From: Halioglobus sp.
GTDB lineage: Bacteria > Pseudomonadota > Gammaproteobacteria > Pseudomonadales > Halieaceae
Reading direction: 5' to 3'
DNA length: 64,000 bases
Assembly (NCBI GenBank): GCA_020443425.1
Contig: JAGRIE010000005.1
Span: 50,476 to 114,475, forward strand
The position numbers and the translations under genes are program-made. Below the pieces are notes generated by a model that was not told where the DNA came from, did no database searches, and was given only the letters and a program-made list of their open reading frames with translations. The stretch's first letter is position 1; every line of letters starts with the position of its first letter. Shown here in pieces: positions 1-64,000 of this stretch.

Positions 1-357
1 GAGCGCGAGGTCTTCGGCCGCCCTATCGGCCTCAACCAGGGCGTCCAGTTCCCGATCGCGCGGGCGCATATCCAGACCGAGGCGGCCGCCGCCATCGTGC
101 AGCGCGCGGCCGCTGCATTCGAGCGCGGCGAACCCTGTGGCTCACTGGCCAATATGGCCAAACTGCTGGCCTCCGAGGCCTCCTGGCAAGCCGGGGACAC
201 CTGTATCCAGACCTTCGGCGGCTACGGCTTTGCCACCGAGTACAATATCGAGCGCAAGTTCCGCGAGACGCGCCTGTACCAGGTGGCCCCGATATCCACC
301 AACCTGATTCTCTCCCACGTCGCCACCCATGACCTGGGCATGCCGAAATCGTTCTAG
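1..357 (+). CDS. Acyl-CoA dehydrogenase, C-terminal fragment (cut by window edge)
   Basis: The reading frame is open from the first base and stops with TAG at 355-357, so only the last 118 residues are present. They form the C-terminal helical domain of a flavin-dependent acyl-CoA dehydrogenase, which inserts the alpha,beta double bond in acyl-CoA. Visible family marks are the GRPIGxxQGVQFPIA helix at the start, then QTFGGYGFATEYNIER, where the Glu of ATEYN sits at the usual catalytic-base position, and the arginine-rich RKFRETRLYQ segment. It faces a convergent gene about 60 bp away. The substrate cannot be told from this part. Known: the family transfers electrons to ETF. Inferred: it belongs to the same catabolic locus. 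Confidence 0.9.
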   Translation, partial: EREVFGRPIGLNQGVQFPIARAHIQTEAAAAIVQRAAAAFERGEPCGSLANMAKLLASEASWQAGDTCIQTFGGYGFATEYNIERKFRETRLYQVAPISTNLILSHVATHDLGMPKSF

Positions 358-420
358 CCCGACACGGAAACGGATGTGATGAAGAGGCGGCGGGCGACGC
401 TGGGGCCGCCCGGGAAAACT

Positions 421-1593
421 CTACTCGACCGCGAAGGTCAGGCCGGCATTGTCCTGCAGCCGCGTGATCAGGCTCGAACCCATCGCCGCCGCCGGCGTCC
501 AGATGCCGCCGCTCGCCAGGTCGGGATTCTCGAGCAGGCACACGGCGCTCTCGGCGATCATCTTGCTGGTGGAACCGTAACCGGGGTCCCTGTCGCCCTT
601 CACACTCACCATCACGCGCTCGCCCGCGGCATTGGAGCCGACGAACAGCACATCGTACAGGCCGTTCTCGCGCTCTTCCTTACTCGGCCCCTCACCCGGC
701 TGGCGCGGGTCGTTGGCCATGGATTTGTCTTCGGCGACGGCCTTGGCGATAGCCTCCCCCTGCTCACCGGGGCCGGTCAACAGCATCTCATCGTAGACAA
801 AGTCTTCGCCGTACTGATGCGCCAACAGGTAGTTCGAGCGATGGATATTCTTGGTGTTGATCGTCGCCATCACGAACGGGGCTGACCAGCTGTCCAGGTC
901 GTCCTCATACACGGGCGCCATACCAGGGGGTTGTTCCGGCCCGGTGAAGCCCTCGGTCAGGGCGAAGGCGTTCATCAGCACACCGACCAGCTCAGGCTTC
1001 TCCGCCGCTGCCGCCATGGTTGCCTTGAAGCTGGCCAGGGTGCCGCCGGAAAACGTGCCCTTCATCACCCGCACCCGGCCCTTGACGCGCGACACCGGCG
1101 CACCCAGCGTCTGCTTCGCTGTCTGCTGCAGGAAGTACACACCCAGGTCGAATGGAATGGAGTCGAAGCCACAGGAGAACACAATCCGTGCGCCGCTGGC
1201 TTTGGCTGCGTCCTGGTGCGCGGCGATCATGTCATGCATCCATGTCGGCTCGCCGCACAGGTCCACGTAATCGGTACCGGCAGCGGCGCAGGCCTTGACC
1301 ACATCACTGCCGTACAGCTGGTAAGGTCCCACCGTCGTCAGGACGACATGGGCGCGCTCCACCATGGCGACAATACTGCTGTAGTCACTGGCGTCTGCGA
1401 CTACCAGCGGCACCGTATCGGGGATGCCCATCTCGTCGCGAACGGCTTCCAGCTTTTCCCGGCTGCGCCCCGCCATGGCCCACACCACGTCACCGTTGAC
1501 GCCGTATTGCTTGTTCAGGTACTCGCAGACCAGGCGGCCGGTATATCCGCTTGCACCGTATACGACGATGCCAAACTCTCTCGTTGTCGCCAT
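421..1593 (-). CDS. Saccharopine dehydrogenase-like NADP-binding reductase (trans-acting enoyl reductase type)
   Basis: A protein of about 390 residues beginning with a Rossmann fold: FGIVVYGASGYTGRLV near the N-terminus is the GxSGYTG dinucleotide motif of the saccharopine dehydrogenase-like family, which includes trans-acting enoyl reductases of mycobacterial lipid synthesis. A conserved YVDLCGE segment lies around residue 110 and SCGFDSIPFDLG around 145, both typical of this family and not of true saccharopine dehydrogenase. Two ATGs lie two codons apart (1599 and 1593). GGAGAG touches the first but sits 6 bp before the second, so 1593 is preferred. It lies 38 bp downstream of an SDR on the same strand, with the monooxygenase gene beyond it, suggesting a small reductase/oxygenase operon. 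The exact reduction is unknown. Confidence 0.8.
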   Translation of the reverse strand: MATTREFGIVVYGASGYTGRLVCEYLNKQYGVNGDVVWAMAGRSREKLEAVRDEMGIPDTVPLVVADASDYSSIVAMVERAHVVLTTVGPYQLYGSDVVKACAAAGTDYVDLCGEPTWMHDMIAAHQDAAKASGARIVFSCGFDSIPFDLGVYFLQQTAKQTLGAPVSRVKGRVRVMKGTFSGGTLASFKATMAAAAEKPELVGVLMNAFALTEGFTGPEQPPGMAPVYEDDLDSWSAPFVMATINTKNIHRSNYLLAHQYGEDFVYDEMLLTGPGEQGEAIAKAVAEDKSMANDPRQPGEGPSKEERENGLYDVLFVGSNAAGERVMVSVKGDRDPGYGSTSKMIAESAVCLLENPDLASGGIWTPAAAMGSSLITRLQDNAGLTFAVE

Positions 1594-1631
1594 GTTCATC
1601 TCTCCACAGTAAGATTAAGGGGTACAGCTGC

Positions 1632-2522
1632 TCAGCTGAAGCTGGCAATTTTTTCATGCAGCACATGCTGCAACAGGGGACTGGCGGCCGCGCGCTCGAA
1701 AGCCTCATCAATCGCCCTGGAGCGCGCCTGTACAGCGCTGCGGTAATTGGGATGGGTGAAAATATACAGTTCACCGGCCGTAATCGCCTCCACCACGCGC
1801 TCGCCGACTACCTCCGGGTCCAGACCGGCATCGACCACACTCTGCATGTGCTCAGCCAGCGCCGACAACTGCTCGCTCGCGGCGCCGCCGGACACTCGAT
1901 CATCGGTATACTCGGCCTGTCTGTTGCGGTGGGCGAGGTTGATGCGGGTTTTGACAAATGCCGGGCACAGCACCGAGACCTGGATATTGTGGGGCGCCAG
2001 CTCAGCGTGCCAGCATTCCGACATACCCACCACCGCCACCTTTGTCGCGGTGTAGGAGCCGCCGTAGGGCACACCCATCATGCCCGCCATGGAGGCCACA
2101 TTGATCAGCCAGCCACCCTCGCCGTGCGCCTTCAGCAACGGCGCGATCGCCGCTGTGCCGTAGACAACCCCCATCAGGTTGACACCCAGCACCCACTGCC
2201 AGTCGCTGGCATCGGTGTGCTCAACGTCTCCGGGGGTACCGCTGACACCGGCGTTGTTGACCAGCATATGGATGTTGCCGAAGCGCGCCTGTGCCTGCGT
2301 AGCGATCTCCTGCCACTGCTCCTGCTTGCTGACGTCCATCTGCACGGTGTGCACTGCAACGCCCTGGGCTGTCAGTTTATCTTCTGCCTGTTGCAGCTGA
2401 GCGGCGTCGATATCACCGAGCACGACGTTCATACCGCGCTTGCCGACAGCCTGGGCGATACTGAACCCGATGCCTTCCGCGCCACCGCTGATGATGGCTG
2501 TTTTTCCTGCGAACTGTGACAT
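1632..2522 (-). CDS. SDR-family NAD(P)-dependent oxidoreductase
   Basis: A classical short-chain dehydrogenase of 296 residues. The cofactor motif GGAEGIG lies at residues 13-19, NNAG follows in VNNAGVSG, and the catalytic Tyr-Lys pair is in SYTATK. The C-terminus is longer than the 250-residue norm and ends in a helical extension. An upstream in-frame ATG at 2567 gives 15 extra residues that do not look like SDR sequence; the ATG at 2522 has AGGGAAG about 7 bp before it and starts directly with the beta-1 strand, so it is chosen. Placed between a Baeyer-Villiger-type oxygenase and a saccharopine-like reductase, it probably oxidises an alcohol to the ketone used by the oxygenase or the reverse; that link is inference. 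Confidence 0.88.
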   Translation of the reverse strand: MSQFAGKTAIISGGAEGIGFSIAQAVGKRGMNVVLGDIDAAQLQQAEDKLTAQGVAVHTVQMDVSKQEQWQEIATQAQARFGNIHMLVNNAGVSGTPGDVEHTDASDWQWVLGVNLMGVVYGTAAIAPLLKAHGEGGWLINVASMAGMMGVPYGGSYTATKVAVVGMSECWHAELAPHNIQVSVLCPAFVKTRINLAHRNRQAEYTDDRVSGGAASEQLSALAEHMQSVVDAGLDPEVVGERVVEAITAGELYIFTHPNYRSAVQARSRAIDEAFERAAASPLLQHVLHEKIASFS

Positions 2523-2593
2523 ATACCGCTTCCCTGAAATGTTTGGTTGGCCCTCTCGCGAGGTCATTGCGCAGCGCGACGGAATCGCCGTGT

Positions 2594-4123
2594 CTAGCCG
2601 GCGGCCGCTACGCGCTGGTTGGATTTGGTATATACCAGTGCGTCCTCATCGAGATCGAGCGCCGGCAGCAGATCCTTTTCGACGTAGTAGTCGCGGCAGA
2701 ACGCCCACGGTTCATTGCCGCCCTGCTTCGGCAGCAGGTGCATACTACGCTTCAGGTAACCGGCATTGAACTCCTCATCTTCTATCCAGGGCAGCACCGC
2801 CATGTCGCGATCCTCCTCCCTCAGCGTCGGCGTGCACACGCCGTAGCCTTGGGCATCCATCTTGTTCAGCAACCGGCAGACGAAATCACTCACCAGGTCC
2901 ACCCGCATCGTCCAACTGGTGCGCAGGTAACCGAACATCCAGGACATATTGGGAATGCCGGAATTCATGATGCCGCGATAGGTGAAGGTCTTGGCGAAAT
3001 CCACCGGTTCGCCGTCCAGGTCAAACGCTATCTCGCCCATCACGCTCAGGTTGAAACCGGTGGCGGTGATGATGATATCGGCCTCCAGCAATTCGCCGGA
3101 TTTGGTGAGAATGCCGTCCTCCGTGAACCGGTCGATATGGTCGGTCACCACCGACACCTTGCCGGACTTGATGGCCTCAAACAGGTCACCGTCAGGCACA
3201 TAGGCCAGACGCTGCTGCCAGGGACGGTAACTGGGCGTGAAGTGACTCATGTCGAAGTCCTCGCCGAGGTACTCGCGTATCACCTTGAACAGCTCCTCCT
3301 TCACCAGTTCCGGGTTCGACATGGAGAAATACTGCACATCCCTGGACAACTTCAGGATGCTGCGACGCACGATTTCATGCACCCACTCTTCGGGGACCTC
3401 CAGTTCGCGCAACTGGTCAGCCAGTTCGTTGCGGTTCTCCCCGGTCCAGAAATACGTCGGCGAACGCTGCAGCATGGTGATGTGGGAGCAGTCGGCGGCC
3501 ATGTTCGGAATCAGCGTGGCAGCGGTCGCACCAGAGCCGATCACCACCACTCGCTTGCCCTTGTAGTCGAGATCCTCGGGCCAGGTCTGCGGATGCACGA
3601 TGGGGCCCTTGAAATCGCTCATGCCGTCCCACTGCGGCGTGTAGCCCTCGGCATGCTGGTAGTAGCCCTGGCACATCCACAGGAAATGGCAGCTGAAATG
3701 GATGGACTCACCGCTCTCCTTGTTGCGCGCCTCGATAAACCACAGCTGCTGCTCGGTCGACCACGACGCCGTCACGACCTCGTGCTGGTAGCGGATATGC
3801 TGCTCCAGGTTGTCCTGCTCAATCGCTTCGCCCATGTAGTCAAGAATGGCGCCGGCCGAGGCGATCGGCTGGCCCGTCCACGGTTTGAAGCGGTAGCCGA
3901 AAGTGTAGAGGTCACTGTCCGAGCGAATCCCCGGGTACGTGTGCTGGCGCCAGGTACCGCCATAGGATGTTTTAGTCTCGAGCATGACAAAGCGCTTGTC
4001 GGGACATTTTTCAAGCAGGTGGTGGGCCGCACCCACACCGGAGATACCGGCTCCGACAATCAGCACATCAAAATGTTCGCAGGCCGCGGCCGGTGCTTGT
4101 CTGGCTGTGGTGGCATCGCTCAT
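2594..4123 (-). CDS. Flavin-containing monooxygenase, EthA-like Baeyer-Villiger type
   Basis: A 509-residue class B flavoprotein monooxygenase. GAGISG at 24-29 is the FAD Rossmann motif, followed by YGGTW and YPGIRSDSDLYTFGYRF, a block shared with mycobacterial EthA. The fingerprint FxGxxxHxxxWP is present as FKGPIVHPQTWP at 171-182, and GSGAT near 196 starts the NADPH-binding domain. Baeyer-Villiger enzymes insert oxygen next to a ketone to give an ester or lactone. The gene begins a minus-strand group with an SDR and a reductase and is transcribed away from an AraC regulator 126 bp upstream, which likely controls it. The ketone substrate is not evident; a cyclic or steroid-like ketone is plausible from context. 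Confidence 0.92.
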   Translation of the reverse strand: MSDATTARQAPAAACEHFDVLIVGAGISGVGAAHHLLEKCPDKRFVMLETKTSYGGTWRQHTYPGIRSDSDLYTFGYRFKPWTGQPIASAGAILDYMGEAIEQDNLEQHIRYQHEVVTASWSTEQQLWFIEARNKESGESIHFSCHFLWMCQGYYQHAEGYTPQWDGMSDFKGPIVHPQTWPEDLDYKGKRVVVIGSGATAATLIPNMAADCSHITMLQRSPTYFWTGENRNELADQLRELEVPEEWVHEIVRRSILKLSRDVQYFSMSNPELVKEELFKVIREYLGEDFDMSHFTPSYRPWQQRLAYVPDGDLFEAIKSGKVSVVTDHIDRFTEDGILTKSGELLEADIIITATGFNLSVMGEIAFDLDGEPVDFAKTFTYRGIMNSGIPNMSWMFGYLRTSWTMRVDLVSDFVCRLLNKMDAQGYGVCTPTLREEDRDMAVLPWIEDEEFNAGYLKRSMHLLPKQGGNEPWAFCRDYYVEKDLLPALDLDEDALVYTKSNQRVAAAG

Positions 4124-4249
4124 GGGGAGACCTCAATTCAGGGACCGGAATTCGATGTACGCATCCTAGAGCCCACGGTGTCGACTAAACATTGCCGAGT
4201 GAGCCGTTTTTTTGATATTTTGGGCCAAAAATGTACTTAATGACAAATT

Positions 4250-5347
4250 ATGGATAACAACCTCACTGTCATCGCCAGCGGCAACCTGGCCTCGAGCCAG
4301 CGCACCGTGACCGGCCTGCTCGGCCAGCTGCTGTTCCTGAGCGTCAGCGATGAGGACGCACTGGCGCTGTTCACCGGTGCCGGTCTTCCCGCCAGGGCAC
4401 TGGCTGAACCGGACTTTCCCATTTCGCTGGAGCAGGAGCTCATTGTCTGCCTGGCGCTGGTGCGCCGCCTCGGTGGGGAGCGCTCGGCGGTGCGGATGTT
4501 TTTCCAGCGCATGCACAGCATCGGCATCGAGAACCTCGGCGTCCTCGGTATGGCCATGCGGCACTCGGCCACCGCCGTCGCCGCGCTACAGGTCTGCCTC
4601 AACTTCCCGCAGTTGACCTGGGGCCACTCGAGGCTGGTGGTGACGCGCGAAGGCGAGATCTCCCGTTTTACTTTCACAATAAAGCGGCCACAGCTGCGCG
4701 ATGCCAAAGAGGCGGATATCGACGCCCTGGTCCAGTACTGCCTGTCGCTGGACCTGGTCACCTCCCTGCGCAATATCCAGGATATCACCAGTATGCAGGT
4801 GACACCGCTGTACATCACCTTTCCCTTCCAGCAGCCCGACGACTGGCATCAGGTGAAGGACCAGCTGCCGTGCCCGGTCGAATTCGCCAGCGCTGAGGCC
4901 TGTCTCGCATTCACCGGCGGTTTTGACGATACCCCGCTGCCGAAGGCCAATCCGCTGGTCTATCGGTCCTATGTCGCCATCGCCGAGAAGTTATCGCTGA
5001 TGCTCGCCGAGGAGATCAGTCTCACGGAACGGGTGACACGGTGGCTGTGGGCCTACACGCCGCCGCTAAAGCGCGGCGAGGTCGCCAACCAGCTGGCGAT
5101 GTCCGAGCGCAGCCTGACCCGGCAACTGGGCAGTGAGGGCACCTCCTACGCCGCGCTGCTCGCCAGTGTCCAGGCCGAGCGGGCCAGGAACTACCTGCGC
5201 AACCCCGGCTTGACCGTATCGGAAGTCGGCTATCGGCTCGGCTACACCGAGCCGGCCACCTTCACCCGGGCGTTCACGAAATGGGCCGGCTGCTCACCGC
5301 TCAAATGGCGCAGGCGCCACTTGGAGGCAAGCGCGACTGCCGACTGA
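4250..5347 (+). CDS. AraC-family transcriptional regulator
   Basis: A 365-residue regulator. The first about 230 residues match the arabinose-binding-like domain found in OruR/ArgR-type AraC proteins (GLLGQLLFLSVSDEDAL, then a block ending MAMRHSATAVAALQVC), and the last 100 carry the double helix-turn-helix: LAMSERSLTRQLGSEGTSYAALL, then VSEVGYRLGYTEPATFTRAFTKWAGCSPLKWR. Such regulators usually bind tandem direct repeats and activate on binding an effector. The gene is divergent from the Baeyer-Villiger monooxygenase, with 126 bp between the starts, the usual arrangement for a local activator. The ATG at 4250 lacks a strong ribosome site but begins the conserved domain at the right length. 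Confidence 0.9.
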   Translation: MDNNLTVIASGNLASSQRTVTGLLGQLLFLSVSDEDALALFTGAGLPARALAEPDFPISLEQELIVCLALVRRLGGERSAVRMFFQRMHSIGIENLGVLGMAMRHSATAVAALQVCLNFPQLTWGHSRLVVTREGEISRFTFTIKRPQLRDAKEADIDALVQYCLSLDLVTSLRNIQDITSMQVTPLYITFPFQQPDDWHQVKDQLPCPVEFASAEACLAFTGGFDDTPLPKANPLVYRSYVAIAEKLSLMLAEEISLTERVTRWLWAYTPPLKRGEVANQLAMSERSLTRQLGSEGTSYAALLASVQAERARNYLRNPGLTVSEVGYRLGYTEPATFTRAFTKWAGCSPLKWRRRHLEASATAD

Positions 5348-5372
5348 CAGCCACTCAAGCACGGGCGCGGGC

Positions 5373-5954
5373 CTAGGGACTGACATCAGTCGGCACTTTC
5401 ATCAACTGGTGCTGCAGACGGGTGAACTCGCCGAGGTAGATGCCGAACTTCGCGACACTGACTTCGCGATAGAAGTTGCGCATGAACGGCTCCGTGTCCG
5501 GATAGGCCAGCTGCCCCCAGGGCACCTCGGGCTCCTCCAGCCAGGCGACATCCAGGATTTCGGCGGACGGTGCCGTCAAGGCGACCTCGGCGTGGTGACA
5601 GCGGAACACAATATAGACTTCATCAACAAACGTTAATGAACTCAGCACGCTGAGCTGCAGTTCACCCGGGTGAATTTCGAGACCGGTCTCCTCCCTGAGT
5701 TCGCGCACCGCCGCCTGCTGCAGGCTCTCGCCCTGCTCCATGAAGCCGGCGGGCATCGCCCACAGGCCCCTGCGCGGCTCCAGTCCGCGGCGTATCCACA
5801 GGATTTTCGTGTCGCTGTGGATCAGGCAGGACACCAGTATGCGAGGATTCACATAGTGCACATACTCACAGGCGGTACAGCACTCGCGCAGTTGGTCATC
5901 GCCGGCGGGAACCCTGGGTTCCAGTGGACTTCCGCAGCGATAACAAAACCCCAT
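5373..5954 (-). CDS. Nudix hydrolase with N-terminal zinc ribbon
   Basis: A 193-residue protein. Cysteines 4, 7, 25/26 and 29 form a small zinc ribbon, as in the NudC/YjaD-like branch of Nudix enzymes. The Nudix box GX5EX7REUXEEXGU is intact at residues 70-93 (GFMEQGES, then RELREETGL), so it should hydrolyse a nucleoside diphosphate linked to another group with Mg2+. It is the last gene of the long minus-strand operon, 14 bp after the flavin reductase, and it converges on the AraC gene. In this setting a role in cleaning up damaged flavin, NAD or CoA nucleotides is possible, but no substrate can be named from sequence. Confidence 0.9.
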   Translation of the reverse strand: MGFCYRCGSPLEPRVPAGDDQLRECCTACEYVHYVNPRILVSCLIHSDTKILWIRRGLEPRRGLWAMPAGFMEQGESLQQAAVRELREETGLEIHPGELQLSVLSSLTFVDEVYIVFRCHHAEVALTAPSAEILDVAWLEEPEVPWGQLAYPDTEPFMRNFYREVSVAKFGIYLGEFTRLQHQLMKVPTDVSP

Positions 5955-5968
5955 AATGCGATACCTTG

Positions 5969-6454
5969 TCAGGGAGCAGGCAGCGGGACAAATGTGCCGT
6001 TCACATAAACCAGTGCGCTGTGCTCCTCACTATAGACGCTGTCTTCGATATCGGCGATAACGATATTGTGCGTTTGATAGCTTTCAATCGTGTTGACGCG
6101 GGCAATGAACGTGGCCTGGGCACCGGACAGTGCGGGTTGGCCGCCGAGTGTGGTCCACTCACCGACCTCGAAGCGCGCCTCACCACTGGCGCTCATGCAG
6201 TGGTCGACAACGGCGCGCTGCCCGGCGCCGAGGATGTTCACCGCAAACCCGGTTCCGGGTGCCAGCAGTTGGCTGAACGAAGCGGTTTTCTCCATACAGA
6301 TCAGCAGCGAGGGAGGGTCGTTGCTGACATTGCAGATGGCAGTGGATACGGTGGCGTGGCGGCGACCCTCGGCCGAGGCGGACAGAATATAAACCGATTT
6401 GGCCATCTGCTTGAACGCACTTTTGGCGCGCGCTACGAGATCGGGGTTTGACAT
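5969..6454 (-). CDS. Flavin reductase domain protein (two-component monooxygenase reductase)
   Basis: A 161-residue single-domain protein of the flavin reductase-like (DIM6/NTAB) fold. It has the family start with a short helix, then VYILSASAEGRRHATVST, NDPPSLLICMEK, the FAVNIL segment and a late H-containing strand. These enzymes reduce FMN or FAD with NAD(P)H and release it to a partner oxygenase. It lies 24 bp after a CoA ligase and 14 bp before the Nudix gene, in an operon that also encodes two luciferase-like monooxygenases, which need free reduced flavin. The simplest reading is that it supplies FMNH2 to one or both; this pairing is inferred from linkage. Confidence 0.85.
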   Translation of the reverse strand: MSNPDLVARAKSAFKQMAKSVYILSASAEGRRHATVSTAICNVSNDPPSLLICMEKTASFSQLLAPGTGFAVNILGAGQRAVVDHCMSASGEARFEVGEWTTLGGQPALSGAQATFIARVNTIESYQTHNIVIADIEDSVYSEEHSALVYVNGTFVPLPAP

Positions 6455-6478
6455 AGGCTGGTAGTTCCCTGTGTGGTA

Positions 6479-8038
6479 TCAGTTGGCTTGCGGCGACAGC
6501 AGGTGGGCGTACTGCTGGCGTATCTCTTTGCGCAACAGCTTGCCTTTGCCACCCGAGTTGTCATTGCTGTGCGGCAGCTCGTCGGCGATGACTACGCGGT
6601 CGGGCACCGCGTGTGCCGGCAGGCTGCGCTGCAGTTGCTCGAGGATATCGGCTTCGGTAAGGCTGTTATCTATGGTGACTGCCAGCAGAATTGCACGCTC
6701 ATCGCCGCCGGCATCGACGCCGACCACTCCGGCCTCCGTGACGCCGCTGATGCCAATCGCTGCATCTTCGACATCCAGCGGCTGGATGTAGTGCCCGGCG
6801 CGGAGAATCGCATCCTCGCGGCGGCCGAGCACGGTGATGCGGCCCTGTTGATCCTGCGTCGCGATATCGCCACTGAAGAACCAGCCGTCGCGCAAACCCT
6901 CTGCGGTTTTCTCCGGCTCGTCGAAATAGCACTGCATGCAGTGCGCGCCGGTCACCGCCAGCTCGCCCACCACATCGATGGCGCTGTTACCGCTGGGGTC
7001 GCGCACCTGGGCGGCGCAACCGGGCCGCGCCAGGCCGGCGACATTGGCCGCCTGGCTGCCGTCATCCAGCCTGCCAAAGCAGCTGTACGGCGCCTCAGTC
7101 TGGCCGTAGAAAGCGTACAGCGCAGCGTTGGGGATACGCTCCTTGATCTTCTGCAGCAGATTGGTCGGCAGCGGCTCGCCGCCCAGTAGCACCGCTGAGA
7201 TGGAACCCAGGTCCACCGACTGGTGATCGTGGTTGGCGAGCAGGTCAGACCAGAAGCTGGGAATGACGCAGAAATGCGAGATCGGTTCGCGCTGGATGGC
7301 ATCCAGCAGGCCTTTCGGGCCGAAGTCATCCTCCAGCGCCACCCGCATACCGACACTCAGTGCGGCGCCGATGGTACAGGGAAAGCCCACGCCCCAGATG
7401 ATGGTACCCGTGCCCCACACCGACTGTTCATCGCGCGGCAGCACCAGCCAGATATCGGCCATCGCGCTGCAACTGTTGTGTGTGTGTACGACCGCCTTCG
7501 GCAGGCCGGTGGTGCCGGAGGTGAAGAAGAACGCCAGCGGGTCGTCACCTCCGCGGTGGGTCTGCGGCTCGGTCACATCCTGCGCCTCCTTTGCGGCGCT
7601 GAGGCTGCCGGTATTCGCGGGCAGGTTCTCCGCTTCCAGTTGCAGCCAGCTGATGGATGCCGGCAGGGCGTCGCGCAGCGCCGCGATGCGCTCCCGGTCT
7701 TGCGCCTGGGTGAGGGTCGCATCGACCTTGCAATGCTGCAGCATGGCCAGCATCACCTCATCGCTCCAGTAGGGGTTGAGCGCGACGATGACGGCGCCGA
7801 TTTTCGCCAGCGCCAGGTAGCACTCCGCGATCGGCAGCGCATCGTGGATCAACACCCCCATCCTGTCGCCCGGCTGCACGCCCAGCGCCAGCAGCGCATT
7901 GGCGGTGACATTGACGCGCTCGTTCAGCTCGCGGAAGCTGAAGTGCTGGCCGCGATAGCTGAGTGCGGTTTTCTCCGGTGTGCGCTGGGCATTGATGGTT
8001 GTGACTGCATATCCGTAATTGCTGTAAGGCGTCGTCAT
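6479..8038 (-). CDS. AMP-dependent acyl-CoA synthetase/ligase
   Basis: A 519-residue ANL-superfamily enzyme. The P-loop-like motif is intact as FFFTSGTTGLPKAVVHTH, the adenylate-binding YGQTEAPYS motif follows, and the hinge region GDIATQDQQGRITVLGRREDAI is canonical; the C-terminal lysine domain ends GGKGKLLRKEI. It forms an acyl-AMP and then an acyl-CoA from a carboxylic acid. The gene starts 6 bp after a DUF35 gene, inside the 11-gene minus-strand operon, so it is co-transcribed with a thiolase and monooxygenases. It probably activates a pathway acid or an acid released by the oxygenases. Chain length or ring preference cannot be read from the sequence. Confidence 0.93.
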   Translation of the reverse strand: MTTPYSNYGYAVTTINAQRTPEKTALSYRGQHFSFRELNERVNVTANALLALGVQPGDRMGVLIHDALPIAECYLALAKIGAVIVALNPYWSDEVMLAMLQHCKVDATLTQAQDRERIAALRDALPASISWLQLEAENLPANTGSLSAAKEAQDVTEPQTHRGGDDPLAFFFTSGTTGLPKAVVHTHNSCSAMADIWLVLPRDEQSVWGTGTIIWGVGFPCTIGAALSVGMRVALEDDFGPKGLLDAIQREPISHFCVIPSFWSDLLANHDHQSVDLGSISAVLLGGEPLPTNLLQKIKERIPNAALYAFYGQTEAPYSCFGRLDDGSQAANVAGLARPGCAAQVRDPSGNSAIDVVGELAVTGAHCMQCYFDEPEKTAEGLRDGWFFSGDIATQDQQGRITVLGRREDAILRAGHYIQPLDVEDAAIGISGVTEAGVVGVDAGGDERAILLAVTIDNSLTEADILEQLQRSLPAHAVPDRVVIADELPHSNDNSGGKGKLLRKEIRQQYAHLLSPQAN

Positions 8039-8044
8039 TGCTTA

Positions 8045-8464
8045 TTATTCCCAAGATTGGTTGGACGTTAACGTAAACTGGGGGATCTCACCAAAATCCC
8101 CGCGCTGCTCAAAACACAGGGACACCGCCGCCCCTATCGTGACCGCCTGTGGGTCGCTGTCGACAATATTCGTCATCACTCTCAAGCCCGGCTGCTCCGG
8201 CAACGCCACCCAGGCGATCACGTAGGGCCCAGGGCCGTAGCCGGGCACAAAGCTGCGATGGATGACAGAGAACGATTCGACCACACCGACCCCCGCCACA
8301 GCCTCGAATTGCAATTCATGACCACCGCAGCGCGGACAGCGGGGCTCGGGGAAGTGAATCCAGTGGCGGCAACTGACGCAGCGTTGCAGCGCCAGCCGAC
8401 CCTGTGCGACAGCGTCCCAGTACGGCTGCGTCAGCGGCGTGACGACGGGGTGGGGCTTGTCCAC
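8045..8464 (-). CDS. DUF35 OB-fold protein with rubredoxin-like zinc ribbon
   Basis: A 139-residue acyl-CoA-associated protein. Cysteines 29, 32, 43 and 46 form the zinc ribbon, followed by an OB fold that contains FSVIHRSFVPGYGPGPYVIAWV. DUF35 proteins are obligate partners of SCP-x-type thiolases or aldolases such as Ltp2. The start is GTG at 8464, one base after the stop of the cyclase gene, so translation is probably coupled. The partner is most likely the thiolase-like protein two genes upstream (9424-10596). Unlike the second DUF35 protein of this window (35189-36130) it has no fused hotdog domain. Confidence 0.9.
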   Translation of the reverse strand: MDKPHPVVTPLTQPYWDAVAQGRLALQRCVSCRHWIHFPEPRCPRCGGHELQFEAVAGVGVVESFSVIHRSFVPGYGPGPYVIAWVALPEQPGLRVMTNIVDSDPQAVTIGAAVSLCFEQRGDFGEIPQFTLTSNQSWE

Positions 8465-8465
8465 G

Positions 8466-9398
8466 CTACAGCACCGCCAGCGGATTCACCGGGCTGCCGG
8501 TGCCACCTTTGATGTTCAGCGGCGCCAGCATGAACAGGAACTCACCGGCGCCCCGCTCTGCCAGTTCCTTCAACCACAGCATCTCCAACAGGTACACGCC
8601 GTGCTGCCACAACAGGATCATATGGATGTCATCGTCTAGCGCATCGCAGGAGAGACCACTCTGGTTCAGGCTGCAGATCGCGGAATTATCGCTGCCGACC
8701 AGGCTCACATCCCGCTGTGCCAGCCACAGCGCCGCCTCGGGACTGAGGCCGGGCTCCCCGGACCAGTACAGCTCGGGATCGGTCGAGAACAGTTCGGTCC
8801 AGCCGGTGCGAAAAAGCACGGCATCACCGGCTTTCAGGGTGAGATCGCGCGCCGCCAGCGCCGCCTGCAGCTGCTCGACGGTGATCTGCTCCTGGGGATC
8901 CAGGTGCGACCGCCCGTCGAGCGCGGGTATATCGAGGAACACCCCGCGCGTCACCAGGTGCTGCAGGTTCTCAATGCCACAGCGGGTGGCGCCGTAACTG
9001 CGCACCCGGTTGGCACTGTGGCCGTTGTAGATTTCGTCACCGCGCCACATATGGCAGAGCGCATCGACATGGGTGGTAGTGCCGTGTGCAGAGACCATCA
9101 GTGCGTCATCGGCGATGGCGCGGCCACCGGCCGGGTGGCTGGCGCCGGCGGCGTAATCACCGCCGTCCACTGACATGAAGTGCTGCGGCAGCGGGCGCCC
9201 CTTCATATGCGGCACGCGGCTCGCCGCATTCGAGGAGGTCGCGCCCTGGATAGGCAGGCTGAGGCTTATTACCTGGCCACTGGCGACAGCAGCGGTCGCG
9301 TCCCGGGTGACATCCGCAGTGACAAGGTTCGCCGCACCGCGCTGGTCGTCCTCGCCCCAGCGTCCCCAGTTGCCGTTGCTGTTCTGCGTTTCACTCAT
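8466..9398 (-). CDS. Cyclase-family metal-dependent hydrolase (kynurenine formamidase-like)
   Basis: A 310-residue protein of the cyclase/kynurenine formamidase family. The metal-binding signature HGTxxHxDxxxH appears as HGTTTHVDALCH around residues 104-115, and a later GSDNSA segment matches the second conserved block. Known members hydrolyse amides, lactones or cyclic ketones with a zinc or manganese pair. It sits between the thiolase (25 bp) and DUF35 (1 bp) genes. In an operon with flavin monooxygenases, opening of a lactone made by oxygen insertion is an attractive role, but that is inference; no specific substrate motif is visible. Confidence 0.87.
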   Translation of the reverse strand: MSETQNSNGNWGRWGEDDQRGAANLVTADVTRDATAAVASGQVISLSLPIQGATSSNAASRVPHMKGRPLPQHFMSVDGGDYAAGASHPAGGRAIADDALMVSAHGTTTHVDALCHMWRGDEIYNGHSANRVRSYGATRCGIENLQHLVTRGVFLDIPALDGRSHLDPQEQITVEQLQAALAARDLTLKAGDAVLFRTGWTELFSTDPELYWSGEPGLSPEAALWLAQRDVSLVGSDNSAICSLNQSGLSCDALDDDIHMILLWQHGVYLLEMLWLKELAERGAGEFLFMLAPLNIKGGTGSPVNPLAVL

Positions 9399-9423
9399 AG
9401 CCGGTCCCGTCAGTAAAGTTGTA

Positions 9424-10596
9424 TCAGTCGTCTGCTGTCAGCAGCGCGGCTGAACCGTAGCGCCCACCAAAGCCGGTGCACAGCGCAGTGCCTGCCTTGC
9501 CCAGCTGACGCTCGCCCTGTGTGCCGCGCAACTGCAGCGTCGCCTCGACGATATTGTTCAGGCCGTGTACGTAGCCCTCGGATAACATACCACCATTGCT
9601 GTTCACTGGCAGCGCCCCCGCGGCCTGCGTCTCACCGCTGCGGATAAACTCCATGGCCTCGCCGCGCGCGCAGAAGCCGAAATCTTCAAGCTGTGCGGGA
9701 ATCAGGAACGTATACGCGTCGTAGAGATAGGCGAGGTCGATATCCGCGGCGGTGACGCCACTGACGCGAAAGAATTCCTCGGCGATAAAGTGGGAGAATA
9801 TCTCGTCCAGCGAAGTCGCCTTGTCGCCGTAACTGCCGCCGGGACCGCCACCGCGGACGGCAGAGTGGATACGCACCGCGGGCTGCGCCAGCTGCCGCGC
9901 ACGCACGGCACTGGTGATCACCAGCGCGCAGGCGGCATCGGTTTCCAGGCAGCAATCGTAGCGCCGCAGCGGCGAGGCTATCATCGGCGAGGAGAGGTAC
10001 TCCGCCCTGTCGAGCGGCTGGCGCAACAGGGCGCGCTGGTTCGACAGCGCGTGGCTGCGCTGCGCGATCGCCACATCGGCCAGCGCATCCGCGCCGAGCG
10101 TGCGTTCATGCAGCCAGCGCTGCGCGGTGAGTGCGAAGGTGTTGACCGGGCCGCGGTTGCCGTAGGGGGTGATGAACTGCTCTTCCAGGGCGTCGGCGGA
10201 GCCGTGGCTGATCTGGCCCATACGCTTGCCGCTGCGGCCCTTGAGGGCGCGGAACACCACCACCGTTTCAGCGAGGCCACTGTCTATCGCCTGCGCCGCA
10301 TCCCAGAGTATCGAGGCACACTGGCTGCCACCGCCGTAGAACTCGTTGTGCCAGCGCAGGCGCGGCAGGCCCAGCGACCGCGCGACCGTGGTGACAGGCA
10401 CAGAGTCCCCCAGGTGGTAACTGAGCACACCATCCACCGCATCGGCTGGCAGGCCGCAGTCCGCGAGCGCCATCTCCACCGCACCCAGCGCCAGTTCCAG
10501 CACCGTCTCCGGCGCATTGCGACTGAACGCGGTGTAGCCGACCCCGGCAATCGCGGCGCCACCGGCAGCGCGGCGGCTGAGCGGGCGCGCAGGCAT
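9424..10596 (-). CDS. SCP-x-type thiolase/aldolase (lipid-transfer-protein family)
   Basis: A 390-residue thiolase-fold protein of the nonspecific lipid-transfer/SCP-x group. The nucleophile region reads GGGSQCASILWDAAQAI, with a Cys at the usual position, and the C-terminal block NSNGGMLSEGYVHGLNNI carries the conserved His. The overall plan follows Ltp-type proteins: IAGVGYTAFSR near the N-terminus, RRYDCCLETDAACALV in the middle and DLAYLYDAYTF before the C-terminus. Members of this group cleave beta-ketoacyl-CoA or act as retro-aldolases on branched 3-hydroxyacyl-CoA when bound to a DUF35 protein. The DUF35 gene at 8045-8464 is two genes downstream. Whether this one is a thiolase or an aldolase cannot be decided by eye. 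Confidence 0.88.
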   Translation of the reverse strand: MPARPLSRRAAGGAAIAGVGYTAFSRNAPETVLELALGAVEMALADCGLPADAVDGVLSYHLGDSVPVTTVARSLGLPRLRWHNEFYGGGSQCASILWDAAQAIDSGLAETVVVFRALKGRSGKRMGQISHGSADALEEQFITPYGNRGPVNTFALTAQRWLHERTLGADALADVAIAQRSHALSNQRALLRQPLDRAEYLSSPMIASPLRRYDCCLETDAACALVITSAVRARQLAQPAVRIHSAVRGGGPGGSYGDKATSLDEIFSHFIAEEFFRVSGVTAADIDLAYLYDAYTFLIPAQLEDFGFCARGEAMEFIRSGETQAAGALPVNSNGGMLSEGYVHGLNNIVEATLQLRGTQGERQLGKAGTALCTGFGGRYGSAALLTADD

Positions 10597-10634
10597 ACTA
10601 GCGCGTTTCCTGCGCGGGGCAGTGTGTGCTCATC

Positions 10635-11693
10635 CTAGTCCTTGAACGCGGGCATCACTTCCTCGGCAAAGAAAGTGATAATCCGCTTCATATCCGCTAT
10701 GGGCATCGGACGCGTGCTGCCGAAATCGCACATCAGGTTATTGATGCCGAAATCCTGCAGCGCTTTGATCTGGCCGACCACACGCTCCGGATCGCCGGCA
10801 ATCTCCAACTGGTCCCAGCGGAAATCGTCACTGATCGTCCCGCCTTTCAGGTAGCGGCTCTGCCAGAACTCGAAACCGTCGGCGATCTCTCCGGTTTTCG
10901 GGTCGATCGGTGCGCTCTGCTGGTTGACGATTTTAGAGCGGTCGAAGCCGATTTCAAACTGTGCCAGGTCGGCCTTCGCCTGCTCGTTGGTTTTCGCCAC
11001 GTAGACGCTGCGCATCACACACAGATCGTGATCGTCCGGGTTGTTGTTGTTCTGCAGCATCGCCTCGCGCCAGTTGTGCGCCGCCCTGCCGACATTTTTG
11101 TAGGTCGCAACCGGATCGATCAGCAGCGGCAGACCGCGCTTGGCCGTCAGCTCTATGGTTTCGGGGCTGATGGAGGCGACGTGGATAGGCGGGTGCGGAA
11201 CCTGCATCGGAGTCGGCAGCAGGTTCAGCTCATCGCAGCGATAGAATTTGCCGTCGTAGGAGAAATCTTTCTCTGTCCACAGGCCGATAATCATATCCAG
11301 CGCTTCGTTGTAGCGTGCCCGCGCCTCTGTGATGTCGACACCGAAGCGCTCAAACTCTGAGCCCTGGTAACCGCGGCCGACGCCGAAATCCAGCCTGCCG
11401 TTGCTCAGCAGGTCCAGCTGCGCTGCCGCCTCTGCAATGGAAATCGGGTTGTGCAGTGGCAGGATGGCGACACCGGTGCCGAGACGAAGTTTCTCTGTGC
11501 GCCCGGCCAGATGCATGAGCATACCCAGCGTATCCGGGCACACGCCGTAATCACGGAAGTGGTGCTCAGCCAGCCAGACGCCGTCAAACCCACATTCCTC
11601 CAGGGTTTCCACGAGTTCGATCTGGTAGTCATAGACCTCTTTGACACTCATGTTGTCCGGTTTGTTGAACAGGTGAAAAGATGAGAATTTCAT
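10635..11693 (-). CDS. LLM-class flavin-dependent monooxygenase (luciferase-like)
   Basis: A luciferase-like TIM-barrel protein of about 352 residues. GVWLAEHHFRDYG near residue 40 and LRLGTGVAILPLHNPISIAE near 70 are the signature strands of the bacterial luciferase family, followed by GRLDFGVGRGYQ. EHHF is shared with long-chain aldehyde or alkane monooxygenase branches that use FMNH2 and not F420. The annotated frame could begin 19 codons earlier, but ATG at 11693 starts the first beta strand and is preceded by AGGTAAGAGG. It belongs to the 11-gene operon that includes a flavin reductase, its probable source of FMNH2. A second LLM protein is encoded at 15263-16330. Confidence 0.9.
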   Translation of the reverse strand: MKFSSFHLFNKPDNMSVKEVYDYQIELVETLEECGFDGVWLAEHHFRDYGVCPDTLGMLMHLAGRTEKLRLGTGVAILPLHNPISIAEAAAQLDLLSNGRLDFGVGRGYQGSEFERFGVDITEARARYNEALDMIIGLWTEKDFSYDGKFYRCDELNLLPTPMQVPHPPIHVASISPETIELTAKRGLPLLIDPVATYKNVGRAAHNWREAMLQNNNNPDDHDLCVMRSVYVAKTNEQAKADLAQFEIGFDRSKIVNQQSAPIDPKTGEIADGFEFWQSRYLKGGTISDDFRWDQLEIAGDPERVVGQIKALQDFGINNLMCDFGSTRPMPIADMKRIITFFAEEVMPAFKD

Positions 11694-11765
11694 CCTCTTA
11701 CCTGCGTTTGAGACATCGCGATTGGTGTTGGATTCGGTTGCTTCGACCACAGGGTAAACTCCAGT

Positions 11766-13400
11766 TTATTCAAAGGTTCTATGCTGCATTGCAATGCGGG
11801 TAAGCTCGTCTTTGCGTACCTTGCCATTGGCGTTCAAAGGTAGCTGGTCGACGGACAGGATGCGCAGCGGGACCTTGTAGGCCGCCATGTTTTCCCTGGC
11901 CCATTGGATCAGCGCTGATTCATCAAAACCCGACTCGACAGGCACACCGGAAGCGAGCACAACAAATGCCATGCCAATTTCGCCCTTGTCCGGGTGGTCG
12001 ATACCGACCACGGCGGCCTGCACAATGTCGGGGTGCTGTAATAGCAGGTCTTCCACTTCACTCGGGTAAACATTGAAGCCGTTGCAGATAAACATCTCTT
12101 TCTTGCGCCCGACCAGGGTCAGGTTACCGGCGGCATCCATCACGCCGATATCCCCTGTGTGTAGCCACTGGTCATCGGTGAATACGGCGGCGGTCAACTC
12201 CGGCTCCCCGAAGTAACCCTGCATGACCCCATAGCCCCGCACCAGTACTTCGCCCGGGTCACCTGCGGGGAGGTCCCGCAGTGCGTCATCGACAATCCTG
12301 ATCCCGACATTGGGCAGCGGCCTGCCGACGGTCCTGGAAATCACCTCTGTCGTGTCACTGGCCCGCGTCATGCTGACAACGCAGGCCTCTATCAGTCCGT
12401 AGGCGTTGATCACCCGCGCAATACCGAGCTCGCTCTGCATCCTCACAATCGTCTCTTGCGGGACGTGGGCCGCGCCGACATACGCCACGCGCAGGGATTG
12501 ACAGGCCCCGGCATTGTCGCTGCCAGCCATTTTCCTGGCGATGGCTGAGAACAGCGCCGGCGGGCCGCTCATCACCGAAATGGCGTGATCCGCGATCAGG
12601 CCCAGCACCGCATCCGGATCAAAAAAATCAACCACCACATGCGTCATGCCCCGCATCACGCAGGCGAGGATGCCCGCGTTGATGCCAAAGCCGTGCGAGA
12701 AAGGCGGAATCACGAGGAAGTTGTCACTCGCCTCCAGCCCACCGAGATCACTCCAGTCCCAGAAGGCCTGCAGAATCTGCTGCTGGTTCAGCATCACACC
12801 TTTGGGCTCACCGGTAGTCCCTGAGGTAAACAGGATTTCCGCGAGGCGGTCACCGTGCATCACCTCGATACTGCCGCCCCCGCCCGCTCCGCCTGCGAGG
12901 AAAGCCTCATAGGTGCTGCAGCCGGCCAGCCGGGAGGGCCGGTCAAAGCAGACCACCTGCTCCAGGGTCGCCACCCGGTCCAGCGGGCGCTCATCATGCA
13001 GGCCGTAGTGCGCGCCCAGCAATGCGGGCAAGTCAATACCGGCGCAGTCACTCACTGAAAAGAGCAGCCGCGCGCCCGATCGCTGCAGCACCGGCCCGAC
13101 CTCGCGCGCTTTCAATCGCGACGATATCGGCACCACTACAGCACCCAGCGCCCAGGCCCCGAAGGCGCAGGCGATCCACTGCCAGCTATTGGGCGCCCAC
13201 AGGCACACAGTGTCACCGGCTTTGACGCCATTGCCCGCCATCGCCTGCGCGCACAGATCAACAGCGGCGCCAAGCTGCGCATAGCTCAGCACCGTGTCGC
13301 CGTCGATAACGGCAGTCTGCTGCTGATAGCGCTGGCAACTGTCCTGCAGCATCTGCGGGATAGACTGCCATGGCGCTGGATTGATTAATGTGCTCATCAC
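11766..13400 (-). CDS. AMP-dependent acyl-CoA synthetase/ligase
   Basis: A 544-residue ANL enzyme with all core motifs: ILFTSGTTGEPKGVMLNQ (phosphate loop), INAYGLIEACV (adenine-binding loop), HTGDIGVMDAAGNLTLVGRKKEMFICNGFNVYPSEVE (hinge and A8 region), and the C-terminal NANGKVRKDEL with the catalytic lysine. It makes acyl-CoA from an acid with ATP. Two adjacent ATGs (13400, 13397) are possible starts. It follows the SDR by 22 bp. The FICNGFNVYPSEVE hinge is typical of medium- and long-chain or aromatic acid ligases; the precise acid is not recognisable. It is one of five intact or near-intact CoA ligases in the window. Confidence 0.93.
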   Translation of the reverse strand: MMSTLINPAPWQSIPQMLQDSCQRYQQQTAVIDGDTVLSYAQLGAAVDLCAQAMAGNGVKAGDTVCLWAPNSWQWIACAFGAWALGAVVVPISSRLKAREVGPVLQRSGARLLFSVSDCAGIDLPALLGAHYGLHDERPLDRVATLEQVVCFDRPSRLAGCSTYEAFLAGGAGGGGSIEVMHGDRLAEILFTSGTTGEPKGVMLNQQQILQAFWDWSDLGGLEASDNFLVIPPFSHGFGINAGILACVMRGMTHVVVDFFDPDAVLGLIADHAISVMSGPPALFSAIARKMAGSDNAGACQSLRVAYVGAAHVPQETIVRMQSELGIARVINAYGLIEACVVSMTRASDTTEVISRTVGRPLPNVGIRIVDDALRDLPAGDPGEVLVRGYGVMQGYFGEPELTAAVFTDDQWLHTGDIGVMDAAGNLTLVGRKKEMFICNGFNVYPSEVEDLLLQHPDIVQAAVVGIDHPDKGEIGMAFVVLASGVPVESGFDESALIQWARENMAAYKVPLRILSVDQLPLNANGKVRKDELTRIAMQHRTFE

Positions 13401-13422
13401 TGGCTTGCCCTTGGCATCCTGG

Positions 13423-14154
13423 CTAATCGACCATCGTCAGGCCGCCGCCCACACTCAGGACCTGGCCGGTGATGTAACTGGCCTCATCACTGGCGAGGAA
13501 CCTGACGGCGCCGGCGATGTCGTCGGGAGCGCCCAATCGCCGCAGTGGTACACGCTTGGAAAACTTCTCCAGCAAATCCTTGTTCGGGGCGGACATGGGG
13601 GTCAGCACCACGCCGGGCGACACGCAGTTCACTCGCACCTGGAAGCGCCCCACCTCCTGCGCCAGGCTCTTGGAAAATGCCACCAGCGCCGCCTTGCTGC
13701 CCGCGTACACGGCCTCGCCAGCAGCGCCTGTTCGCGAGGAGTCGGAGGTGATCTGGATGACACTGCCGCGCTCCCTGGCGATCATCGGTGGCACCAGCAC
13801 CTGGCAGGCTGTCAGGGGGGCCAGGAAATTGACGTCCAGCAGCCGCTGCCAGACCGCACTATCCTGGTCGACAAACCGCTCCACGGTACTGATACCGGCG
13901 CAGTTGACCAGGCAATCGATATCAGTGTGCTGCAACAGCTGTTGCAGCGTGTCTCGAAACGCCGCCTGGTCGGACAGGTCGGCTGTCACAGCCTGCGCCA
14001 GGCAGTCCTGGCTCGCGCCGGGAAACTGGCGATCGATACCGATCACCTGCCACTCAGCGCGGTGCAGTTCGGCAGCTATCGCGCCGCCAATAGCGCCTCC
14101 GGCGCCGGTCACCAGCGCGGTGCGTGGCAGCGTGGTATCGCTCACAGCGGCCAC
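13423..14154 (-). CDS. SDR-family oxidoreductase
   Basis: A 243-residue classical SDR. TGAGGAIGG at 16-24 is the NAD(P) motif, VNCAG takes the place of NNAG, Ser lies in QITSDSS, and YAGSK holds the catalytic Tyr and Lys; the ending GQVLSVGGGLTMVD is the usual SDR C-terminus. The start is GTG at 14154, overlapping the upstream gene by 13 bp; a second GTG at 14145 would overlap its TGA by only 4 bp as GTGA and is equally possible. The gene lies between the degenerate PaaK-like gene and a CoA ligase in the monooxygenase operon. It probably oxidises a 3-hydroxyacyl-CoA or a ring alcohol; the direction is not known. Confidence 0.9.
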   Translation of the reverse strand: MAAVSDTTLPRTALVTGAGGAIGGAIAAELHRAEWQVIGIDRQFPGASQDCLAQAVTADLSDQAAFRDTLQQLLQHTDIDCLVNCAGISTVERFVDQDSAVWQRLLDVNFLAPLTACQVLVPPMIARERGSVIQITSDSSRTGAAGEAVYAGSKAALVAFSKSLAQEVGRFQVRVNCVSPGVVLTPMSAPNKDLLEKFSKRVPLRRLGAPDDIAGAVRFLASDEASYITGQVLSVGGGLTMVD

Positions 14155-15266
14155 CCACCCTCGGGCTTCAGTGTTGCGCCACCACCGAGGTGGTGTTCGC
14201 GCAGGTCGACTACCAGCCCCTGCAACTGCGGACCGTCCTCAGCCAGGAAAAACGTCTCGATCGTCACCGCCAGCGGCGTCACGGAGGCGACCGCCTCGCG
14301 GATACGCGCTTTCCACATCGGGTTGTCGATCAGGGAATCGCGGTTCAGACCCATTTTCAGGGTAATCCTGTCGAGTGTGCCCTCACCCCGTTCCACCTGC
14401 AGCTGCCAGCCCTGCATACCGTCAATCAGTTTCAGGGCCTTGTTCATCAGCGGCAGCGGAATCCAGCGGCCTCGGGCCAGTACCCTGTCGCCGACAGTGT
14501 GATGAAAGCTGTTGACGGTCTGGTCGGGCGAGAAGACGTGGCCGGTGCGGATCACAAAGCCCTCCAGCGCATGGATCTGCGGCATGTTCAGGACGATTTC
14601 GGCCGCGCTGTCAGCAGTCCAGTCGGAGCTGACGATGGTGTTCTCGGTCAGCGATGCCAGCGCCAGCAGCCCCGGCTGCCCGGATTGCATGACGCCCTTG
14701 CTGCGCAGCGCCAGCGCGGCACCAAAGACCGGCTCGCAGAAAATATCCGTCACCGTCGATTCAAACTCGTCCGCCAGACGCTTGTGCGCGCCGGGCGAGG
14801 CGATTTCACCCACCAGTACAATATGCTCGATACCCAGTTCAAACGGGTCGACATTGAACTCCATGTACAGGCGTGCCAGAAAGTCCAGCGCAGCACAGGG
14901 TGTCGTCACCCAAACCGTCGGTTTGAACGCTTTGATCGTGTGCAGCAAGCGCAGGCGCCCACGCGGATTCGCATAGGTGACACCGGTGCACAAGGGGGCG
15001 ATCACCTCGGCCGCGGTGGCGACGGGAAAGCCGCCGTCCTGGACAGTGGACACCAACACCCGGTCACTGGGCTTGATACCGGCCAGCGCCCAGGTGGCGC
15101 TGGAGTATTCGCGCAGGACGCCGAGCTCTTCGAGAGATACCGGAACCAGGGTATCAGCGGGGTCGCCGCCGAATACCAGGCATTGCTTGCCGGCCTTGAC
15201 CGGCAGAGTCGACCGGCTGACCCATTGAGCGTCACTGCTCACAGCGGGACTTGCATCTGCACTCAT
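14142..15266 (-). CDS. PaaK-like adenylate-forming protein lacking canonical ATP motifs
   Basis: A 374-residue protein whose overall plan follows phenylacetate-CoA ligase: a helix after the phosphate loop, GIKPSDRVLVSTV, PTVWVTTPCAALDFLA, HIVLVGEIASPGA, then a C-terminal domain with the VERGEGTLDRITLK fold. The two landmark motifs are eroded. Where PaaK has SSGTTGKPT this protein has VFGGDPADTLVP (about residues 31-42), and the YGxTE block is replaced by DIFCEPVFGAALAL. ATP binding of the usual kind is therefore doubtful. The start ATG overlaps the stop of the LLM gene by 4 bp (ATGA), and its own stop overlaps the next SDR, so it is translated within the operon and is not a decayed remnant. 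A structural, chaperone or CoA-transfer role is possible. Confidence 0.7.
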   Translation of the reverse strand: MSADASPAVSSDAQWVSRSTLPVKAGKQCLVFGGDPADTLVPVSLEELGVLREYSSATWALAGIKPSDRVLVSTVQDGGFPVATAAEVIAPLCTGVTYANPRGRLRLLHTIKAFKPTVWVTTPCAALDFLARLYMEFNVDPFELGIEHIVLVGEIASPGAHKRLADEFESTVTDIFCEPVFGAALALRSKGVMQSGQPGLLALASLTENTIVSSDWTADSAAEIVLNMPQIHALEGFVIRTGHVFSPDQTVNSFHHTVGDRVLARGRWIPLPLMNKALKLIDGMQGWQLQVERGEGTLDRITLKMGLNRDSLIDNPMWKARIREAVASVTPLAVTIETFFLAEDGPQLQGLVVDLREHHLGGGATLKPEGGWPL

Positions 15267-16330
15267 ATTCCAGCGACCTCTTTGGCGAACAGGTTCATCG
15301 AGCGGCTGACCAACTCATGGGACAGCCCGCCGACGCGGAACTGGCCGAGAATATCGGTGACGCCCGCCGCGAAAAATTCCTCCATGGCTTTCTTCGAACC
15401 GGCGATATCATCCATCACTATCATGCGATGTTCATTCAGTGTCTTGATCGCGTTTTCCTCGGACATACCCGCCGCCAACTGCCCGAACACCTTGTAGGTT
15501 GCATGCTGCGCGTCTGTGTAGTCGGGCGGCGTCACCAGGTTGACCTGGCGGCGGATGTACCACATGAACGCGGCGACCGCTTCATCCATACCACTGCCGT
15601 CCTCGCTGACAAACCAGGGCACCAGGCAGCCGATACGCGCCTGATCGGGATCGTGACCGTTCTCAGCGAGTACACGCTTGTACTCGGCGATATCCTCGGC
15701 GAGCGCTGGCAGGCCTTTCAAAATGGGAATACACAGCAGGTTGTAGCCGCCTTTGGCAGCAGCGGTAAAACCGGCGAGACTGGTTGAGGCAACCCAGACC
15801 GGCGGCCCCGGCTTCTGCACCGGGCGCGGCAGGATCGATACGCCCGGGATATTGTAGTAGGTGCCCTCGCGCGTGACCTCGGCGCCGTCGGCGGCAAAAA
15901 TCTCCTCCACCGCAGCCAGGTGGTCCTCCCAGATCTCCCGGCTTTTCTCGAACGGGCGCTGGAATGCCTGGTACTCCAGCGGCGAAGCGCCGCGACCGGT
16001 GCCGAACTCAACCCGGCCACCACTGATAACATCCAGCGTGCCGATGCGCTCGGCGATACGGATAGGGCTGAGGAAAGGCAACAGGCTGACACCCACCCCG
16101 AGGCGAATCTGCTGGGTGCTGCGGGCTACCGCAGCCAGCACCAGATCGGGCGCGGACGAGTGGGAAAAACCTCTGGTGAAGTGATGCTCAACAAACCAGG
16201 CACTGCTGTATCCCAACCGGTCAGCCAGTTCAATCTGATCCATCGTCTCACCGAAGGACTGCTGCTCAATCTCTCCAGAACGACCTCTGACTTCGAGTTC
16301 GTGATAGATGCCGAAGCGTCGTTTAATCAT
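15263..16330 (-). CDS. LLM-class flavin-dependent monooxygenase (luciferase-like)
   Basis: A 355-residue luciferase-family protein and the first gene of the 11-gene minus-strand operon. The signature strands are SSAWFVEHHFTRGFSHSSAPD near residue 45, IRLGVGVSLLPFLSPIRIAERI near 75, and GRVEFGTGRGASPLEYQAF near 105. The N-terminus KRRFGIYHELEVRGRSGE starts the barrel directly, and GAGGAAG precedes the ATG by 8 bp. It likely uses FMNH2 from the flavin reductase encoded at the far end of the operon. It is diverged from the other LLM protein (10635-11693), so the two probably act on different intermediates or form unlike subunits. Expression appears to start from the TTGACA promoter at 16393-16421. 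Confidence 0.9.
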   Translation of the reverse strand: MIKRRFGIYHELEVRGRSGEIEQQSFGETMDQIELADRLGYSSAWFVEHHFTRGFSHSSAPDLVLAAVARSTQQIRLGVGVSLLPFLSPIRIAERIGTLDVISGGRVEFGTGRGASPLEYQAFQRPFEKSREIWEDHLAAVEEIFAADGAEVTREGTYYNIPGVSILPRPVQKPGPPVWVASTSLAGFTAAAKGGYNLLCIPILKGLPALAEDIAEYKRVLAENGHDPDQARIGCLVPWFVSEDGSGMDEAVAAFMWYIRRQVNLVTPPDYTDAQHATYKVFGQLAAGMSEENAIKTLNEHRMIVMDDIAGSKKAMEEFFAAGVTDILGQFRVGGLSHELVSRSMNLFAKEVAGI

Positions 16331-16388
16331 TGTGCTTGCTTCCTCGTGGGGTGGGCTGAAAATCGAAAAGAGCCGTTAAAATTATTAA

Positions 16389-16408
16389 AAACAATCTATC
16401 GCTTGGTT
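16389..16408 (-). promoter_or_regulatory. Palindromic operator, copy A, over the monooxygenase-operon promoter
   Basis: Read on the minus strand the site is AACCAAGCGATAGATTGTTT, which matches 17 of 20 positions of the copy at 45619-45638. It is an inverted repeat of AACCAA and TTGTTT around 8 bp. It covers most of the spacer and the -10 region of the promoter for the 15263-16330 gene, the classic place for a repressor. Confidence 0.65.
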
Positions 16409-16421
16409 TATTTGATGTCAA
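16393..16421 (-). promoter_or_regulatory. Predicted sigma70 promoter of the 11-gene monooxygenase operon
   Basis: On the minus strand a perfect TTGACA (16421-16416) is followed after 17 bp by TAGATT (16398-16393), four of six matches to TATAAT. Transcription would start about 50 bp before the LLM ATG at 16330. The palindrome at 16389-16408 lies across the spacer and -10. Confidence 0.6.
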
Positions 16422-16611
16422 CCCCGGCGCACTGGCAATTGCCGCCGCGCCGGCCGGATTCAACCCAGAGCGTGCAGCAGACACGGGGAATGCGGCAAAA
16501 ATGAGTCATATAGGCACCTGATTGACGAAAAATGATACTTTCCAGCTATGCGGTGACGACCAAATCGAGACCGACAGCGGCTATCCTTGATGAATTACAC
16601 GCCTTTTTTCC

Positions 16612-16641
16612 TTTACCAAGCAAGTACTAGGTTTATATAAT
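16612..16641 (+). promoter_or_regulatory. Predicted promoter with palindromic operator copy E
   Basis: TTTACC (16612-16617) and a perfect TATAAT (16636-16641) are 18 bp apart and would start transcription about 90 bp before the amidohydrolase ATG. The site TACCAA-N8-TAGGTT at 16614-16633 fills the spacer. It shares ACCAAGCAA with the copy at 45619-45638, though its inner half is less symmetric. Confidence 0.55.
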
Positions 16642-16738
16642 CACCCCGGTTTCGGACGACCGGGCTGCAGGGCGGCTTCGCCCGGGTTAGACTTTCCGCT
16701 GCAACAGCCGGGCAGCATGAGAGATCTGGAGAACAATA

Positions 16739-17986
16739 ATGAAACGCATACTATTCAAAGGCGCCAACCTGCTGGATGGCGACAACCCCGCCAGGCCGGG
16801 AATGAGCGTACTGGTGGAAGGCGAGCGCATCAGCGCGATAGCGCCCGATGCACAGATGGCAGACGTGGCAGCGGACGAGGTGCTGGACCTGGCCGGAGCG
16901 ACGCTGATGCCGGGCATGACCCAGGCCCACTGGCACGGCTCCTACGAGGGCATAGACTTCACCCCGCCCACGGTCGGCCTCGAAAAGCCGCCGGGCTACC
17001 TGATGCTGATCGCGCTGAAGAATGCGCAGCTGGCACTGCAGCTGGGTTACACCAGCCTGATCGGCGCCGCCGTTGGCGACGCACTGGACGCGCAGCTCAA
17101 ACAGGCCATCGCAGACGGTGTGGTGCAGGGGCCGCGTATTATGGCCTGCGGTCGCTGGCTGATCACCACCGGCGACTGCAATGACGACCCGAGCTTCTGG
17201 TGGTGGGATATCGGCAGCATGGGTGCACAGCGTATCTGTGACGGTGCCGATGAGTTCCGCAAGGGCGTGCGCCAGGAGATCAAGGAGGGCGCAGAGGTCG
17301 TTAAAATATTTGCCGACGGCGGCCACGCGCTGATTTATGGCAAGGGGCACAACTCCATGACCAGGGCGGAGCTGGATGCCGTGGTAGAGGCCGCCCACCA
17401 CCGCGGCAAGAAAGTGCGCTCGCACGTCGACACCAAGGCGGGTGTGCTGATGTCGATTGAGGCGGGGGTTGACCTGCTCGATCACGCCGATGAGATGGAC
17501 GAGGAGTGCATCGATGCGATTGTCGACTCAGGCACCTATGTCTGCCCCTCCATGTATTTTCCCAAGGCCCTGATCGAGCGCCTCATCCGCGATGGCCATG
17601 GCCTGGAGAACGGCCCGATGGGGCTGGCCATCCAGCAGGACCTGGCAAACATGTCCAGGGTGTTGCCATACGCTGCGAAAAAAGGCGCCAAGTTCATGAT
17701 CGGTGACGACTGGGGCACGGCGATGACACTGCACGGGGACTACAACAAGGAACTGGAGCTCTACGTAGACGTGGGAGTGCCGGCACTCGATGTGATTCGC
17801 TGGGCGACCAAACACGGGCCCGAGTTCATGGGCCTGGGCGATGAACTGGGCACCGTCAGCGAAGGCAAACTCGCGGACCTGCTGGTGGTGAACGGCGACC
17901 CGAGCCAGGATATCAGCGTACTGGGAGCGCGGGAAAATTTCCTCGCCATTATGAAAGGCGGCGAATTCATCAAGGCCATGGCGTAG
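16739..17986 (+). CDS. Amidohydrolase-superfamily metal-dependent hydrolase
   Basis: A 415-residue amidohydrolase of the imidazolonepropionase-like group. The N-terminal composite beta domain (LFKGANLLDG) leads to TLMPGMTQAHWHGSYEG, where AHWH supplies the HxH metal ligands near residues 62-64. Further ligands are probably the His in KVRSHVDTKAG, the His in DLLDHADE and the Asp in IGDDWGT. The C-terminal LGTVSEGKLADLLVVNGDP is a family hallmark. It hydrolyses a C-N or C-O bond, perhaps an amide, lactone or enol lactone. GGAG lies 7 bp before the ATG. The CoA ligase gene follows 6 bp after its stop, so it probably feeds a carboxylic acid to that ligase. Confidence 0.9.
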   Translation: MKRILFKGANLLDGDNPARPGMSVLVEGERISAIAPDAQMADVAADEVLDLAGATLMPGMTQAHWHGSYEGIDFTPPTVGLEKPPGYLMLIALKNAQLALQLGYTSLIGAAVGDALDAQLKQAIADGVVQGPRIMACGRWLITTGDCNDDPSFWWWDIGSMGAQRICDGADEFRKGVRQEIKEGAEVVKIFADGGHALIYGKGHNSMTRAELDAVVEAAHHRGKKVRSHVDTKAGVLMSIEAGVDLLDHADEMDEECIDAIVDSGTYVCPSMYFPKALIERLIRDGHGLENGPMGLAIQQDLANMSRVLPYAAKKGAKFMIGDDWGTAMTLHGDYNKELELYVDVGVPALDVIRWATKHGPEFMGLGDELGTVSEGKLADLLVVNGDPSQDISVLGARENFLAIMKGGEFIKAMA

Positions 17987-17992
17987 CGCATT

Positions 17993-19564
17993 ATGACGAC
18001 ATCTTCCGCATCCAGGCCACAGGCAACAGATCTCCACGCCCTGCTCCGGGAGCTGGCGCAGCAGTCACCCGACGCGGTCGCCGCTGTCGATCGCAGCTTC
18101 GACCTGCACATGACCTATTCGCAGCTGCTGCAGCGCAGCGGAAAACTGGCCGCCGCCTGGCACCACTGGGGGGTGCAACCGGGCAGCCGGGTCGTCTGGC
18201 TGGGACAGAACAGCGCCAGGGTACTGGAGGGCATTCTCGCCTGTGCACAGCTCGGGGCGATCTTCTGCCCGCTGAACTGGCGGCAGACCACCGCTGAACT
18301 CGAATTCGTCCTGCAGGACCTGGAGCCTGCCCTGGTGATCTGGCAGCAGCAGGAGATCGGCGGGGAACTGGAGTCGCTGCACACCGCGTTCAACAGCCCG
18401 GCGCAGCGCTGGGTGCAGCACGATGGCGACGCCAGCGAGTACGAGGCCAGCCTGCAGGAGAACCACCCGGCGCCACCCGAACGAGCAGTCGAGCCCGGCG
18501 CCGCGGTACTGATGTTGTACACCGCCGCCTTTGCGGGGAAACCCAATGGCGCCGTGCTCAGCCACCGCGCCGTGATGGCGCAGAGCGATGCCTTTGCGAC
18601 CATACGCGATATCGGCACCGATGCCACCTACCTCAATGTGGGGCCGTTGTTTCATGTCGCGACCCTGCTCGAAACCATGGCCACGTTCCAGGCCGGTGCC
18701 TGCAATGTCTTTATCCGCCGCGCCGACGCCCAGGCCATTTGCGAAGCGATCGAACAGGAGGGCTGCACCAGCGCCTTCCTGCTGCCGCCCATCATCGAAC
18801 AGATCATTGACTACAGCAAAAAGCAGACAGTGAACATCACCAGCTTGTGCACGCTGGCCGGCAGCCCCGACTGGAATGCGCTGATCACTGTTGACGAGTC
18901 GCTGTGGGGGCGGTTCCCCTATGGGTTCGGGCAGACAGAAACCTTCGGCTACGCCAGCTACCGGGCGCTGGCACCCGATGGCATAGGCAGCATGGGCAAG
19001 GCCTCTCCGGCAGTGGAGATCGGCATTTTCGACAACGGCGGCACCGCCCTCGCCGCCGGTGAAGTCGGCGAGATCGGGGTGCATGGTGCCACCGTGCTGA
19101 ACGAATACTGGCGCAGGCCGAGCCTGAATGAACAGCGGCGGCTCGGTGACTGGCATCTGTGCAATGACCTGGGCCGACTGGAAGCCGATGGCACGCTGAC
19201 CTTTATCGGGCCCAAGGAGCGCATGATCCGGTCCGGTCAGGAAAACATCTACCCGGCGGAGGTGGAACTGTGCCTGCGCGCCCACCCCGCGCTCGCCGCA
19301 GCGGCCGTGATCGGTGTGCCAGACCCGAAATGGGACCAGAGTGTCAAAGCGATTGTCGTACTCGCCGAGGGCGCGGATGCCGACGCCGAGGAGAATACAG
19401 CCGCAGGCATCATAGGGTACTGCAAACAGCATATCGCGTCTTACAAAAAGCCCAAGCAGGTGGTGTTTGTCGACGCGCTGCCCAAAACCGGCAACGCCAT
19501 TGATTACGCCGCACTGGACCGCGATTTCGGCGGCGGTGGCTACCCGGGCGGGGACCGGCGGTGA
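17993..19564 (+). CDS. Acyl-CoA synthetase-like protein with atypical phosphate loop
   Basis: A 523-residue ANL protein. The phosphate-binding motif, normally YTSGTTGxPKG, reads YTAAFAGKPNGAVLSH starting at Tyr176, losing the Ser-Gly-Thr-Thr core but keeping the Gly-Lys-Pro end. The later motifs are close to normal: FGQTETFGYAS, LCNDLGRLEADGTLTFIGPKERMIRSGQENIYPAEVE, and a C-terminal domain with KTGNAIDYAAL, where the usual catalytic Lys of GKxxK is replaced by Asn-Ala. A similar altered loop occurs in some actinobacterial FadD-like proteins, as I recall. It follows the amidohydrolase closely and precedes two acyl-CoA dehydrogenases. It may be a CoA ligase with changed ATP chemistry or a non-adenylating acyl-binding protein. 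Confidence 0.8.
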   Translation: MTTSSASRPQATDLHALLRELAQQSPDAVAAVDRSFDLHMTYSQLLQRSGKLAAAWHHWGVQPGSRVVWLGQNSARVLEGILACAQLGAIFCPLNWRQTTAELEFVLQDLEPALVIWQQQEIGGELESLHTAFNSPAQRWVQHDGDASEYEASLQENHPAPPERAVEPGAAVLMLYTAAFAGKPNGAVLSHRAVMAQSDAFATIRDIGTDATYLNVGPLFHVATLLETMATFQAGACNVFIRRADAQAICEAIEQEGCTSAFLLPPIIEQIIDYSKKQTVNITSLCTLAGSPDWNALITVDESLWGRFPYGFGQTETFGYASYRALAPDGIGSMGKASPAVEIGIFDNGGTALAAGEVGEIGVHGATVLNEYWRRPSLNEQRRLGDWHLCNDLGRLEADGTLTFIGPKERMIRSGQENIYPAEVELCLRAHPALAAAAVIGVPDPKWDQSVKAIVVLAEGADADAEENTAAGIIGYCKQHIASYKKPKQVVFVDALPKTGNAIDYAALDRDFGGGGYPGGDRR

Positions 19565-19597
19565 GCGATCAGTATCGCGAATAACAGCAGTGCAAGC

Positions 19598-19619
19598 CGC
19601 CGGCTCCCCGGCACCGGCG
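19598..19619 (+). terminator. GC-rich hairpin after the CoA ligase-like gene
   Basis: CGCCGG and CCGGCG form a 6-bp stem around a 10-nt loop, 33 bp after the stop at 19564. There is no T-run, so it could be a weak terminator or a processing site between the ligase and the dehydrogenase genes. Confidence 0.3.
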
Positions 19620-19719
19620 CACGGTAAACGAAAATGCCAATGGATTCTGATGCCCTATCACATTGTCGGCCGTTTTTTATCGTGCATACAATATTTTTTC
19701 TCTACGAAGGTGACACGTA

Positions 19720-20847
19720 ATGGATTTTGGCTTCTCTGAAGATCAGGAAATGCTGCGGGACCAGGTGCGAAAGTTCCTGGACGATCAATGCCCGCTGCCA
19801 CAGGTCCGGACCATTGCGGCGGGTCCCCAGGGCTACTCCCCCGATCTCTGGAAGCAACTGTCCGAACTCGGCTGGCTGGGACTGACGCTGCCGGAGGAAT
19901 ATGGCGGCGTGGGTCTTGACTGGGTGGACCTGGTGATCATTCTGGAGGAGACCGGTCGCACACTGTTCCCCTCACCGCTGGTGTCGACAACACTGGCCGC
20001 CACTGCGATCAATGCATACGGCACTGCGGCGCAGCGGCAACAGTGGCTGCCCGGATTGGCAAGCGGTTCGCACATCGGCACGCTGGCACTGCTGGATGAG
20101 ATCGACTTCCTGTCGCCGGAGGCCATCCGGATGACAGCGACATCCAGCGGCGACAGCTACCGTTTGTCCGGGCAGAAACGCTTTGTACAGGATGCCAGCG
20201 CAGCCGATGTCTTCATCGTTGCATTTCGCAGCGGCGCGGCCGACAGCGATATCGGCCTGGCGATTGTCCCCGCACAGCAGTCCGGGGTCAGTGTCGAGGA
20301 CACCCCGGGCTGGGATCGCACCAAACGCACCGGCGTTCTGACGCTCGAGGATGTCGAGATTTCCCCGGACGCACTGTTGGGCGGCACGATGCTGGGTGCG
20401 CATGCTGTAGAGACACTGGTGGATCGCGGCGCGCTTGCCGTCGCTGCGGAGGCCATCGGTGTCTGCGAGGGCATCCTCAGCCTGACCAGCCAGTACGCTC
20501 TCGACCGCAAACAGTTCGGCTCGCCGATCGGGCGTTACCAGGGCGTCAAACACCCGCTGGCGGAAATGTACGTCGACATCGAATGCATGAAATCCCTGGT
20601 CTACTACGCGGCCTGGACACTGCAGGGTGAGCCGGATGAAGCGCCTGCCGCCATCGCCAAGGCGAAAGCCTACGCCTCGGAGAGCGTCTGCAGCGCCGGC
20701 GTCAACGGGGTGCAGTTACACGGCGCGATCGGCTACACCGACGAGTACGATATGCAGTTGTTTATAAAGCGTTCGAAGTGGTCCCGCGCAACCTATGGCG
20801 ACGAGGATTTCCACTACGATCGAGTCGCCACGTTTGGAGGGCTGTAA
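19720..20847 (+). CDS. Acyl-CoA dehydrogenase, subunit with catalytic Glu
   Basis: A 375-residue acyl-CoA dehydrogenase. The N-terminal helical domain (MDFGFSEDQEMLRDQVRKF), the middle beta domain and the C-terminal block VNGVQLHGAIGYTDEYDMQLFIKRSK are all present; the Glu in TDEYD is at the catalytic-base position. The sequence is nearer to the FadE28/FadE34 style of beta-oxidation enzymes for bulky substrates than to straight-chain enzymes, as far as I can judge from memory. The partner gene begins 2 bp after its stop. In actinobacterial sterol catabolism such adjacent pairs form alpha2-beta2 heterotetramers. AAGGTGA precedes the ATG. Together the pair probably dehydrogenates a branched or ring-bearing acyl-CoA. 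Confidence 0.92.
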   Translation: MDFGFSEDQEMLRDQVRKFLDDQCPLPQVRTIAAGPQGYSPDLWKQLSELGWLGLTLPEEYGGVGLDWVDLVIILEETGRTLFPSPLVSTTLAATAINAYGTAAQRQQWLPGLASGSHIGTLALLDEIDFLSPEAIRMTATSSGDSYRLSGQKRFVQDASAADVFIVAFRSGAADSDIGLAIVPAQQSGVSVEDTPGWDRTKRTGVLTLEDVEISPDALLGGTMLGAHAVETLVDRGALAVAAEAIGVCEGILSLTSQYALDRKQFGSPIGRYQGVKHPLAEMYVDIECMKSLVYYAAWTLQGEPDEAPAAIAKAKAYASESVCSAGVNGVQLHGAIGYTDEYDMQLFIKRSKWSRATYGDEDFHYDRVATFGGL

Positions 20848-20849
20848 CC

Positions 20850-21983
20850 ATGGACTTTGATTTTACCGAGAAAGAGCAGGCATTCAGGGCCGAGGTGAAG
20901 CAGTTCATCGCCGACAACCTGCCACCGCCCGAGCAGCGCGACGAAAACTTTGAACAGCAGTGGCACGCCAAACTGGGCGAGAAAAAATGGATCGGTTTCT
21001 CCTGGCCCCGGGAGCACGGCGGTGGCGGCGGCACACTGATTGAGCAGTTCATCCTCAAGGAGGAGATGTCCAAGGCGATGGCGCCGGACCTGGGCAGTGA
21101 TTTCATGGGCCTGACCTGGGTCGGCCCGGCCCTGATCCGCCACGGCACCGAGGAACAGAAGAAAGAATTCATGCCGGACCTGCTCAACTGTCGCTCCAGT
21201 TGGTGCACAGGCTATTCCGAACCCGATGTCGGCAGCGACCTGGGCTCACTGAAACTACGCGCGGTGCGCGACGGCGACGACTATGTGATCAACGGCTCCA
21301 AGATCTGGACCACCAAAGCGCATGTGGCAAAGTATATATTCCTCACGGTGCGCACAAACCCCGAGGCTGAATCGCGCTACCGCGGTATCAGCGTGCTGCT
21401 GACCCCGATGAACACCCCGGGCATCGAGGTCAGGCCGATTGTGAATATTGTCGGCCTACATCACTTCAACCAGGTGTTTTTCACCGATGTGAGAGTACCG
21501 GTGTCTGCCCGCCTCGGCGCGGAGGGCGAGGGCTGGAAAGTGGTGATGGGCGCGCTGGCCAATGAGCGCTCTGGCATCTCCGAATCCACCGGCATGGAAA
21601 GACATCTGGAGAAGCTGAAAGATCTCGCACGCAAGTCGTTCAAGGGCGGCAAACCGGCGCTGGAAGACGCCGAGGTGCGGCGCAAGATTGCGCGTTTTGA
21701 AACCCAGATCGCCGCCATGCGACTGAACGGGCTGCGCAACCTGACCAAGCAGATCAAGGGCGCCCAGCCCAGCAGTGAAACCTCGGTCAATAAACTGCTG
21801 CGCGGCAAACTGGAAATCCCGATGTCGGACCTGGCGATGGGGTTGCTGGGCAATGAAGCCACCGGCATGGGTGAGTGGCAACACGATTCCTTCAATTTCC
21901 ACGGCACTGTGATAGGCGGCGGCTCGCCCAACATCCAGCGCAATATTATTGCCGAACGCGTGCTGGGATTGCCGAAGGACTGA
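20850..21983 (+). CDS. Acyl-CoA dehydrogenase, partner subunit without catalytic Glu
   Basis: A 377-residue dehydrogenase directly behind the preceding one. The true start is ATG at 20850, with GGAGG 9 bp before it; the frame could be extended upstream by 24 codons, but those overlap the previous gene. It has the FadE29-type N-terminus (IGFSWPREHGGGGGTLIEQFI), the FAD loop GYSEPDVGSDLGSL and KIWTTKAHVAKY. Its C-terminus (GLLGNEATGMGEWQHDSFNF, then GSPNIQRNIIAERVLGLPK) has the final arginine-rich motif but no Glu where the other subunit has TDEYD. One catalytic and one non-catalytic subunit is what is known of heterotetrameric sterol acyl-CoA dehydrogenases. Confidence 0.92.
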   Translation: MDFDFTEKEQAFRAEVKQFIADNLPPPEQRDENFEQQWHAKLGEKKWIGFSWPREHGGGGGTLIEQFILKEEMSKAMAPDLGSDFMGLTWVGPALIRHGTEEQKKEFMPDLLNCRSSWCTGYSEPDVGSDLGSLKLRAVRDGDDYVINGSKIWTTKAHVAKYIFLTVRTNPEAESRYRGISVLLTPMNTPGIEVRPIVNIVGLHHFNQVFFTDVRVPVSARLGAEGEGWKVVMGALANERSGISESTGMERHLEKLKDLARKSFKGGKPALEDAEVRRKIARFETQIAAMRLNGLRNLTKQIKGAQPSSETSVNKLLRGKLEIPMSDLAMGLLGNEATGMGEWQHDSFNFHGTVIGGGSPNIQRNIIAERVLGLPKD

Positions 21984-22027
21984 GCTGACTGACCCGACTT
22001 GACCAATAACAACTACTGAGGCGGCCT

Positions 22028-24187
22028 ATGAACAAGGTAAGAACTGTCAAATCCTTTTGCAAAATCTGTTCGGCCTACTGTGGCATTGAAGTCGATGTCG
22101 CTGATGAACAGATCATCGATATCCGCGGCGACAAGTCCCACCCGATGAGCAAAGGCTATACCTGCATCAAGGGCCGGCAGTGGGCCGACCAGTACCACAA
22201 CGACAATCGCCTGCTGACCGCGCTCAGCAGGCCATCGCGCGAGCAGTCCTTCACTGCGATCGACAACGAGCAGGCACTGGACGAAATCGCCGACAAGCTG
22301 AAAGCGATTATCGACAAGCACGGCCCACGGGCGGTGTCTATCTACCGGGGCAACGGCCTGTCTGTAAGCTCCAACGGCAACCAGGTGGCACAGGCCTGGC
22401 TGGCGGGTATCGGTTCAGAGATGGATTTCAGCAGCATGAGTATCGACCAGCCGTCGAAAATCATCGCCGTCGGCCGCCACGGTGCGTGGGGTGGCGGCAG
22501 TCACGGCTTCGAGGGCGCTGATGTCTGCATGCTGATCGGCAACAACCCGATCATCTCCGCGCTGAATATGTCCGGCGGGCCACCGGGCTGGAACCCGACC
22601 GCGCTCAAGGAGGAGAAAAAACGCGGCCTGAAACTGATCGTCATCGACCCGCGCCGCACTGAAACCGCAGAGCACGCGGATATCTACCTGCCCATTCGCC
22701 CGGGCGAGGACGCCAACCTGCTCGCGGGCATGGTGCGCATCATCATCGAGGAGGAGCTGTACGACAAAGAGTTCGTCGATGCACAGACGGAGGGGTTCGC
22801 CGCGCTGAAGGCCGCCGTAGCGCCGTTCACCCTGGACATGGTCGCCGCGCGCTGCGGCCTGCCGGCGGCAGATATCGCCGCGGCTGCAAGGCTGTTTGCG
22901 ACATCCAGTCGCGGTACCGCCAGCTCAGGTACCGGCCCGGATATGGCGCGCTTCCCACACCTGTCCGAACACCTGATCCTGGCGATGAACACGCTGTGCG
23001 GTCGCTGGAACCGCGAGGGCGATCCCGTCACAGCACCGGGCCTGTTGTCGCCCAATGTGTCCCCGCCGGCACAGGTTATCCCCGCAGATTTCCTGCCCGC
23101 CATGCTGAACCCGGCACTGAATACCAAGACTTCGCGCATCCGCGGTATCAAGCAGGTTTTCGAGGAGATGCCGACGCCGGTCGCCGCGGAGGAAATCCTG
23201 ACCCCGGGCGAGGGCCAGGTAAAAGCGATGATTGTGATCGGCGGCAACCCGGTGATGTCGTGGCCCGACCAGGAGAAGACCGTCGCCGCACTGCAAGAGT
23301 TGGAGCTGCTGGTGTGCATTGATATCAAGCACAGCGCGACCACACCATTCGCCGACTACCTGCTCCCCGCGGCACACGCCTTTGAGCGCGACGGCCTGGC
23401 GGAGTTTACTGATCGGCTGTACAACAAGCCCTTCGGGCAGTACAGCCGGCCGATACTGAAGCCCAGGGGTGCGGTGCAGGAAGAGTGGCGCTACCTCGTG
23501 GGACTGGCGAGGCGACTGGGCACAGAGATCCACCTGGCCGGCGGCCCGATTGCGCTCGACAACGACAACCTCGAGACCCTGGACATACTGGAACTGATGT
23601 TCCCCGACCACGCGGTCAAGGTGCCGATCCGGGAGCTGGCACAGCACGAGGGCGGAAAGCTGTATGAGGAGTTTGCCAATATCAAGGTGGGCCCGCCCTA
23701 TGAGGGGCTGGAAGGCAAGTTACAACTGCTACCGCCCGAGCCGGCACAGGACCTCGTCGAACTGCTGGCCTCCCCCGGCGAGGAGGAGGGCCGCTACGGG
23801 CCGGATGGCAGCTTTACCCACCTGCTGACCGTGCGACGCGTCAAGCATGTCTACAACTCGTCCTGTCACGACTTCGCCAGGAACCCGCCGGGCAACCCGG
23901 CCTACCTGCACCCGGATGACCTGGACGCGCTGGGGTTCAGTCCCGGACAGATCGTTACACTGGCATCGCAGCGCGCCAGTATCCAGGTGGTGGTAGAGGC
24001 GGACAGCACGCTGCGCAGGGGTGTCGTGTCCATGGCACACTGTTTTGGCACGGCGCCGGGCGAGCCCGCCGATGTCACCCGGCTCGGGGCCAATGCCTCC
24101 AGGCTGATCCCGGTGGACAGGGACTTTGACCCCTTGATGGGTATGCCGCGGATGACGGGCTTTGCGGTAAAACTGGCCGCGGTTTAA
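22028..24187 (+). CDS. Molybdopterin-dependent oxidoreductase (DMSO reductase family)
   Basis: A 719-residue catalytic subunit. The N-terminus holds a [4Fe-4S] site with Cys11, Cys14, Cys18 and Cys46 (C-x2-C-x3-C-x27-C), as in formate dehydrogenase and nitrate reductase. Molybdopterin-binding blocks follow: MLIGNNPIISALN, LIVIDPRRTETAEHADIYLPIRPGED, and MIVIGGNPVMSWPDQ; the last 110 residues form the C-terminal dinucleotide-binding domain (VYNSSCHDFARNPPGNPAYLHPDDL). There is no Tat signal, so it is cytoplasmic. The region expected to supply the metal ligand, SMSIDQPSKIIAVGRHGAW, has no Cys or selenocysteine. No small Fe-S or membrane subunit is adjacent; it ends the dehydrogenase operon. It could hydroxylate, hydrate or reduce a pathway compound. 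Confidence 0.9.
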   Translation: MNKVRTVKSFCKICSAYCGIEVDVADEQIIDIRGDKSHPMSKGYTCIKGRQWADQYHNDNRLLTALSRPSREQSFTAIDNEQALDEIADKLKAIIDKHGPRAVSIYRGNGLSVSSNGNQVAQAWLAGIGSEMDFSSMSIDQPSKIIAVGRHGAWGGGSHGFEGADVCMLIGNNPIISALNMSGGPPGWNPTALKEEKKRGLKLIVIDPRRTETAEHADIYLPIRPGEDANLLAGMVRIIIEEELYDKEFVDAQTEGFAALKAAVAPFTLDMVAARCGLPAADIAAAARLFATSSRGTASSGTGPDMARFPHLSEHLILAMNTLCGRWNREGDPVTAPGLLSPNVSPPAQVIPADFLPAMLNPALNTKTSRIRGIKQVFEEMPTPVAAEEILTPGEGQVKAMIVIGGNPVMSWPDQEKTVAALQELELLVCIDIKHSATTPFADYLLPAAHAFERDGLAEFTDRLYNKPFGQYSRPILKPRGAVQEEWRYLVGLARRLGTEIHLAGGPIALDNDNLETLDILELMFPDHAVKVPIRELAQHEGGKLYEEFANIKVGPPYEGLEGKLQLLPPEPAQDLVELLASPGEEEGRYGPDGSFTHLLTVRRVKHVYNSSCHDFARNPPGNPAYLHPDDLDALGFSPGQIVTLASQRASIQVVVEADSTLRRGVVSMAHCFGTAPGEPADVTRLGANASRLIPVDRDFDPLMGMPRMTGFAVKLAAV

Positions 24188-24189
24188 CG

Positions 24190-24212
24190 ACCCGGGGCTA
24201 CTCGCTCCGGGT
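24190..24212. terminator. Hairpin between convergent genes
   Basis: ACCCGG and CCGGGT form a 6-bp stem with an 11-nt loop directly after the molybdoenzyme stop, overlapping the last codons of the convergent cupin gene. No T-run follows. It is placed where a bidirectional terminator would be expected, but the evidence is weak. Confidence 0.3.
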
Positions 24213-24668
24213 GTCCTGGATCCAGTCCGGCAGGTCGATCGGCGGGTTCGGCAGCTTGCGGGCGCCGCGCTTCGCCAGCAGCGCCTCAAAACCCTCCGGA
24301 TCCGCCGGCCAGGACCGCGGGTCTCCCATCATCACCTCAAACAACTCCACACCCTCCGGGCCCGCTTCCAGCGGGCCCAGCGCTGCGCCCTTCTCCAGCG
24401 TGATGTGCATACCCTCGGTACACAGCACATCGCCGCAGTGCATGCTGCCTTTCAATACATAGATGATGTGGTGGCTCTTGTGGCCGTGCTTGTGCACGAT
24501 CATGCCCGGGTCCCACTTTGCGTAGAGGCACAGGCACTCGGGCGTGAACTCCAGCCATTTCTCCCAGACGGAAACCCGGCGATCCCCGTGCTGCTGGGCG
24601 CGGACCTCCTGCCATTTTTCATCGTCGCGATGGCGGAATCGAAGTTCTGGCTGCTTTTTATCGGTCAT
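24198..24668 (-). CDS. Cupin-domain protein
   Basis: A 156-residue single-domain cupin. The metal motif HKHGHKSHHIIYVLKGSMHCGDVLC gives His59, His61, His63 and His66/67, and the second cupin strand block LEKGAALGPLEAGPEGVELFEV closes the barrel. Cupins of this size include dioxygenases, isomerases and sensors, so activity cannot be assigned. AGGGGAATAGAC precedes the ATG. It is the last gene of the TonB receptor-amidohydrolase-cupin-dioxygenase-transporter operon, and a second cupin is encoded three genes earlier (26875-27291). The two differ in their His spacing and are not close copies. Confidence 0.85.
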   Translation of the reverse strand: MTDKKQPELRFRHRDDEKWQEVRAQQHGDRRVSVWEKWLEFTPECLCLYAKWDPGMIVHKHGHKSHHIIYVLKGSMHCGDVLCTEGMHITLEKGAALGPLEAGPEGVELFEVMMGDPRSWPADPEGFEALLAKRGARKLPNPPIDLPDWIQDTRSE

Positions 24669-24712
24669 GTCTATTCCCCTGTATCAATTGAAATGAAGTG
24701 GTTTGCGGGCGT

Positions 24713-26011
24713 TCAGCTATCGGGTTCCCTGTCCGGCACACGGATCAGGAAAGTGGCCAGGAACGCCAGCGGGAACAGCAGCATCGCGCCCTGGAAAATC
24801 AGCAGGTAACTGCCTGTCTGGTCGTAAATCCAACCGCCCAGGGGCATGGGAAAGACAATCAGCGGCAGCGTCAGCAGGCTCATGTAACCCATGGTGCGCG
24901 CAAATACCAGCCGGCCAAAGCAGGCGCCGACCAGGGCGTTCCACAGCGGCATCACGGCGCCGGAACCCAACCCCAACACCGCGCCTCCCAGCATCATCGC
25001 GGTGAGGCTGTGGGGGCCGAGATAGATGACCCAGAACAGGCTGTTCCACACAATCGCGATACGCAGCAGCAGTCGCTTGTCGTAGCTATCCGCCAGATAG
25101 CCAAAACCCAGTTTCCCCACCATGGCCGTCACCGCGTAGCAGGACATCACCAGCGCCGCCTGCGCCAGACTGAAATCATACTCTGTCGCATACGGCGCGA
25201 AATGTGTCAGGAATACCGCGCCCAGAGAGGCCATGCAGCCGACACAGAGGCCGATTCCCCAGAAACTGCGATTGCTGAGAATCTCCCGCACACCCGCGGA
25301 TGGCGCCTGCGCCACAGCCGTCTCCAACCCGGTGTCCGGCACCGCGAGTCCTGCACCACCATCCACCTCAAGACCGAGATCCCGCGGTGTATTCACGACA
25401 GTGAGGTATACCAGCGGCAGCACCACGAACAGGATACTCAGCGACAGGCAGAACAGGCTGCCGCGCCAGCCAATGGTGAGAATCAGCCAGGCGGCGAGCG
25501 GCGGCAACAGGAAGCCACCCAGCGACGTACCCAGTGTGGAAATACCCAGTGCGCGCCCACGCTGGGCGGAGAACCAGTTGGTGACGAGTTTTGAACTCGG
25601 CAGGTGCCCGAGCATGGCCGCGCCCAAACCCACCAGAAAGACCAGGATAAGCCCCATCTGCCAGATCGCAGTCGCCAGTGACAGGGCACCGAATCCCAGA
25701 CCCATCAGCAGCGCCCCCAGCGACATCGCGTTGCGGATGGAGTGCCTGTCCAGCCAGTGACCGAGCACCGGTGTGACAAACGTCATACTCAGCAGCAGCA
25801 CCGCCAGGCCGGAGGTGACCACCAGCCGCGACGCATCCAGCTCAGTGGCGACCGGCGCGACATAGATGCCGAATATGTAGGAGGTACACCCGACCGCGAT
25901 CAGCTGCGCCAGCACTGTCAGGCCGACAATGCGCCACCCGTAGAAGAGGCGCCTGTCGGCTCCACCACCCGCACCACCTGTGCCCACGTCAAATGCCGAT
26001 CCAGCCGTCAC
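24713..26011 (-). CDS. MFS transporter
   Basis: An integral membrane protein with about 12 predicted transmembrane helices. The first is LFYGWRIVGLTVLAQLI, the cytoplasmic loop after helix 2 reads GHWLDRHSIRN (the MFS A-motif position), and the two six-helix halves are separated by a hydrophilic stretch near VPDTGLETAVAQ. It resembles the monocarboxylate/oxalate-type branch that begins FYGWxIV. The frame is open to an ATG at 26098, but that would overlap the dioxygenase gene by 70 bp; GTG at 26011 lies 18 bp after the dioxygenase stop and is a better guess, though no strong ribosome site decides it. It probably carries the operon's substrate across the inner membrane. Confidence 0.85.
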   Translation of the reverse strand: MTAGSAFDVGTGGAGGGADRRLFYGWRIVGLTVLAQLIAVGCTSYIFGIYVAPVATELDASRLVVTSGLAVLLLSMTFVTPVLGHWLDRHSIRNAMSLGALLMGLGFGALSLATAIWQMGLILVFLVGLGAAMLGHLPSSKLVTNWFSAQRGRALGISTLGTSLGGFLLPPLAAWLILTIGWRGSLFCLSLSILFVVLPLVYLTVVNTPRDLGLEVDGGAGLAVPDTGLETAVAQAPSAGVREILSNRSFWGIGLCVGCMASLGAVFLTHFAPYATEYDFSLAQAALVMSCYAVTAMVGKLGFGYLADSYDKRLLLRIAIVWNSLFWVIYLGPHSLTAMMLGGAVLGLGSGAVMPLWNALVGACFGRLVFARTMGYMSLLTLPLIVFPMPLGGWIYDQTGSYLLIFQGAMLLFPLAFLATFLIRVPDREPDS

Positions 26012-26028
26012 AGCGAGGCTTTCATCGG

Positions 26029-26841
26029 CTACTTGATGGTGACTCGCTGCATCACCCGTCGCTCGGCGTAGTCGGGAACAGCAAAATGCTGCAGACACCG
26101 GTTATCCCAGAAGGCGATGGAATTTTTTCGCCACCGGAACCGGCACTGGTAATCCGGTGATCGCACGTGATCACACAGAAACGGCAGCAGCAGCTCGCTC
26201 TCGCGCTCGGACACGCCTTTCAGGTAGACCGTGGAGTTGCGATTCACATAGAGCGCCTTGCGCTTTGTCTCCGGGTGCGTCAGCACCACCGGGTGCTCCA
26301 CCGGCGGCCACGCCTTTTGCATCTCCGCAAGGTCTGCAGTGCTGTGCCCATCCCGAATGGCCTTGGTCAGGGGACGGGTGATGTCGTGCACAGCCGTCAA
26401 TCCATCCACCAGCACTTTCATCGGCTCCGACAGCGCGTCGTAGGCAGCGTACATATTGGCAAAACAGGTGTCGCCACCGACTGAGGGTAACAGCTCCGCC
26501 TTCAGGATCGATCCCATCGGTGGGTTCGCCATGAAGGTGTTATCGTTATGCCACTGGTCCGCGCCCTCACCCAGCGGCTTGACCTGATCCAGCACGGTGA
26601 TCTCCGGGCGCTCCATATACTTGGTCTTCAGCGGCGGTATGCTGAGTTCCCCAAAGTAGCGGGCAAACGCAATATGCTGGTCCTGGTTGATATCCTGGTC
26701 ATGGAAGAACAACACCAGGTGCTTCAGCAAGGCCTCCCGGATCTGGCTGACCTCTTCCTGCGATAGCGGCTGGGTCAGGTCAACTCCCTCGACCTCGGCG
26801 CCTATGCAGGCTGTTACAGGCTTGACTACGACATTAGACAC
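26029..26841 (-). CDS. TauD/TfdA-family Fe(II)/2-oxoglutarate dioxygenase
   Basis: A 270-residue dioxygenase. The iron triad is His98 and Asp100 in WHNDNTF and a distal His near 252 in CLQHFAVPDY; the arginines in AERRVMQRVTIK serve 2-oxoglutarate binding. The start is GTG at 26841 with GAGGGTG upstream. These enzymes hydroxylate carbon next to a heteroatom, as with taurine or phenoxyacetates, and often release the side group. It is 33 bp after a cupin gene and 18 bp or less before the transporter. It is clearly a paralogue of the dioxygenase at 59723-60574: both share GGDTCFAxM, though the C-terminus here is about 20 residues shorter. Confidence 0.9.
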   Translation of the reverse strand: MSNVVVKPVTACIGAEVEGVDLTQPLSQEEVSQIREALLKHLVLFFHDQDINQDQHIAFARYFGELSIPPLKTKYMERPEITVLDQVKPLGEGADQWHNDNTFMANPPMGSILKAELLPSVGGDTCFANMYAAYDALSEPMKVLVDGLTAVHDITRPLTKAIRDGHSTADLAEMQKAWPPVEHPVVLTHPETKRKALYVNRNSTVYLKGVSERESELLLPFLCDHVRSPDYQCRFRWRKNSIAFWDNRCLQHFAVPDYAERRVMQRVTIK

Positions 26842-26874
26842 AAACGCACCCTCTTCTTAATGAAACTGATTCAA

Positions 26875-27291
26875 TTACGCCTGCTCGCCCATCTCGAACG
26901 TGGCCTCACCGGTTCGAATGGTCATGAAATCCATACCCTCAGGCCCACAGGTAAAACCGTAGCGATACTTCGCATAGAACACGATGCAGTCGCCTTTGCC
27001 CAACTCGATACCGTCATCGAAAGTACATCCGCCCTCCATCACGACAAAGAACTCATCGTGACTGTGGCTGTGCACCGGCACTCGAAAATTCGCTGGCATC
27101 ACCGAGCGGTTCATGTAAAAACCGGCCTGCCCTGTGATCACCTTCTTGCGCTTGGCGCCCATCTCAGCGGCCTTTTTCATCAGGCCGGTCAACTCCTTGG
27201 CCGGGCGCCTGCTCATATCCCAGGGCACCTCGTCGTACTTGATGGCCACAGGGCCCTTGGGCTCTACAACATCCTTTGGTTTATCCGACAT
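26875..27291 (-). CDS. Cupin-domain protein
   Basis: A 138-residue cupin with the classic first motif VPVHSHSHDEFFVVMEGGCTFDDG, giving His74, His76, His78 and Glu80, and the second motif LGKGDCIVFYAKYRYGFTCGPEG. Its core is the standard single barrel, preceded by a charged N-terminal segment of about 45 residues. The ATG has GGAGAG 8 bp before it. It lies between the deacylase-like amidohydrolase and the dioxygenase. It may be a metal-dependent enzyme of the same pathway or a ligand-binding accessory; the sequence does not say which. Confidence 0.85.
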   Translation of the reverse strand: MSDKPKDVVEPKGPVAIKYDEVPWDMSRRPAKELTGLMKKAAEMGAKRKKVITGQAGFYMNRSVMPANFRVPVHSHSHDEFFVVMEGGCTFDDGIELGKGDCIVFYAKYRYGFTCGPEGMDFMTIRTGEATFEMGEQA

Positions 27292-27344
27292 CGCTCACTC
27301 TCTCCTGTTACAACAATCCGTTGCGTGTTCACTGCGCGCCAGGG

Positions 27345-29069
27345 CTACACCTGGTGCGGCTTCAAAATCTGTCCCGGCAGCGCTGTTGTCAATTCACCAT
27401 CGAGTACAATGGGCTCGCCATTCACTATGGTTGCGTAGAAGCCGCGCGGCCGCGATGAATAGCGGTGTTCATTATTCGGCATGTCGTTCACCGGTTTTTT
27501 GCTATAGGGGCCAACTGTCTCCGGGTCAAACACCATAATGTCCGCTGCCAGCCCGGGCAACAGCATGCCCCGATCATTGAACCCGGCCAGTGCCGCGGGG
27601 ACTTGTGTAATCCTGCGGACACCCTCCTCCAGGCTCCAGACACCCTGATCCAGCACCCAGTAACGCAAAAAGAAGCTGGACCAGTCCGAGCCGTCATCGC
27701 GGTCGAGGTGAGCACCGCCGTCGGAGACCCCCATCAGCATCGCCGTGTGCTGCATACTCTCGCGGACACTCGCATCCCAACTCTCGGAAATATTCTCCCA
27801 GCGGAAACGCATTTTCAGGCCTTCTGACAGCGCCAGATCCAGCATGGTATCGGCAGGCGTCTTGCCGAGTTCTTCCGCAATCGATGCGATAGTTCTACGA
27901 AAATACTTCTGGTTCTCCGCTGTCGTTACGACATCGACATACACGCTGTCCCAGCCAGGTGGCGGCAGGGTTGAACCCTTGGCTTTATCGCGATTGGGAT
28001 TCTCCACCGCATTGCGCATCAGGTCACGGTAGGCGGGATCGTTCAGCTTTTGCAATTTTTCTTCCAGCGGCAGGAACATGATGGCGTGCCACACCGGGAC
28101 ACCGGCGTAAAGAGGACAGCCCTTCTCGAGATTGATGGGGCGATCGAACGGGTGATTGCGCAGCAGCGAGTACAGCGCCACGCCGCGATCCTGTGCGGTC
28201 TGCAGCAATTTGAGCGCCTCCGGCCACCCGGCACCGGGGACATCGGTTTTGTTGCGGCCCCCGAGGCCCTGGATAATAATCGGCAGGCGGCTGAGTTCCC
28301 CCAGTTCCATCAGCAACTCACCATCCGCTGCGTCCAGCCCCCCGATCACACTGCCGGGCAGATAGGAGATTGTGCCCCGGCCCCACAGGCCCGTTTCCGC
28401 GACCAGCGCCTTCAGTTCATCGAGGGTGCCAAAACAGCTCGGGATGCGCCGCCCCTGGCCATCCTCCTGCGTGGGCGCATGCGAGGACGAGAACCCGGCA
28501 GCCCCTGCTTCCAGCGCCTCGCGCAGGTGCACACGCATGCTTTCAATTTCGTCCTCGGTCGCTTCACGCTCCGAACCGGCGTCACCCATGACATACCGGC
28601 GCAGACTCGAATGGCCGATATAGCACGCGACATTGACGCCGATTCGTCCCTTCAGGTACTCCAGGTACTCGGCAAAACTCTCAAAAGCCCAGTCGACACC
28701 TTCCAGTGCGCGCGGTGACATGCCCTCGACCTTGGCAAACAGGGCCGCGATAAAATCGCGCTGGTCCGCTTTGGTGGGCGCGATACTGAAGCCGCAGTTG
28801 CCCGCCAGTACGGTTGTCACGCCGTGGTAGCAGGAGCTTGTCGCATACGGGTCGAAGGTCAACTGCGGGTCGTAGTGGGTGTGCAGGTCGACAATGCCAG
28901 GCGCCACGATCATGCCCGTGACATCCATTGTCCGCGCGGCAGGGTCTGTGTCGGGAATGATACCCACATGCTGCACCAGGCCGTCCTTGATGCCGACATC
29001 CGCTCTGCGCCGCGCGAGACCGGTGCCGTCGACAACAGTCCCCCCTTTCAATACCAGATCATACTTCAT
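27345..29069 (-). CDS. N-acyl-D-amino-acid deacylase-like amidohydrolase
   Basis: A 574-residue amidohydrolase of the D-aminoacylase branch. The N-terminal beta domain (DLVLKGGTVVDGTG) precedes VAPGIVDLHTHYDPQL with the HxH ligands near 64-66. TTVLAGNCGFSIAP carries the Cys that serves as metal ligand in D-aminoacylase. Later blocks are GISYLPGSVIGG, LMGVSDGGAHLDRDDG with the conserved Asp and His, and the closing GMLLPGLAADIMVFDPETVGP. It probably splits an acyl-amino or similar amide bond. It begins 51 bp after the TonB receptor gene and is the first enzyme of that operon, which suggests that the imported compound is a conjugate; the identity of the conjugate is inference. Confidence 0.9.
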   Translation of the reverse strand: MKYDLVLKGGTVVDGTGLARRRADVGIKDGLVQHVGIIPDTDPAARTMDVTGMIVAPGIVDLHTHYDPQLTFDPYATSSCYHGVTTVLAGNCGFSIAPTKADQRDFIAALFAKVEGMSPRALEGVDWAFESFAEYLEYLKGRIGVNVACYIGHSSLRRYVMGDAGSEREATEDEIESMRVHLREALEAGAAGFSSSHAPTQEDGQGRRIPSCFGTLDELKALVAETGLWGRGTISYLPGSVIGGLDAADGELLMELGELSRLPIIIQGLGGRNKTDVPGAGWPEALKLLQTAQDRGVALYSLLRNHPFDRPINLEKGCPLYAGVPVWHAIMFLPLEEKLQKLNDPAYRDLMRNAVENPNRDKAKGSTLPPPGWDSVYVDVVTTAENQKYFRRTIASIAEELGKTPADTMLDLALSEGLKMRFRWENISESWDASVRESMQHTAMLMGVSDGGAHLDRDDGSDWSSFFLRYWVLDQGVWSLEEGVRRITQVPAALAGFNDRGMLLPGLAADIMVFDPETVGPYSKKPVNDMPNNEHRYSSRPRGFYATIVNGEPIVLDGELTTALPGQILKPHQV

Positions 29070-29120
29070 GCTTTATATCCCACTAAAACCCGTACAGACT
29101 TCAAAAAACAGTGCCCCGCG

Positions 29121-31349
29121 CTAGAAGCGATAATTCATCTCCAGTTGGAAACGGCGCGGATCACCAAAATTATTACCCCACCAGCCAAGGGCGTCAAAAT
29201 CGATACCGGAGGTCTTGTAGACCTCGTTGGTCAGGTTAGTCCCCCTGGCGGTAAATTCCAGCCCCTCCACCTGGAAGGCGCGCTCCCATTTGAGGTAGGC
29301 GTCATACACCGTATAAGCCTCGGAGCGTATGTGATCATTCTGCACAACCGTCAGCAGGAAGTTCTGGCTATCCCTGTACTCGGTGGCACCGGACAGTGTC
29401 CAGCGGCCCAAGCGCTCGTTGTCCACCAGGGTGTACTCGACCAGCGCGGTGAAGGTGTTTTTCGGTGACAGCACCGCCTCAAACAGGTCCGGGTCTTCCT
29501 CGCCGAACTCATCGTACTGGGCGTCGATATAGGAATAGGTGAGCACGATGAACACGTCCTCCACCGGCGCCGCCTTGACATCCAGTTCGAAGCCCCTGAT
29601 GGTTGACTGGCCCGCGTTGATCAACCGCACCACGCCCTCGGTGAAGGAACCCACCTGCTGGTCCTTGTAATCGTTGTTGTACGCCGCGGCATTGATCAGC
29701 AGGCGGCGGTCAAACCAAGTCGATTTGATACCGATCTCGGTGGTATCTACCGTCTCCTCGTCAAACGGTATCTGGTCGTAAACGGCACTGACCCTGGTCG
29801 GGTAGCCGCCGGCATTATAGCCCTGCGACCACGAGGCGTACGTCATCACCTGGTCCGTCCAGTTGTGGGCGAGGCGTATCACCGACGACACATTGTCCCA
29901 GCTGTGGTCAGATTTCTTCCACGGCACATCGACGGTGCCGTCGAGTTTGTCCTCGCCCGTCGAGGACTCCTTGTGGTCCTCGCTGTAGCGCGTACCCAGC
30001 GTCAACTGGGTGTTATCCGAGAAATGGTATGTTCCCTGCCCGTAAATACCCCACGAAATATTGGTATTGTTAGAGCGGCGCGAACTGGAAATATCCAGCC
30101 CGAAAGGCAGCGGGACATCGACAAATATGTTGTTGACGTCGGTCGACTCATTCCACTCCTTGAAAAAGTTCGCACCGAGGGTGTAATCGAGCCGGTCGTC
30201 ATACGCCGTGCCGATAAAATTCACGTCCTGCTGTATTGAACTGTAATGACCGTGCTTTGTCGCATTGAACAAGCGCTCCGCCGTACCGTCGACATCGGTA
30301 TCCTGTTTGCGATCGTAGCCATAGGCGGCGGATACAGATTTGATCATCAGGTTGTCGTTGACATCGTATTCAGCGTTCAGCACATGGCGATAACTGTCGA
30401 ACTTGTACCAGGTGTCATTCATCGCAATCTTGTCGGGATGGCCGACCAGGATGTTGTCCGCCCACAGGTTCGGGTAGGTGTCGTTTACACAGGCGGGGAA
30501 ATATAACTTGGCGCAGGACCCGGCCGCGGGGTCCTCGTACCCGGTGATCCAGAAGGCGGCCGTTGAATCGCGCGTGTTGGTGCCATCGAAACTGTAATCA
30601 ATTGTCAGATTGTCAGAGGCCAGCCAGCGCAGCGCAGCGCGCACGGACTCGGCCTTGTCCTGGTCGGACGGATCGTCGGCACCCGGATTGGTATTCTCGT
30701 ACAGTCCATCCATGTGTGCGTAGGTGCCTGAAAACCTGGAAAACAGGGTGTCTGTTAGCGGTATGTTTACTGAACCCTGCAGTGCCTGCTGGTTGTCTGA
30801 ACCGTACAGGCCCATGACATGCCCGGCGAACTCCTCGTCGGGTTTCACCGCGATAATATTGATGGCCCCACCGATCGTGTTGCGCCCGTACAGCGTTCCC
30901 TGGGGGCCCTTCAGGACCTCGATGCGCTCGATATCGACAAGATCGTAGATGCCACCGATTCCGGTGCCCAGATAGGCGCCGTCGAGATACATGCCGATCC
31001 GCTGCATGCCACCCGGGTTGAGGTCGAAGTTCCCGACCCCGCGCGAATAGGCCTGCATCTGCCCCTTGCCCCCGGTGCTGTTCACGATAACAAGGCCCGG
31101 CGTGTAGCGCGCGACATCCTTGGTATCAAGGATGTTGTAGCGATCGATATCGGCGGCATCGAAGGCATTGATGGCAATCGGCACATCCTGGATATTGGCG
31201 GCGCGCTTTTCCGCGGTTACCAGAATCTCTTCCAGTGGCGCCGCGATTGCCGCCTCGCCAGAACAGAGCAGCGACAGCGTCACGGCCGAGGCGACCAGCC
31301 TCAGGTCAAATCTGCGGCCGTGTACCAGGTTGCCAGTTGTACTTCCCAT
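29121..31349 (-). CDS. TonB-dependent outer-membrane receptor
   Basis: A receptor of about 742 residues. From ATG at 31349 a signal peptide runs MGSTTGNLVHGRRFDLRLVA and onward to the Ala-rich cleavage region SGEAAIAA; GGAG lies 9 bp before this ATG, whereas the frame's upstream extension to 31514 looks non-coding. EEILVTAEKRAANIQDVPIA is the plug start, IERIEVLKGPQGTLYGRNTIGGAINI the conserved plug core, and the C-terminus ends in RRFQLEMNYRF with a terminal Phe for outer-membrane insertion. This style is common in marine Proteobacteria for uptake of hydrophobic or aromatic compounds and does not look like a siderophore receptor. It heads the uptake/oxygenation operon and is preceded by palindromes at 31501 and 31760. 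Confidence 0.92.
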   Translation of the reverse strand: MGSTTGNLVHGRRFDLRLVASAVTLSLLCSGEAAIAAPLEEILVTAEKRAANIQDVPIAINAFDAADIDRYNILDTKDVARYTPGLVIVNSTGGKGQMQAYSRGVGNFDLNPGGMQRIGMYLDGAYLGTGIGGIYDLVDIERIEVLKGPQGTLYGRNTIGGAINIIAVKPDEEFAGHVMGLYGSDNQQALQGSVNIPLTDTLFSRFSGTYAHMDGLYENTNPGADDPSDQDKAESVRAALRWLASDNLTIDYSFDGTNTRDSTAAFWITGYEDPAAGSCAKLYFPACVNDTYPNLWADNILVGHPDKIAMNDTWYKFDSYRHVLNAEYDVNDNLMIKSVSAAYGYDRKQDTDVDGTAERLFNATKHGHYSSIQQDVNFIGTAYDDRLDYTLGANFFKEWNESTDVNNIFVDVPLPFGLDISSSRRSNNTNISWGIYGQGTYHFSDNTQLTLGTRYSEDHKESSTGEDKLDGTVDVPWKKSDHSWDNVSSVIRLAHNWTDQVMTYASWSQGYNAGGYPTRVSAVYDQIPFDEETVDTTEIGIKSTWFDRRLLINAAAYNNDYKDQQVGSFTEGVVRLINAGQSTIRGFELDVKAAPVEDVFIVLTYSYIDAQYDEFGEEDPDLFEAVLSPKNTFTALVEYTLVDNERLGRWTLSGATEYRDSQNFLLTVVQNDHIRSEAYTVYDAYLKWERAFQVEGLEFTARGTNLTNEVYKTSGIDFDALGWWGNNFGDPRRFQLEMNYRF

Positions 31350-31500
31350 CTGATGAAACTCCGGGGTTGTCTTATTATTGTTGAAGCACCGGCGTCCGTT
31401 TGCTCGCGACGGTGCTTGCTGATCTGTCCTGTTGTGCGCTGCAAGGAGCCTTGGGGAGCGCCGCCATCGCGTGGCCGCAGTGGCGCAGAGCAGTAGCATC

Positions 31501-31520
31501 ACCCTAGCAAACACTTGGTT
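31501..31520 (-). promoter_or_regulatory. Palindromic operator, copy D (weak), with a nested inverted repeat
   Basis: On the minus strand the site is AACCAAGTGTTTGCTAGGGT. One half is perfect and the other is eroded, about 13 of 20 matches to the best copy. A separate perfect inverted repeat, ACACTTG-N10-CAAGTGT at 31511-31534, overlaps it. It is about 150 bp before the receptor ATG. Confidence 0.45.
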
Positions 31521-31759
31521 TGTTTTACAAGTGTCATTTTAATTCAAAAGCAGGGCGCGACTGAACGGAACGAACAATCGGCTGCGGGACGCTGATCGCC
31601 GCCGGCTCGGCAGCGGGCGGCAGCCCATACCGCACCAGGAATAAATACAATTTCCCTTATTTATCAGTAGCTTGGGAAATGGGGCCGCGACACCGGCGAC
31701 AGCGACGCCGGCCCGACCACCGCGCGACAGTCCCGCGTTCAATCACTGGCGCTTTATTT

Positions 31760-31779
31760 AACCAACCAATCACTTGGCT
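31760..31779 (-). promoter_or_regulatory. Palindromic operator, copy C
   Basis: The site reads AACCAA-N8-TTGGCT on the plus strand, with arms differing at one position and the same 8-bp gap as the other copies. On the minus strand it matches 15 of 20 positions of the copy before the TetR gene. It lies 53 bp beyond the stop of the upstream ligase and 410 bp before the receptor start. Confidence 0.5.
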
Positions 31780-31831
31780 TTAGTGGTAATTCGGCGCGAT
31801 TTTCAGCGCAGCGCCAGCCGGCCGGTACGTA

Positions 31832-33478
31832 TCACAGGGACAGGACCTGGGCTCTGCCGCGCAGTTCGAAGGAGCGGTCGAGTTCACGCCTGTCTTCTGC
31901 GCTCAGGCGGACATGGTCGCCGCTGCGCTCCAGTTGGCCCCACACCGGGGCAGGGCAATTCCACCGCTCCGCGCGCAACTGATGTTTGAGGATTTTATTG
32001 GTCTGCGTCACCGGCAACTCTTGCTCGACCCTGATATAGCGGGGCATCCACTTGGTGCCGAAGTCACCCTGGCCGCGCAGGAATGCAGTAAAACCGGCGG
32101 CGTCGAACACTGCGCCCTCCCGCAGTTGCAGCGCGGCCATTACACTGTCCCCGGCCACGACATCCGGCACCGCATAGACACAGGCCAACACCACATCGGG
32201 ATGGCGGCTGATCACACGCTCTATCGGTGTCACAGCGATATTCTCCCCGTCGACCCGCAACCACTCAGAATCCCTGCCCGCGAAGTACACGATGTCGTTC
32301 GCATCGCGGTACGCCAGGTCTCCGCTCCAGAAGTAGCCGTCGCGAATCCGCTGGCGGGTGGCCTCCTCATTGTTCCAGTAGCCCTCAAACACTGCGGCGC
32401 CGCGTGTATCAACCAGTTCGCCTATGGCTTCCTCGGCATTGGTGAGCCGTCCCTGTGCGTCGAACTGTGCCACCGCACAGGGCTGCCCGGTCTGCGCATC
32501 CAGAATGGCCACCCCCGGCGTGGCGCGACCGATGGCATTTGCCGGCGTACTGTCATCCAGCGCCAGGCGCACGCCGCCCTCAGTCGAACCATACCCATCG
32601 GTGACCTCGCAGCCAAAGCGCCGACTGAACTCCAGCCGGTCCTGCTCGGCCGCCTCATTGCCGAATATACGCAGCAGGCTGTTATCCGCATCATCGGGCT
32701 GCTCGGGCGTCGCGAGGATAAAGGCCAGCGGCTTGCCGACATAATTGAAATATGTGGCCCCGAACCGGCGTATATCGGACAGGAACTGCGAAGCCGAAAA
32801 CTTCCTGCGCAGTGCACTGGTCGCGCCGGCCACCAGCGCCGGCGCCCATGCCGCCATCAGTGTATTGGAGTGAAACATCGGCATCACCTGGTACAACACA
32901 TCACCGGCGTTGAGATTACAGCGGCCAACAATATTCTCGGCGGTGAGCGCAAGCCTCCCCTGCGAACAGATACAGGCCTTGGGCGCGCCACTGGTGCCGG
33001 AGGTGAAGATCAACAGGTAGGTATCCTTGGCGTCCACCGCCACCGAGGGCATGGTGGAGTGAACATAGGGCTGCAGTAATTGCGTATAGGATGCACTGTC
33101 GATATCCAGGATACGCTCGCGGGGAACATTGAGCGCCAGTCCCGATAGATCGGGAGCGTAGCGCTGCTCGGTGATGATCAGTTGGCAGTCCGTGTGGTTG
33201 ATATCCCGGGCCAGGTCCGCACCGCGTCGGGTGGGATTGATACCCACGACAACCGCACCGGCCAACGCCGCCGCTCCCAGCCACATCGGGAAATCCGGGA
33301 CGTTCTCGAGTAGCACGCCTATGTGGAAAGGCCCATCCACCCGGTTGTCCAACAGGTAGTTGGCCCGCGCCACACAGGCCTGCACGTACTCCCGGTAAGT
33401 CCAGGAGCGATCCTCGAACAGCAGCGCGGGATTATCGTCATCCGCCCGGGATGCAATCAGCTCACGTACCGTTGTCAT
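31832..33478 (-). CDS. FadD17-like acyl-CoA synthetase
   Basis: A 548-residue ANL enzyme. HIGVLLENVPDFPMWLGAAAL followed by GINPTRRGADLARDI recalls actinobacterial FadD17 (comparison from memory), a ligase of the sterol side-chain genes. Core motifs are intact: LLIFTSGTSGAPKACICSQ, VTDGYGSTEGGV, YFWSGDLAYRDANDIVYFAGRDSEWLRVDGENIAVTPIE, and QTNKILKHQLRAE at the C-terminus with the catalytic Lys. GAGGTGTCG precedes the ATG. It is the last gene of the hydratase-aldolase group, 48 bp after the Ltp2-like gene. It likely activates a side-chain or short branched acid to its CoA ester in the same pathway. Confidence 0.92.
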   Translation of the reverse strand: MTTVRELIASRADDDNPALLFEDRSWTYREYVQACVARANYLLDNRVDGPFHIGVLLENVPDFPMWLGAAALAGAVVVGINPTRRGADLARDINHTDCQLIITEQRYAPDLSGLALNVPRERILDIDSASYTQLLQPYVHSTMPSVAVDAKDTYLLIFTSGTSGAPKACICSQGRLALTAENIVGRCNLNAGDVLYQVMPMFHSNTLMAAWAPALVAGATSALRRKFSASQFLSDIRRFGATYFNYVGKPLAFILATPEQPDDADNSLLRIFGNEAAEQDRLEFSRRFGCEVTDGYGSTEGGVRLALDDSTPANAIGRATPGVAILDAQTGQPCAVAQFDAQGRLTNAEEAIGELVDTRGAAVFEGYWNNEEATRQRIRDGYFWSGDLAYRDANDIVYFAGRDSEWLRVDGENIAVTPIERVISRHPDVVLACVYAVPDVVAGDSVMAALQLREGAVFDAAGFTAFLRGQGDFGTKWMPRYIRVEQELPVTQTNKILKHQLRAERWNCPAPVWGQLERSGDHVRLSAEDRRELDRSFELRGRAQVLSL

Positions 33479-33526
33479 CGCGACACCTCATTCGTCAGTG
33501 GGGCCATGGCCACCTGTCGGCGGGAC

Positions 33527-34717
33527 CTACAACTGTCCCAGGATTAGCCCCGAAGTAGGCACGCCTGTACCCGCAGTCACAACCGCATGCTGCACCCGCT
33601 TCACCTGGTTGCAGGATGTGCCGCGAATCTGCCGCACCGCCTCGGCAATGCCGTTGACCCCGTGAATATAGGCCTCGCCCAACTGTCCGCCGTGGGTGTT
33701 GGTGGGCAGGCTGCCATCCAGTTCCAGATGGCCCTCGCGGATAAAATCCTTCGCCTGCCCCATTCCACAGTAGCCCAGCGCTTCCAATTGCTGGAAAACG
33801 TAGGGGGAAAAGTGATCGTAGATGGTCGCATACTGCATATCCGAGGGCGACAGATGCGACATTGCCCACAGCTGGTCCGCCACCAGCTTCATCTCCGGCA
33901 GGTGCGCGATATTCTCACGGTAGTAACTGGTCATGGTGTGCTGGTCATCACAGGACCCCTGCGCCACCGCACGGATCAGCGCCGGCGTCTGCTTCAGCGT
34001 CCTGGCGCGCTCCACTGAGGTGATCACCAGCGCCACACCGCCATCGCTTTCCTGGCAGCAGTCCAGCAGGCGCAGCGGCTCGACAATCCAGCGCGAGTTC
34101 TGGTGATCGTCCAGCGTGATCGGCTTCTGGTAAAACCAGGCTTTGGGGTTGGTCGCGGCGTATTTCCTCGCCAGCACGCAGTAGCGACCGAAGTCCTCGC
34201 TGGTGGCACCGTACTCGTACATGTAGCGGGTTGCACTCATCGCCACATTCGATGCGGGTGACACCAGGCCGTGCACACCGCCCCAGGCCCGTGTCGCGCC
34301 GTCGTAGTTGTGAGCGGGCGTTTTGTGTGAGGCACCGCTGCCGTAGCGGTACTGCGAGCGCTCATTGAAGGCCCGGTATACCACCGCCACTTCACAGACC
34401 CCGGTCGCAATCGCCATCGCCGCCTGCATCACCACACCGCAGGCAGCACCGCCACCGTAGTCAACGCGACTGAAAAACTTGAGAGCCTTGCCGCCGATAA
34501 CCCGGTGCACCTCCGACTCCGGGTTATTGTCGGACTTGAACGTGCTGATGCCATCCACTTCCGCGGGGTCGATACCGGCATCGGCCAGCGCGTCTATCAC
34601 ACACTCCGCCGCCAACTGCAGCTCACTGCGACCCGATTCCTTGGAGAACTCGGTCGCCCCTATACCCACGATCGCGGCCTTGTCGGCCAACATTTTGTCA
34701 GAACCTGGAACACTCAT
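33527..34717 (-). CDS. Ltp2-like SCP-x thiolase/retro-aldolase
   Basis: A 396-residue protein of the lipid-transfer thiolase family that closely follows mycobacterial Ltp2 as I remember it: KAAIVGIGATEFSKESGRSELQLAAE at the start, DYGGGAACGVVMQAAMA at the nucleophile position, DHQNSRWIVEPLRLLDCCQESDG in the middle, then INTHGGQLGEAYIHGVNGIAEAVRQIRGT-type sequence (here NTHGGQLGEAYIHG). Ltp2 bound to the DUF35 part of ChsH2 releases propionyl-CoA from a 17-hydroxy C22 steroid CoA ester. The gene lies 15 bp after a ChsH1-like and 28 bp farther from a ChsH2-like gene, the same order as in the mycobacterial igr operon. The reaction is therefore strongly suggested, though the steroid identity is not proven. 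Confidence 0.92.
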   Translation of the reverse strand: MSVPGSDKMLADKAAIVGIGATEFSKESGRSELQLAAECVIDALADAGIDPAEVDGISTFKSDNNPESEVHRVIGGKALKFFSRVDYGGGAACGVVMQAAMAIATGVCEVAVVYRAFNERSQYRYGSGASHKTPAHNYDGATRAWGGVHGLVSPASNVAMSATRYMYEYGATSEDFGRYCVLARKYAATNPKAWFYQKPITLDDHQNSRWIVEPLRLLDCCQESDGGVALVITSVERARTLKQTPALIRAVAQGSCDDQHTMTSYYRENIAHLPEMKLVADQLWAMSHLSPSDMQYATIYDHFSPYVFQQLEALGYCGMGQAKDFIREGHLELDGSLPTNTHGGQLGEAYIHGVNGIAEAVRQIRGTSCNQVKRVQHAVVTAGTGVPTSGLILGQL

Positions 34718-34732
34718 TATTTTTCCCCCTGC

Positions 34733-35176
34733 CTAGGATGCGGCTTTCAGCAAATCGACTTCCACGGTGCCACTGACGTGCACACCGAGCTTGTTTTTAC
34801 CGGCGACAGCAAGATCGACGATATATTTGCCCTGTTCCTCGCGCTTGCCGGTCACCTCGCCACTCATCACCATGGTGTCTCCGGGGTAGTTCGGTGCGCC
34901 GAGTCGGATTTTCACCGACAGCAAAATCGCCTCTGGCCCCGCCCAGTCAGTGACGTAGCGCCCGACCAGACCATTGGAGGTGAGAATATTCATGAAAATA
35001 TCCGGCGACCCGAGTTCCTGCGCCCGCGTTTTGTCGTGGTGTACATCCTGGTAGTCGCGCGACGCGATGGCTGTCGAGACGATGAGTGTCGGCGTGATGT
35101 CTATCTCCAGCGGCGGCAGTTTATCGCCCACGGAAATCTCGTCGAAATAGGTATTGCTTGGTGTCTGCGTATTCAT
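34733..35176 (-). CDS. MaoC-like enoyl-CoA hydratase subunit, ChsH1-like
   Basis: A 147-residue hotdog-fold protein of the MaoC/hydratase-2 family. The catalytic pair is in SRDYQDVHHDKTRAQELG, with Asp and His in the hydratase-2 motif, followed by FMNILTSNGLVGRYVTDWAGPEAILLSVKIRLGAPNYPGDT, which shapes the acyl pocket. It is too short to be a complete double-hotdog hydratase and is next to a ChsH2-like gene whose N-terminal half is a second hotdog; the known ChsH1-ChsH2 pair forms a heterotetrameric hydratase for bulky enoyl-CoA. AGAGGTAGCC precedes the ATG. It should add water to the enoyl-CoA made by the paired dehydrogenases. Confidence 0.92.
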   Translation of the reverse strand: MNTQTPSNTYFDEISVGDKLPPLEIDITPTLIVSTAIASRDYQDVHHDKTRAQELGSPDIFMNILTSNGLVGRYVTDWAGPEAILLSVKIRLGAPNYPGDTMVMSGEVTGKREEQGKYIVDLAVAGKNKLGVHVSGTVEVDLLKAAS

Positions 35177-35188
35177 GGCTACCTCTAA

Positions 35189-36130
35189 CTATTGGGCTCG
35201 TCTAAACATCGGGACAGTCAACTCGTCGTCGCACCGGACGATCTCCAACTGCAGCGGCATGCCGATCTCGAGGTCTTCCGCCGACAGGTCGATCAGGCCC
35301 GCCAGTAACCGCGTACCCTCCTCCAGTTCCACCAGCGCAATCGTGTTCGGGTATTCAAACGCCGGCAGCGGCGGGTAGTGCATGGTCACATGGCTGTACA
35401 GCGTGCCTCTGCCGGACGCCTCCACCGTGTCATGTTCCAGTGATCGGCAACTGGGGCACATCGGCGCAGGAGGATGTCGCAATGTCTTGCAGGACGCGCA
35501 GCGCTGGATGAGCAGTTTGTTCTGCTCGTGCAGCCCCTGCCAGAAAAACTCTGTGTCGCGCGTCATGCCCGGACGCGCGCGCGGCGGACGCTTCGGCTCG
35601 CGCTTGCCCGGTTTATAGCGCAAGATCGTGAAGCGCATCTCGGCAACTTTCTCACCCTCCTCCGTGCAGTACTCCAGCAGTTGTGTCATGAAGTAGCCGG
35701 TGCCGAGGCCCGTTTTCTTCTCGTCAGAAATAGACTCCAGGCGATACCTGTGATGCAGCTTTTCCCCCGGCTTGACGTACCTCAGGTAACGCTGCTCACA
35801 GTTGGTGGCGACAACCGCAACATAGCCAGCGGCCACCATAAGCTCGGACGCCTCCGCCATCGGGTCAATCGTGGAGGACCCGGGAGCCTGCCCATCCAGG
35901 CCTTTCATGGTCCACGCCTGGATCATGGTCGGCGGCGCAACCAGGCCACCGTGTCGGGTACCGGCGGCAAATTCTGCGTCGGTATAGATCGGGTTGTTGT
36001 CGCCCATCGCCTGGGCCCAGTGGCGTATCATCGGCCGGTTAACGTCATCCCAGCTGGTCTTTATGCCCTCGTCACCGCGATCGACATAACTCTGCATTTT
36101 TGCCTTAAACTCCGCCTGCTCGTCACTCAT
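35189..36130 (-). CDS. ChsH2-like fusion of MaoC hotdog domain and DUF35 zinc ribbon/OB fold
   Basis: A 313-residue two-domain protein. Residues 1 to about 175 are a MaoC-like hotdog (NRPMIRHWAQAMGDNNPIYTD, then GLVAPPTMIQAW); the His and Asp of true hydratase-2 are not in the usual place, as expected for the non-catalytic half. Residues 205 to 313 are a DUF35 module with Cys211, Cys214, Cys225 and Cys228 in a zinc ribbon and an OB fold. This exact architecture is known for ChsH2, which joins the hydratase to Ltp2 so that hydration and aldol cleavage are coupled. GGAGG precedes the ATG by 5 bp. It is the first gene of the leftward arm and is divergent from the alcohol dehydrogenase. Confidence 0.93.
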   Translation of the reverse strand: MSDEQAEFKAKMQSYVDRGDEGIKTSWDDVNRPMIRHWAQAMGDNNPIYTDAEFAAGTRHGGLVAPPTMIQAWTMKGLDGQAPGSSTIDPMAEASELMVAAGYVAVVATNCEQRYLRYVKPGEKLHHRYRLESISDEKKTGLGTGYFMTQLLEYCTEEGEKVAEMRFTILRYKPGKREPKRPPRARPGMTRDTEFFWQGLHEQNKLLIQRCASCKTLRHPPAPMCPSCRSLEHDTVEASGRGTLYSHVTMHYPPLPAFEYPNTIALVELEEGTRLLAGLIDLSAEDLEIGMPLQLEIVRCDDELTVPMFRRAQ

Positions 36131-36510
36131 TCAAGCCTCCTGGTCACACCCGGTCAGGGGTTCATCTTATACTGTTACTTTTGGTCGACCGCGATTCAAC
36201 ACGCTGCGACAGGGCACTGAGGATAATGCAAAATGCCGGGTGGTAAACAGTTACTTTGAATTTTCGTGCAGAAAAAAATGATTTTTCCACGAGCGGGAAT
36301 GGCTGCATCCGGTGTTTGCACAGGCATCGCAAAACACGCCTGGATTTCTGGTTCGTAATGACAGCAAACTGCTCTGATATGCCATTGCCACAGGCAGGTC
36401 TGCGCGCTTAGATACCTTGCGGTTTGAGTCTGCCCTGTCTCTGCGGCCCACCGGCCGGGGTGGAGCTGCAAGGCGATATGAATAATATTTGATGGAAAAA
36501 GGTAAGGTCT
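36131..36510. other. 380-bp divergent intergenic region
   Basis: It separates the hydratase-aldolase arm from the alcohol dehydrogenase-thiolase arm and must contain both promoters. The sequence is AT-richer near each gene. I see GGTCGACC at 36177-36184, a perfect 8-bp palindrome close to the leftward gene, but no copy of the AACCAA-N8-TTGGTT operator and no clear sigma70 pair. No small gene is supported. Confidence 0.5.
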
Positions 36511-37596
36511 ATGAAAGCGGCTGTGGTGCGCGAAGCAGGTAAATTCTCGATAGAAGAATTAACGATAGATCCTCCCAGCAAGGGGGAGCTGAAAATCCGT
36601 ATGAAAGCAACCGGGGTCTGCCACACCGACCTGTCACTGATCGATGGCCGGCTGCCACTTCCCCTGCCCTGTGTGATCGGACACGAGGGCGCCGGCATCG
36701 TCGAGGAGATTGGCGAAGGTGTGACACGTTTCGCTGTGGGTGATCACGTCGTACTGTCCTACATCCCTGCCTGCGGTGAATGCAACTCCTGCCACAACCA
36801 TCGCCCGCACCTGTGTACCAGTGGCAGGATGACTGGCAAGATGCTGGACGACACTGCCAGGGTCCACGCTGCTGACGGAGAGGATATCAACGTCATGCAG
36901 TTCCTTGGGTGTATGGCGGAGTATGCCGTGATCCCGGAATCCAGCGCCGTCAGGATTGCCAAAGATATACCGATGGACAAGGCCGCGCTGGTAGGTTGCG
37001 CGGTAATGACCGGCGTGGGAGCGGCCATCAATACCGCCAAAATTGAGCCCGGCGCCAGTGTTGTGGTGTTCGGCTGCGGCGGAATTGGCCTGTCCATCAT
37101 ACAGGGTGCAAAACTCGCCGGTGCCGGCAAAATCATCGCGGTGGACCTCGCCGACAACAAACTGGCCATGGCCGAGCATTTCGGCGCCACCCACACCATT
37201 AACTCCACACAGGAAGCGCCCGTTGCAAAAATTCACCAGCTCACAGGTGAAGGCGCGGACTACGCCTTTGAGGCAGTCGGCGTACCCAAACTGATGGAAC
37301 AGGCACACGAGGCCGTTCGCCGCGGCGGCACCGCGGTCATCGTCGGCGTCGCCGCACTCACAGACACCGTTTCCTATAACGCCCTGACACTGGCCATGAG
37401 CGCCAAAACCATCAAAGGGTGTATCTACGGTGACGCCAACCCGCCGGTAGACTTCCCGCGACTGCTCGACCTGTACAAATCAGGCAAACTGAACCTTGAT
37501 GATATGGTCAGCCGCTCCTACAGCATTGATGAAGCGCCACAGGCATTCGAGGATATGAAGAACAATGCCAACGCACGCGGCGTAATCGTATTCTAA
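36511..37596 (+). CDS. Zinc-dependent alcohol dehydrogenase (MDR family)
   Basis: A 361-residue medium-chain dehydrogenase. Catalytic zinc ligands are Cys and His in VCHTDLSLIDG and GHEGAGIVEEIGEGV; structural zinc is bound by the closely spaced cysteines in ACGECNSCHNHRPHLC. The NAD site is VFGCGGIGLSIIQGAK, with ValAsp after the second strand indicating NAD preference. It resembles class III/aryl-alcohol dehydrogenases of long-chain type. It starts the rightward arm, followed by a FadD19-like ligase and an aldehyde dehydrogenase. In this setting it probably oxidises a P450-made terminal alcohol to the aldehyde. AAGGTAAGGTCT is before the ATG. Confidence 0.93.
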   Translation: MKAAVVREAGKFSIEELTIDPPSKGELKIRMKATGVCHTDLSLIDGRLPLPLPCVIGHEGAGIVEEIGEGVTRFAVGDHVVLSYIPACGECNSCHNHRPHLCTSGRMTGKMLDDTARVHAADGEDINVMQFLGCMAEYAVIPESSAVRIAKDIPMDKAALVGCAVMTGVGAAINTAKIEPGASVVVFGCGGIGLSIIQGAKLAGAGKIIAVDLADNKLAMAEHFGATHTINSTQEAPVAKIHQLTGEGADYAFEAVGVPKLMEQAHEAVRRGGTAVIVGVAALTDTVSYNALTLAMSAKTIKGCIYGDANPPVDFPRLLDLYKSGKLNLDDMVSRSYSIDEAPQAFEDMKNNANARGVIVF

Positions 37597-37598
37597 AC

Positions 37599-37614
37599 GC
37601 CCCTCACAAGGGGC
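37599..37614 (+). terminator. Hairpin after the alcohol dehydrogenase gene
   Basis: GCCCCT-CACA-AGGGGC forms a perfect 6-bp stem with a 4-nt loop right after the stop codon, followed by TTCACTCTC and not by a pure T-run. It may attenuate read-through between the dehydrogenase and ligase genes or stabilise the upstream mRNA end. Confidence 0.4.
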
Positions 37615-37651
37615 TTCACTCTCCATCCAGACAACACCAGGGGACAAGCTG

Positions 37652-39280
37652 ATGAACGTGCATTTCAATATCGCGGACATGTTTGAACTGGTTGCCGATA
37701 GCGTGCCAGACAGGCTGGCGCTGGTATGCGGTGAGCAGCGCTCGACGTTTCTTCAACTGGAGCAGCGCGCCAATAAGCTGGCGCACTTTCTCGCCGATCG
37801 CGGCATTCAGGCCGGCGACCACGTCGGGCTGTACCTGTACAACTGCAATGAGTATCTCGAGGGTATGCTCGCCTGTTTCAAGCTGCGCGCGGTACCCATC
37901 AACGTCAATTACCGCTACGTCGAAGAGGAACTGAGCTACATTTTCAAGAATTCCGATATGCGTGCCTGCATCCATCATCGCGAGTTCGCACCGCATATCG
38001 CATCCATCCAGTCCGACGTTCCCGAATTGCACACCTACCTCTTTGTCGAGGACAGCAGTGGCTGTGACCCGCAGGCCATCGCCGCGGTTGAATACGAGGC
38101 ATCACTGCAAGCGCAGAGTGACGCTCGTGATTTTGCCGAGCGCTCTGATGACGACCTGTTCATCCTGTATACCGGCGGCACCACGGGCATGCCCAAAGGG
38201 GTGATGTGGCCGCACAAAAGCGTGTTTTTCGCCGCACTCGGTGGCGGCGGCCTGTTTCATCCCGACGGAGTCATCACATCGCCGGAGCAGATCGCATCGC
38301 GGGTCAGCAAATCGCCCATCACCTGTATGGCGCTGGCGCCGCTGATGCACGGCTCGTGCTGGTGGTTTGCCTGCATCCAGCTACTGGCGGGAAATACCGT
38401 AGTGTTGAACCCTGAGCATTCGCTGGTCGGCGACACGGTGTGGACTATCGTCGAGAAGGAAAAGGTGAACTCCATCGCCATCGTCGGCGATGCGATGGCC
38501 GCACCGCTGATCGAATCGCTGCAACAGCACCCCGGCCGCTGGGACCTCAGCAGCATGTTCAGTATCGGTTCGGGTGGCGCTGTGTTCTCGGAGAGCAAGC
38601 AGAAGGCGTTCCGCCAGTTGCTGCCAAACATTGTGATCAGGAACTCCTTCGGCTCCTCCGAGAGTGGCAATATGGGCGCGGACGGCGGTGGCGCCAAGGG
38701 CAAAGGGCTGGGCAATGTATTGAAAAGCGAGCACATGTCCGTCATCACAGACATCGAGGGCGAGCCCCACCGGCATGTCGCTCCCGGCGAGATGGGTATT
38801 TTTGCACGCAGTGGCTATATCCCCATCGGCTACTACAATGACCCTGTAAAGACGGCCAAGACCTTCGTGGATGTCGATGGGGAGCGATGGTTGCTGGTCG
38901 GCGATGAAGCTTGCCTCGAAGAGGATAACAGCATTACCATTTTCGGTCGCGGATCCAACTGCATCAACTCCGGCGGCGAGAAGATTTTCCCGGAGGAGGT
39001 GGAGCAGGCGCTGAAATACCACCCTGAGATATTCGACTGTCTGGTGGTGGCAACACCCGACGAGAGATTCGGCAGCAAGGTCACTGCCATCGTCTCGACA
39101 CGGGCAGACGCCCGACCCAGCCTCGCTTCCGTGCAGGAGGAGGCGCGCAAACATATCGCAGGGTATAAAATCCCGCGTGAACTGCACATCGTACCCGAGG
39201 TCCCCAGGGCTCCCAGCGGCAAGCCGGCGTACCCGAAAGCACTGGAACTCGCCCTGTCCGGCAGCCATAAAGTGTCTTAA
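37652..39280 (+). CDS. FadD19-like acyl-CoA synthetase
   Basis: A 542-residue ANL enzyme close in plan to actinobacterial FadD19 (comparison from memory): FNIADMFELVADSVPDRLALVCG at the start, VNVNYRYVEEELSYIFKNSDM, ILYTGGTTGMPKGVMWPH beginning near Tyr173, IRNSFGSSESGN, and the hinge IFGRGSNCINSGGEKIFPEEVE. The C-terminal GKPAYPKA keeps the lysine. FadD19 activates sterol side-chain C26 acids, and YTGGTTG with MW after KGV is typical of that subfamily. AGGGGA lies 7 bp before the ATG. The gene is followed by the aldehyde dehydrogenase after 17 bp, so alcohol, aldehyde and acid steps are co-encoded. Confidence 0.93.
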   Translation: MNVHFNIADMFELVADSVPDRLALVCGEQRSTFLQLEQRANKLAHFLADRGIQAGDHVGLYLYNCNEYLEGMLACFKLRAVPINVNYRYVEEELSYIFKNSDMRACIHHREFAPHIASIQSDVPELHTYLFVEDSSGCDPQAIAAVEYEASLQAQSDARDFAERSDDDLFILYTGGTTGMPKGVMWPHKSVFFAALGGGGLFHPDGVITSPEQIASRVSKSPITCMALAPLMHGSCWWFACIQLLAGNTVVLNPEHSLVGDTVWTIVEKEKVNSIAIVGDAMAAPLIESLQQHPGRWDLSSMFSIGSGGAVFSESKQKAFRQLLPNIVIRNSFGSSESGNMGADGGGAKGKGLGNVLKSEHMSVITDIEGEPHRHVAPGEMGIFARSGYIPIGYYNDPVKTAKTFVDVDGERWLLVGDEACLEEDNSITIFGRGSNCINSGGEKIFPEEVEQALKYHPEIFDCLVVATPDERFGSKVTAIVSTRADARPSLASVQEEARKHIAGYKIPRELHIVPEVPRAPSGKPAYPKALELALSGSHKVS

Positions 39281-39297
39281 CCAAAGAGTATAAAATC

Positions 39298-40773
39298 ATG
39301 TCCGAGCAAACCTTCACTGTCAAAAGCTACGAGCGATTCTTCATCGGCAACGAGTGGAAAACACCGTCGTCCACGGATACCTTCAAAGTGATCAACCCCG
39401 CCACTGAAGAGGTCATTGCCAGCGTGCCCGCCGCCAGGCAGGCCGACGTCGATGCAGCGGTGATGGCTGCGCGCGAGGCATTCGACCACGGCCCCTGGCC
39501 GCGAATGAGCCCGTCTGAGCGCGCCGACTGCATGAAAGAGCTGTCTGCCGCACTGCAGCAGGATATCCCCGGCATGGCCGCGTTAATCACCCGCGAGATG
39601 GGCTGCCCGATTTCATTCTCCATGGCCGGCCAGACCTTCGCGCCCATCATGGTGCTGGATTACTTTGCCGGACTGGCCGCCACGTTCCCGTTCGAACAGG
39701 ATCGCCAGGGCATGATGGGGCCGGTCAAAGTGCGGCAGGAGCCGGTTGGGGTTGTCGCTGCAATTACACCGTGGAACGTGCCGCTGTTCACCGCGATGCT
39801 GAAGTTGGCCCCGGCACTCGCCGCTGGCTGTACGGTGGTATTGAAACCCGCCCAGGAAACGCCGCTGGATGCGTTTGCGCTGGCGGAGGCGCTGGCGCGC
39901 ACCTCTATCCCCCCGGGCGTCGTCAACATCGTCCCGGCCGACCGCGAAGTCAGCCAGTACCTGGTATCCCATCCCGGCGTGGACAAGGTATCCTTTACCG
40001 GCAGCACGACGGCCGGGCGCAAGATCGGGGCCATCTGCGGCGAGCAAATCAAGCGCTGCACACTGCAGCTGGGCGGAAAATCCGCCGCCATCGTGCTCGA
40101 TGACAGCGACCTCAATGATGTCATCCCGAAACTGCTGCCCAGCGCCCTGATGAATACTGGGCAGGCCTGCGTTGCGCAAACCCGCATCCTCGCATCACGC
40201 GCACGCTACAGTGAAACCGTCGAGGCCCTGGTCGCGGCGGTGGCGGCGATGAAGGTCGGCGACCCACTCGATCAAGCCAGCGACGTCGGCCCGCTGTTTG
40301 CCAGACACCACCGCGAGCGCGTCGAAAGCTATATCGCACTGGGTCGCGAGGAAGGGGCCACAGTTGCCACTGGCGGGGCCCGCCCGGCCGGTCTGGACAA
40401 GGGCTGGTATGTCGAGCCGACGGTCTTTACCGGAGTCGATAACAGCATGCGTATCGCCCAGGAGGAAATCTTCGGGCCGGTACTCGTGGTGATACCCTAT
40501 GACAACGAGGACGACGCTGTGGCGATCGCCAACGATTCCAACTATGGCCTGTCAGGCTCCGTGTGGTGCAAGGATGTCGAGCGCGGACTGGATATCGCGC
40601 GCCAGGTGCGCACCGGCACCTATGGTGTGAACGGCCAGGGCATGGATTTTCACAGCCCCTTCGGCGGGTACAAGCAATCCGGGCTGGGTCGGGAACTGGG
40701 TCCGGAAGGACTGGGGGAGTTCTGCGAGTACAAGACCATCACCCTGCCCGGCGACTACCAGCCTCAGGGCTAG
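39298..40773 (+). CDS. Aldehyde dehydrogenase with Gln in place of the general-base Glu
   Basis: A 491-residue NAD(P)-dependent aldehyde dehydrogenase. AAITPWNVPL and FTGSTTAGRKIGA are the cofactor-binding motifs, Cys291 in NTGQACVAQ is the nucleophile, and EEIFGPVLVV and SPFGGYKQSGLGRELG complete the family pattern. The conserved LELGGKSP motif reads LQLGGKSAA, so residue 257 is Gln where nearly all relatives use Glu as the general base for deacylation. The codon is CAG, one base from GAG. The gene lies between the FadD19-like ligase and the thiolase. If active it would make the acid for the ligase; the substitution may slow hydrolysis or favour another acceptor such as CoA. Confidence 0.92.
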   Translation: MSEQTFTVKSYERFFIGNEWKTPSSTDTFKVINPATEEVIASVPAARQADVDAAVMAAREAFDHGPWPRMSPSERADCMKELSAALQQDIPGMAALITREMGCPISFSMAGQTFAPIMVLDYFAGLAATFPFEQDRQGMMGPVKVRQEPVGVVAAITPWNVPLFTAMLKLAPALAAGCTVVLKPAQETPLDAFALAEALARTSIPPGVVNIVPADREVSQYLVSHPGVDKVSFTGSTTAGRKIGAICGEQIKRCTLQLGGKSAAIVLDDSDLNDVIPKLLPSALMNTGQACVAQTRILASRARYSETVEALVAAVAAMKVGDPLDQASDVGPLFARHHRERVESYIALGREEGATVATGGARPAGLDKGWYVEPTVFTGVDNSMRIAQEEIFGPVLVVIPYDNEDDAVAIANDSNYGLSGSVWCKDVERGLDIARQVRTGTYGVNGQGMDFHSPFGGYKQSGLGRELGPEGLGEFCEYKTITLPGDYQPQG

Positions 40774-40850
40774 TATTGGCCGCCCGGGGGGCACAGTATC
40801 ACCCGGAGGCGTGCAGCCATCGCGGCCACGCCCCCGGTACCATCACTTGA

Positions 40851-42041
<1,191 letters not shown>

Positions 42042-42058
42042 CGCGGCCCCGCCCCCCA

Positions 42059-42078
42059 CCCGCGGCAGAGGCCGCGGG
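42059..42078 (+). terminator. Strong hairpin after the thiolase gene
   Basis: CCCGCGGC-AGAG-GCCGCGGG is a perfect 8-bp GC stem with a 4-nt loop, 18 bp after the stop. No T-run follows, so it would be an atypical intrinsic terminator or an mRNA 3-prime stabiliser at the end of the rightward arm. Confidence 0.5.
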
Positions 42079-42144
42079 ATGACCGGGCAAGAATAATCTG
42101 CCAGCGTATCCATTAGTACTGGACGTCATCGAAAAATCAGGGCA

Positions 42145-42162
42145 ATCTATTAATTAATAGAT
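42145..42162. promoter_or_regulatory. Perfect 18-bp palindrome before the TetR-P450 genes
   Basis: ATCTATTAATTAATAGAT is perfectly symmetric and lies 70 bp upstream of the TetR start. A second, imperfect copy (TATATTAATTAAAATA, 14 of 16 symmetric) follows a few bases later, at 42167-42182. The AT-rich stretch is the likely promoter. It is a good candidate operator for the adjacent TetR protein and differs from the AACCAA palindrome. Confidence 0.6.
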
Positions 42163-42231
42163 ATGTATATTAATTAAAATAAAGAATCTGGGCTGCCGCT
42201 GTTCCGCGGTGGCAGGAGAGCTGGTTACACC

Positions 42232-42939
42232 ATGGCCAAATCTGAAGCTCCGCTAATAACGATCAGTACACGGAGCACAAAAACCGCTGAACCTTCAGCC
42301 GTCCCCGCGAACACCACCGCGCCGGCAAAGGCCAAGCTGGGCCGACCCTCGCGGCGAAACCCGGGTGAGACGAGGACGCGAATCCTCAGCAGCGCGTTGA
42401 AGTGTTTCACTGAAAAGGGCTTCGCGGCAACCACTTTTGCCGCCGTCGGTCGCGGCGCAGGCCTGACCGGCCCGGCGATCTACCAGTACTTCGATTCCAA
42501 GGGTGCCCTGTACGCGGCCACCCTGGAGCATATTTATTCCGACCTGGTACCCAGTATCAGCACCACACTGGTCGACAGCCACAGTTTTAAAGACCGGTTG
42601 CACCGTATTTTCGAACTGACCGTGGACCTGCATGAGAGCAACCCGGCGGCAACCGCATTCCTCTCATCGCTACCGGTGGAGGTGCGCCAGGAACCGAGCC
42701 TGAAACAACATTTGTCCAACCGCTCCAGCACCGTGTTATCGGCGCTGACGCGGGTATTCGACGACGCGAAAGCGGCGGGAGAGATTTCCCCGGTCCGCAG
42801 CACCGATAGCCTGACCATGTTTTTTTTCGCCACTGTTATGGGGCTGTGCCTGTATCACCACGCCAGCCAGAAAACAGCAATGCGCGACGTTGTAGAAGTA
42901 TTTTTCGACATCCTGGAAGACAGGCTGATAAACGCATGA
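42232..42939 (+). CDS. TetR-family transcriptional regulator
   Basis: A 235-residue repressor with a 40-residue disordered N-terminal tail (SVPANTTAPAKAKLGRPSRRNPG type) before the DNA-binding domain. The helix-turn-helix reads ILSSALKCFTEKGFAATTFAAVGRGAGLTGPAIYQYFDSKGALY, the usual TetR form. The ligand-binding part has no recognisable subgroup mark. AGGAGAG is 12 bp upstream of the ATG, slightly far. The P450 gene follows after 62 bp on the same strand and a perfect palindrome lies in the promoter region, so autoregulation and control of the P450 by a pathway intermediate are likely. Confidence 0.9.
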   Translation: MAKSEAPLITISTRSTKTAEPSAVPANTTAPAKAKLGRPSRRNPGETRTRILSSALKCFTEKGFAATTFAAVGRGAGLTGPAIYQYFDSKGALYAATLEHIYSDLVPSISTTLVDSHSFKDRLHRIFELTVDLHESNPAATAFLSSLPVEVRQEPSLKQHLSNRSSTVLSALTRVFDDAKAAGEISPVRSTDSLTMFFFATVMGLCLYHHASQKTAMRDVVEVFFDILEDRLINA

Positions 42940-43001
42940 CTGTTTCCAGACAACCATCGACCGACCTGCGAAGCGGGTTAATTTTTTAATCAGGAGAGAC
43001 C

Positions 43002-44258
43002 ATGTCCAGTTGCCCCTATACCAATTTGTTAGACCCGGATCTTTTCGTTAAAGGCAATCACCACCAGGCCATGTTGGACGTGCGCCAGAAGGGAGGCAAT
43101 GTGGTGAAGATTGACGACCCTATCACCGGCGTCCCCTACTGGGCCATCCAGGGGCGCGAGGAGGTGGACTACATCTGCAAGCAACCCCAGCTGTTCTCCA
43201 GCGAGGAGCGCACCGCCATACCGATGGAGACGGACCTCGGGGATATCGAGTCACAGCGACTGATGCTGGTAAATATGGATCCGCCCCGCCACAACAAGTT
43301 GCGTCGCATCGCCCGCGAAGCCTTCATTCCCTCTACCGTGAACTCCTATGAGCCCAAGTTCCGCCAGTATGCAAAAGAGATTGTCGATGTGGTGGCACCG
43401 CGTGGCGAATGCGAGTTCGTGGAAGAAGTGGCCGCTGAGTTGCCGCTGATTGCAATCCTGGAGCTCTGCGGGGTACCCAAGGAAGATCGCAAGCAGTTCT
43501 TCGCCTGGACCAACGCCATGTTTTTCCGCGAGGACGACTCCATGAGCGAGGGTGAGGATAACCGTGCAGCCGCTCACGAGGCGGCGGCCAATATGTACCT
43601 GTACGCCGCCGAACTGGCGCGCCAGCATGAGGAAAAGCCACTCAACAATATTGTCGGCGCGCTGCTCGACGGCAAGGTCAATGGTGAAAAACTGACTTCC
43701 GATGAGTTCTCTGCATTCTTCCTGATGCTGATTGCGGCCGGCAATGAGAGCACACGCTCTGTCACGGCCCACGGCATGCGCCTGCTGATGGAGCACCCTG
43801 ACCAGTTGCAGATGCTGGTGGATAAACCCGAACTGATCCCCTACGCCTGCGAGGAGATCCTGCGGTATAACGCAGCTTTCCTGTGCATGCGCAGAACGGC
43901 TATGGACGATGCCGAAGTCGGCGGCCAGCTGATCAAAAAGGGCGATAAAGTGGTGTTGTTCTGGCACGGCATCAATCGCGACGAGCGCGTATTTGACGAT
44001 CCCATGTCGTTCAATATCAACCGCCACCTGACAATGCCGGACCTGTACAAGGAACACCGCGCATTTGGTTTTGGCACACACTTCTGCCTGGGCTCACACC
44101 TGGCTCGGCTGGAGATGCGGGTGATGTTTGAGGAAATCCTGCCACGCCTGCGCAACCCGACCTTCGCAGGGCCGGTGGAGTATGTTCGCGACTATTTTGT
44201 CAACGGCATCAAGTCAATGCGTATCAAATTCGATCCGGAAACAAGCAAGGAGGCGTAA
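43002..44258 (+). CDS. Cytochrome P450, CYP125/CYP142-like
   Basis: A 418-residue soluble bacterial P450. The I-helix motif is MLIAAGNESTRSV near residue 250, the ExxR pair is in CEEILRYNAAF, and the haem-binding loop FGFGTHFCLGSHLA places the ligand at Cys362. LVNMDPPRHNKLRRIAREAF and the closing FVNGIKSMRIKF resemble the sterol 26-hydroxylases CYP125 and CYP142. Such enzymes oxidise the terminal methyl of a branched side chain with ferredoxin-supplied electrons; no ferredoxin or reductase gene is in the window. AGGAGAG lies close to the ATG. It is behind the TetR gene and followed by an AraC regulator. A terpenoid hydroxylase is the alternative. Confidence 0.93.
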   Translation: MSSCPYTNLLDPDLFVKGNHHQAMLDVRQKGGNVVKIDDPITGVPYWAIQGREEVDYICKQPQLFSSEERTAIPMETDLGDIESQRLMLVNMDPPRHNKLRRIAREAFIPSTVNSYEPKFRQYAKEIVDVVAPRGECEFVEEVAAELPLIAILELCGVPKEDRKQFFAWTNAMFFREDDSMSEGEDNRAAAHEAAANMYLYAAELARQHEEKPLNNIVGALLDGKVNGEKLTSDEFSAFFLMLIAAGNESTRSVTAHGMRLLMEHPDQLQMLVDKPELIPYACEEILRYNAAFLCMRRTAMDDAEVGGQLIKKGDKVVLFWHGINRDERVFDDPMSFNINRHLTMPDLYKEHRAFGFGTHFCLGSHLARLEMRVMFEEILPRLRNPTFAGPVEYVRDYFVNGIKSMRIKFDPETSKEA

Positions 44259-44305
44259 CCTGGCAGCCGGTGCAGCTGCCGGCGCTACAACATGGGGACT
44301 GAGTG

Positions 44306-45388
44306 ATGACTTTAACATTAGATAGAAACAACTCTTTTGATAACGTGGCTCAAGGGAATTCTGCTGTGGATGAAAAAACCCTACCTATACGCCTGGTGAA
44401 AAGCCTGCTGCTCTCGGCGAAGAAGAAGGGCGGCGACATCGAGAAACTGCTCGACGGACTTGATATCTCCTTCAACCCGATCGATCCGACAAAGGTAGAT
44501 GCCCGCATACCCGTGCGGCTGTATTGCAAACTGTTGCGACGCGTGGCGATGCACTCACACCGCCACCTGTTCGGCTTGCCCGTGAATGAAACCGAGCCTG
44601 CGATGGGGCTTCGGTTGATGTGTATGGCACTGCTGTCCTGCGGCAGTATCGAGAAGGCGATTGAGTGCACCGCTGACTTCTATCGCCACTACGGGCACCC
44701 CGGCTGGCGATTCACTGTCGCTCACTGCGGCGACGACGTGGTGCTCAATTTTACCGGTCGCGACAGGGAGGATATGTATGCCTATGATATTTCCTTCCTG
44801 CTGCGGCTCTGGTCCTGGCTGTCAGGACAGTTTATCGAGACAACCGAAGTCAGGTTGATGGAATCACAGAAACAGGAATCGGATACCTACGCCATGCTGT
44901 TCGACTGCGAGGTCCAGTACTGCCAGAGCGAGAACACTGTTCGATTTGACGCCGGCCATTTGCATCGGCCGATCGTGCAGACGGAGGAGTCCCTGACAAA
45001 GCTGTTGGAGGAGGCCCCCTATGAACTGCTGGTCATGTCGCGCAACAGCTTGAAGAGCATCATGGCGAAAATCCGCTTTATTGTCGGCTCAGATTTTTCA
45101 AAAGGCTTCCCCAGCAGGGAAAAGATTTCCGAGATACTGCATATCTCCTCATCCAGCTTGCAGCGCAGGCTGGCCGAGGAAGGGACCAGCTACCAGATGA
45201 TCAAGGATGAAATACGCAAGAACGCCGCCATCAGGTACCTCCACCGCCCCGAACTCAGCGTTGCGGCCACGGCCAGCCTGATGGGCTTCGATGATTCCTG
45301 CGCCTTCAACCGCACGTTCAAACGCTGGACCGGTATGCCACCCGGCTTGTATCGCAAGCACTATCTCACGCCGATGCGCAGTGCATAA
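44306..45388 (+). CDS. AraC-family transcriptional regulator
   Basis: A 360-residue AraC protein of the same plan as the other two in this window: an N-terminal arabinose-binding-like domain (IRLVKSLLLSAKKKGGDIEKLLDGL) and a C-terminal DNA-binding domain with LHISSSSLQRRLAEEGTSYQMIKDEIRKNAAIRYL and FDDSCAFNRTFKRWTGMPPGLYR. GTG at 44303 and ATG at 44306 are adjacent; the ATG is preferred, with GGGGA about 8-11 bp before. The gene begins 47 bp after the P450 stop and may be read with it. It is a candidate activator of P450 or side-chain genes; its target is not shown by the sequence. Confidence 0.9.
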   Translation: MTLTLDRNNSFDNVAQGNSAVDEKTLPIRLVKSLLLSAKKKGGDIEKLLDGLDISFNPIDPTKVDARIPVRLYCKLLRRVAMHSHRHLFGLPVNETEPAMGLRLMCMALLSCGSIEKAIECTADFYRHYGHPGWRFTVAHCGDDVVLNFTGRDREDMYAYDISFLLRLWSWLSGQFIETTEVRLMESQKQESDTYAMLFDCEVQYCQSENTVRFDAGHLHRPIVQTEESLTKLLEEAPYELLVMSRNSLKSIMAKIRFIVGSDFSKGFPSREKISEILHISSSSLQRRLAEEGTSYQMIKDEIRKNAAIRYLHRPELSVAATASLMGFDDSCAFNRTFKRWTGMPPGLYRKHYLTPMRSA

Positions 45389-45817
45389 GCAGCCTGCAAA
45401 CGCGCGCGGGTTGGACGCTCTCTCTCGCGGGCGTGCCGCGCAGTATCAGCCAATCTCGTGTGGCAGGAATAAACCGATCAAGCGCTCTGCCACAGTAAAG
45501 GCACAGGACGACGACTGCACCGCCAGTCGTCAAACTGGAAAAGAGCAGCAATAGATGTTTCGCAGCGCCCTCCCCCGCACTTTCCCACAAAGCGTTGAAT
45601 TCGTACCGCCGGGCATTGAACCAAGCAATCGATTGGTTTAATATCAGGGCACACAGCGTGGCTAGAAAGTAGCTGGCCCGGCAGGCATTTCACGCCCTCC
45701 CCATCGGGGCATCGCGGGCAATCCTGCTGCCGGCAGCCAGTTCGACAGTACAGCGAAACTGCACTGACAACCAGCAAATACGCACTGCTTTTCGCACCAC
45801 CGACGGAGTGCCATGAT
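45389..45817. other. 429-bp intergenic region before the second TetR gene
   Basis: The only clear signal is the promoter/operator at 45616-45644. The remaining 230 bp after the AraC stop and the 170-bp leader before the TetR start hold no frame with a ribosome site and no clear hairpin with a T-run. Confidence 0.6.
45616..45644 (+). promoter_or_regulatory. Promoter with the best palindromic operator (copy B) before the TetR gene
   Basis: TTGAAC (45616-45621) and TAATAT (45639-45644) are 17 bp apart. The palindrome AACCAAGCAATCGATTGGTT at 45619-45638 has perfect 6-bp arms around 8 bp and fills the promoter spacer. A repressor bound there would block RNA polymerase, as expected for autoregulation by the gene starting at 45818. 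The leader would be about 165 nt. Confidence 0.6.
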
Positions 45818-46429
45818 TTGAACAGCAAACCGAAAAAGCGCGGGCGGGTCGTCAGCAATCGCCGGGAAGAAATCCTCCAGGTTGCCGCGACACTTTTTGC
45901 CAGCCGCGGGTTTGAAGCCGCCTCCATTCGCGAAATAGGCGATGCCGCGGGTATTTTATCGGGCAGTCTCTACCACCACTTCGACTCCAAAGAGGAGATG
46001 CTCCACGACCTGCTGAAACGTTTCGTGGACAAGCTGGTCCCGCTCTATGAGAGCGTTCTCGCCGAGAGTGATGACATCACCGAGACGCTGTCCAACCTGA
46101 TCGCCGCCGGTCTGCAGGTATCGCTGGAGAACTCCTCCGAACTGACAGTCATCATGCACGAGCGCAAGTTCCTGAACCGCAACCCCGAGTTCGCCTATGT
46201 GAACGAAGTGATGCTGGAAGTGGAGCGCATCTGGTACGGCGTGCTGCAGGAGGGCGTCCGCAGCGGCGCCTTCAGGAATGATCTCGATATGAACCTGGTC
46301 CTGCGAATGCTGATGGACCTTATCTCGTCAACCATTACCTGGTACAGCCCCAGAAGCCGCTACACACAACAGCAGATCGTGGACAACCAGATCAAACTGC
46401 TGTTCGACGGCCTGAAACACAGGGAATAA
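45818..46429 (+). CDS. TetR-family transcriptional regulator (TTG start)
   Basis: A 203-residue TetR protein. A basic N-terminal arm (KPKKRGRVVSNRREEIL) leads into the helix-turn-helix FASRGFEAASIREIGDAAGILSGSLYHHFDSKEEML. The C-terminal part (LVPLYESVLAE, then MNLVLRMLMDLISSTITWYSP) resembles the AcrR/KstR2-like ligand domain in length. No ATG in frame precedes the conserved domain; TTG at 45818 has GGAG about 10 bp before it and is taken as the start, which is rare and may keep the level low. The palindrome in its own promoter recurs at the monooxygenase, amidohydrolase and receptor operons, so this is the best candidate for the shared repressor. Confidence 0.88.
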   Translation: MNSKPKKRGRVVSNRREEILQVAATLFASRGFEAASIREIGDAAGILSGSLYHHFDSKEEMLHDLLKRFVDKLVPLYESVLAESDDITETLSNLIAAGLQVSLENSSELTVIMHERKFLNRNPEFAYVNEVMLEVERIWYGVLQEGVRSGAFRNDLDMNLVLRMLMDLISSTITWYSPRSRYTQQQIVDNQIKLLFDGLKHRE

Positions 46430-46552
46430 GCAACACAGCGCAACTCACCCGACACAGACAGCCACCGCGAAGCGCATCACAATGACAATAACTACTGGCT
46501 CCACTCAATCAAGGTTGAACCAGGCTACTTGCAAATTGAAGGGAGACACTAC

Positions 46553-47530
46553 ATGCAGTTTGCAGTACAACTACCGGTAGACCGGGTTGACCTCGGTGCG
46601 GAGTTTTCATCCGCGACCGGCATCGCCGATTGTGCCCGACACGCCGAGGCCACAGGCTTCAACGCGGTATTCGTCACCGATCACCCCGCACCGGACGATC
46701 GCTGGCTCGCCAGGGGTGGCCATCACAGTTTCGATCCTTTTGTTGCGCTCACCTGCGTGGCCTGCAGTACCACCACCCTGAAGCTGTTCACCAACATACT
46801 GGTGCTCCCCTACCGAAACCCGCTCATTGTCGCGAAATCGAGTGCCAGCCTGGACACCATTTCCAACGGCCGCCTGATCCTCGGTGTTGGCGCCGGTTAC
46901 CTCGAGGGTGAGTTCCGCGCCTGCGGTGTCGATATCACGGAGCGCGGGCTGTTGATGGAGGAGGCACTGCAGGCGATGAAGCTGGTGTGGAGCGGCGAGT
47001 CGTTTCAATTCAAGGGGCAGCACTTCCAGGCCGATGGCAACACTGCCCTGCCCCGGCCGGTACAGGCCCCCCACCCGCCGATCTGGATGGGCGGGAACAG
47101 CGGCGCGGCCATGCGGCGTGCGGCGCAGTACTGTGACGGCTGGCTGCCGTTCCCGGTGAAGGGAAAACTGGCCAGCCATGTCAGGACAAGGGAGCTGGTG
47201 GACATCGAAGGCCTGGCCACAGCCATCAGTGACATCCGCGAAATGGAGCAGCAGTTTCAGCGCCGTCGCCCGCTTGATATCTGCATGATTCCGTTTGGCC
47301 TGGATATGCACTCGGACATGGCGTGGAACGCCGAGGCCATTCTGGAGCAGTGCCAGCAGTTGCAGGCACTGGGCGTGACCTGGATCAATATCAACCTGCC
47401 CAGTGGCTCGAAAAACCAGTATCAGGACGCATGCAGCTGGTTCTCGGAAAACATTATCGCAGCGATGCGCGGCCGATCCCAGAGCAGCGCCAGCAGCCCG
47501 CAGGCTGCACCGACAACACCGGGAGTATGA
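46553..47530 (+). CDS. LLM-class flavin-dependent oxidoreductase
   Basis: A 325-residue luciferase-family protein, more like the F420/flavin-dependent TIGR03619-type branch than the two EHHF proteins of the 11-gene operon. MQFAVQLPVDRVDLGAEF begins the barrel, FNAVFVTDHPAPDDRW takes the EHHF position, and LKLFTNILVLPYRNPLIVAKSSASLDTISNGRLILGVGAGYLEGEF is the signature. ATG at 46553 has GGGAG 7 bp before it; an upstream TTG at 46529 is less likely. It follows the TetR gene and precedes a transporter with 104 bp between. The substrate is unknown. Confidence 0.9.
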   Translation: MQFAVQLPVDRVDLGAEFSSATGIADCARHAEATGFNAVFVTDHPAPDDRWLARGGHHSFDPFVALTCVACSTTTLKLFTNILVLPYRNPLIVAKSSASLDTISNGRLILGVGAGYLEGEFRACGVDITERGLLMEEALQAMKLVWSGESFQFKGQHFQADGNTALPRPVQAPHPPIWMGGNSGAAMRRAAQYCDGWLPFPVKGKLASHVRTRELVDIEGLATAISDIREMEQQFQRRRPLDICMIPFGLDMHSDMAWNAEAILEQCQQLQALGVTWININLPSGSKNQYQDACSWFSENIIAAMRGRSQSSASSPQAAPTTPGV

Positions 47531-47634
47531 GTACCCATGATGTAACGCCGCAGGGTTTGATCGGGCACCGCATGGCGTGCCCTGGACCCGGATAAGATGA
47601 GATAGCTACACTGTCGATCAATAAAGGATAATAA

Positions 47635-49011
47635 GTGAATCAACCAGCGCTCCTGAGTAACAAGGTTCTGTTCGGCTATGGCCTTTCGGCGATACCGGCA
47701 ATGTATGGCTACGTGCTCATACTCATCATGTATATGAAGTACGCAGTGGATGACCTGGGCGCATCACCCGCCGTTGTCGGATCCATTTTCCTGATCGCGA
47801 AATTCTGGGATGCGGTGTCAGACCCGCTGATCGGCAACCTCAGCGATCGCACCGAGCACGCCACCGGTCGGCGCAAGCCCTGGCTGCGCGCCGCCGCACC
47901 GCTGCTGGCGCTGTTCAGCATCATGGCATGGGCGCCCCCCGCTTCACTCGAGGGCTTCCACCTGAGCATCTGGATAGGCGTTGCCGTGATCGGTTTCTAC
48001 ACTGCCTATACGATGTTTGATGTACCGCATATGGCGCTGGGCGCCGAAGTCACACTGCTGCCGAACGAGCGCAACAGGGTGTTCGGCGTGCGCCAGCTGA
48101 TGCGTATTGTCGGCATGCTGATCGCCGGCACGCTCGGCACCTACCTCGTCAGCCAGGGTACGCCCTACGCAACGGCGATGGCCTATGCGCTGGGGGTCCT
48201 GACTATCATATTGATCTTCACGGGCGTTTCGCTACTGCCACCGGAACGCGCGTCTTTCAAGGGGCGCGGCGGGCAGAACCCCTACCGCGCACTGCGTGAT
48301 GTCCTCGCCAACCCGCATGCCCGCCTGCTGTTACTGATTATCTTCATCGATGCAATCGGCGTCGGCGGAATCGGGGTACTGCTGCCCTTCATGGTCGAAT
48401 ACATTCTGAAAATGGACGGTATGCTGCCTCTGTTTATGGCCATCAATATGCTGGCGAGCCTGGCGATGGTCCCGGGCTGGATCTGGCTTGCAGGTCGTTT
48501 CGACAAGCGCAAACTGATTTTCTGGGCTTTTGTTGCCAGTGGTCTCGGTTATGGCCTGGTACTGCTGATCACCGAGGGCAACTGGATGATCATGGCGCTC
48601 AGCTCCCTGATCGCAGGCGGCTCCTCCAGTTGCGCCAACGTACTGGGTTATTCACTGAAGTCAGAAATCATCGATTGCGATGAGTATCTGACCGGTGAGC
48701 GCAAGGAGGGTGCCTATTTCGCCGGCTGGAGTTTCATGACAAAACTTGGCGGCGGAATAATGGTCGCGCTGGTCGGGTTTGCACTGCAGTGGTCTGACTT
48801 CCAGCCCAATGTGGCGGACCAGACGGCACTGGTCGATAATACGATTCTGTTGCTGATGGGCGGTTTGCCGCTGGTCTGTTTCCTGGCTGGCGCCGCCGCG
48901 TTTACACGCTTCGGCCTGACTGCAGAGGCGTACGCGAAAATTCGCGAAGAACTGGATGCGCGCGCCCGCGGCGATTCGGTATTTAAACCGGGAGTGGGCA
49001 CAGCGCACTGA
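47635..49011 (+). CDS. GPH/MelB-type MFS cation symporter
   Basis: A 458-residue membrane protein with about 12 transmembrane helices. FWDAVSDPLIGNLSDRTEHATGRRKPWLRAAAPLLAL is the clear signature of the glycoside-pentoside-hexuronide:cation symporter family, with the Asp pair for cation coupling. SEIIDCDEYLTGERKEGAYFAGWSFMTKLGGG is the second-half family motif. The start is GTG at 47635 with AAAGGA upstream. GPH proteins usually carry sugars, but in marine catabolic gene clusters relatives are found next to steroid and aromatic genes. It follows the LLM oxidoreductase and precedes an SRPBCC gene, so import of the same or a related compound is likely. Confidence 0.9.
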   Translation: MNQPALLSNKVLFGYGLSAIPAMYGYVLILIMYMKYAVDDLGASPAVVGSIFLIAKFWDAVSDPLIGNLSDRTEHATGRRKPWLRAAAPLLALFSIMAWAPPASLEGFHLSIWIGVAVIGFYTAYTMFDVPHMALGAEVTLLPNERNRVFGVRQLMRIVGMLIAGTLGTYLVSQGTPYATAMAYALGVLTIILIFTGVSLLPPERASFKGRGGQNPYRALRDVLANPHARLLLLIIFIDAIGVGGIGVLLPFMVEYILKMDGMLPLFMAINMLASLAMVPGWIWLAGRFDKRKLIFWAFVASGLGYGLVLLITEGNWMIMALSSLIAGGSSSCANVLGYSLKSEIIDCDEYLTGERKEGAYFAGWSFMTKLGGGIMVALVGFALQWSDFQPNVADQTALVDNTILLLMGGLPLVCFLAGAAAFTRFGLTAEAYAKIREELDARARGDSVFKPGVGTAH

Positions 49012-49099
49012 ACATGGCTTCCGTCCTCACAGAGGGCGAAACCTGTTGTGCTTTGTGCCTGTATTAATAATGAGTTTTTTCTGTGTACAGGAGTAGCGT

Positions 49100-49609
49100 A
49101 TGAGTGACTATTTTGAATGTATTCCGGTCGGCCTCGATTTTCTCGAACAGACAAAGAATGTTTACAGGTCAGAGGTGGTAGTCAAGGCAACACCAGAGCA
49201 GATTTTCGAGGTTTTCGAAGATGCGCACTCCTGGACGGTGTGGGCGCTCCCGATACAGAGAGTGGAGTGGACATCACCGAAGCCCTTCGGCGTTGGCACC
49301 ACGCGCACTGTCTATATGATGGGGGACATGAACGGCTACGAGGAGTTCATCGCCTGGGAACCGGGCAAGCGAATGGCGTTTACCTTCCTCGGTTGCAGCA
49401 AAGAGAATCCCGAGAAATTTCTCGAAGACTATCGCGTAACCGACCTTGGCAACGGCACCTGCCGCGTGGTCTGGTATATGGCGATGGATAAACGTGGCGG
49501 TTCGAAATGGAGCGACGCTCTGACCCGCCCTATCATGGCAATGGCCAACCGATGGATGTTTCGGCGCTTCAAGAAATACACAGAGGAATACGCCCTCAAA
49601 GCCCGTTGA
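49100..49609 (+). CDS. SRPBCC-fold protein
   Basis: A 169-residue protein of the START/polyketide-cyclase-like fold. VYRSEVVVKATPEQIFEVFEDAHSWTVWALPIQRVEWTSP is the typical first strand-helix-strand, then GTTRTVYMMGDMNGYEEFIAWEPGKRMAFTFLG and a long C-terminal helix (MAMANRWMFRRFKKYTEEYA). The fold makes a deep hydrophobic pocket for lipids or ring compounds. AGGAGTAG precedes the ATG. It is between the transporter and the acetoacetate-decarboxylase-fold gene. Binding, cyclisation or isomerisation of a hydrophobic intermediate is possible; no catalytic residues can be named. Confidence 0.85.
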   Translation: MSDYFECIPVGLDFLEQTKNVYRSEVVVKATPEQIFEVFEDAHSWTVWALPIQRVEWTSPKPFGVGTTRTVYMMGDMNGYEEFIAWEPGKRMAFTFLGCSKENPEKFLEDYRVTDLGNGTCRVVWYMAMDKRGGSKWSDALTRPIMAMANRWMFRRFKKYTEEYALKAR

Positions 49610-49741
49610 GTCGATACGCGATCATCACAGGGTTTAATCAACAACAGGTCCCGCCGCTTGCCTCATTAGGCACGGCATGGGCATGCCAGTAACTGAACAT
49701 CGACGTGCCGCAGATTGCGGCCCCAATAAGGAGAAGCTGCC

Positions 49742-50443
49742 ATGAGCAAGCAACCAGAATTCACAATTCAAGGCCAGACGGTCAAAATCCCCGCTGTGGT
49801 CCGGGACGCCTCTTCCGGTACCGTGATGTATATGGTGGACGCCGAGAAAGCGCAGGCGCTGGTTCCCGACGCATTCGAGGTTGCCGAAGCGGCACCGGGC
49901 CAGACCCAGGCCACAATCGTCATCGTCGACTACCGTGACAACGACCTCGGTGACTACGACGAAGTCGGCATCATCTTCTTTGTGCGACCCAAGGGGCAGC
50001 CGGATGCCGAGGTGGGCTCCTACATCTACAAGCTCCCGGTAAACCAGAGCTTCACCAGCGAAGCCGGATGCAAGATCTGGGGTTTCCCGAAAACGGTGGA
50101 GGAAATCGACTTTAGCTACGGTGACAACAACGCCACCTGCAAGCTTTCGATGGATGGACAGCATGTACTGACGCTCACCGTACCGCGCGGTGGCGATGGC
50201 GAAACCGAGCCAGCACCGGCCACAGGATACACGCTGATCGAGGGTGTCCCGCACAAGAATGAGTTCACCCGCGGCGGCACCGGTGAGCAGGCCGTCGCTG
50301 GTGGCGAGGGCGTGACACTTGAGTTGGGCAGCCATCCGCTGGCAGAGGAATTGCGTTCACTGGGTCTTGATACCGCAGAACCGATACTGTCCGCGTGGAC
50401 AGAACACATGAAAGGCAGCTTCGGGCCCAGCACCAAACTGTAA
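49742..50443 (+). CDS. Acetoacetate decarboxylase-fold protein
   Basis: A 233-residue protein with the acetoacetate decarboxylase-like beta-cone: MYMVDAEKAQALVPDAFEVAEAAPGQTQATIVIVDYRDNDLGDYDEVGIIFFV, then AGCKIWGFPKTVEEIDFSYG. Lys residues in GCKIWGFPK are near where the Schiff-base lysine of the family lies, but true decarboxylases have a Glu-rich pocket that I cannot confirm, so the activity may be different (aldolase, dehydratase or hydrolase relatives exist). AGGAGAAG precedes the ATG. It is the last gene of the rightward group and is followed by a strong hairpin at 50450-50475. Confidence 0.85.
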   Translation: MSKQPEFTIQGQTVKIPAVVRDASSGTVMYMVDAEKAQALVPDAFEVAEAAPGQTQATIVIVDYRDNDLGDYDEVGIIFFVRPKGQPDAEVGSYIYKLPVNQSFTSEAGCKIWGFPKTVEEIDFSYGDNNATCKLSMDGQHVLTLTVPRGGDGETEPAPATGYTLIEGVPHKNEFTRGGTGEQAVAGGEGVTLELGSHPLAEELRSLGLDTAEPILSAWTEHMKGSFGPSTKL

Positions 50444-50449
50444 CTGACA

Positions 50450-50475
50450 GCGTCAGCGGCCGACGCCGCTGACGC
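50450..50475. terminator. Strong bidirectional hairpin
   Basis: GCGTCAGCGGC-CGAC-GCCGCTGACGC is a perfect 11-bp stem with a 4-nt loop, 7 bp after the stop of the rightward gene and 42 bp from the end of the convergent AraC gene. It is followed by GATTT. Its place and strength fit a terminator for one or both genes. Confidence 0.7.
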
Positions 50476-50516
50476 GATTTCACGGCGGCCCGGATACCGG
50501 ACAGCGCGGAAAACGA

Positions 50517-51494
50517 CTAGCGGAAATCCGATACTTTCTTGTTGGTCCAGGATCGGAACGCGCGTCGGAAGTTGCCGACATCGCTATACCCCAGCATAAA
50601 ACCGATTTCCTTGGGCGTGATATCGGTATTCTCTAGCCACTCAATGGCAATATTCTTGCGCGCCTCATCGAGGACAGCCTGATAGGTGGTACCCTCCTGC
50701 TGCAATTTGCTGCGCAGCGAACGCGTACTCATATTCATTTTCCCGGCCATTTCATCTGTGTTCGGAATCAAACCCGGATTGCGATAGAGAAATCGCATAA
50801 TACGATCAGCCAGGCCGCGCGAACCGGTCAGCTCCTGTACCAGCTTCGAGCACTGGTCTTCACAGATCCTATTGACCGTCTCATTGGCGAAGGATATGGG
50901 TTTGTCCAGTACCGACTGATCCATATAAATAAGATCCTTGGGCCTGTCGAAAAAGCAGGGGCAGTCAAACAGCGCCTGATATTGCTGCAGTGACGCCGGT
51001 TGTGGAAAACTGAAATGCAGCTCCACCAATCCCGCTGGGCCATTGATCAACTGCGACAGGATGGCCTGGATACGTGCGACATACTCCTCGACAGCAAACT
51101 GCCTGAGCGCGCCCAACGGGAATATCTCACGCAGTTCCACACACCACCTGTCACCGTGTGCGTAGCTCTCCAGCGTCAACACCTTCTCATTGAGCTCGTT
51201 GTAGCGGTTCATCACATCCCCGGCGAGCTTGACCGTCTTGCTGCTCAGGACGGCGTAGCCGAGAACCCCTAGATCACCGAGTGAATAGCGGCTTCCGAGT
51301 TGCAGCCCAATATGGGCGTCTGCGGTCAATTCCAGGATATTGCTTATCAGGCGCTGGTATTGCACTGGGGATAACTGTGTGGCCGCATCGTCCACGGTAT
51401 CGAGATCTACACCTGTGCCGCGCAGGATATCCTCGGCCGCATAGCCTTCGGGTTCCAGTTTCGACAGGTAGTAACGGATTTTTTGTGAAGCCAT
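50517..51494 (-). CDS. AraC-family transcriptional regulator
   Basis: A 325-residue AraC protein with the arabinose-binding-like N-terminal domain (YYLSKLEPEGYAAEDILRGTGVDLDTV, then HIGLQLGSRYSLGDLGVLGYAVLSSKTV) and the C-terminal DNA-binding domain (MNMSTRSLRSKLQQEGTTYQAVLDEARKNIAIEWL, then GYSDVGNFRRAFRSWTNKKVSDFR). It is closest in pattern to the other two AraC proteins here. It lies 217 bp downstream of the sulfotransferase stop, on the same strand as the LuxE-LuxC group. Tandem TTGATATG repeats before the LuxE and nitrilase genes have the form AraC proteins bind, so it is a candidate activator for them; that is inference. Confidence 0.92.
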   Translation of the reverse strand: MASQKIRYYLSKLEPEGYAAEDILRGTGVDLDTVDDAATQLSPVQYQRLISNILELTADAHIGLQLGSRYSLGDLGVLGYAVLSSKTVKLAGDVMNRYNELNEKVLTLESYAHGDRWCVELREIFPLGALRQFAVEEYVARIQAILSQLINGPAGLVELHFSFPQPASLQQYQALFDCPCFFDRPKDLIYMDQSVLDKPISFANETVNRICEDQCSKLVQELTGSRGLADRIMRFLYRNPGLIPNTDEMAGKMNMSTRSLRSKLQQEGTTYQAVLDEARKNIAIEWLENTDITPKEIGFMLGYSDVGNFRRAFRSWTNKKVSDFR

Positions 51495-51711
51495 AGCGCC
51501 TTTTGTAAACCTGGTGTCACCGGCAGTCAGGCATACATCCGTCGGTCCAGACCGGGAATACGCCCTCGGTGGGCCGCCATGGTGTACGGCAGCGGGGTAA
51601 AGTAAAACTGATCCGGGGTCTGTCGGTCAAGGCTGATCTGCGGTGAACCGCAGCGGGGCTGTCGGCGCAGGTGGAGGAGAAGGCAGCGGCAGACCACCGC
51701 CGCGCCATGTA

Positions 51712-52902
51712 TTACCTGACGTCGGGGTACAGGGGTACCGAGAACTGGCGAATATACTGCGCAAAGGTCTCGCGTATCTCGCCGGCGCTGAGGCCATACT
51801 CCTGTGCCGAATAGTCGTGCCGGCCGTACTTGCCCTGCTGGTTATCCTGGTGCCAGGCCATCAGGCTGCTGCGCGTGTGCTCCGGCATGGTCAGGTCGAA
51901 ATGGGAATAGATACCCTGCGCCGTGCCTACCGCATCCGCGACAAAATCGTCGTAGTACACGTCAACAACCTGCGCGGAATCAATGGACTTCCTCGCCTCC
52001 ATGCATTTATCCAGTGAGGCGGCCCACTGTTTCAGCATCTGCCTGCCGACGTCGGCCTTACTGACCGAGGGTTCGTTGACTGAGCGGACCCGGTAGACCA
52101 GGCTGCTGACCGAGGGAATCAGCACCGAGGGATCGCGGTGCGTCTGTACGATTTTGCAATCCGGGTACACCGCCAACAGTGCATCCAACGCGAATAAATG
52201 CCCGGGATTCTTCAGCACCCATCGTTTGGGGTGGTCATCAGCCCCTATCAGGCACAGGTTATCCCGATGATGCCGATAGGCCGGTATCAGGTCCTGGTTC
52301 GGAATCCATGATTCATAGGCGCCGATACTGGCGTTACAGGGAAATGTCATCCCGACAAAGTCCTGCATCAGCAGGAAACGGCATTCATCGGCAGTCTCCG
52401 CTGTCATATCGTGTACTGATTTCAGGCCGTCTGCCCGCGAGTAGAGCTCCTGCAGGTTTTTTTCTGCCTGCATATAACAGGGGTTGTCCCGCCACTGCTG
52501 ACGCGGAGGCCTCGTCATTGGCGACGTCGCCAGCCAATACTCCAGATACTGGCAGTCGGGGTCAGCGGCCAACAACTTGTGCAGCGCAGTCGTCCCTGTG
52601 CGAGGCAGCCCGATCACGAAGATCGGCGATTCGATATCGCGCTGCAGGCACTGCGGATTGCGCTTCCAGCCCGCTACCGCCAGAAGTCGACTCGACAGGC
52701 AGTCCAGCAGGGTCTTTTCGACGACCCGTCGCCCCGCCTCGCTCAGTTGCGCGGTCGCATCGTAGGCCTGCAACAGGAATTTCAGGTTCTGCTGGTAATA
52801 ACTGTCACCGAAATCCGTCAAGCCTGTCCTGTCTGTCGCCTGTTCATGCAGGCTGTCGAACAACTGTGTGAATGGGCTGCTGTGCATAGCAAATTTACTC
52901 AT
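51712..52902 (-). CDS. Sulfotransferase-family protein
   Basis: A 396-residue PAPS-dependent sulfotransferase-like protein. The 5-prime phosphosulfate loop GLPRTGTTALHKLLAADPDCQYLEYW begins near residue 98, and the 3-prime phosphate region RWVLKNPGHLFALDALLAVYPDCKIVQTHRDP matches the sulfotransferase_3 family. The start is ATG at 52902 with AGGA 5 bp away; an extension to 52959 would overlap the LuxC-like gene. It begins 40 bp after the LuxC stop, so the three genes form one unit. It might sulfate a sterol or fatty alcohol made by the reductase, but family members also sulfate carbohydrates and lipids, so the acceptor is open. Confidence 0.9.
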   Translation of the reverse strand: MSKFAMHSSPFTQLFDSLHEQATDRTGLTDFGDSYYQQNLKFLLQAYDATAQLSEAGRRVVEKTLLDCLSSRLLAVAGWKRNPQCLQRDIESPIFVIGLPRTGTTALHKLLAADPDCQYLEYWLATSPMTRPPRQQWRDNPCYMQAEKNLQELYSRADGLKSVHDMTAETADECRFLLMQDFVGMTFPCNASIGAYESWIPNQDLIPAYRHHRDNLCLIGADDHPKRWVLKNPGHLFALDALLAVYPDCKIVQTHRDPSVLIPSVSSLVYRVRSVNEPSVSKADVGRQMLKQWAASLDKCMEARKSIDSAQVVDVYYDDFVADAVGTAQGIYSHFDLTMPEHTRSSLMAWHQDNQQGKYGRHDYSAQEYGLSAGEIRETFAQYIRQFSVPLYPDVR

Positions 52903-52942
52903 CTCTTTCCTGTAACGGAGTTTTGATCTGGCACCGTCACCG

Positions 52943-54349
52943 CTACTGGGTATCGTCAACTATCCATTTGCACATGCGACGCAGCGGTTCGATACCATCC
53001 TGCGGTGCGTCGGCGGGAGGATTACAAGCGCCTCCCAGTGACACCAGGCGCTGCGCACCCTGAAAAGCAAGGCGATCCCTGATTGCGTCTTTCAAACTAT
53101 CCGGATAAATACCGATAGTCTGTGTATAGGCATTCACTGATTTTATCGCGGTCTCAACGCTGTCTATCGGCACCACATTTGCCACCCTGCAGGCGAGATC
53201 ACGCGCGAAGTCCACCGCTTCGCTCTCGTGAGAAACGATAATGGCACCCTCGTTACCACGACCGCCGATGACGGTGTACTCATCCTCGACGAAACGCAGC
53301 GCATCCACTTCGTCCTTGAGTGCAGCATCGAAACGCTTGTGCGGCGTACTGAGACTCTGCGGCAGATTCTGCACGGCATCAAACAGCAACTGTCCAAACG
53401 CCCGCGCTTTTTCCAGCCCGCTGGCATCAGTGCCACAGACAAGGTAGATCACACGCGCATTGACGCAGCCTTCCTGGTTGAACACGCCGACATCCATCGC
53501 CGCCTTCGCGGCAACCGACTGCAGTCTCTGCGGGCTGTCAAAAGCCTCTGCACCGATGATGGTACCGCTCTGTTTCGGATCCAGCGTAATGAGGTCGATG
53601 CCGGGCTGCAAGTAGGCTGAGATGTGCTTGATACTGTTGAAACCACCCCAGGCGACGATCTTCTCGATATGCCGTGGCTGGTAGAGTTGTTGCTCGAACA
53701 CTTCATCACCGCCTTTCCAGTACGCTACGGTGAGATGACGGGTCAGGGGATGCTCGGGCGCCATTTCAATCATCGTCTGCGCTATGGCAGTACTCGTCAA
53801 TGGATCATTTGACGGCGTTTTTATCACTGCATCACTGCGTGTCAGGGCGTTGCGAATCACTGTCGCCACGCCGACCAGCGGCACATTGCCGGCAATGATA
53901 TGCACCGCGCGGGAACCGAATGCCCTGACCCTGACACCGTCCCGCACTTTTACCCAGCCCTCCAGGTAGTCCACACCCACCAGGTTCTCCGCCACCCGCC
54001 GTGTTTCCGAGGATGCAAAAGCGGCCGGAATCGTCTCGTAGGCGTAACGCAGGATGCTGTCTGACAGCCCCGACGTCGACCTGGACAGCTCAAAGGCCCT
54101 GTGCATATGGGGATTGCTGTCCAGCGCCAGGCGCGGGCCCAGTTCTGCGAGGTATTCGATGATCTCGTCGAAACTGATCGAGTAGAGGTCAGCCATATCC
54201 GACGGCCGGTTCAGGACGATTTGTTCGATATAGTCGTTGGCGTCTGCGGTCGCAAAGCCGTGGCTGCCCATACGACCCGGGAACTGGCGGCTGTAATCGT
54301 CGACGACCCTGCCCCTGATGACCAGCGGCACTTCAAACAGATCAGTCAC
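52943..54349 (-). CDS. LuxC-like acyl-CoA reductase
   Basis: A 468-residue protein of the acyl-CoA reductase (LuxC) family, a relative of aldehyde dehydrogenases. The active Cys is Cys295 in NQEGCVNARVI, in the same sequence context as in luminous bacteria. Further marks are VRVRAFGSRAVHIIAGNVPLVGVATVIRNALTRSDAVIKTPSNDPLTSTAIAQTM and IEKIVAWGGFNSIKH. It reduces an acyl-enzyme or acyl-CoA to an aldehyde with NADPH. Start is GTG at 54349 with GAGGA 7 bp before. The LuxE-like gene ends 36 bp upstream, and the sulfotransferase follows. No luxAB or luxD is present nearby, so bioluminescence is not implied. Confidence 0.9.
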   Translation of the reverse strand: MTDLFEVPLVIRGRVVDDYSRQFPGRMGSHGFATADANDYIEQIVLNRPSDMADLYSISFDEIIEYLAELGPRLALDSNPHMHRAFELSRSTSGLSDSILRYAYETIPAAFASSETRRVAENLVGVDYLEGWVKVRDGVRVRAFGSRAVHIIAGNVPLVGVATVIRNALTRSDAVIKTPSNDPLTSTAIAQTMIEMAPEHPLTRHLTVAYWKGGDEVFEQQLYQPRHIEKIVAWGGFNSIKHISAYLQPGIDLITLDPKQSGTIIGAEAFDSPQRLQSVAAKAAMDVGVFNQEGCVNARVIYLVCGTDASGLEKARAFGQLLFDAVQNLPQSLSTPHKRFDAALKDEVDALRFVEDEYTVIGGRGNEGAIIVSHESEAVDFARDLACRVANVVPIDSVETAIKSVNAYTQTIGIYPDSLKDAIRDRLAFQGAQRLVSLGGACNPPADAPQDGIEPLRRMCKWIVDDTQ

Positions 54350-54385
54350 AGGCAGTCCTCACTGGTTCGCCCCAACCCGTGCCGC

Positions 54386-55801
54386 TCACTGCGCGGCATT
54401 CAACAGGAACTCAATCGCCTTGTCATGCGCCTCGGGTGCGCCGGAACAGTTGATTTTGTCGTCGCCACCCTCCTTTTCACTGTAGCGACGAATCGCAGTG
54501 TCGAGGAACAGCCCTTTCCTGCCACAGGCACAATCATCGTCAAAACCGGAAAGCGTCACTTCATCCCCACTGATAAAACCACCCCAGTAGGTTTCAGTCA
54601 TAAGATCCAGGAAGGCGAAACGCCCGGTGTGCGTGCCGCTGCGCGGCATGGATTCGCCGGTAATGGGGTCCAGCACAAACGGAATCACTACCGGGGGGAT
54701 GTGGTAATGGCCGTGTTCACAGACGGGGAAGCCCGACATCATCTCGCTCATGCCGTACAACTCATAGGCGCGATCAAAGCCCAGGCCCCTGAAGATAATC
54801 TCCTTCCAGTCGTCCGGTAGATCGTAACCCTTGTTTCCGCCACCGGAGACCAGCACGCTGTCTTTGCCGAAAATATTGTCGATACCGCGTTCTCGCGCTT
54901 CCAGCATCGCGTCATAGAGCATGGTCCAGGTGGTGCACAGGAACACGGAGCGGCCACCAAACTTCTCAACCGCCTGTTGGAAGAACTCGCTGACACTTTC
55001 CTTTTTGTCTTTCTCGCGTTGGATAAACTGGTCGCGCTTGTTCACAAGGCCGGGGCTCAGCTCAATACTGCCGCTCTCGCCTTTTGCTTCAGCGGCCCTG
55101 ATCCGACCTGCCAGCGAACACACATCGGCGCTCATTCTATCCGGGTACAGGTAGAGACTGTTTTCATCAGTGACACCAAACAGCTCAGCGCGCAGTTCAG
55201 CGCCGCGCAACATCGTGTAATAGCCGCCTTTGTACGAGGGCTGGATGTAGGGCATGGGCGTCTCGATCAGGTCAGGCCCGGTATCATCACCGTACCAGTC
55301 CCTGATCATATCCCTCAGGATCAGGTTTACGTTCTCCGCTTCCTGTCGCGTTCTCGGCAGGAACGACAGCTTCCCCGTGGTGCCGGCCGAGTGAGAGATT
55401 CGCAGTTCGGTCTGCACGTCCAGCAGGTCAAGCCATTCATCGATGGAGGTACACCCGCTGGCATCAATATGACTGAGATCCAGCGCCGTCAAGCCGTCCA
55501 GCCATTTCGTCAGTTTGTCGAAGCGGCTTTTTTCCAGGAATGACAGCGGATAGGACTTGTAGACAGTATGCGGGAACAACACTCGGATAAGGTCGTCGAA
55601 ACAGCTTATCTCTTCAACCCCCTGCTCCTCGGAGAGTCTTTTCAGGGCTTTCACTTTATCGCGCAGCCCGGCAAATTTCTTCTTCGCCGCCTGCAGGTGG
55701 AACTCGCCCAACTCACTATCTTCTATGTCAAAGCCCTCACCGTAGCGCAAAGCGATGAAGTTTTTGGGATCAGCCAGCAAACTGCTTAAATAATGCTTCA
55801 T
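54386..55801 (-). CDS. LuxE-like acyl-protein synthetase
   Basis: A 471-residue ANL-fold protein of the LuxE family, about 90 residues longer than the luminous-bacterial enzyme at the N-terminus. The phosphate loop is HSAGTTGKLSFLPRTRQEA, ELYGMSEMM takes the adenylate-loop place, and the C-terminus contains CACGRKGLFLDTAIRRYSEKEGGDDKINCSG; the Cys in KINCSG, about 20 residues from the end, matches the acylated Cys near the C-terminus of LuxE. It would activate a fatty or ring-bearing acid with ATP and pass it to the LuxC-like protein for reduction to the aldehyde. AGAGGAAAACA precedes the ATG. A direct-repeat element lies 95 bp upstream of the start. Confidence 0.88.
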   Translation of the reverse strand: MKHYLSSLLADPKNFIALRYGEGFDIEDSELGEFHLQAAKKKFAGLRDKVKALKRLSEEQGVEEISCFDDLIRVLFPHTVYKSYPLSFLEKSRFDKLTKWLDGLTALDLSHIDASGCTSIDEWLDLLDVQTELRISHSAGTTGKLSFLPRTRQEAENVNLILRDMIRDWYGDDTGPDLIETPMPYIQPSYKGGYYTMLRGAELRAELFGVTDENSLYLYPDRMSADVCSLAGRIRAAEAKGESGSIELSPGLVNKRDQFIQREKDKKESVSEFFQQAVEKFGGRSVFLCTTWTMLYDAMLEARERGIDNIFGKDSVLVSGGGNKGYDLPDDWKEIIFRGLGFDRAYELYGMSEMMSGFPVCEHGHYHIPPVVIPFVLDPITGESMPRSGTHTGRFAFLDLMTETYWGGFISGDEVTLSGFDDDCACGRKGLFLDTAIRRYSEKEGGDDKINCSGAPEAHDKAIEFLLNAAQ

Positions 55802-55895
55802 TGTTTTCCTCTGCTCGCAAACGACGGGATTACACTCTCGTTTCCTGCGCCATATTTTATGGGCTCGCTGACTATACGTCCCCGGTTAAAGTGAG

Positions 55896-55931
55896 GCATA
55901 TCAAGCTGAAAACATATCAAATCCTGCAAGC
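55896..55931 (-). promoter_or_regulatory. Tandem TTGATATG direct repeat before the LuxE-like gene
   Basis: Read toward the gene: GCTTGCAGGATTTGATATG, then TTTTCAGC, then TTGATATGC. The two TTGATATG units are 16 bp apart, which suits two major grooves on one face of DNA, as with AraC-type activators. The same 36-bp block, with 5 differences, recurs at 59601-59636; both copies are exactly 95 bp before a start codon. Confidence 0.6.
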
Positions 55932-56035
55932 GTCACTGGACCATAGCGTGGTTGCGAAGAGAGGGCCTGGATGATGGGAGGGGAATAGAAGTCGGGGACA
56001 GGGCCGGATCTCGCCAGCCCTTCCCCTCAGCCCGG

Positions 56036-58225
56036 CTACCAGCGGTACCGCACCTCAACGCCGTAGCGACGTTCAGCCGCATTGGTGTAAGTGTGCTGGT
56101 ATGCATTGGGGATGAATACGCCGTTCATCGAGCGGATGTTGGCAACGTAGAACTCATCAGTCAGGTTCTTAGCGTAGAGAGTCGCTTCCCATTTATCAGA
56201 GTGATCCTGGAAAACGATAGAGGCGTCAAAGATGGAGTAGGAATCGCCGATGGTGTAATCGTCCTGGGACAGCGAATACTGCACCTCATCCTGTCCGTGC
56301 ATGGCCGCAATGAACAATACATCGAACAGGCTCTCTCGGGTCCAGGTATAGGTGGCAGTGAGGTTGCCTTTCCACTTGGGCGTGTAGGGCAGATCGCCGC
56401 CAGCCAGATCCTGTGACAGGTCGCATTCACCGCGAAAGGTCTGGCCGTTGCTGCAGGGACCGTTCGGGTACTCGTCGATCTGCGCGTCAATGTAGGCCAC
56501 ACCGCCCGACAAGCGCAGGTTCTCGGTCAGCAGCGCCTGGAAGTCCAGTTCCACGCCCTGCGTCGTCACCTTACCGGCGTTGATCAGGATGAAGGCACCG
56601 GGATCATCACTGGGATCACAGGTCAGGTTATCCGGCGGGCAATCGGGCAGGCCATCGGAATCGAAAAAGCCCTCAGCCTGGAAATTGTCGTACTTCGAAT
56701 AGAACACCGCCGCATTTAACATGGCGCGGCCGTCAAACCATGTACTCTTCATACCCAGTTCCCAGGAATCCGAAGTCTCGGGGTCAACGCGTTCCTGCGT
56801 CTCAGGTATCGATTCGAAGGTGAGGTCAAAAGCGGGACCCTTATAGCCCTCTGCATAGCTCAGGTAGGCCATAGCGTCCTGGTTGAAATCCCACTGCAAC
56901 GCCAGCTTACCGGAAAAATCATCCTCATCCGTCGAGCCGTTGGACGGGTCGACAGCATCAGGAATACCCACTTTCGCGCCCTCGCGGGAACGACGGTATT
57001 TGTAGCTCACATCGTCGGCGGTGTATCGCCCGCCGATCACGAGTCGCCACGATTCGCTGAAAGCCCACACCGCCTCACCGAAGGCCGCCCAGTTGGAGGT
57101 ATCCGCCTTGAATGTCGCAATACCACTGGAGATAAATCTCTCCTTGCTGTCAGCGAGCGTGCGCTTGAAGGTACGGTCCACACTCTGGTCAAAATAATAC
57201 AGCCCGGCGACATAGGTAATCGGGCCATCATCCGGTGAAGTCAGGCGGATCTCCTGGGTGAACTGGTCCTGGCTGGTATCGCCAGTCTGGTCAAGCCCGA
57301 TAATCGTGACCGGCTGCCCGTCGTAGTCATCGTTACTGTTACCATCGATGTCATACCCGCGCATTGCTGAAATCGAGGTGATAGTGTAGTCGCCGAGGCT
57401 CCAGTTCGCCTCCAGCGAAGTACCCCACTGATCTGACGATGACTTCGGAACCCGGTTGATATTCACTTCCTTGTTGTCATCTCCGGGCACGACCGGGTAG
57501 ATCAGGTCCAGGATGTCCTGCACGTCCTGGTCATTACCGTTCCATGGATCCATACTGCCTATCGGTGCCACCGTACACTTGCAATGCTGGTCGCTGTAGT
57601 CGGCGGCCCACATCAGGTCGAGATTCTCGGTGGGCACCCAGCGCAGTTTTCCCCTCACTGTCCAGTTGTGGTAACCATTGTACTTCTCGCCGTCGAAGTG
57701 GTTCTTGGTGAAATCCTCCAGATCGTTGCCGGACCCGGTCAGGCGGTAACTGAGGTCGGAAGTCAAAGGGCCAGACACGGTGAAACCGGCACGGTACTCC
57801 TCGTCACTCTGCGCCGACATCATCACCTCGCCGGAAGGTTCATCAGTGGGCTGCTGGGTAATGATATGCACGACACCGGCCGTTGAGTTTTTGCCGAACA
57901 GCGTGCCCTGGGGGCCTCGCAACACCTCCACCCGCTGGATATCCATGAGCTCCATAAAGGCCTGGCCGGAGCGCCCCATCACCACACCATCGAGCATGGT
58001 GGAGACACTGGGCTCCGTACCGATACTGAAAGACTGTGTGCCGATACCGCGGATATTGAACGACGACTCCCGGGAATCGGAGCCTTTCTGCAACGTCAGC
58101 GAAGGCACCAGGAAGGTGAGCTCCGCCGAAGAGTGAATCTGCGCTTCACGAATCGCGTCCGCTGACAGCGCTGTCACCGCAACCGGGACATCCTGCAGGT
58201 TCTCCTCGCGTTTGGTGGCTGTCAC
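56036..58225 (-). CDS. TonB-dependent outer-membrane receptor with out-of-frame signal peptide
   Basis: About 729 residues of a TonB receptor in one frame, starting with GTG at 58225 at the VTATKREENLQDVPVAVTAL box. RVEVLRGPQGTLFGKNSTAGVVHI is the plug core and the end is RRYGVEVRYRW with a terminal aromatic residue. The leader should lie just upstream: the same frame there reads GGSGLVLEEII and then has no start, whereas the signal peptide (58219-58332) is in another frame. One extra G in the run of five at 58255-58259 would join the two. As written the receptor would have no signal peptide and not reach the outer membrane. Its neighbours are the LuxE-LuxC group and a nitrilase. Confidence 0.85.
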   Translation of the reverse strand: MTATKREENLQDVPVAVTALSADAIREAQIHSSAELTFLVPSLTLQKGSDSRESSFNIRGIGTQSFSIGTEPSVSTMLDGVVMGRSGQAFMELMDIQRVEVLRGPQGTLFGKNSTAGVVHIITQQPTDEPSGEVMMSAQSDEEYRAGFTVSGPLTSDLSYRLTGSGNDLEDFTKNHFDGEKYNGYHNWTVRGKLRWVPTENLDLMWAADYSDQHCKCTVAPIGSMDPWNGNDQDVQDILDLIYPVVPGDDNKEVNINRVPKSSSDQWGTSLEANWSLGDYTITSISAMRGYDIDGNSNDDYDGQPVTIIGLDQTGDTSQDQFTQEIRLTSPDDGPITYVAGLYYFDQSVDRTFKRTLADSKERFISSGIATFKADTSNWAAFGEAVWAFSESWRLVIGGRYTADDVSYKYRRSREGAKVGIPDAVDPSNGSTDEDDFSGKLALQWDFNQDAMAYLSYAEGYKGPAFDLTFESIPETQERVDPETSDSWELGMKSTWFDGRAMLNAAVFYSKYDNFQAEGFFDSDGLPDCPPDNLTCDPSDDPGAFILINAGKVTTQGVELDFQALLTENLRLSGGVAYIDAQIDEYPNGPCSNGQTFRGECDLSQDLAGGDLPYTPKWKGNLTATYTWTRESLFDVLFIAAMHGQDEVQYSLSQDDYTIGDSYSIFDASIVFQDHSDKWEATLYAKNLTDEFYVANIRSMNGVFIPNAYQHTYTNAAERRYGVEVRYRW

Positions 58226-58332
58226 AATGATTTCCTCCAGAACAAGTCCGGAGCCCCCTGTGCGTAAGTGTTCCCCGCCATCAACATCAGCGCGGTGGCA
58301 CAGGCTATCGAGTTTTTCACTTGATACTTCAT
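58219..58332 (-). other. Signal-peptide fragment of the TonB receptor in a shifted frame
   Basis: From ATG at 58332, with GAGGCGATAG before it, comes a clear signal peptide: MKYQVKNSIACATALMLMA then GNTYA/Q. The frame runs on into GAPDLFWRKSL and stops at TGA, where the receptor frame begins. Adding one G to the GGGGG run would continue as AQGGSGLVLEEIIVTATK, the expected mature start. The hydrophobic core and AxA-like cleavage site are intact. Confidence 0.75.
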
Positions 58333-58480
58333 CTATCGCCTCGGTCTTTATAGTTATTGAGTGAGGGAGGTTATCCCGCTCATTATGTTTGTATTACAGC
58401 CCTCTGCAACCGTCGGGGCCAAATTTATTATCCACGTCCGTGCTTACAATGAGTCCCATCCCGGGGACAACATGCCCAAT

Positions 58481-59506
58481 CTATATCGCATTTTCAACCG
58501 CCGGGTCCGCGCCGGAGTGTGCATTGGCAAGCGCATCCAACTCGCGGGCCACAATGCGGGTGATGGGTAATTGTCGCGCCGGGTCGAGCCGCCACTGCCG
58601 CCAGGGAAACAGGTCATACCAGCGACCGAGTTGCCTGAAGTTGAGCGTCGCGACAATCACCTGCTCCTCTTCCCCGGCTGCCGCAAAGATCTTGTTGAAC
58701 GCCGGGTACGCCGGCCCCGCGATGGTACTGTTGCCGGCAGCTGCACCCTCACCCACCGAGGGCCCGGTCCAGTTGGCGCTCATTGCGTACAACAGGTTCT
58801 CCTGCGCGCGAACCACTGTGGTATTGCGCACGTATTCCGCCTTGCCGGGATTGGCCGCGCTGCGTGTCGGGTTGACAAGTATGCGCGCGCCTTTCAGCGC
58901 CAGCACCCGCGACAGCTCCGGGTTCGACCAGAAGTCGTAGCAGATCAGGATGCCAATGGGCCCCAGCGACGTCTGGAACACCGGCAGCTCGCTTCCCGGT
59001 GTATAGTGACGCGTCTCAAGTGGGTGGCCCAGATGCAGTTTGCGATAGGTGCCGACGAGCCCCTCCGGACCGACCAGTACCGCAGAATTGTGTATACGTC
59101 CCGGATGTTCCGGCGGCGCCTCATCGATACCGAAGATGATGTAGACGCCCAACTCCGCAGCCAAGCCGGTGAAAACATCTGTGGACGGACCCGGCACCGG
59201 TTCGGCCCATGCCTGGTGCTCCGGGCTGGGGCCTGAATCCACGGAGCAACCGGCACAGGTGGCACCGAGTGCGCCCAGCGCGGATTCGGGAAAGACGACC
59301 AGCTGCGCCCCCTGTCGTGCCGCATCGCGCACCTGGCGAATCATCTTGTCGAGCCGGAATGGCTTGGTGGACGTGCCGTCACTGGCCACACCCTCAAAAT
59401 TGACACAGGCGACCGTCACCACATCGGGGTATTCAGGGTATTCGACACCCCACGCCCCGGCAGAAGCGGCGCGGGTACTGCCAATCTTCTTATGGTTATC
59501 CGTCAT
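58481..59506 (-). CDS. Nitrilase-superfamily carbon-nitrogen hydrolase
   Basis: A 341-residue CN-hydrolase. The catalytic triad is the Glu in VVFPESALG, the Lys in YRKLHLG and Cys189 in GILICYDFWSNPE. Between the Glu and Lys lies CAGCSVDSGPS, a Cys-bearing insert also seen in the paralogue at 60863-61831. It would hydrolyse an amide, carbamoyl or nitrile group. ATG at 59506 has GGGGGCA close by; a GTG at 59524 is less likely. A direct-repeat element lies 95 bp before the start, matching that of the LuxE-like gene, so both may respond to one regulator. GTYRKLHLG and the aliphatic-amidase-like ending do not identify the substrate. Confidence 0.92.
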   Translation of the reverse strand: MTDNHKKIGSTRAASAGAWGVEYPEYPDVVTVACVNFEGVASDGTSTKPFRLDKMIRQVRDAARQGAQLVVFPESALGALGATCAGCSVDSGPSPEHQAWAEPVPGPSTDVFTGLAAELGVYIIFGIDEAPPEHPGRIHNSAVLVGPEGLVGTYRKLHLGHPLETRHYTPGSELPVFQTSLGPIGILICYDFWSNPELSRVLALKGARILVNPTRSAANPGKAEYVRNTTVVRAQENLLYAMSANWTGPSVGEGAAAGNSTIAGPAYPAFNKIFAAAGEEEQVIVATLNFRQLGRWYDLFPWRQWRLDPARQLPITRIVARELDALANAHSGADPAVENAI

Positions 59507-59600
59507 TGCTGCCCCCGTCGCCACAACGTGCAGTGTGACCTGACGTCACTCACGGACCATTGTAGGCGCATGCAGGACACGCGTCGCCACCTAAGGTGGT

Positions 59601-59636
59601 GCATATCCAGCGCAAAACATATCAATTCCTGCAACC
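59601..59636 (-). promoter_or_regulatory. Tandem TTGATATG direct repeat before the nitrilase gene
   Basis: Toward the gene it reads TTGCAGGAATTGATATG, TTTTGCGC, TGGATATGC. It matches 31 of 36 positions of the block at 55896-55931 and is exactly 95 bp before the ATG at 59506, as in the other copy. The sequence downstream of it is not conserved between the two sites, so the shared piece is probably a protein-binding site. Confidence 0.6.
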
Positions 59637-59722
59637 CGACCCGCCCTCGGGAACGGCGACGCGGTGAACCGGTAGCGGGCCCGAGTTCCCACCGGCAGCG
59701 CAATGGCATGGCCTGTTTGCAC

Positions 59723-60574
59723 TCAATCAGTGGCATTGTGCGTCCACCCGGGAACGGTACCGGTCAGTTCAGGCCCTTGAATCGCAACCCTCTGCATTTT
59801 CCTGCGTGTTGAATAATCCGGCACGGCATAGTGATTGCTTGCGATATTGTCCCAGAACGCGACATCCCCCACCTTGAACTTGATACGCACCTGGAACTCC
59901 GGTGCTTTCACATGGTTGAGCAGGTAGTTCATCAGGTACTTGCTCTCCTCTTCGGTGACACCCTCGATATGCGACGTCCAGTTTTTGTTCACATACAGCA
60001 CCTTGCGCCGGGTGCGCGGGTGATAGACCACAACGGGGTGCGAATGCGGCGGCCAGGCGCTCACATCCTGGCGGAATGAGCCGCCGGCCTTGAGCGTGCT
60101 CGCCTCCATCATGCGCAGCGAGTGCACCGCGGTCAGCCCCTCCAGGAAGCGTTGCATGGGCGCGGACAGCGCCTCAAAGGCGGCCGCCATACTGGCAAAA
60201 CAGGTATCGCCTCCCGCAGGGGGCATGATTTGCGCCTGGATGATGGAACCCATGGTGGGTGCCGCACGGTAGCTGTTGTCCGAGTGGAAGTTGTCAGCGC
60301 CCTGCCCCTTGGGGCTGGTCTGGTCCAGCACCAGTACCTCGGGGCGATGCGAGGACGGCGTGCGGAACAGCGGCAATTCAATGGGGCCGAAGTTCTCTGC
60401 CAAAGCCACGTGTTCGTCCACAGACAGCAGTTTCTGGTCGCGGAAGAACAACACGTGATGGGCATCCAGAGCGTCCAGAATGCCTGACACATTTTCCTGG
60501 CTCAGTGGCTTCGACAGATCGACACCACTGACCTCGGCGCCGATTTCACCGGACACCTGCTGTACTGACAACAT
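59723..60574 (-). CDS. TauD/TfdA-family Fe(II)/2-oxoglutarate dioxygenase
   Basis: A 283-residue dioxygenase. The iron ligands are His97 and Asp99 in NFHSDNSYRAAPTMGS and a distal His near 248 in NHYAVPDYSTRRKMQRVAIQ, with the arginines for 2-oxoglutarate. ATG at 60574 has AAAGGA 7 bp before it; the frame extension to 60631 is disregarded. It is a paralogue of the dioxygenase at 26029-26841. It follows the divergent nitrilase gene (60863) by 288 bp and precedes the other nitrilase. In the first operon the dioxygenase is linked to a receptor, amidohydrolase and transporter; here the neighbours are a receptor and nitrilases, suggesting two versions of one strategy. Confidence 0.92.
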   Translation of the reverse strand: MLSVQQVSGEIGAEVSGVDLSKPLSQENVSGILDALDAHHVLFFRDQKLLSVDEHVALAENFGPIELPLFRTPSSHRPEVLVLDQTSPKGQGADNFHSDNSYRAAPTMGSIIQAQIMPPAGGDTCFASMAAAFEALSAPMQRFLEGLTAVHSLRMMEASTLKAGGSFRQDVSAWPPHSHPVVVYHPRTRRKVLYVNKNWTSHIEGVTEEESKYLMNYLLNHVKAPEFQVRIKFKVGDVAFWDNIASNHYAVPDYSTRRKMQRVAIQGPELTGTVPGWTHNATD

Positions 60575-60862
60575 AGCGTGGTCCTTTATTAGAATCGCAA
60601 GCCTGGCTTGTGCACCAGAACTCGACTGCACCAGCCTAATGGATTTCAGGCCCCGTGATAATTGTCAAATGCGATCAGGAAAGTAACATTTGAGTAGGGT
60701 TTTGGGCGTGCAGACCATGTTGTTCAACTGCGGGCTTAACCTGCACCCCGAAAAGCCGTTAGACTGTCGACAGCCAGGCAAAGGCTGCTTTCGCCTGACT
60801 GTTGCAATGCCGGGGTCGCACCCTGCATTGCCTTTCCCCAACATAAGAAGAAGGAGTTCCAG

Positions 60863-61831
60863 ATGATCCCCGAGCGCTATGCCGGCTATGAGAAATTTGT
60901 CACACTGGGTGCGGCGAACTTCACCTGTGTCTCGGGCGACAAGGCCGCCAATCTCGCCAAGATCGAGGCGAATATGCGAGAAGCTGCTGCACAGGGCGTG
61001 AACATCCTCGCCTTCCCCGAGGAGGCACTCACCGGCTGTGGCGGCTGTGTGCCCTGCCGGGAGGGCGCCGAGTACTGCGAGTACCACGCTGGCCTGGCCG
61101 AGACAGTACCCGGCCCGTCAACTAAACGGGTCGCTGAACTGGCGCGGGAGCTCGACCTGTACGTCGCCTTCGGCATGGTCGAGCGGGATGCCGACGATCC
61201 GTCAATCCTCTACAACGCCTCGGCGTTTGTCGGCCCGGAGGGTATCCAGGGTACCTACCGCAAGATCCACCTTGGCACACTGCCCTGGGTCACCGAGGGC
61301 ATCACGTTCAAGCCGGGGCGCTCCATTCCCGTGTTCGAGACGCGCTTTGGCCCGGTCGGGGTGATTATCTGCTATGACTTCTGGTTCAACCCCGAACCGA
61401 CGCGCATCATGGCACTGAAGGGCGCACGGATTATCCTCAACACCTGCGCCTCCTTCGACGGCCCCCACAAGCGCGACAATATGATCGCCGTCACCTGCAC
61501 CCGGGCGCAGGAAAACTGCGTGTATACGGTGAGCGCTAACCAGGTCGCCGGCGGACCGGCACCGGAGAGCTACGCTGCCGGGCAGGTCGAGGAGAAGCGC
61601 AGTGGTAACTTTGCCGGCAACAGCGTCATCGCCGGGCCTGACTTTCCCGCCTTTGCCCGCCCCTACGCGATCGCCGACGGGACTGAGCAGCTGATATCCG
61701 CCACGGTGAGCTTTGAGAAACTGCACCGCTGGGAATCCATTTTCCCGTGGCGGGACTGGCGCGCGGGACGCCTGTCCGCGACCTCGGCCCTTATCGCCGA
61801 AGAGTTCAAGAACCTGGTGCACGGCCCCTGA
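60863..61831 (+). CDS. Nitrilase-superfamily carbon-nitrogen hydrolase
   Basis: A 322-residue CN-hydrolase. Glu in LAFPEEALTGC, Lys in YRKIHLG and Cys170 in GVIICYDFWFNPE form the triad. The insert CGGCVPCREGAEYCEYH has four or five closely placed cysteines, more than the paralogue and unusual for the family; it may bind a metal or form disulfides. RTxxRAQENCVYTVSANQVAGG follows the nucleophile block. The gene is read opposite to the TauD-type dioxygenase, with 288 bp between starts. No single substrate can be named; amide or nitrile groups are the usual targets. Confidence 0.92.
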   Translation: MIPERYAGYEKFVTLGAANFTCVSGDKAANLAKIEANMREAAAQGVNILAFPEEALTGCGGCVPCREGAEYCEYHAGLAETVPGPSTKRVAELARELDLYVAFGMVERDADDPSILYNASAFVGPEGIQGTYRKIHLGTLPWVTEGITFKPGRSIPVFETRFGPVGVIICYDFWFNPEPTRIMALKGARIILNTCASFDGPHKRDNMIAVTCTRAQENCVYTVSANQVAGGPAPESYAAGQVEEKRSGNFAGNSVIAGPDFPAFARPYAIADGTEQLISATVSFEKLHRWESIFPWRDWRAGRLSATSALIAEEFKNLVHGP

Positions 61832-61899
61832 TACGGGGCCCGTGCCCGGACCGTGTGACACGCTGCGAAGGCCGCAATCCCGGGCGCACAGGCACCCGG

Positions 61900-62985
61900 C
61901 TACGCCAGCTTGACCACCCGCGTGCGGGGTTGCGGCATGCTTTCAACGCAGGTCCAGCGGAAGCAGAGCGTGCCCACATCGTGTCCTTCGGTGACCAGCC
62001 AGTTGCCCATTCCCGGGTCCCGGTGGGCGATTACAATTTTGAGGCTGCCGTCAGCTTCGTAGCGCGCGGAATACTTGTTCACCGTCACATCCAGGTAGCG
62101 GTAATCCAGTGACTCCTCCCAGTAATTGTTCACCTGGAAATTCCAGAACTCACACTCCGGCGGATCCACCTCAATCACCAGCGCCTCGTTCTCCCGCAGC
62201 GCCCAGTAGCCATACCAGATGGTGTTATTGGGATCCCCCAGGCTGGACGCCTTGTCGATCGGGTTGTAGACCAGTTCGTTCGGCGTGCGCTTGAAGTTCT
62301 CGACATGATTGGCGAATATCGCCGCCGTGCTGTTGACGAAATTGGCCGCTGCGGTAAAGCCCTGGGCCAGCTTTTCGGCGGTCAGTCGCTGCGGCGTGGT
62401 CTTGCCGTTCAGGGGCTCAATCGTAAACACAGCCATCTGGTCAGTGCGCCGGTTTTTCAGCAACTGCCTGACAATCATCAGGTTGGAGTTGTCCTTCATG
62501 GGCAGCCAGTTTTTTGCCTGCGGCCTGCGGCTGACAATAATCTCAATGGAGCCATCCGCCTCGAACTGCATGTCTTTCACATCGAGGAAACCCGTCGGCC
62601 CTGTTTTACCACCCTGCCCATAGCCACCGGAGAAAGTGCCGAAGCTCAGGTAGTCAACATCGCCGCGCGTGCCGGTAATCCGGTACTCCATCTCGCTGTC
62701 GAGGACCGCGTTGCCGTAGATACAGTCCGGGTTGTCGCAGCCGATTTTCGCGGTTTCATGGCTCAGGCGATAAAACGTCGGCGCCGAGGTGTCGCTGTGC
62801 TCAACGTACTGCTCCAGCGACAGGCGCACCAGGCGCGACAGGTAGCGCCAGCCCTCCGCCCGGTCCAACTCGCTGTCGGGTGAACTGTCGCGGAGAATCA
62901 CCTCGCCGGCCGCTTTCAGCTGATCGCAGAAATCCGCCCACACTTTGCCGCTGTGCACCCGTTCCTGTGCAGATTCTGATGCCAT
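61900..62985 (-). CDS. DUF1214-domain protein
   Basis: A 361-residue protein matching DUF1214: DPPECEFWNFQVNNYWEESLDYR is the family core, with YDPIDKASSLGDPNNTIWYGYWAL-like sequence before it and WTCVESMPQPRTRVVKL at the end. The N-terminal half has GCDNPDCIYGNAVLDSEMEYRITGTRGDVDYLSFGTFS, a beta-rich part that often goes with this domain. No signal peptide is present. Function is unknown; relatives occur beside steroid and aromatic genes. GGAGAAGAG precedes the ATG. It follows the second LuxE-like gene by 45 bp and so probably shares its transcript. Confidence 0.8.
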   Translation of the reverse strand: MASESAQERVHSGKVWADFCDQLKAAGEVILRDSSPDSELDRAEGWRYLSRLVRLSLEQYVEHSDTSAPTFYRLSHETAKIGCDNPDCIYGNAVLDSEMEYRITGTRGDVDYLSFGTFSGGYGQGGKTGPTGFLDVKDMQFEADGSIEIIVSRRPQAKNWLPMKDNSNLMIVRQLLKNRRTDQMAVFTIEPLNGKTTPQRLTAEKLAQGFTAAANFVNSTAAIFANHVENFKRTPNELVYNPIDKASSLGDPNNTIWYGYWALRENEALVIEVDPPECEFWNFQVNNYWEESLDYRYLDVTVNKYSARYEADGSLKIVIAHRDPGMGNWLVTEGHDVGTLCFRWTCVESMPQPRTRVVKLA

Positions 62986-63030
62986 TGCTCTTCTCCAGGT
63001 CTAGTGCCGCCAATCGGTTTCGGCAGCTGG

Positions 63031-64000
63031 TTACAAACGCCCGACACTGCCGGGCTCCAGCAGGGGGCCGGGCCGCCCGCAGCTGCAGGTGTCATCCCAG
63101 CGGATGGTGCCGCGGTCGCCGCTGATGATCCCACCCCAGCAATCTTCTGAGTTCAGGTCCAGCACCGCCAGTTGCCCGGACTGTATACCGTGCCGCGGCA
63201 GCGGGGTGCGCGTATTGGGCTGCAGGACGAACGGGATGCTGTGGTAGTGGAAATGGTGCATGCCGTGACGACACGCCTCGGTGGCATTTGCCACCAGTTC
63301 TGACATGCCCCAGCCAGACGACATATTGCCGGCGTCAACACCCACCGCCTGCCGGAATTGTTCCTGCCAGTCATCCGGCAGCAGGGTGCCATCCTTGACA
63401 CCGCCCACCAGCGAAAATACCGAATCGGGTGCAAACGCCCCGGTCACACCGGCCCGCCGGAACGATTGGGTGATCTGCCAGGCTTTGTCAAACGAACCCT
63501 GGAAAAACACCCGCCTGCCGCGGTAATTCTCAATCAGGTTATCGGTCCACTGCCTGATACGCTGCGGGAGCTCGCGCTGGTGGCGCTCCACCGCCTCGCG
63601 GTTGGCCGCGACTATCGGGTCACGGAGGCACTCCGCCAGAGTGCCACTGGCTGCGGCATTGCGCAGCTTGCCCTGGGCAATCGCAAACTCCGGGCTGAGA
63701 AACTCGCCCAGTGCCTGCACCGGGTGCTTCAGGTAGCGCTGCTCCAGGCCGTCGAAGATCGCCTGCAGGATGCGGTACTGTCGCCGCGGGTGCATCGTGA
63801 AATAGGTGACGTCATTGTCGCGCCGGTCCGGATCGAACAGCAGCGGGTTACCCCACACCATACTGTCGACGATCAGGTCGCGGTCGCTCTGTGAGCGCGG
63901 CACAAAACTCAACACCCCGCTGGTGCCGGTGGAGTGACAGACAAATATACCGGCCTGCTCATCCAGGCGGCGACACCATTCGGTGAGGCTGTCACAGCCG
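63031..64000 (-). CDS. Second LuxE-like acyl-protein synthetase, N-terminus beyond the window
   Basis: An open frame of 322 residues that continues past base 64000, so the N-terminus is missing. The part present begins CDSLTEWCRRLDEQ and holds the phosphate loop HSTGTSGVLSFVPRSQSDRD, WGMSELVANATEA at the adenylate-loop place and CSCGRPGPLLEPGSVGRL at the end. It is clearly related to the LuxE-like protein at 54386-55801 but stops about 40 residues sooner, without the C-terminal Cys on which LuxE is acylated. Acyl transfer to a protein thiol is therefore unlikely to work in the same way. No LuxC-like partner is next to it; the next gene codes for a DUF1214 protein. Confidence 0.85.
   Translation of the reverse strand, partial: GCDSLTEWCRRLDEQAGIFVCHSTGTSGVLSFVPRSQSDRDLIVDSMVWGNPLLFDPDRRDNDVTYFTMHPRRQYRILQAIFDGLEQRYLKHPVQALGEFLSPEFAIAQGKLRNAAASGTLAECLRDPIVAANREAVERHQRELPQRIRQWTDNLIENYRGRRVFFQGSFDKAWQITQSFRRAGVTGAFAPDSVFSLVGGVKDGTLLPDDWQEQFRQAVGVDAGNMSSGWGMSELVANATEACRHGMHHFHYHSIPFVLQPNTRTPLPRHGIQSGQLAVLDLNSEDCWGGIISGDRGTIRWDDTCSCGRPGPLLEPGSVGRL

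Follow-up and report, generated by a model that had tools for sequence, protein, structure and literature searches.

The 64,000-nucleotide stretch of Halioglobus sp. DNA analysed here (the window) carries an island of monooxygenase, CoA-ligase, receptor and dioxygenase genes, a TetR-family regulator gene and five copies of a palindrome that we read as putative operators.

5373..16330, minus strand: 11-gene operon, assigned by domain and homology matches, with two luciferase-like monooxygenases, an SDR, a FadD3-like CoA ligase (11766-13400), an Ltp-like thiolase, a cyclase-family hydrolase, a ChsH2-type OB protein, a CoA ligase, a flavin reductase, a Nudix protein and one protein without a Pfam or NCBIfam match
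16389..16408, minus strand: putative operator over the -10 element of the 11-gene operon (motif, matrix trained without the window, promoter)
16614..16633, plus strand: putative operator within the spacer of the promoter that serves the amidohydrolase-ligase-acyl-CoA dehydrogenase operon (motif, matrix trained without the window, promoter)
16739..24187, plus strand: operon, inferred from orientation, with an amidohydrolase, a CoA ligase, two acyl-CoA dehydrogenases and a molybdopterin oxidoreductase
24198..31514, minus strand: receptor operon, inferred from orientation, with a TonB-dependent receptor, an amidohydrolase (27345-29069), a TauD-type dioxygenase (26029-26841), an MFS transporter and a small protein (24198-24668)
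31501..31520, minus strand: putative operator near the start of the receptor operon (motif, both matrices)
31760..31779, minus strand: second, farther-upstream putative operator of the receptor operon (counterparts in the congeners G001 and G013)
45619..45638, plus strand: putative operator of the TetR/luciferase-like monooxygenase/GPH-transporter operon (one mismatch to the motif; score 32.3, the window's highest)
45818..46429, plus strand: predicted TetR-family repressor, KstR2 superclade, 203 amino acids, TTG start (Pfam TetR_N and TetR_C_24)
46529..49609, plus strand: third luciferase-like monooxygenase, GPH-type transporter and SRPBCC-type (Polyketide_cyc2) protein

Two of the monooxygenases are similar to the alpha chains of bacterial luciferases and to further luciferase-like proteins, and the FadD3-like ligase found no PDB match at E 1e-80. 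Between the operators also lie genes for a CYP125-like P450, a steroid thiolase, a CasI-like ligase and ChsH1/ChsH2-like proteins.

A preliminary description of this DNA had listed the five 20-bp palindromes, and all are present where it placed them. Its counts of matches to the 45619 site hold for 16389 (17) and 16614 (14); its 13 and 15 for 31501 and 31760 are lower-strand counts, as the strands give 15 versus 13 and 16 versus 15, and the better strand raises them to 15 and 16. The palindromic symmetry likewise stands, but the 6-8-6 geometry is better described as 8-4-8, AACCAAGY-N4-RCTTGGTT, from which four sites differ by two mismatches each and 45619 by one. With up to three mismatches this pattern matches the window five times against 0.43 expected, a number reached in none of 100 shuffles. 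Because the five sites themselves served to draw up this pattern, a matrix trained without the window and another built from published operators are the less dependent tests. The former ranks the five sites as the top five (32.3, 26.8, 25.0, 24.1 and 21.8; next 12.8), and the best score in 20 simulated windows was 16.8, although this matrix was built partly on orthologous promoters and is not independent of descent. On the shuffles and both matrices we rejected chance as the origin of the palindromes.

Across the 4.33-Mb genome, the pattern occurs six times with up to two mismatches, five of them in the window, against once for a reversed control pattern; at up to three mismatches the counts are 15 and 17, so the nine sites with exactly three mismatches are background. 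The sixth site precedes an APH-type kinase gene, and no counterpart was shown elsewhere, which counts against the explanation we favour. We rejected the idea that the motif by itself marks the regulon wherever it occurs: 46 of 57 genomes, our own included, match at up to two mismatches, often no more frequently than the reversed control (8 versus 13 in G044, 0 versus 2 in G012). Nor can the motif alone name its reader, since other TetR subfamilies with a similar recognition helix also adjoin similar sites; five of the seven group-C TetR loci were also reached through pattern matches, so their sites are partly preselected.

Do the sites lie where a repressor would act? The preliminary description would have been refuted by a matrix scan with as many matches inside genes as at promoters; the scan, run as a genome-wide mismatch pattern, came out in its favour, and all six best sites are intergenic by our reading. 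One mechanical ORF filter has an ORF touched by two of the six, against six of the nine three-mismatch matches. The ORF touching 16389 is a frame antisense to the neighbouring gene and was not taken as a gene, and 31501 overlaps the first codons of the receptor ORF by 14 bp, the receptor's true start probably lying further in. Promoter overlap had been claimed for three of the five sites, of which we recover two: 16389 covers the -10 of TTGACA-17-TAGATT, and 16614 fills the spacer of TTTACC-18-TATAAT. A consensus promoter was sought and not found at 31501, 31760 and 45619, a point against the explanation we favour. Both 31501 and 31760 lie upstream of the receptor operon, the gene at 31832-33478 having its end, not its start, there, and the 45619 site stands 199 bp before the TetR start.

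In the two congeners the operators are conserved islands within diverged intergenic DNA, so that the second refuting condition of the preliminary description, no conservation before orthologous genes, also came out in its favour: in two genomes 96 of 100 columns are identical inside the sites and 460 of 956 outside them, and in three genomes the numbers fall to 72 of 100 and 139 of 956. The 31501 site aligns with all 20 bases the same across three genomes, and the 45619 site keeps 19 of 20 bases in G001. An operator lies upstream of the TetR gene in the window, G001 and G013; in G013 the gene has moved beside the monooxygenase operon with an operator at the new place, and another still precedes the 46529 orthologue. 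Against this, G013 lacks the 16614 site and G001 has it with three mismatches; moreover, three of the seven G001 sites with up to two mismatches lie outside the cluster, and the control pattern occurs four times in G001.

The regulator belongs to a named group, and so does its operator, contrary to the earlier statement that neither could be matched to a known system. The 45818-46429 protein matches KstR2 in the PDB (4w97, E 2.7e-39; 2ibd, E 3.4e-44), shares 36-40% identity with it and has its recognition helix, GILSGSLYHHF. In a midpoint-rooted tree of 24 sequences (G027, G029 and G032 dropped beforehand) it falls in the KstR2 superclade with support 98/95, four actinobacterial members forming their own subclade (99/97); two long-branched actinobacterial sequences (L111, L113) fall outside. 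Its own genome holds no other close TetR (next match E 3.5e-9). A class-wide sample of 369 genomes gave three matches at E 1e-20, namely the genome itself and two weak ones (8.0e-22 and 3.4e-24), and TetR matches of 22-28% identity elsewhere in the family and order were rejected as orthologues, as they form separate clades.

The operator evidence points the same way. From nine published actinobacterial KstR2 operators we dropped two duplicates and built a matrix of seven, with no window site included. Among 63,977 positions it ranks the five sites 1, 2, 3, 4 and 6; the 45619 site in a shifted register takes rank 5. Three sites score above all 50 simulated windows (chance up to 17.0); this matrix is independent of descent, yet 16389 (16.8) and 31760 (12.0) stay within the chance range, which counts against them, and 31760, the weakest of the five, would not stand out alone. 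The sites share the KstR2 operator code (AnCAAGnnCTTGnT and flanks), although the exact published 14-mer AnCAAGnnCTTGnT occurs in none of them and the outer arms form the more regular palindrome. A 20-mer of Halioglobus G013 is contained letter for letter in one published R. jostii operator.

The pairing extends to another class. In five alphaproteobacterial genomes a TetR 49-52% identical to ours accompanies an operator before monooxygenase-operon genes, of which the first nine of eleven are kept in order; the third monooxygenase (46529 region) is 48-50% identical in these islands, and the amidohydrolase of 27345-29069 is 53-54% identical in all five, with sites upstream and one copy carrying an in-frame stop. 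In G424 an amidohydrolase 67% identical to that of the 16614 operon has an operator (score 30.2) 50 bp upstream. The monooxygenase operon is preceded by an operator in all eight genomes examined. Over 287,585 bases the islands give 25 matches with a score of at least 15, where 0.20 would be expected. Of these, 21 stand no more than 300 bp upstream of an annotated homologue, none falls inside such a homologue and four are elsewhere; one of the four precedes ipdAB and has counterparts in two other genomes. Control stretches of the same genomes gave five such matches in 76,713 bases, a biased comparison, since the presence of sites or HIP genes was the reason for choosing them; control stretches of the Halioglobus genome gave none in 120,000 bases.

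Conservation in the congeners and the five alphaproteobacterial genomes with an orthologous TetR thus gives good support to the original proposal of one TetR, one operator and four transcription units. We consider it highly probable that the 45818-46429 protein is a KstR2-superclade repressor of five operators and four units, released by a pathway acyl-CoA. A dimer would bind the operators at 16389, 16614, 31501, 31760 and 45619 and block RNA polymerase at the monooxygenase, amidohydrolase-ligase-dehydrogenase and receptor-dioxygenase-transporter operons and at its own; an acyl-CoA of the pathway, probably a thioester made by one of the regulon's own CoA ligases, such as the FadD3-like one, would free it. 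Comparison among genomes supports the match of regulator and operator and the assignment of the four units to the regulon, whereas binding, repression, release of DNA and concerted induction are what we infer from the sequences, and the inducer is the least certain part.

Could the regulator be KstR2 proper, sensing HIP-CoA, and the monooxygenase island serve ordinary ring C/D breakdown? KstR2 (Rv3557c / MSMEG_6009 / ro04598) is the TetR repressor of the actinobacterial HIP (ring C/D) regulon, and ours shares its superclade, helix, operator code and an operator upstream of its own gene; a HIP-type cluster is present in all three Halioglobus genomes, and operators stand directly before ipdAB in three of three sphingomonads, where another conserved site lies some 7.8 kb past the HIP-type genes. 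The residues R162 and W166 of KstR2 (4W97 numbering), which we take to be effector contacts, align with M and S in the window protein; both are replaced in eight of eight proteobacterial superclade members and kept in four of four actinobacterial ones. At a score of at least 13, HIP-type stretches hold no site in three of three Halioglobus and two of two Rhodospirillales genomes, and an operator suited to control of HIP genes was found only in the three sphingomonads, before ipdAB. Unlike KstR2, the Halioglobus targets are a monooxygenase-receptor-dioxygenase island rather than HIP-type genes, and the hosts are Alpha- and Gammaproteobacteria. We regard KstR2 proper as unlikely; given the replaced residues and the HIP-type cluster without operator in Halioglobus, the product is probably a KstR2-superclade sister with a near-identical operator.

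Still less probable is a regulon for the sterol side chain, such as the one under actinobacterial KstR (KstR1), a TetR repressor whose targets are the side-chain and ring A/B genes of sterol breakdown. Such genes (CYP125, thiolase, ChsH, Ltp) do lie in the window, the CYP125-like to ChsH1/ChsH2-like block sits between the operators, and three sphingomonads have sites upstream of distant homologues (37-40%) of its alcohol and aldehyde dehydrogenases. The divergent side-chain promoter at 36131-36510, scanned with this operator motif, has no site in the window, G001 or G013 (best scores -10.2, -1.0 and -4.6), and we rejected the side-chain operons as regulon members. The alphaproteobacterial islands keep the regulon, and the stretches examined hold no CYP125, ChsH or Ltp2-type homologue of the block at E 1e-25. 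Among solved structures the best named relatives of the window TetR are KstR2 proteins; the best 60 of its 77 PDB matches do not include one named KstR.

That another regulator of the window reads the sites (the second TetR, 42232-42939, or an AraC-type protein, 4250-5347 or 44303-45388) while the KstR2-like protein controls only itself is very improbable, for although the region has several regulators and the second TetR and 44303 AraC genes are kept in the cluster of G001 and G013, published KstR2 operators predict the window sites, four of the five alphaproteobacterial genomes have the operon's operator no more than about 450 bp away from the KstR2-like gene (about 2 kb in G424), and the second TetR has no KstR2 match in the PDB at E 1e-6 and no counterpart on the alphaproteobacterial stretches scanned at E 1e-25, and is itself preceded by a conserved AT-rich element.

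A KstR2-superclade repressor of four units leaves the substrate to be considered, with a ring compound derived from or similar to steroids as the probable candidate; the ORFs flanking the alphaproteobacterial operons, examined for clues, did not point to a substrate. EdcR of Caenibius tardaugens (estradiol degradation) is likewise a proteobacterial TetR repressor that governs steroid catabolism; excerpts of its description give it a TetR_C_11 C-terminal domain and the operator TnnCnnTACnAnTnGTAnnGnnA, both unlike the window TetR (PMC8700777). In the portions of the literature drawn on here, KstR2 is described from actinobacteria. We see roughly even chances that the proteobacterial proteins form a branch of KstR2 that has kept the DNA code across phyla and senses a different acyl-CoA, the three luciferase-like flavin monooxygenases opening rings of a steroid-derived or steroid-like compound, perhaps by Baeyer-Villiger oxidation. 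Sphingomonad ipdAB would also be governed, and its place under the same repressor would tie the island to steroid C/D-ring breakdown.

If this is true, the repressor and its operator would have stayed paired from actinobacteria to Alphaproteobacteria and marine Gammaproteobacteria, with a change in the genes they control. The inducer of the repressor would then reveal an intermediate of the pathway, and so offer a handle on the substrate of the conserved monooxygenase operon.

The TetR-family protein at 45818-46429 and its operator had been described as matching no named system, a view overturned by comparison with KstR2, the actinobacterial repressor of HIP (ring C/D) genes, which the protein matches in structures, recognition helix and phylogeny and the operator in published sites. 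The best PDB matches of the protein are KstR2 structures (2ibd, E 3.4e-44; 4w1u and 4w97, E 3e-39), of which 2ibd, titled only 'possible transcriptional regulator', is the R. jostii protein. The aligned length is 36-40% identical to KstR2, with every residue of the recognition helix GILSGSLYHHF shared. In a tree of 24 proteins, three Halioglobus, five alphaproteobacterial and four actinobacterial proteins form one group (support 98/95) containing the actinobacterial four as a subgroup (99/97), with two other, long-branched actinobacterial rows outside. The window's own genome holds no second close relative (next match, E 3.5e-9).

All five 20-mers lie where the preliminary description placed them (16389, 16614, 31501, 31760 and 45619), and comparing them yields a cleaner palindrome, AACCAAGY-N4-RCTTGGTT, which each matches with at most two mismatches. 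Across the 4,334,610 bases (222 contigs) of the genome, six places match at this stringency, five of them within the 64-kb window, against one for a reversed control pattern; with three mismatches allowed, the motif cannot be told from background (15 sites versus 17 for the control). The preference for sites outside genes that the preliminary description required holds under the one ORF filter applied, with long reading frames touched by 6 of 9 three-mismatch matches versus 2 of 6 better ones, one of these two lying in an antisense frame and the other overlapping by 14 bp a frame with a doubtful start. A matrix trained without the window, on sites from two congeners (G001 and G013) and five alphaproteobacterial loci, scores exactly these five sites highest (32.3, 26.8, 25.0, 24.1 and 21.8); the next score, 12.8, belongs to an unrelated palindrome at 42144, and 20 simulated sequences of 64 kb peak at 16.8 and 16.5. 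The sixth genomic site, AAACAAGCGATCGCTTGGTA (L086 8229-8248; G000:C167:188228), stands some 40 bp upstream of a gene for an APH-type phosphotransferase; genes for a luciferase-like monooxygenase and a TonB receptor are close by.

How close is this operator to that of KstR2? Kendall et al. 2010 report nine KstR2 sites with the motif AnCAAGnnCTTGnT and gel shifts for the three M. tuberculosis probes, and one of their R. jostii sites contains AACCAAGCGATTGCTTGGTA, a sequence identical to the G013 site at G013:C4:252054 (PMC3068626). A KstR2-only matrix, built from the seven distinct sites given there, ranks the window sites 1, 2, 3, 4 and 6 of 63,977 positions; rank 5 falls on the 45619 site again, shifted, and no position unrelated to the sites scores above 8.6. 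Three sites (25.9, 25.7 and 22.0) exceed the best of 50 simulated windows (17.0), while 16389 (16.8) and 31760 (12.0) do not. From these rankings and simulations the operator is, as judged by sequence, KstR2-type, despite the absence of the exact inner 14-mer of the published motif from all five window sites. Our odds for a regulon are unchanged by the lower KstR2-matrix scores of 16389 and 31760 and by the ORF count, because the congener and alphaproteobacterial evidence is independent of both.

Among the congeners, sites are kept before orthologous genes, as the preliminary description required. Over the three promoter regions, the window and G001 share 96 of 100 bases within sites, versus 460 of 956 outside them; adding G013 gives 72 of 100 versus 139 of 956, a drop within sites due mostly to the absence of the 16614 site from G013. 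Four of the seven G001 sites with at most two mismatches lie in the cluster. The G013 TetR is 71% identical to that of the window, its island is split over two contigs, and all six G013 sites at this stringency lie on those contigs:

Operator sites in G013
Before the monooxygenase operon: one
Before the relocated TetR gene: one
Before a TonB receptor gene: one
Before the counterpart of the gene after the window TetR: one
Before the amidohydrolase operon: two

The TetR is patchy within the genus, with an at least 71% identical copy in 2 of 17 other same-genus genomes searched. Named genomes yielded 20 loci when scanned, two of them from congeners (Halioglobus japonicus BC5_1 and Halioglobus sp. 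NAT121) and five alphaproteobacterial with 49-52% identity (two Rhodospirillales MAGs, Sphingomonas Y57, Sphingomonas Root720 and Rhizorhabdus histidinilytica). Each of these five has the TetR close to genes 1-9 of the monooxygenase operon (5373..16330, minus strand), which keep their order and are preceded by an operator; the flavin reductase and Nudix genes that end the operon have no match in these loci at the cut-off used. The Halioglobus-site matrix finds 25 matches scoring at least 15 in 287,585 alphaproteobacterial bases (0.20 expected): 21 at most 300 bp upstream of a window-protein homologue, some of these assignments resting on weakly related proteins (26-40% identity), none inside one and four elsewhere. 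A 53-54% identical amidohydrolase carries such a match in all five genomes (weakest best score 15.4), its copy in the MAG G425 having an in-frame stop; other targets include TonB receptors and, in the MAG G424 only, the 67% identical amidohydrolase of the operon starting at 16739. Both MAGs also carry a perfect site, AACCAAGCTTCCGCTTGGTT, heading a row of genes (L170 9148, L171 9673) whose acyl-CoA dehydrogenases are about 30% identical to those of the window and of the HIP-type genes.

Seven loci (L090, L091, L092, L096, L097, L099 and L100) encode a different TetR subfamily, 22-26% identical to the window protein, with the recognition helix GI[LQ]SGS[LI]F[HY]H[FY]. Since each of the seven genes has an exact KstR2 14-mer no more than about 300 bp away, several TetR subfamilies may have an operator core in common. 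For a third TetR group (L093, L094+L095 and L098; 58-78% identical among themselves), a site with one mismatch lies between P450-like and FadD3-like genes in all three genomes.

Several other window elements deserve mention. An AT-rich palindrome, AATCTATTAATTAATAGATA, poorly conserved in the congeners, and a neighbouring element, TATTAATTAA, kept in three genomes, lie at 42042-42240 before a second TetR gene (42232-42939), of which they are possibly the operator or promoter; the second TetR matches TetR_C_11, the domain reported for EdcR, below threshold (26.8 versus a cut-off of 32). The 374-aa protein at 14142-15266 is 41-45% identical in Alphaproteobacteria, has no NCBIfam match at 1e-10 or Pfam match at 1e-5, and by eye resembles a PaaK-type adenylate-forming enzyme in shortened form. 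A LuxC-like acyl-CoA reductase (52943-54349; 154 bits versus a family cut-off of 750; 83% identical in G001) lies some kilobases from luciferase-like monooxygenase genes. The P450 at 43002-44258, here in a marine gammaproteobacterium and followed by an AraC-type regulator gene, closely resembles CYP125 (steroid C26 monooxygenase; 8vxi, E 1.3e-105).

The data do not establish a sterol side-chain regulon. A CYP125-like P450, a steroid thiolase, a CasI-like ligase and ChsH-like proteins lie between the operators, and in the three sphingomonads sites precede distant homologues of the side-chain block's alcohol and aldehyde dehydrogenases, but the divergent side-chain promoter (36131-36510) has no operator site in any of the three Halioglobus genomes. 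Nor is the regulator likely to be KstR2 proper. The genome has, elsewhere, a HIP-type cluster with two CoA-transferase subunits, an enoyl-CoA hydratase, a thiolase and an SDR above NCBIfam cut-offs, and FabK-like and IpdE2-like proteins below theirs; both ipdABC and HIP are presumptive labels taken from gene order. The sphingomonads have a site (score 20.7, three mismatches) 32-34 bp before the first aligned ipdA residue and another conserved site about 7.8 kb beyond the other HIP-type genes, yet the HIP-type stretches of the three Halioglobus genomes and both MAGs carry none, and KstR2 positions R162 and W166, which we take to be effector contacts, are kept in all four actinobacterial members of the group and replaced in all eight proteobacterial ones. 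The OM60 clade, equated with Halieaceae in one paper (PMC10100682), is among putative steroid degraders by comparative genomics in another (PMC4810484), and a third describes homologues, named there, as absent from bile-acid-degrading Proteobacteria (PMC8399759). No paper among the matches listed, from a collection mostly outside subscription journals, describes a regulon of KstR2 type in either Halioglobus or the sphingomonads.

A blocking repressor usually binds over the -10 or in the promoter spacer. Promoter overlap had been proposed at three of the five sites and stands at two, 16389 covering a -10 and 16614 filling a spacer; the third fell away, with no consensus promoter seen at 31501, 31760 or 45619. 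Because its own gene is preceded by an operator, the repressor would form a self-limiting loop. The KstR2 effector HIP-CoA is the product of FadD3 (PMC5380842). The monooxygenase operon encodes a FadD3-like ligase (11766-13400), which scores 513 bits with the FadD3-family model, short of the cut-off of 657, and by analogy our guess is that the inducer may be a thioester made by this ligase, the operon's own.
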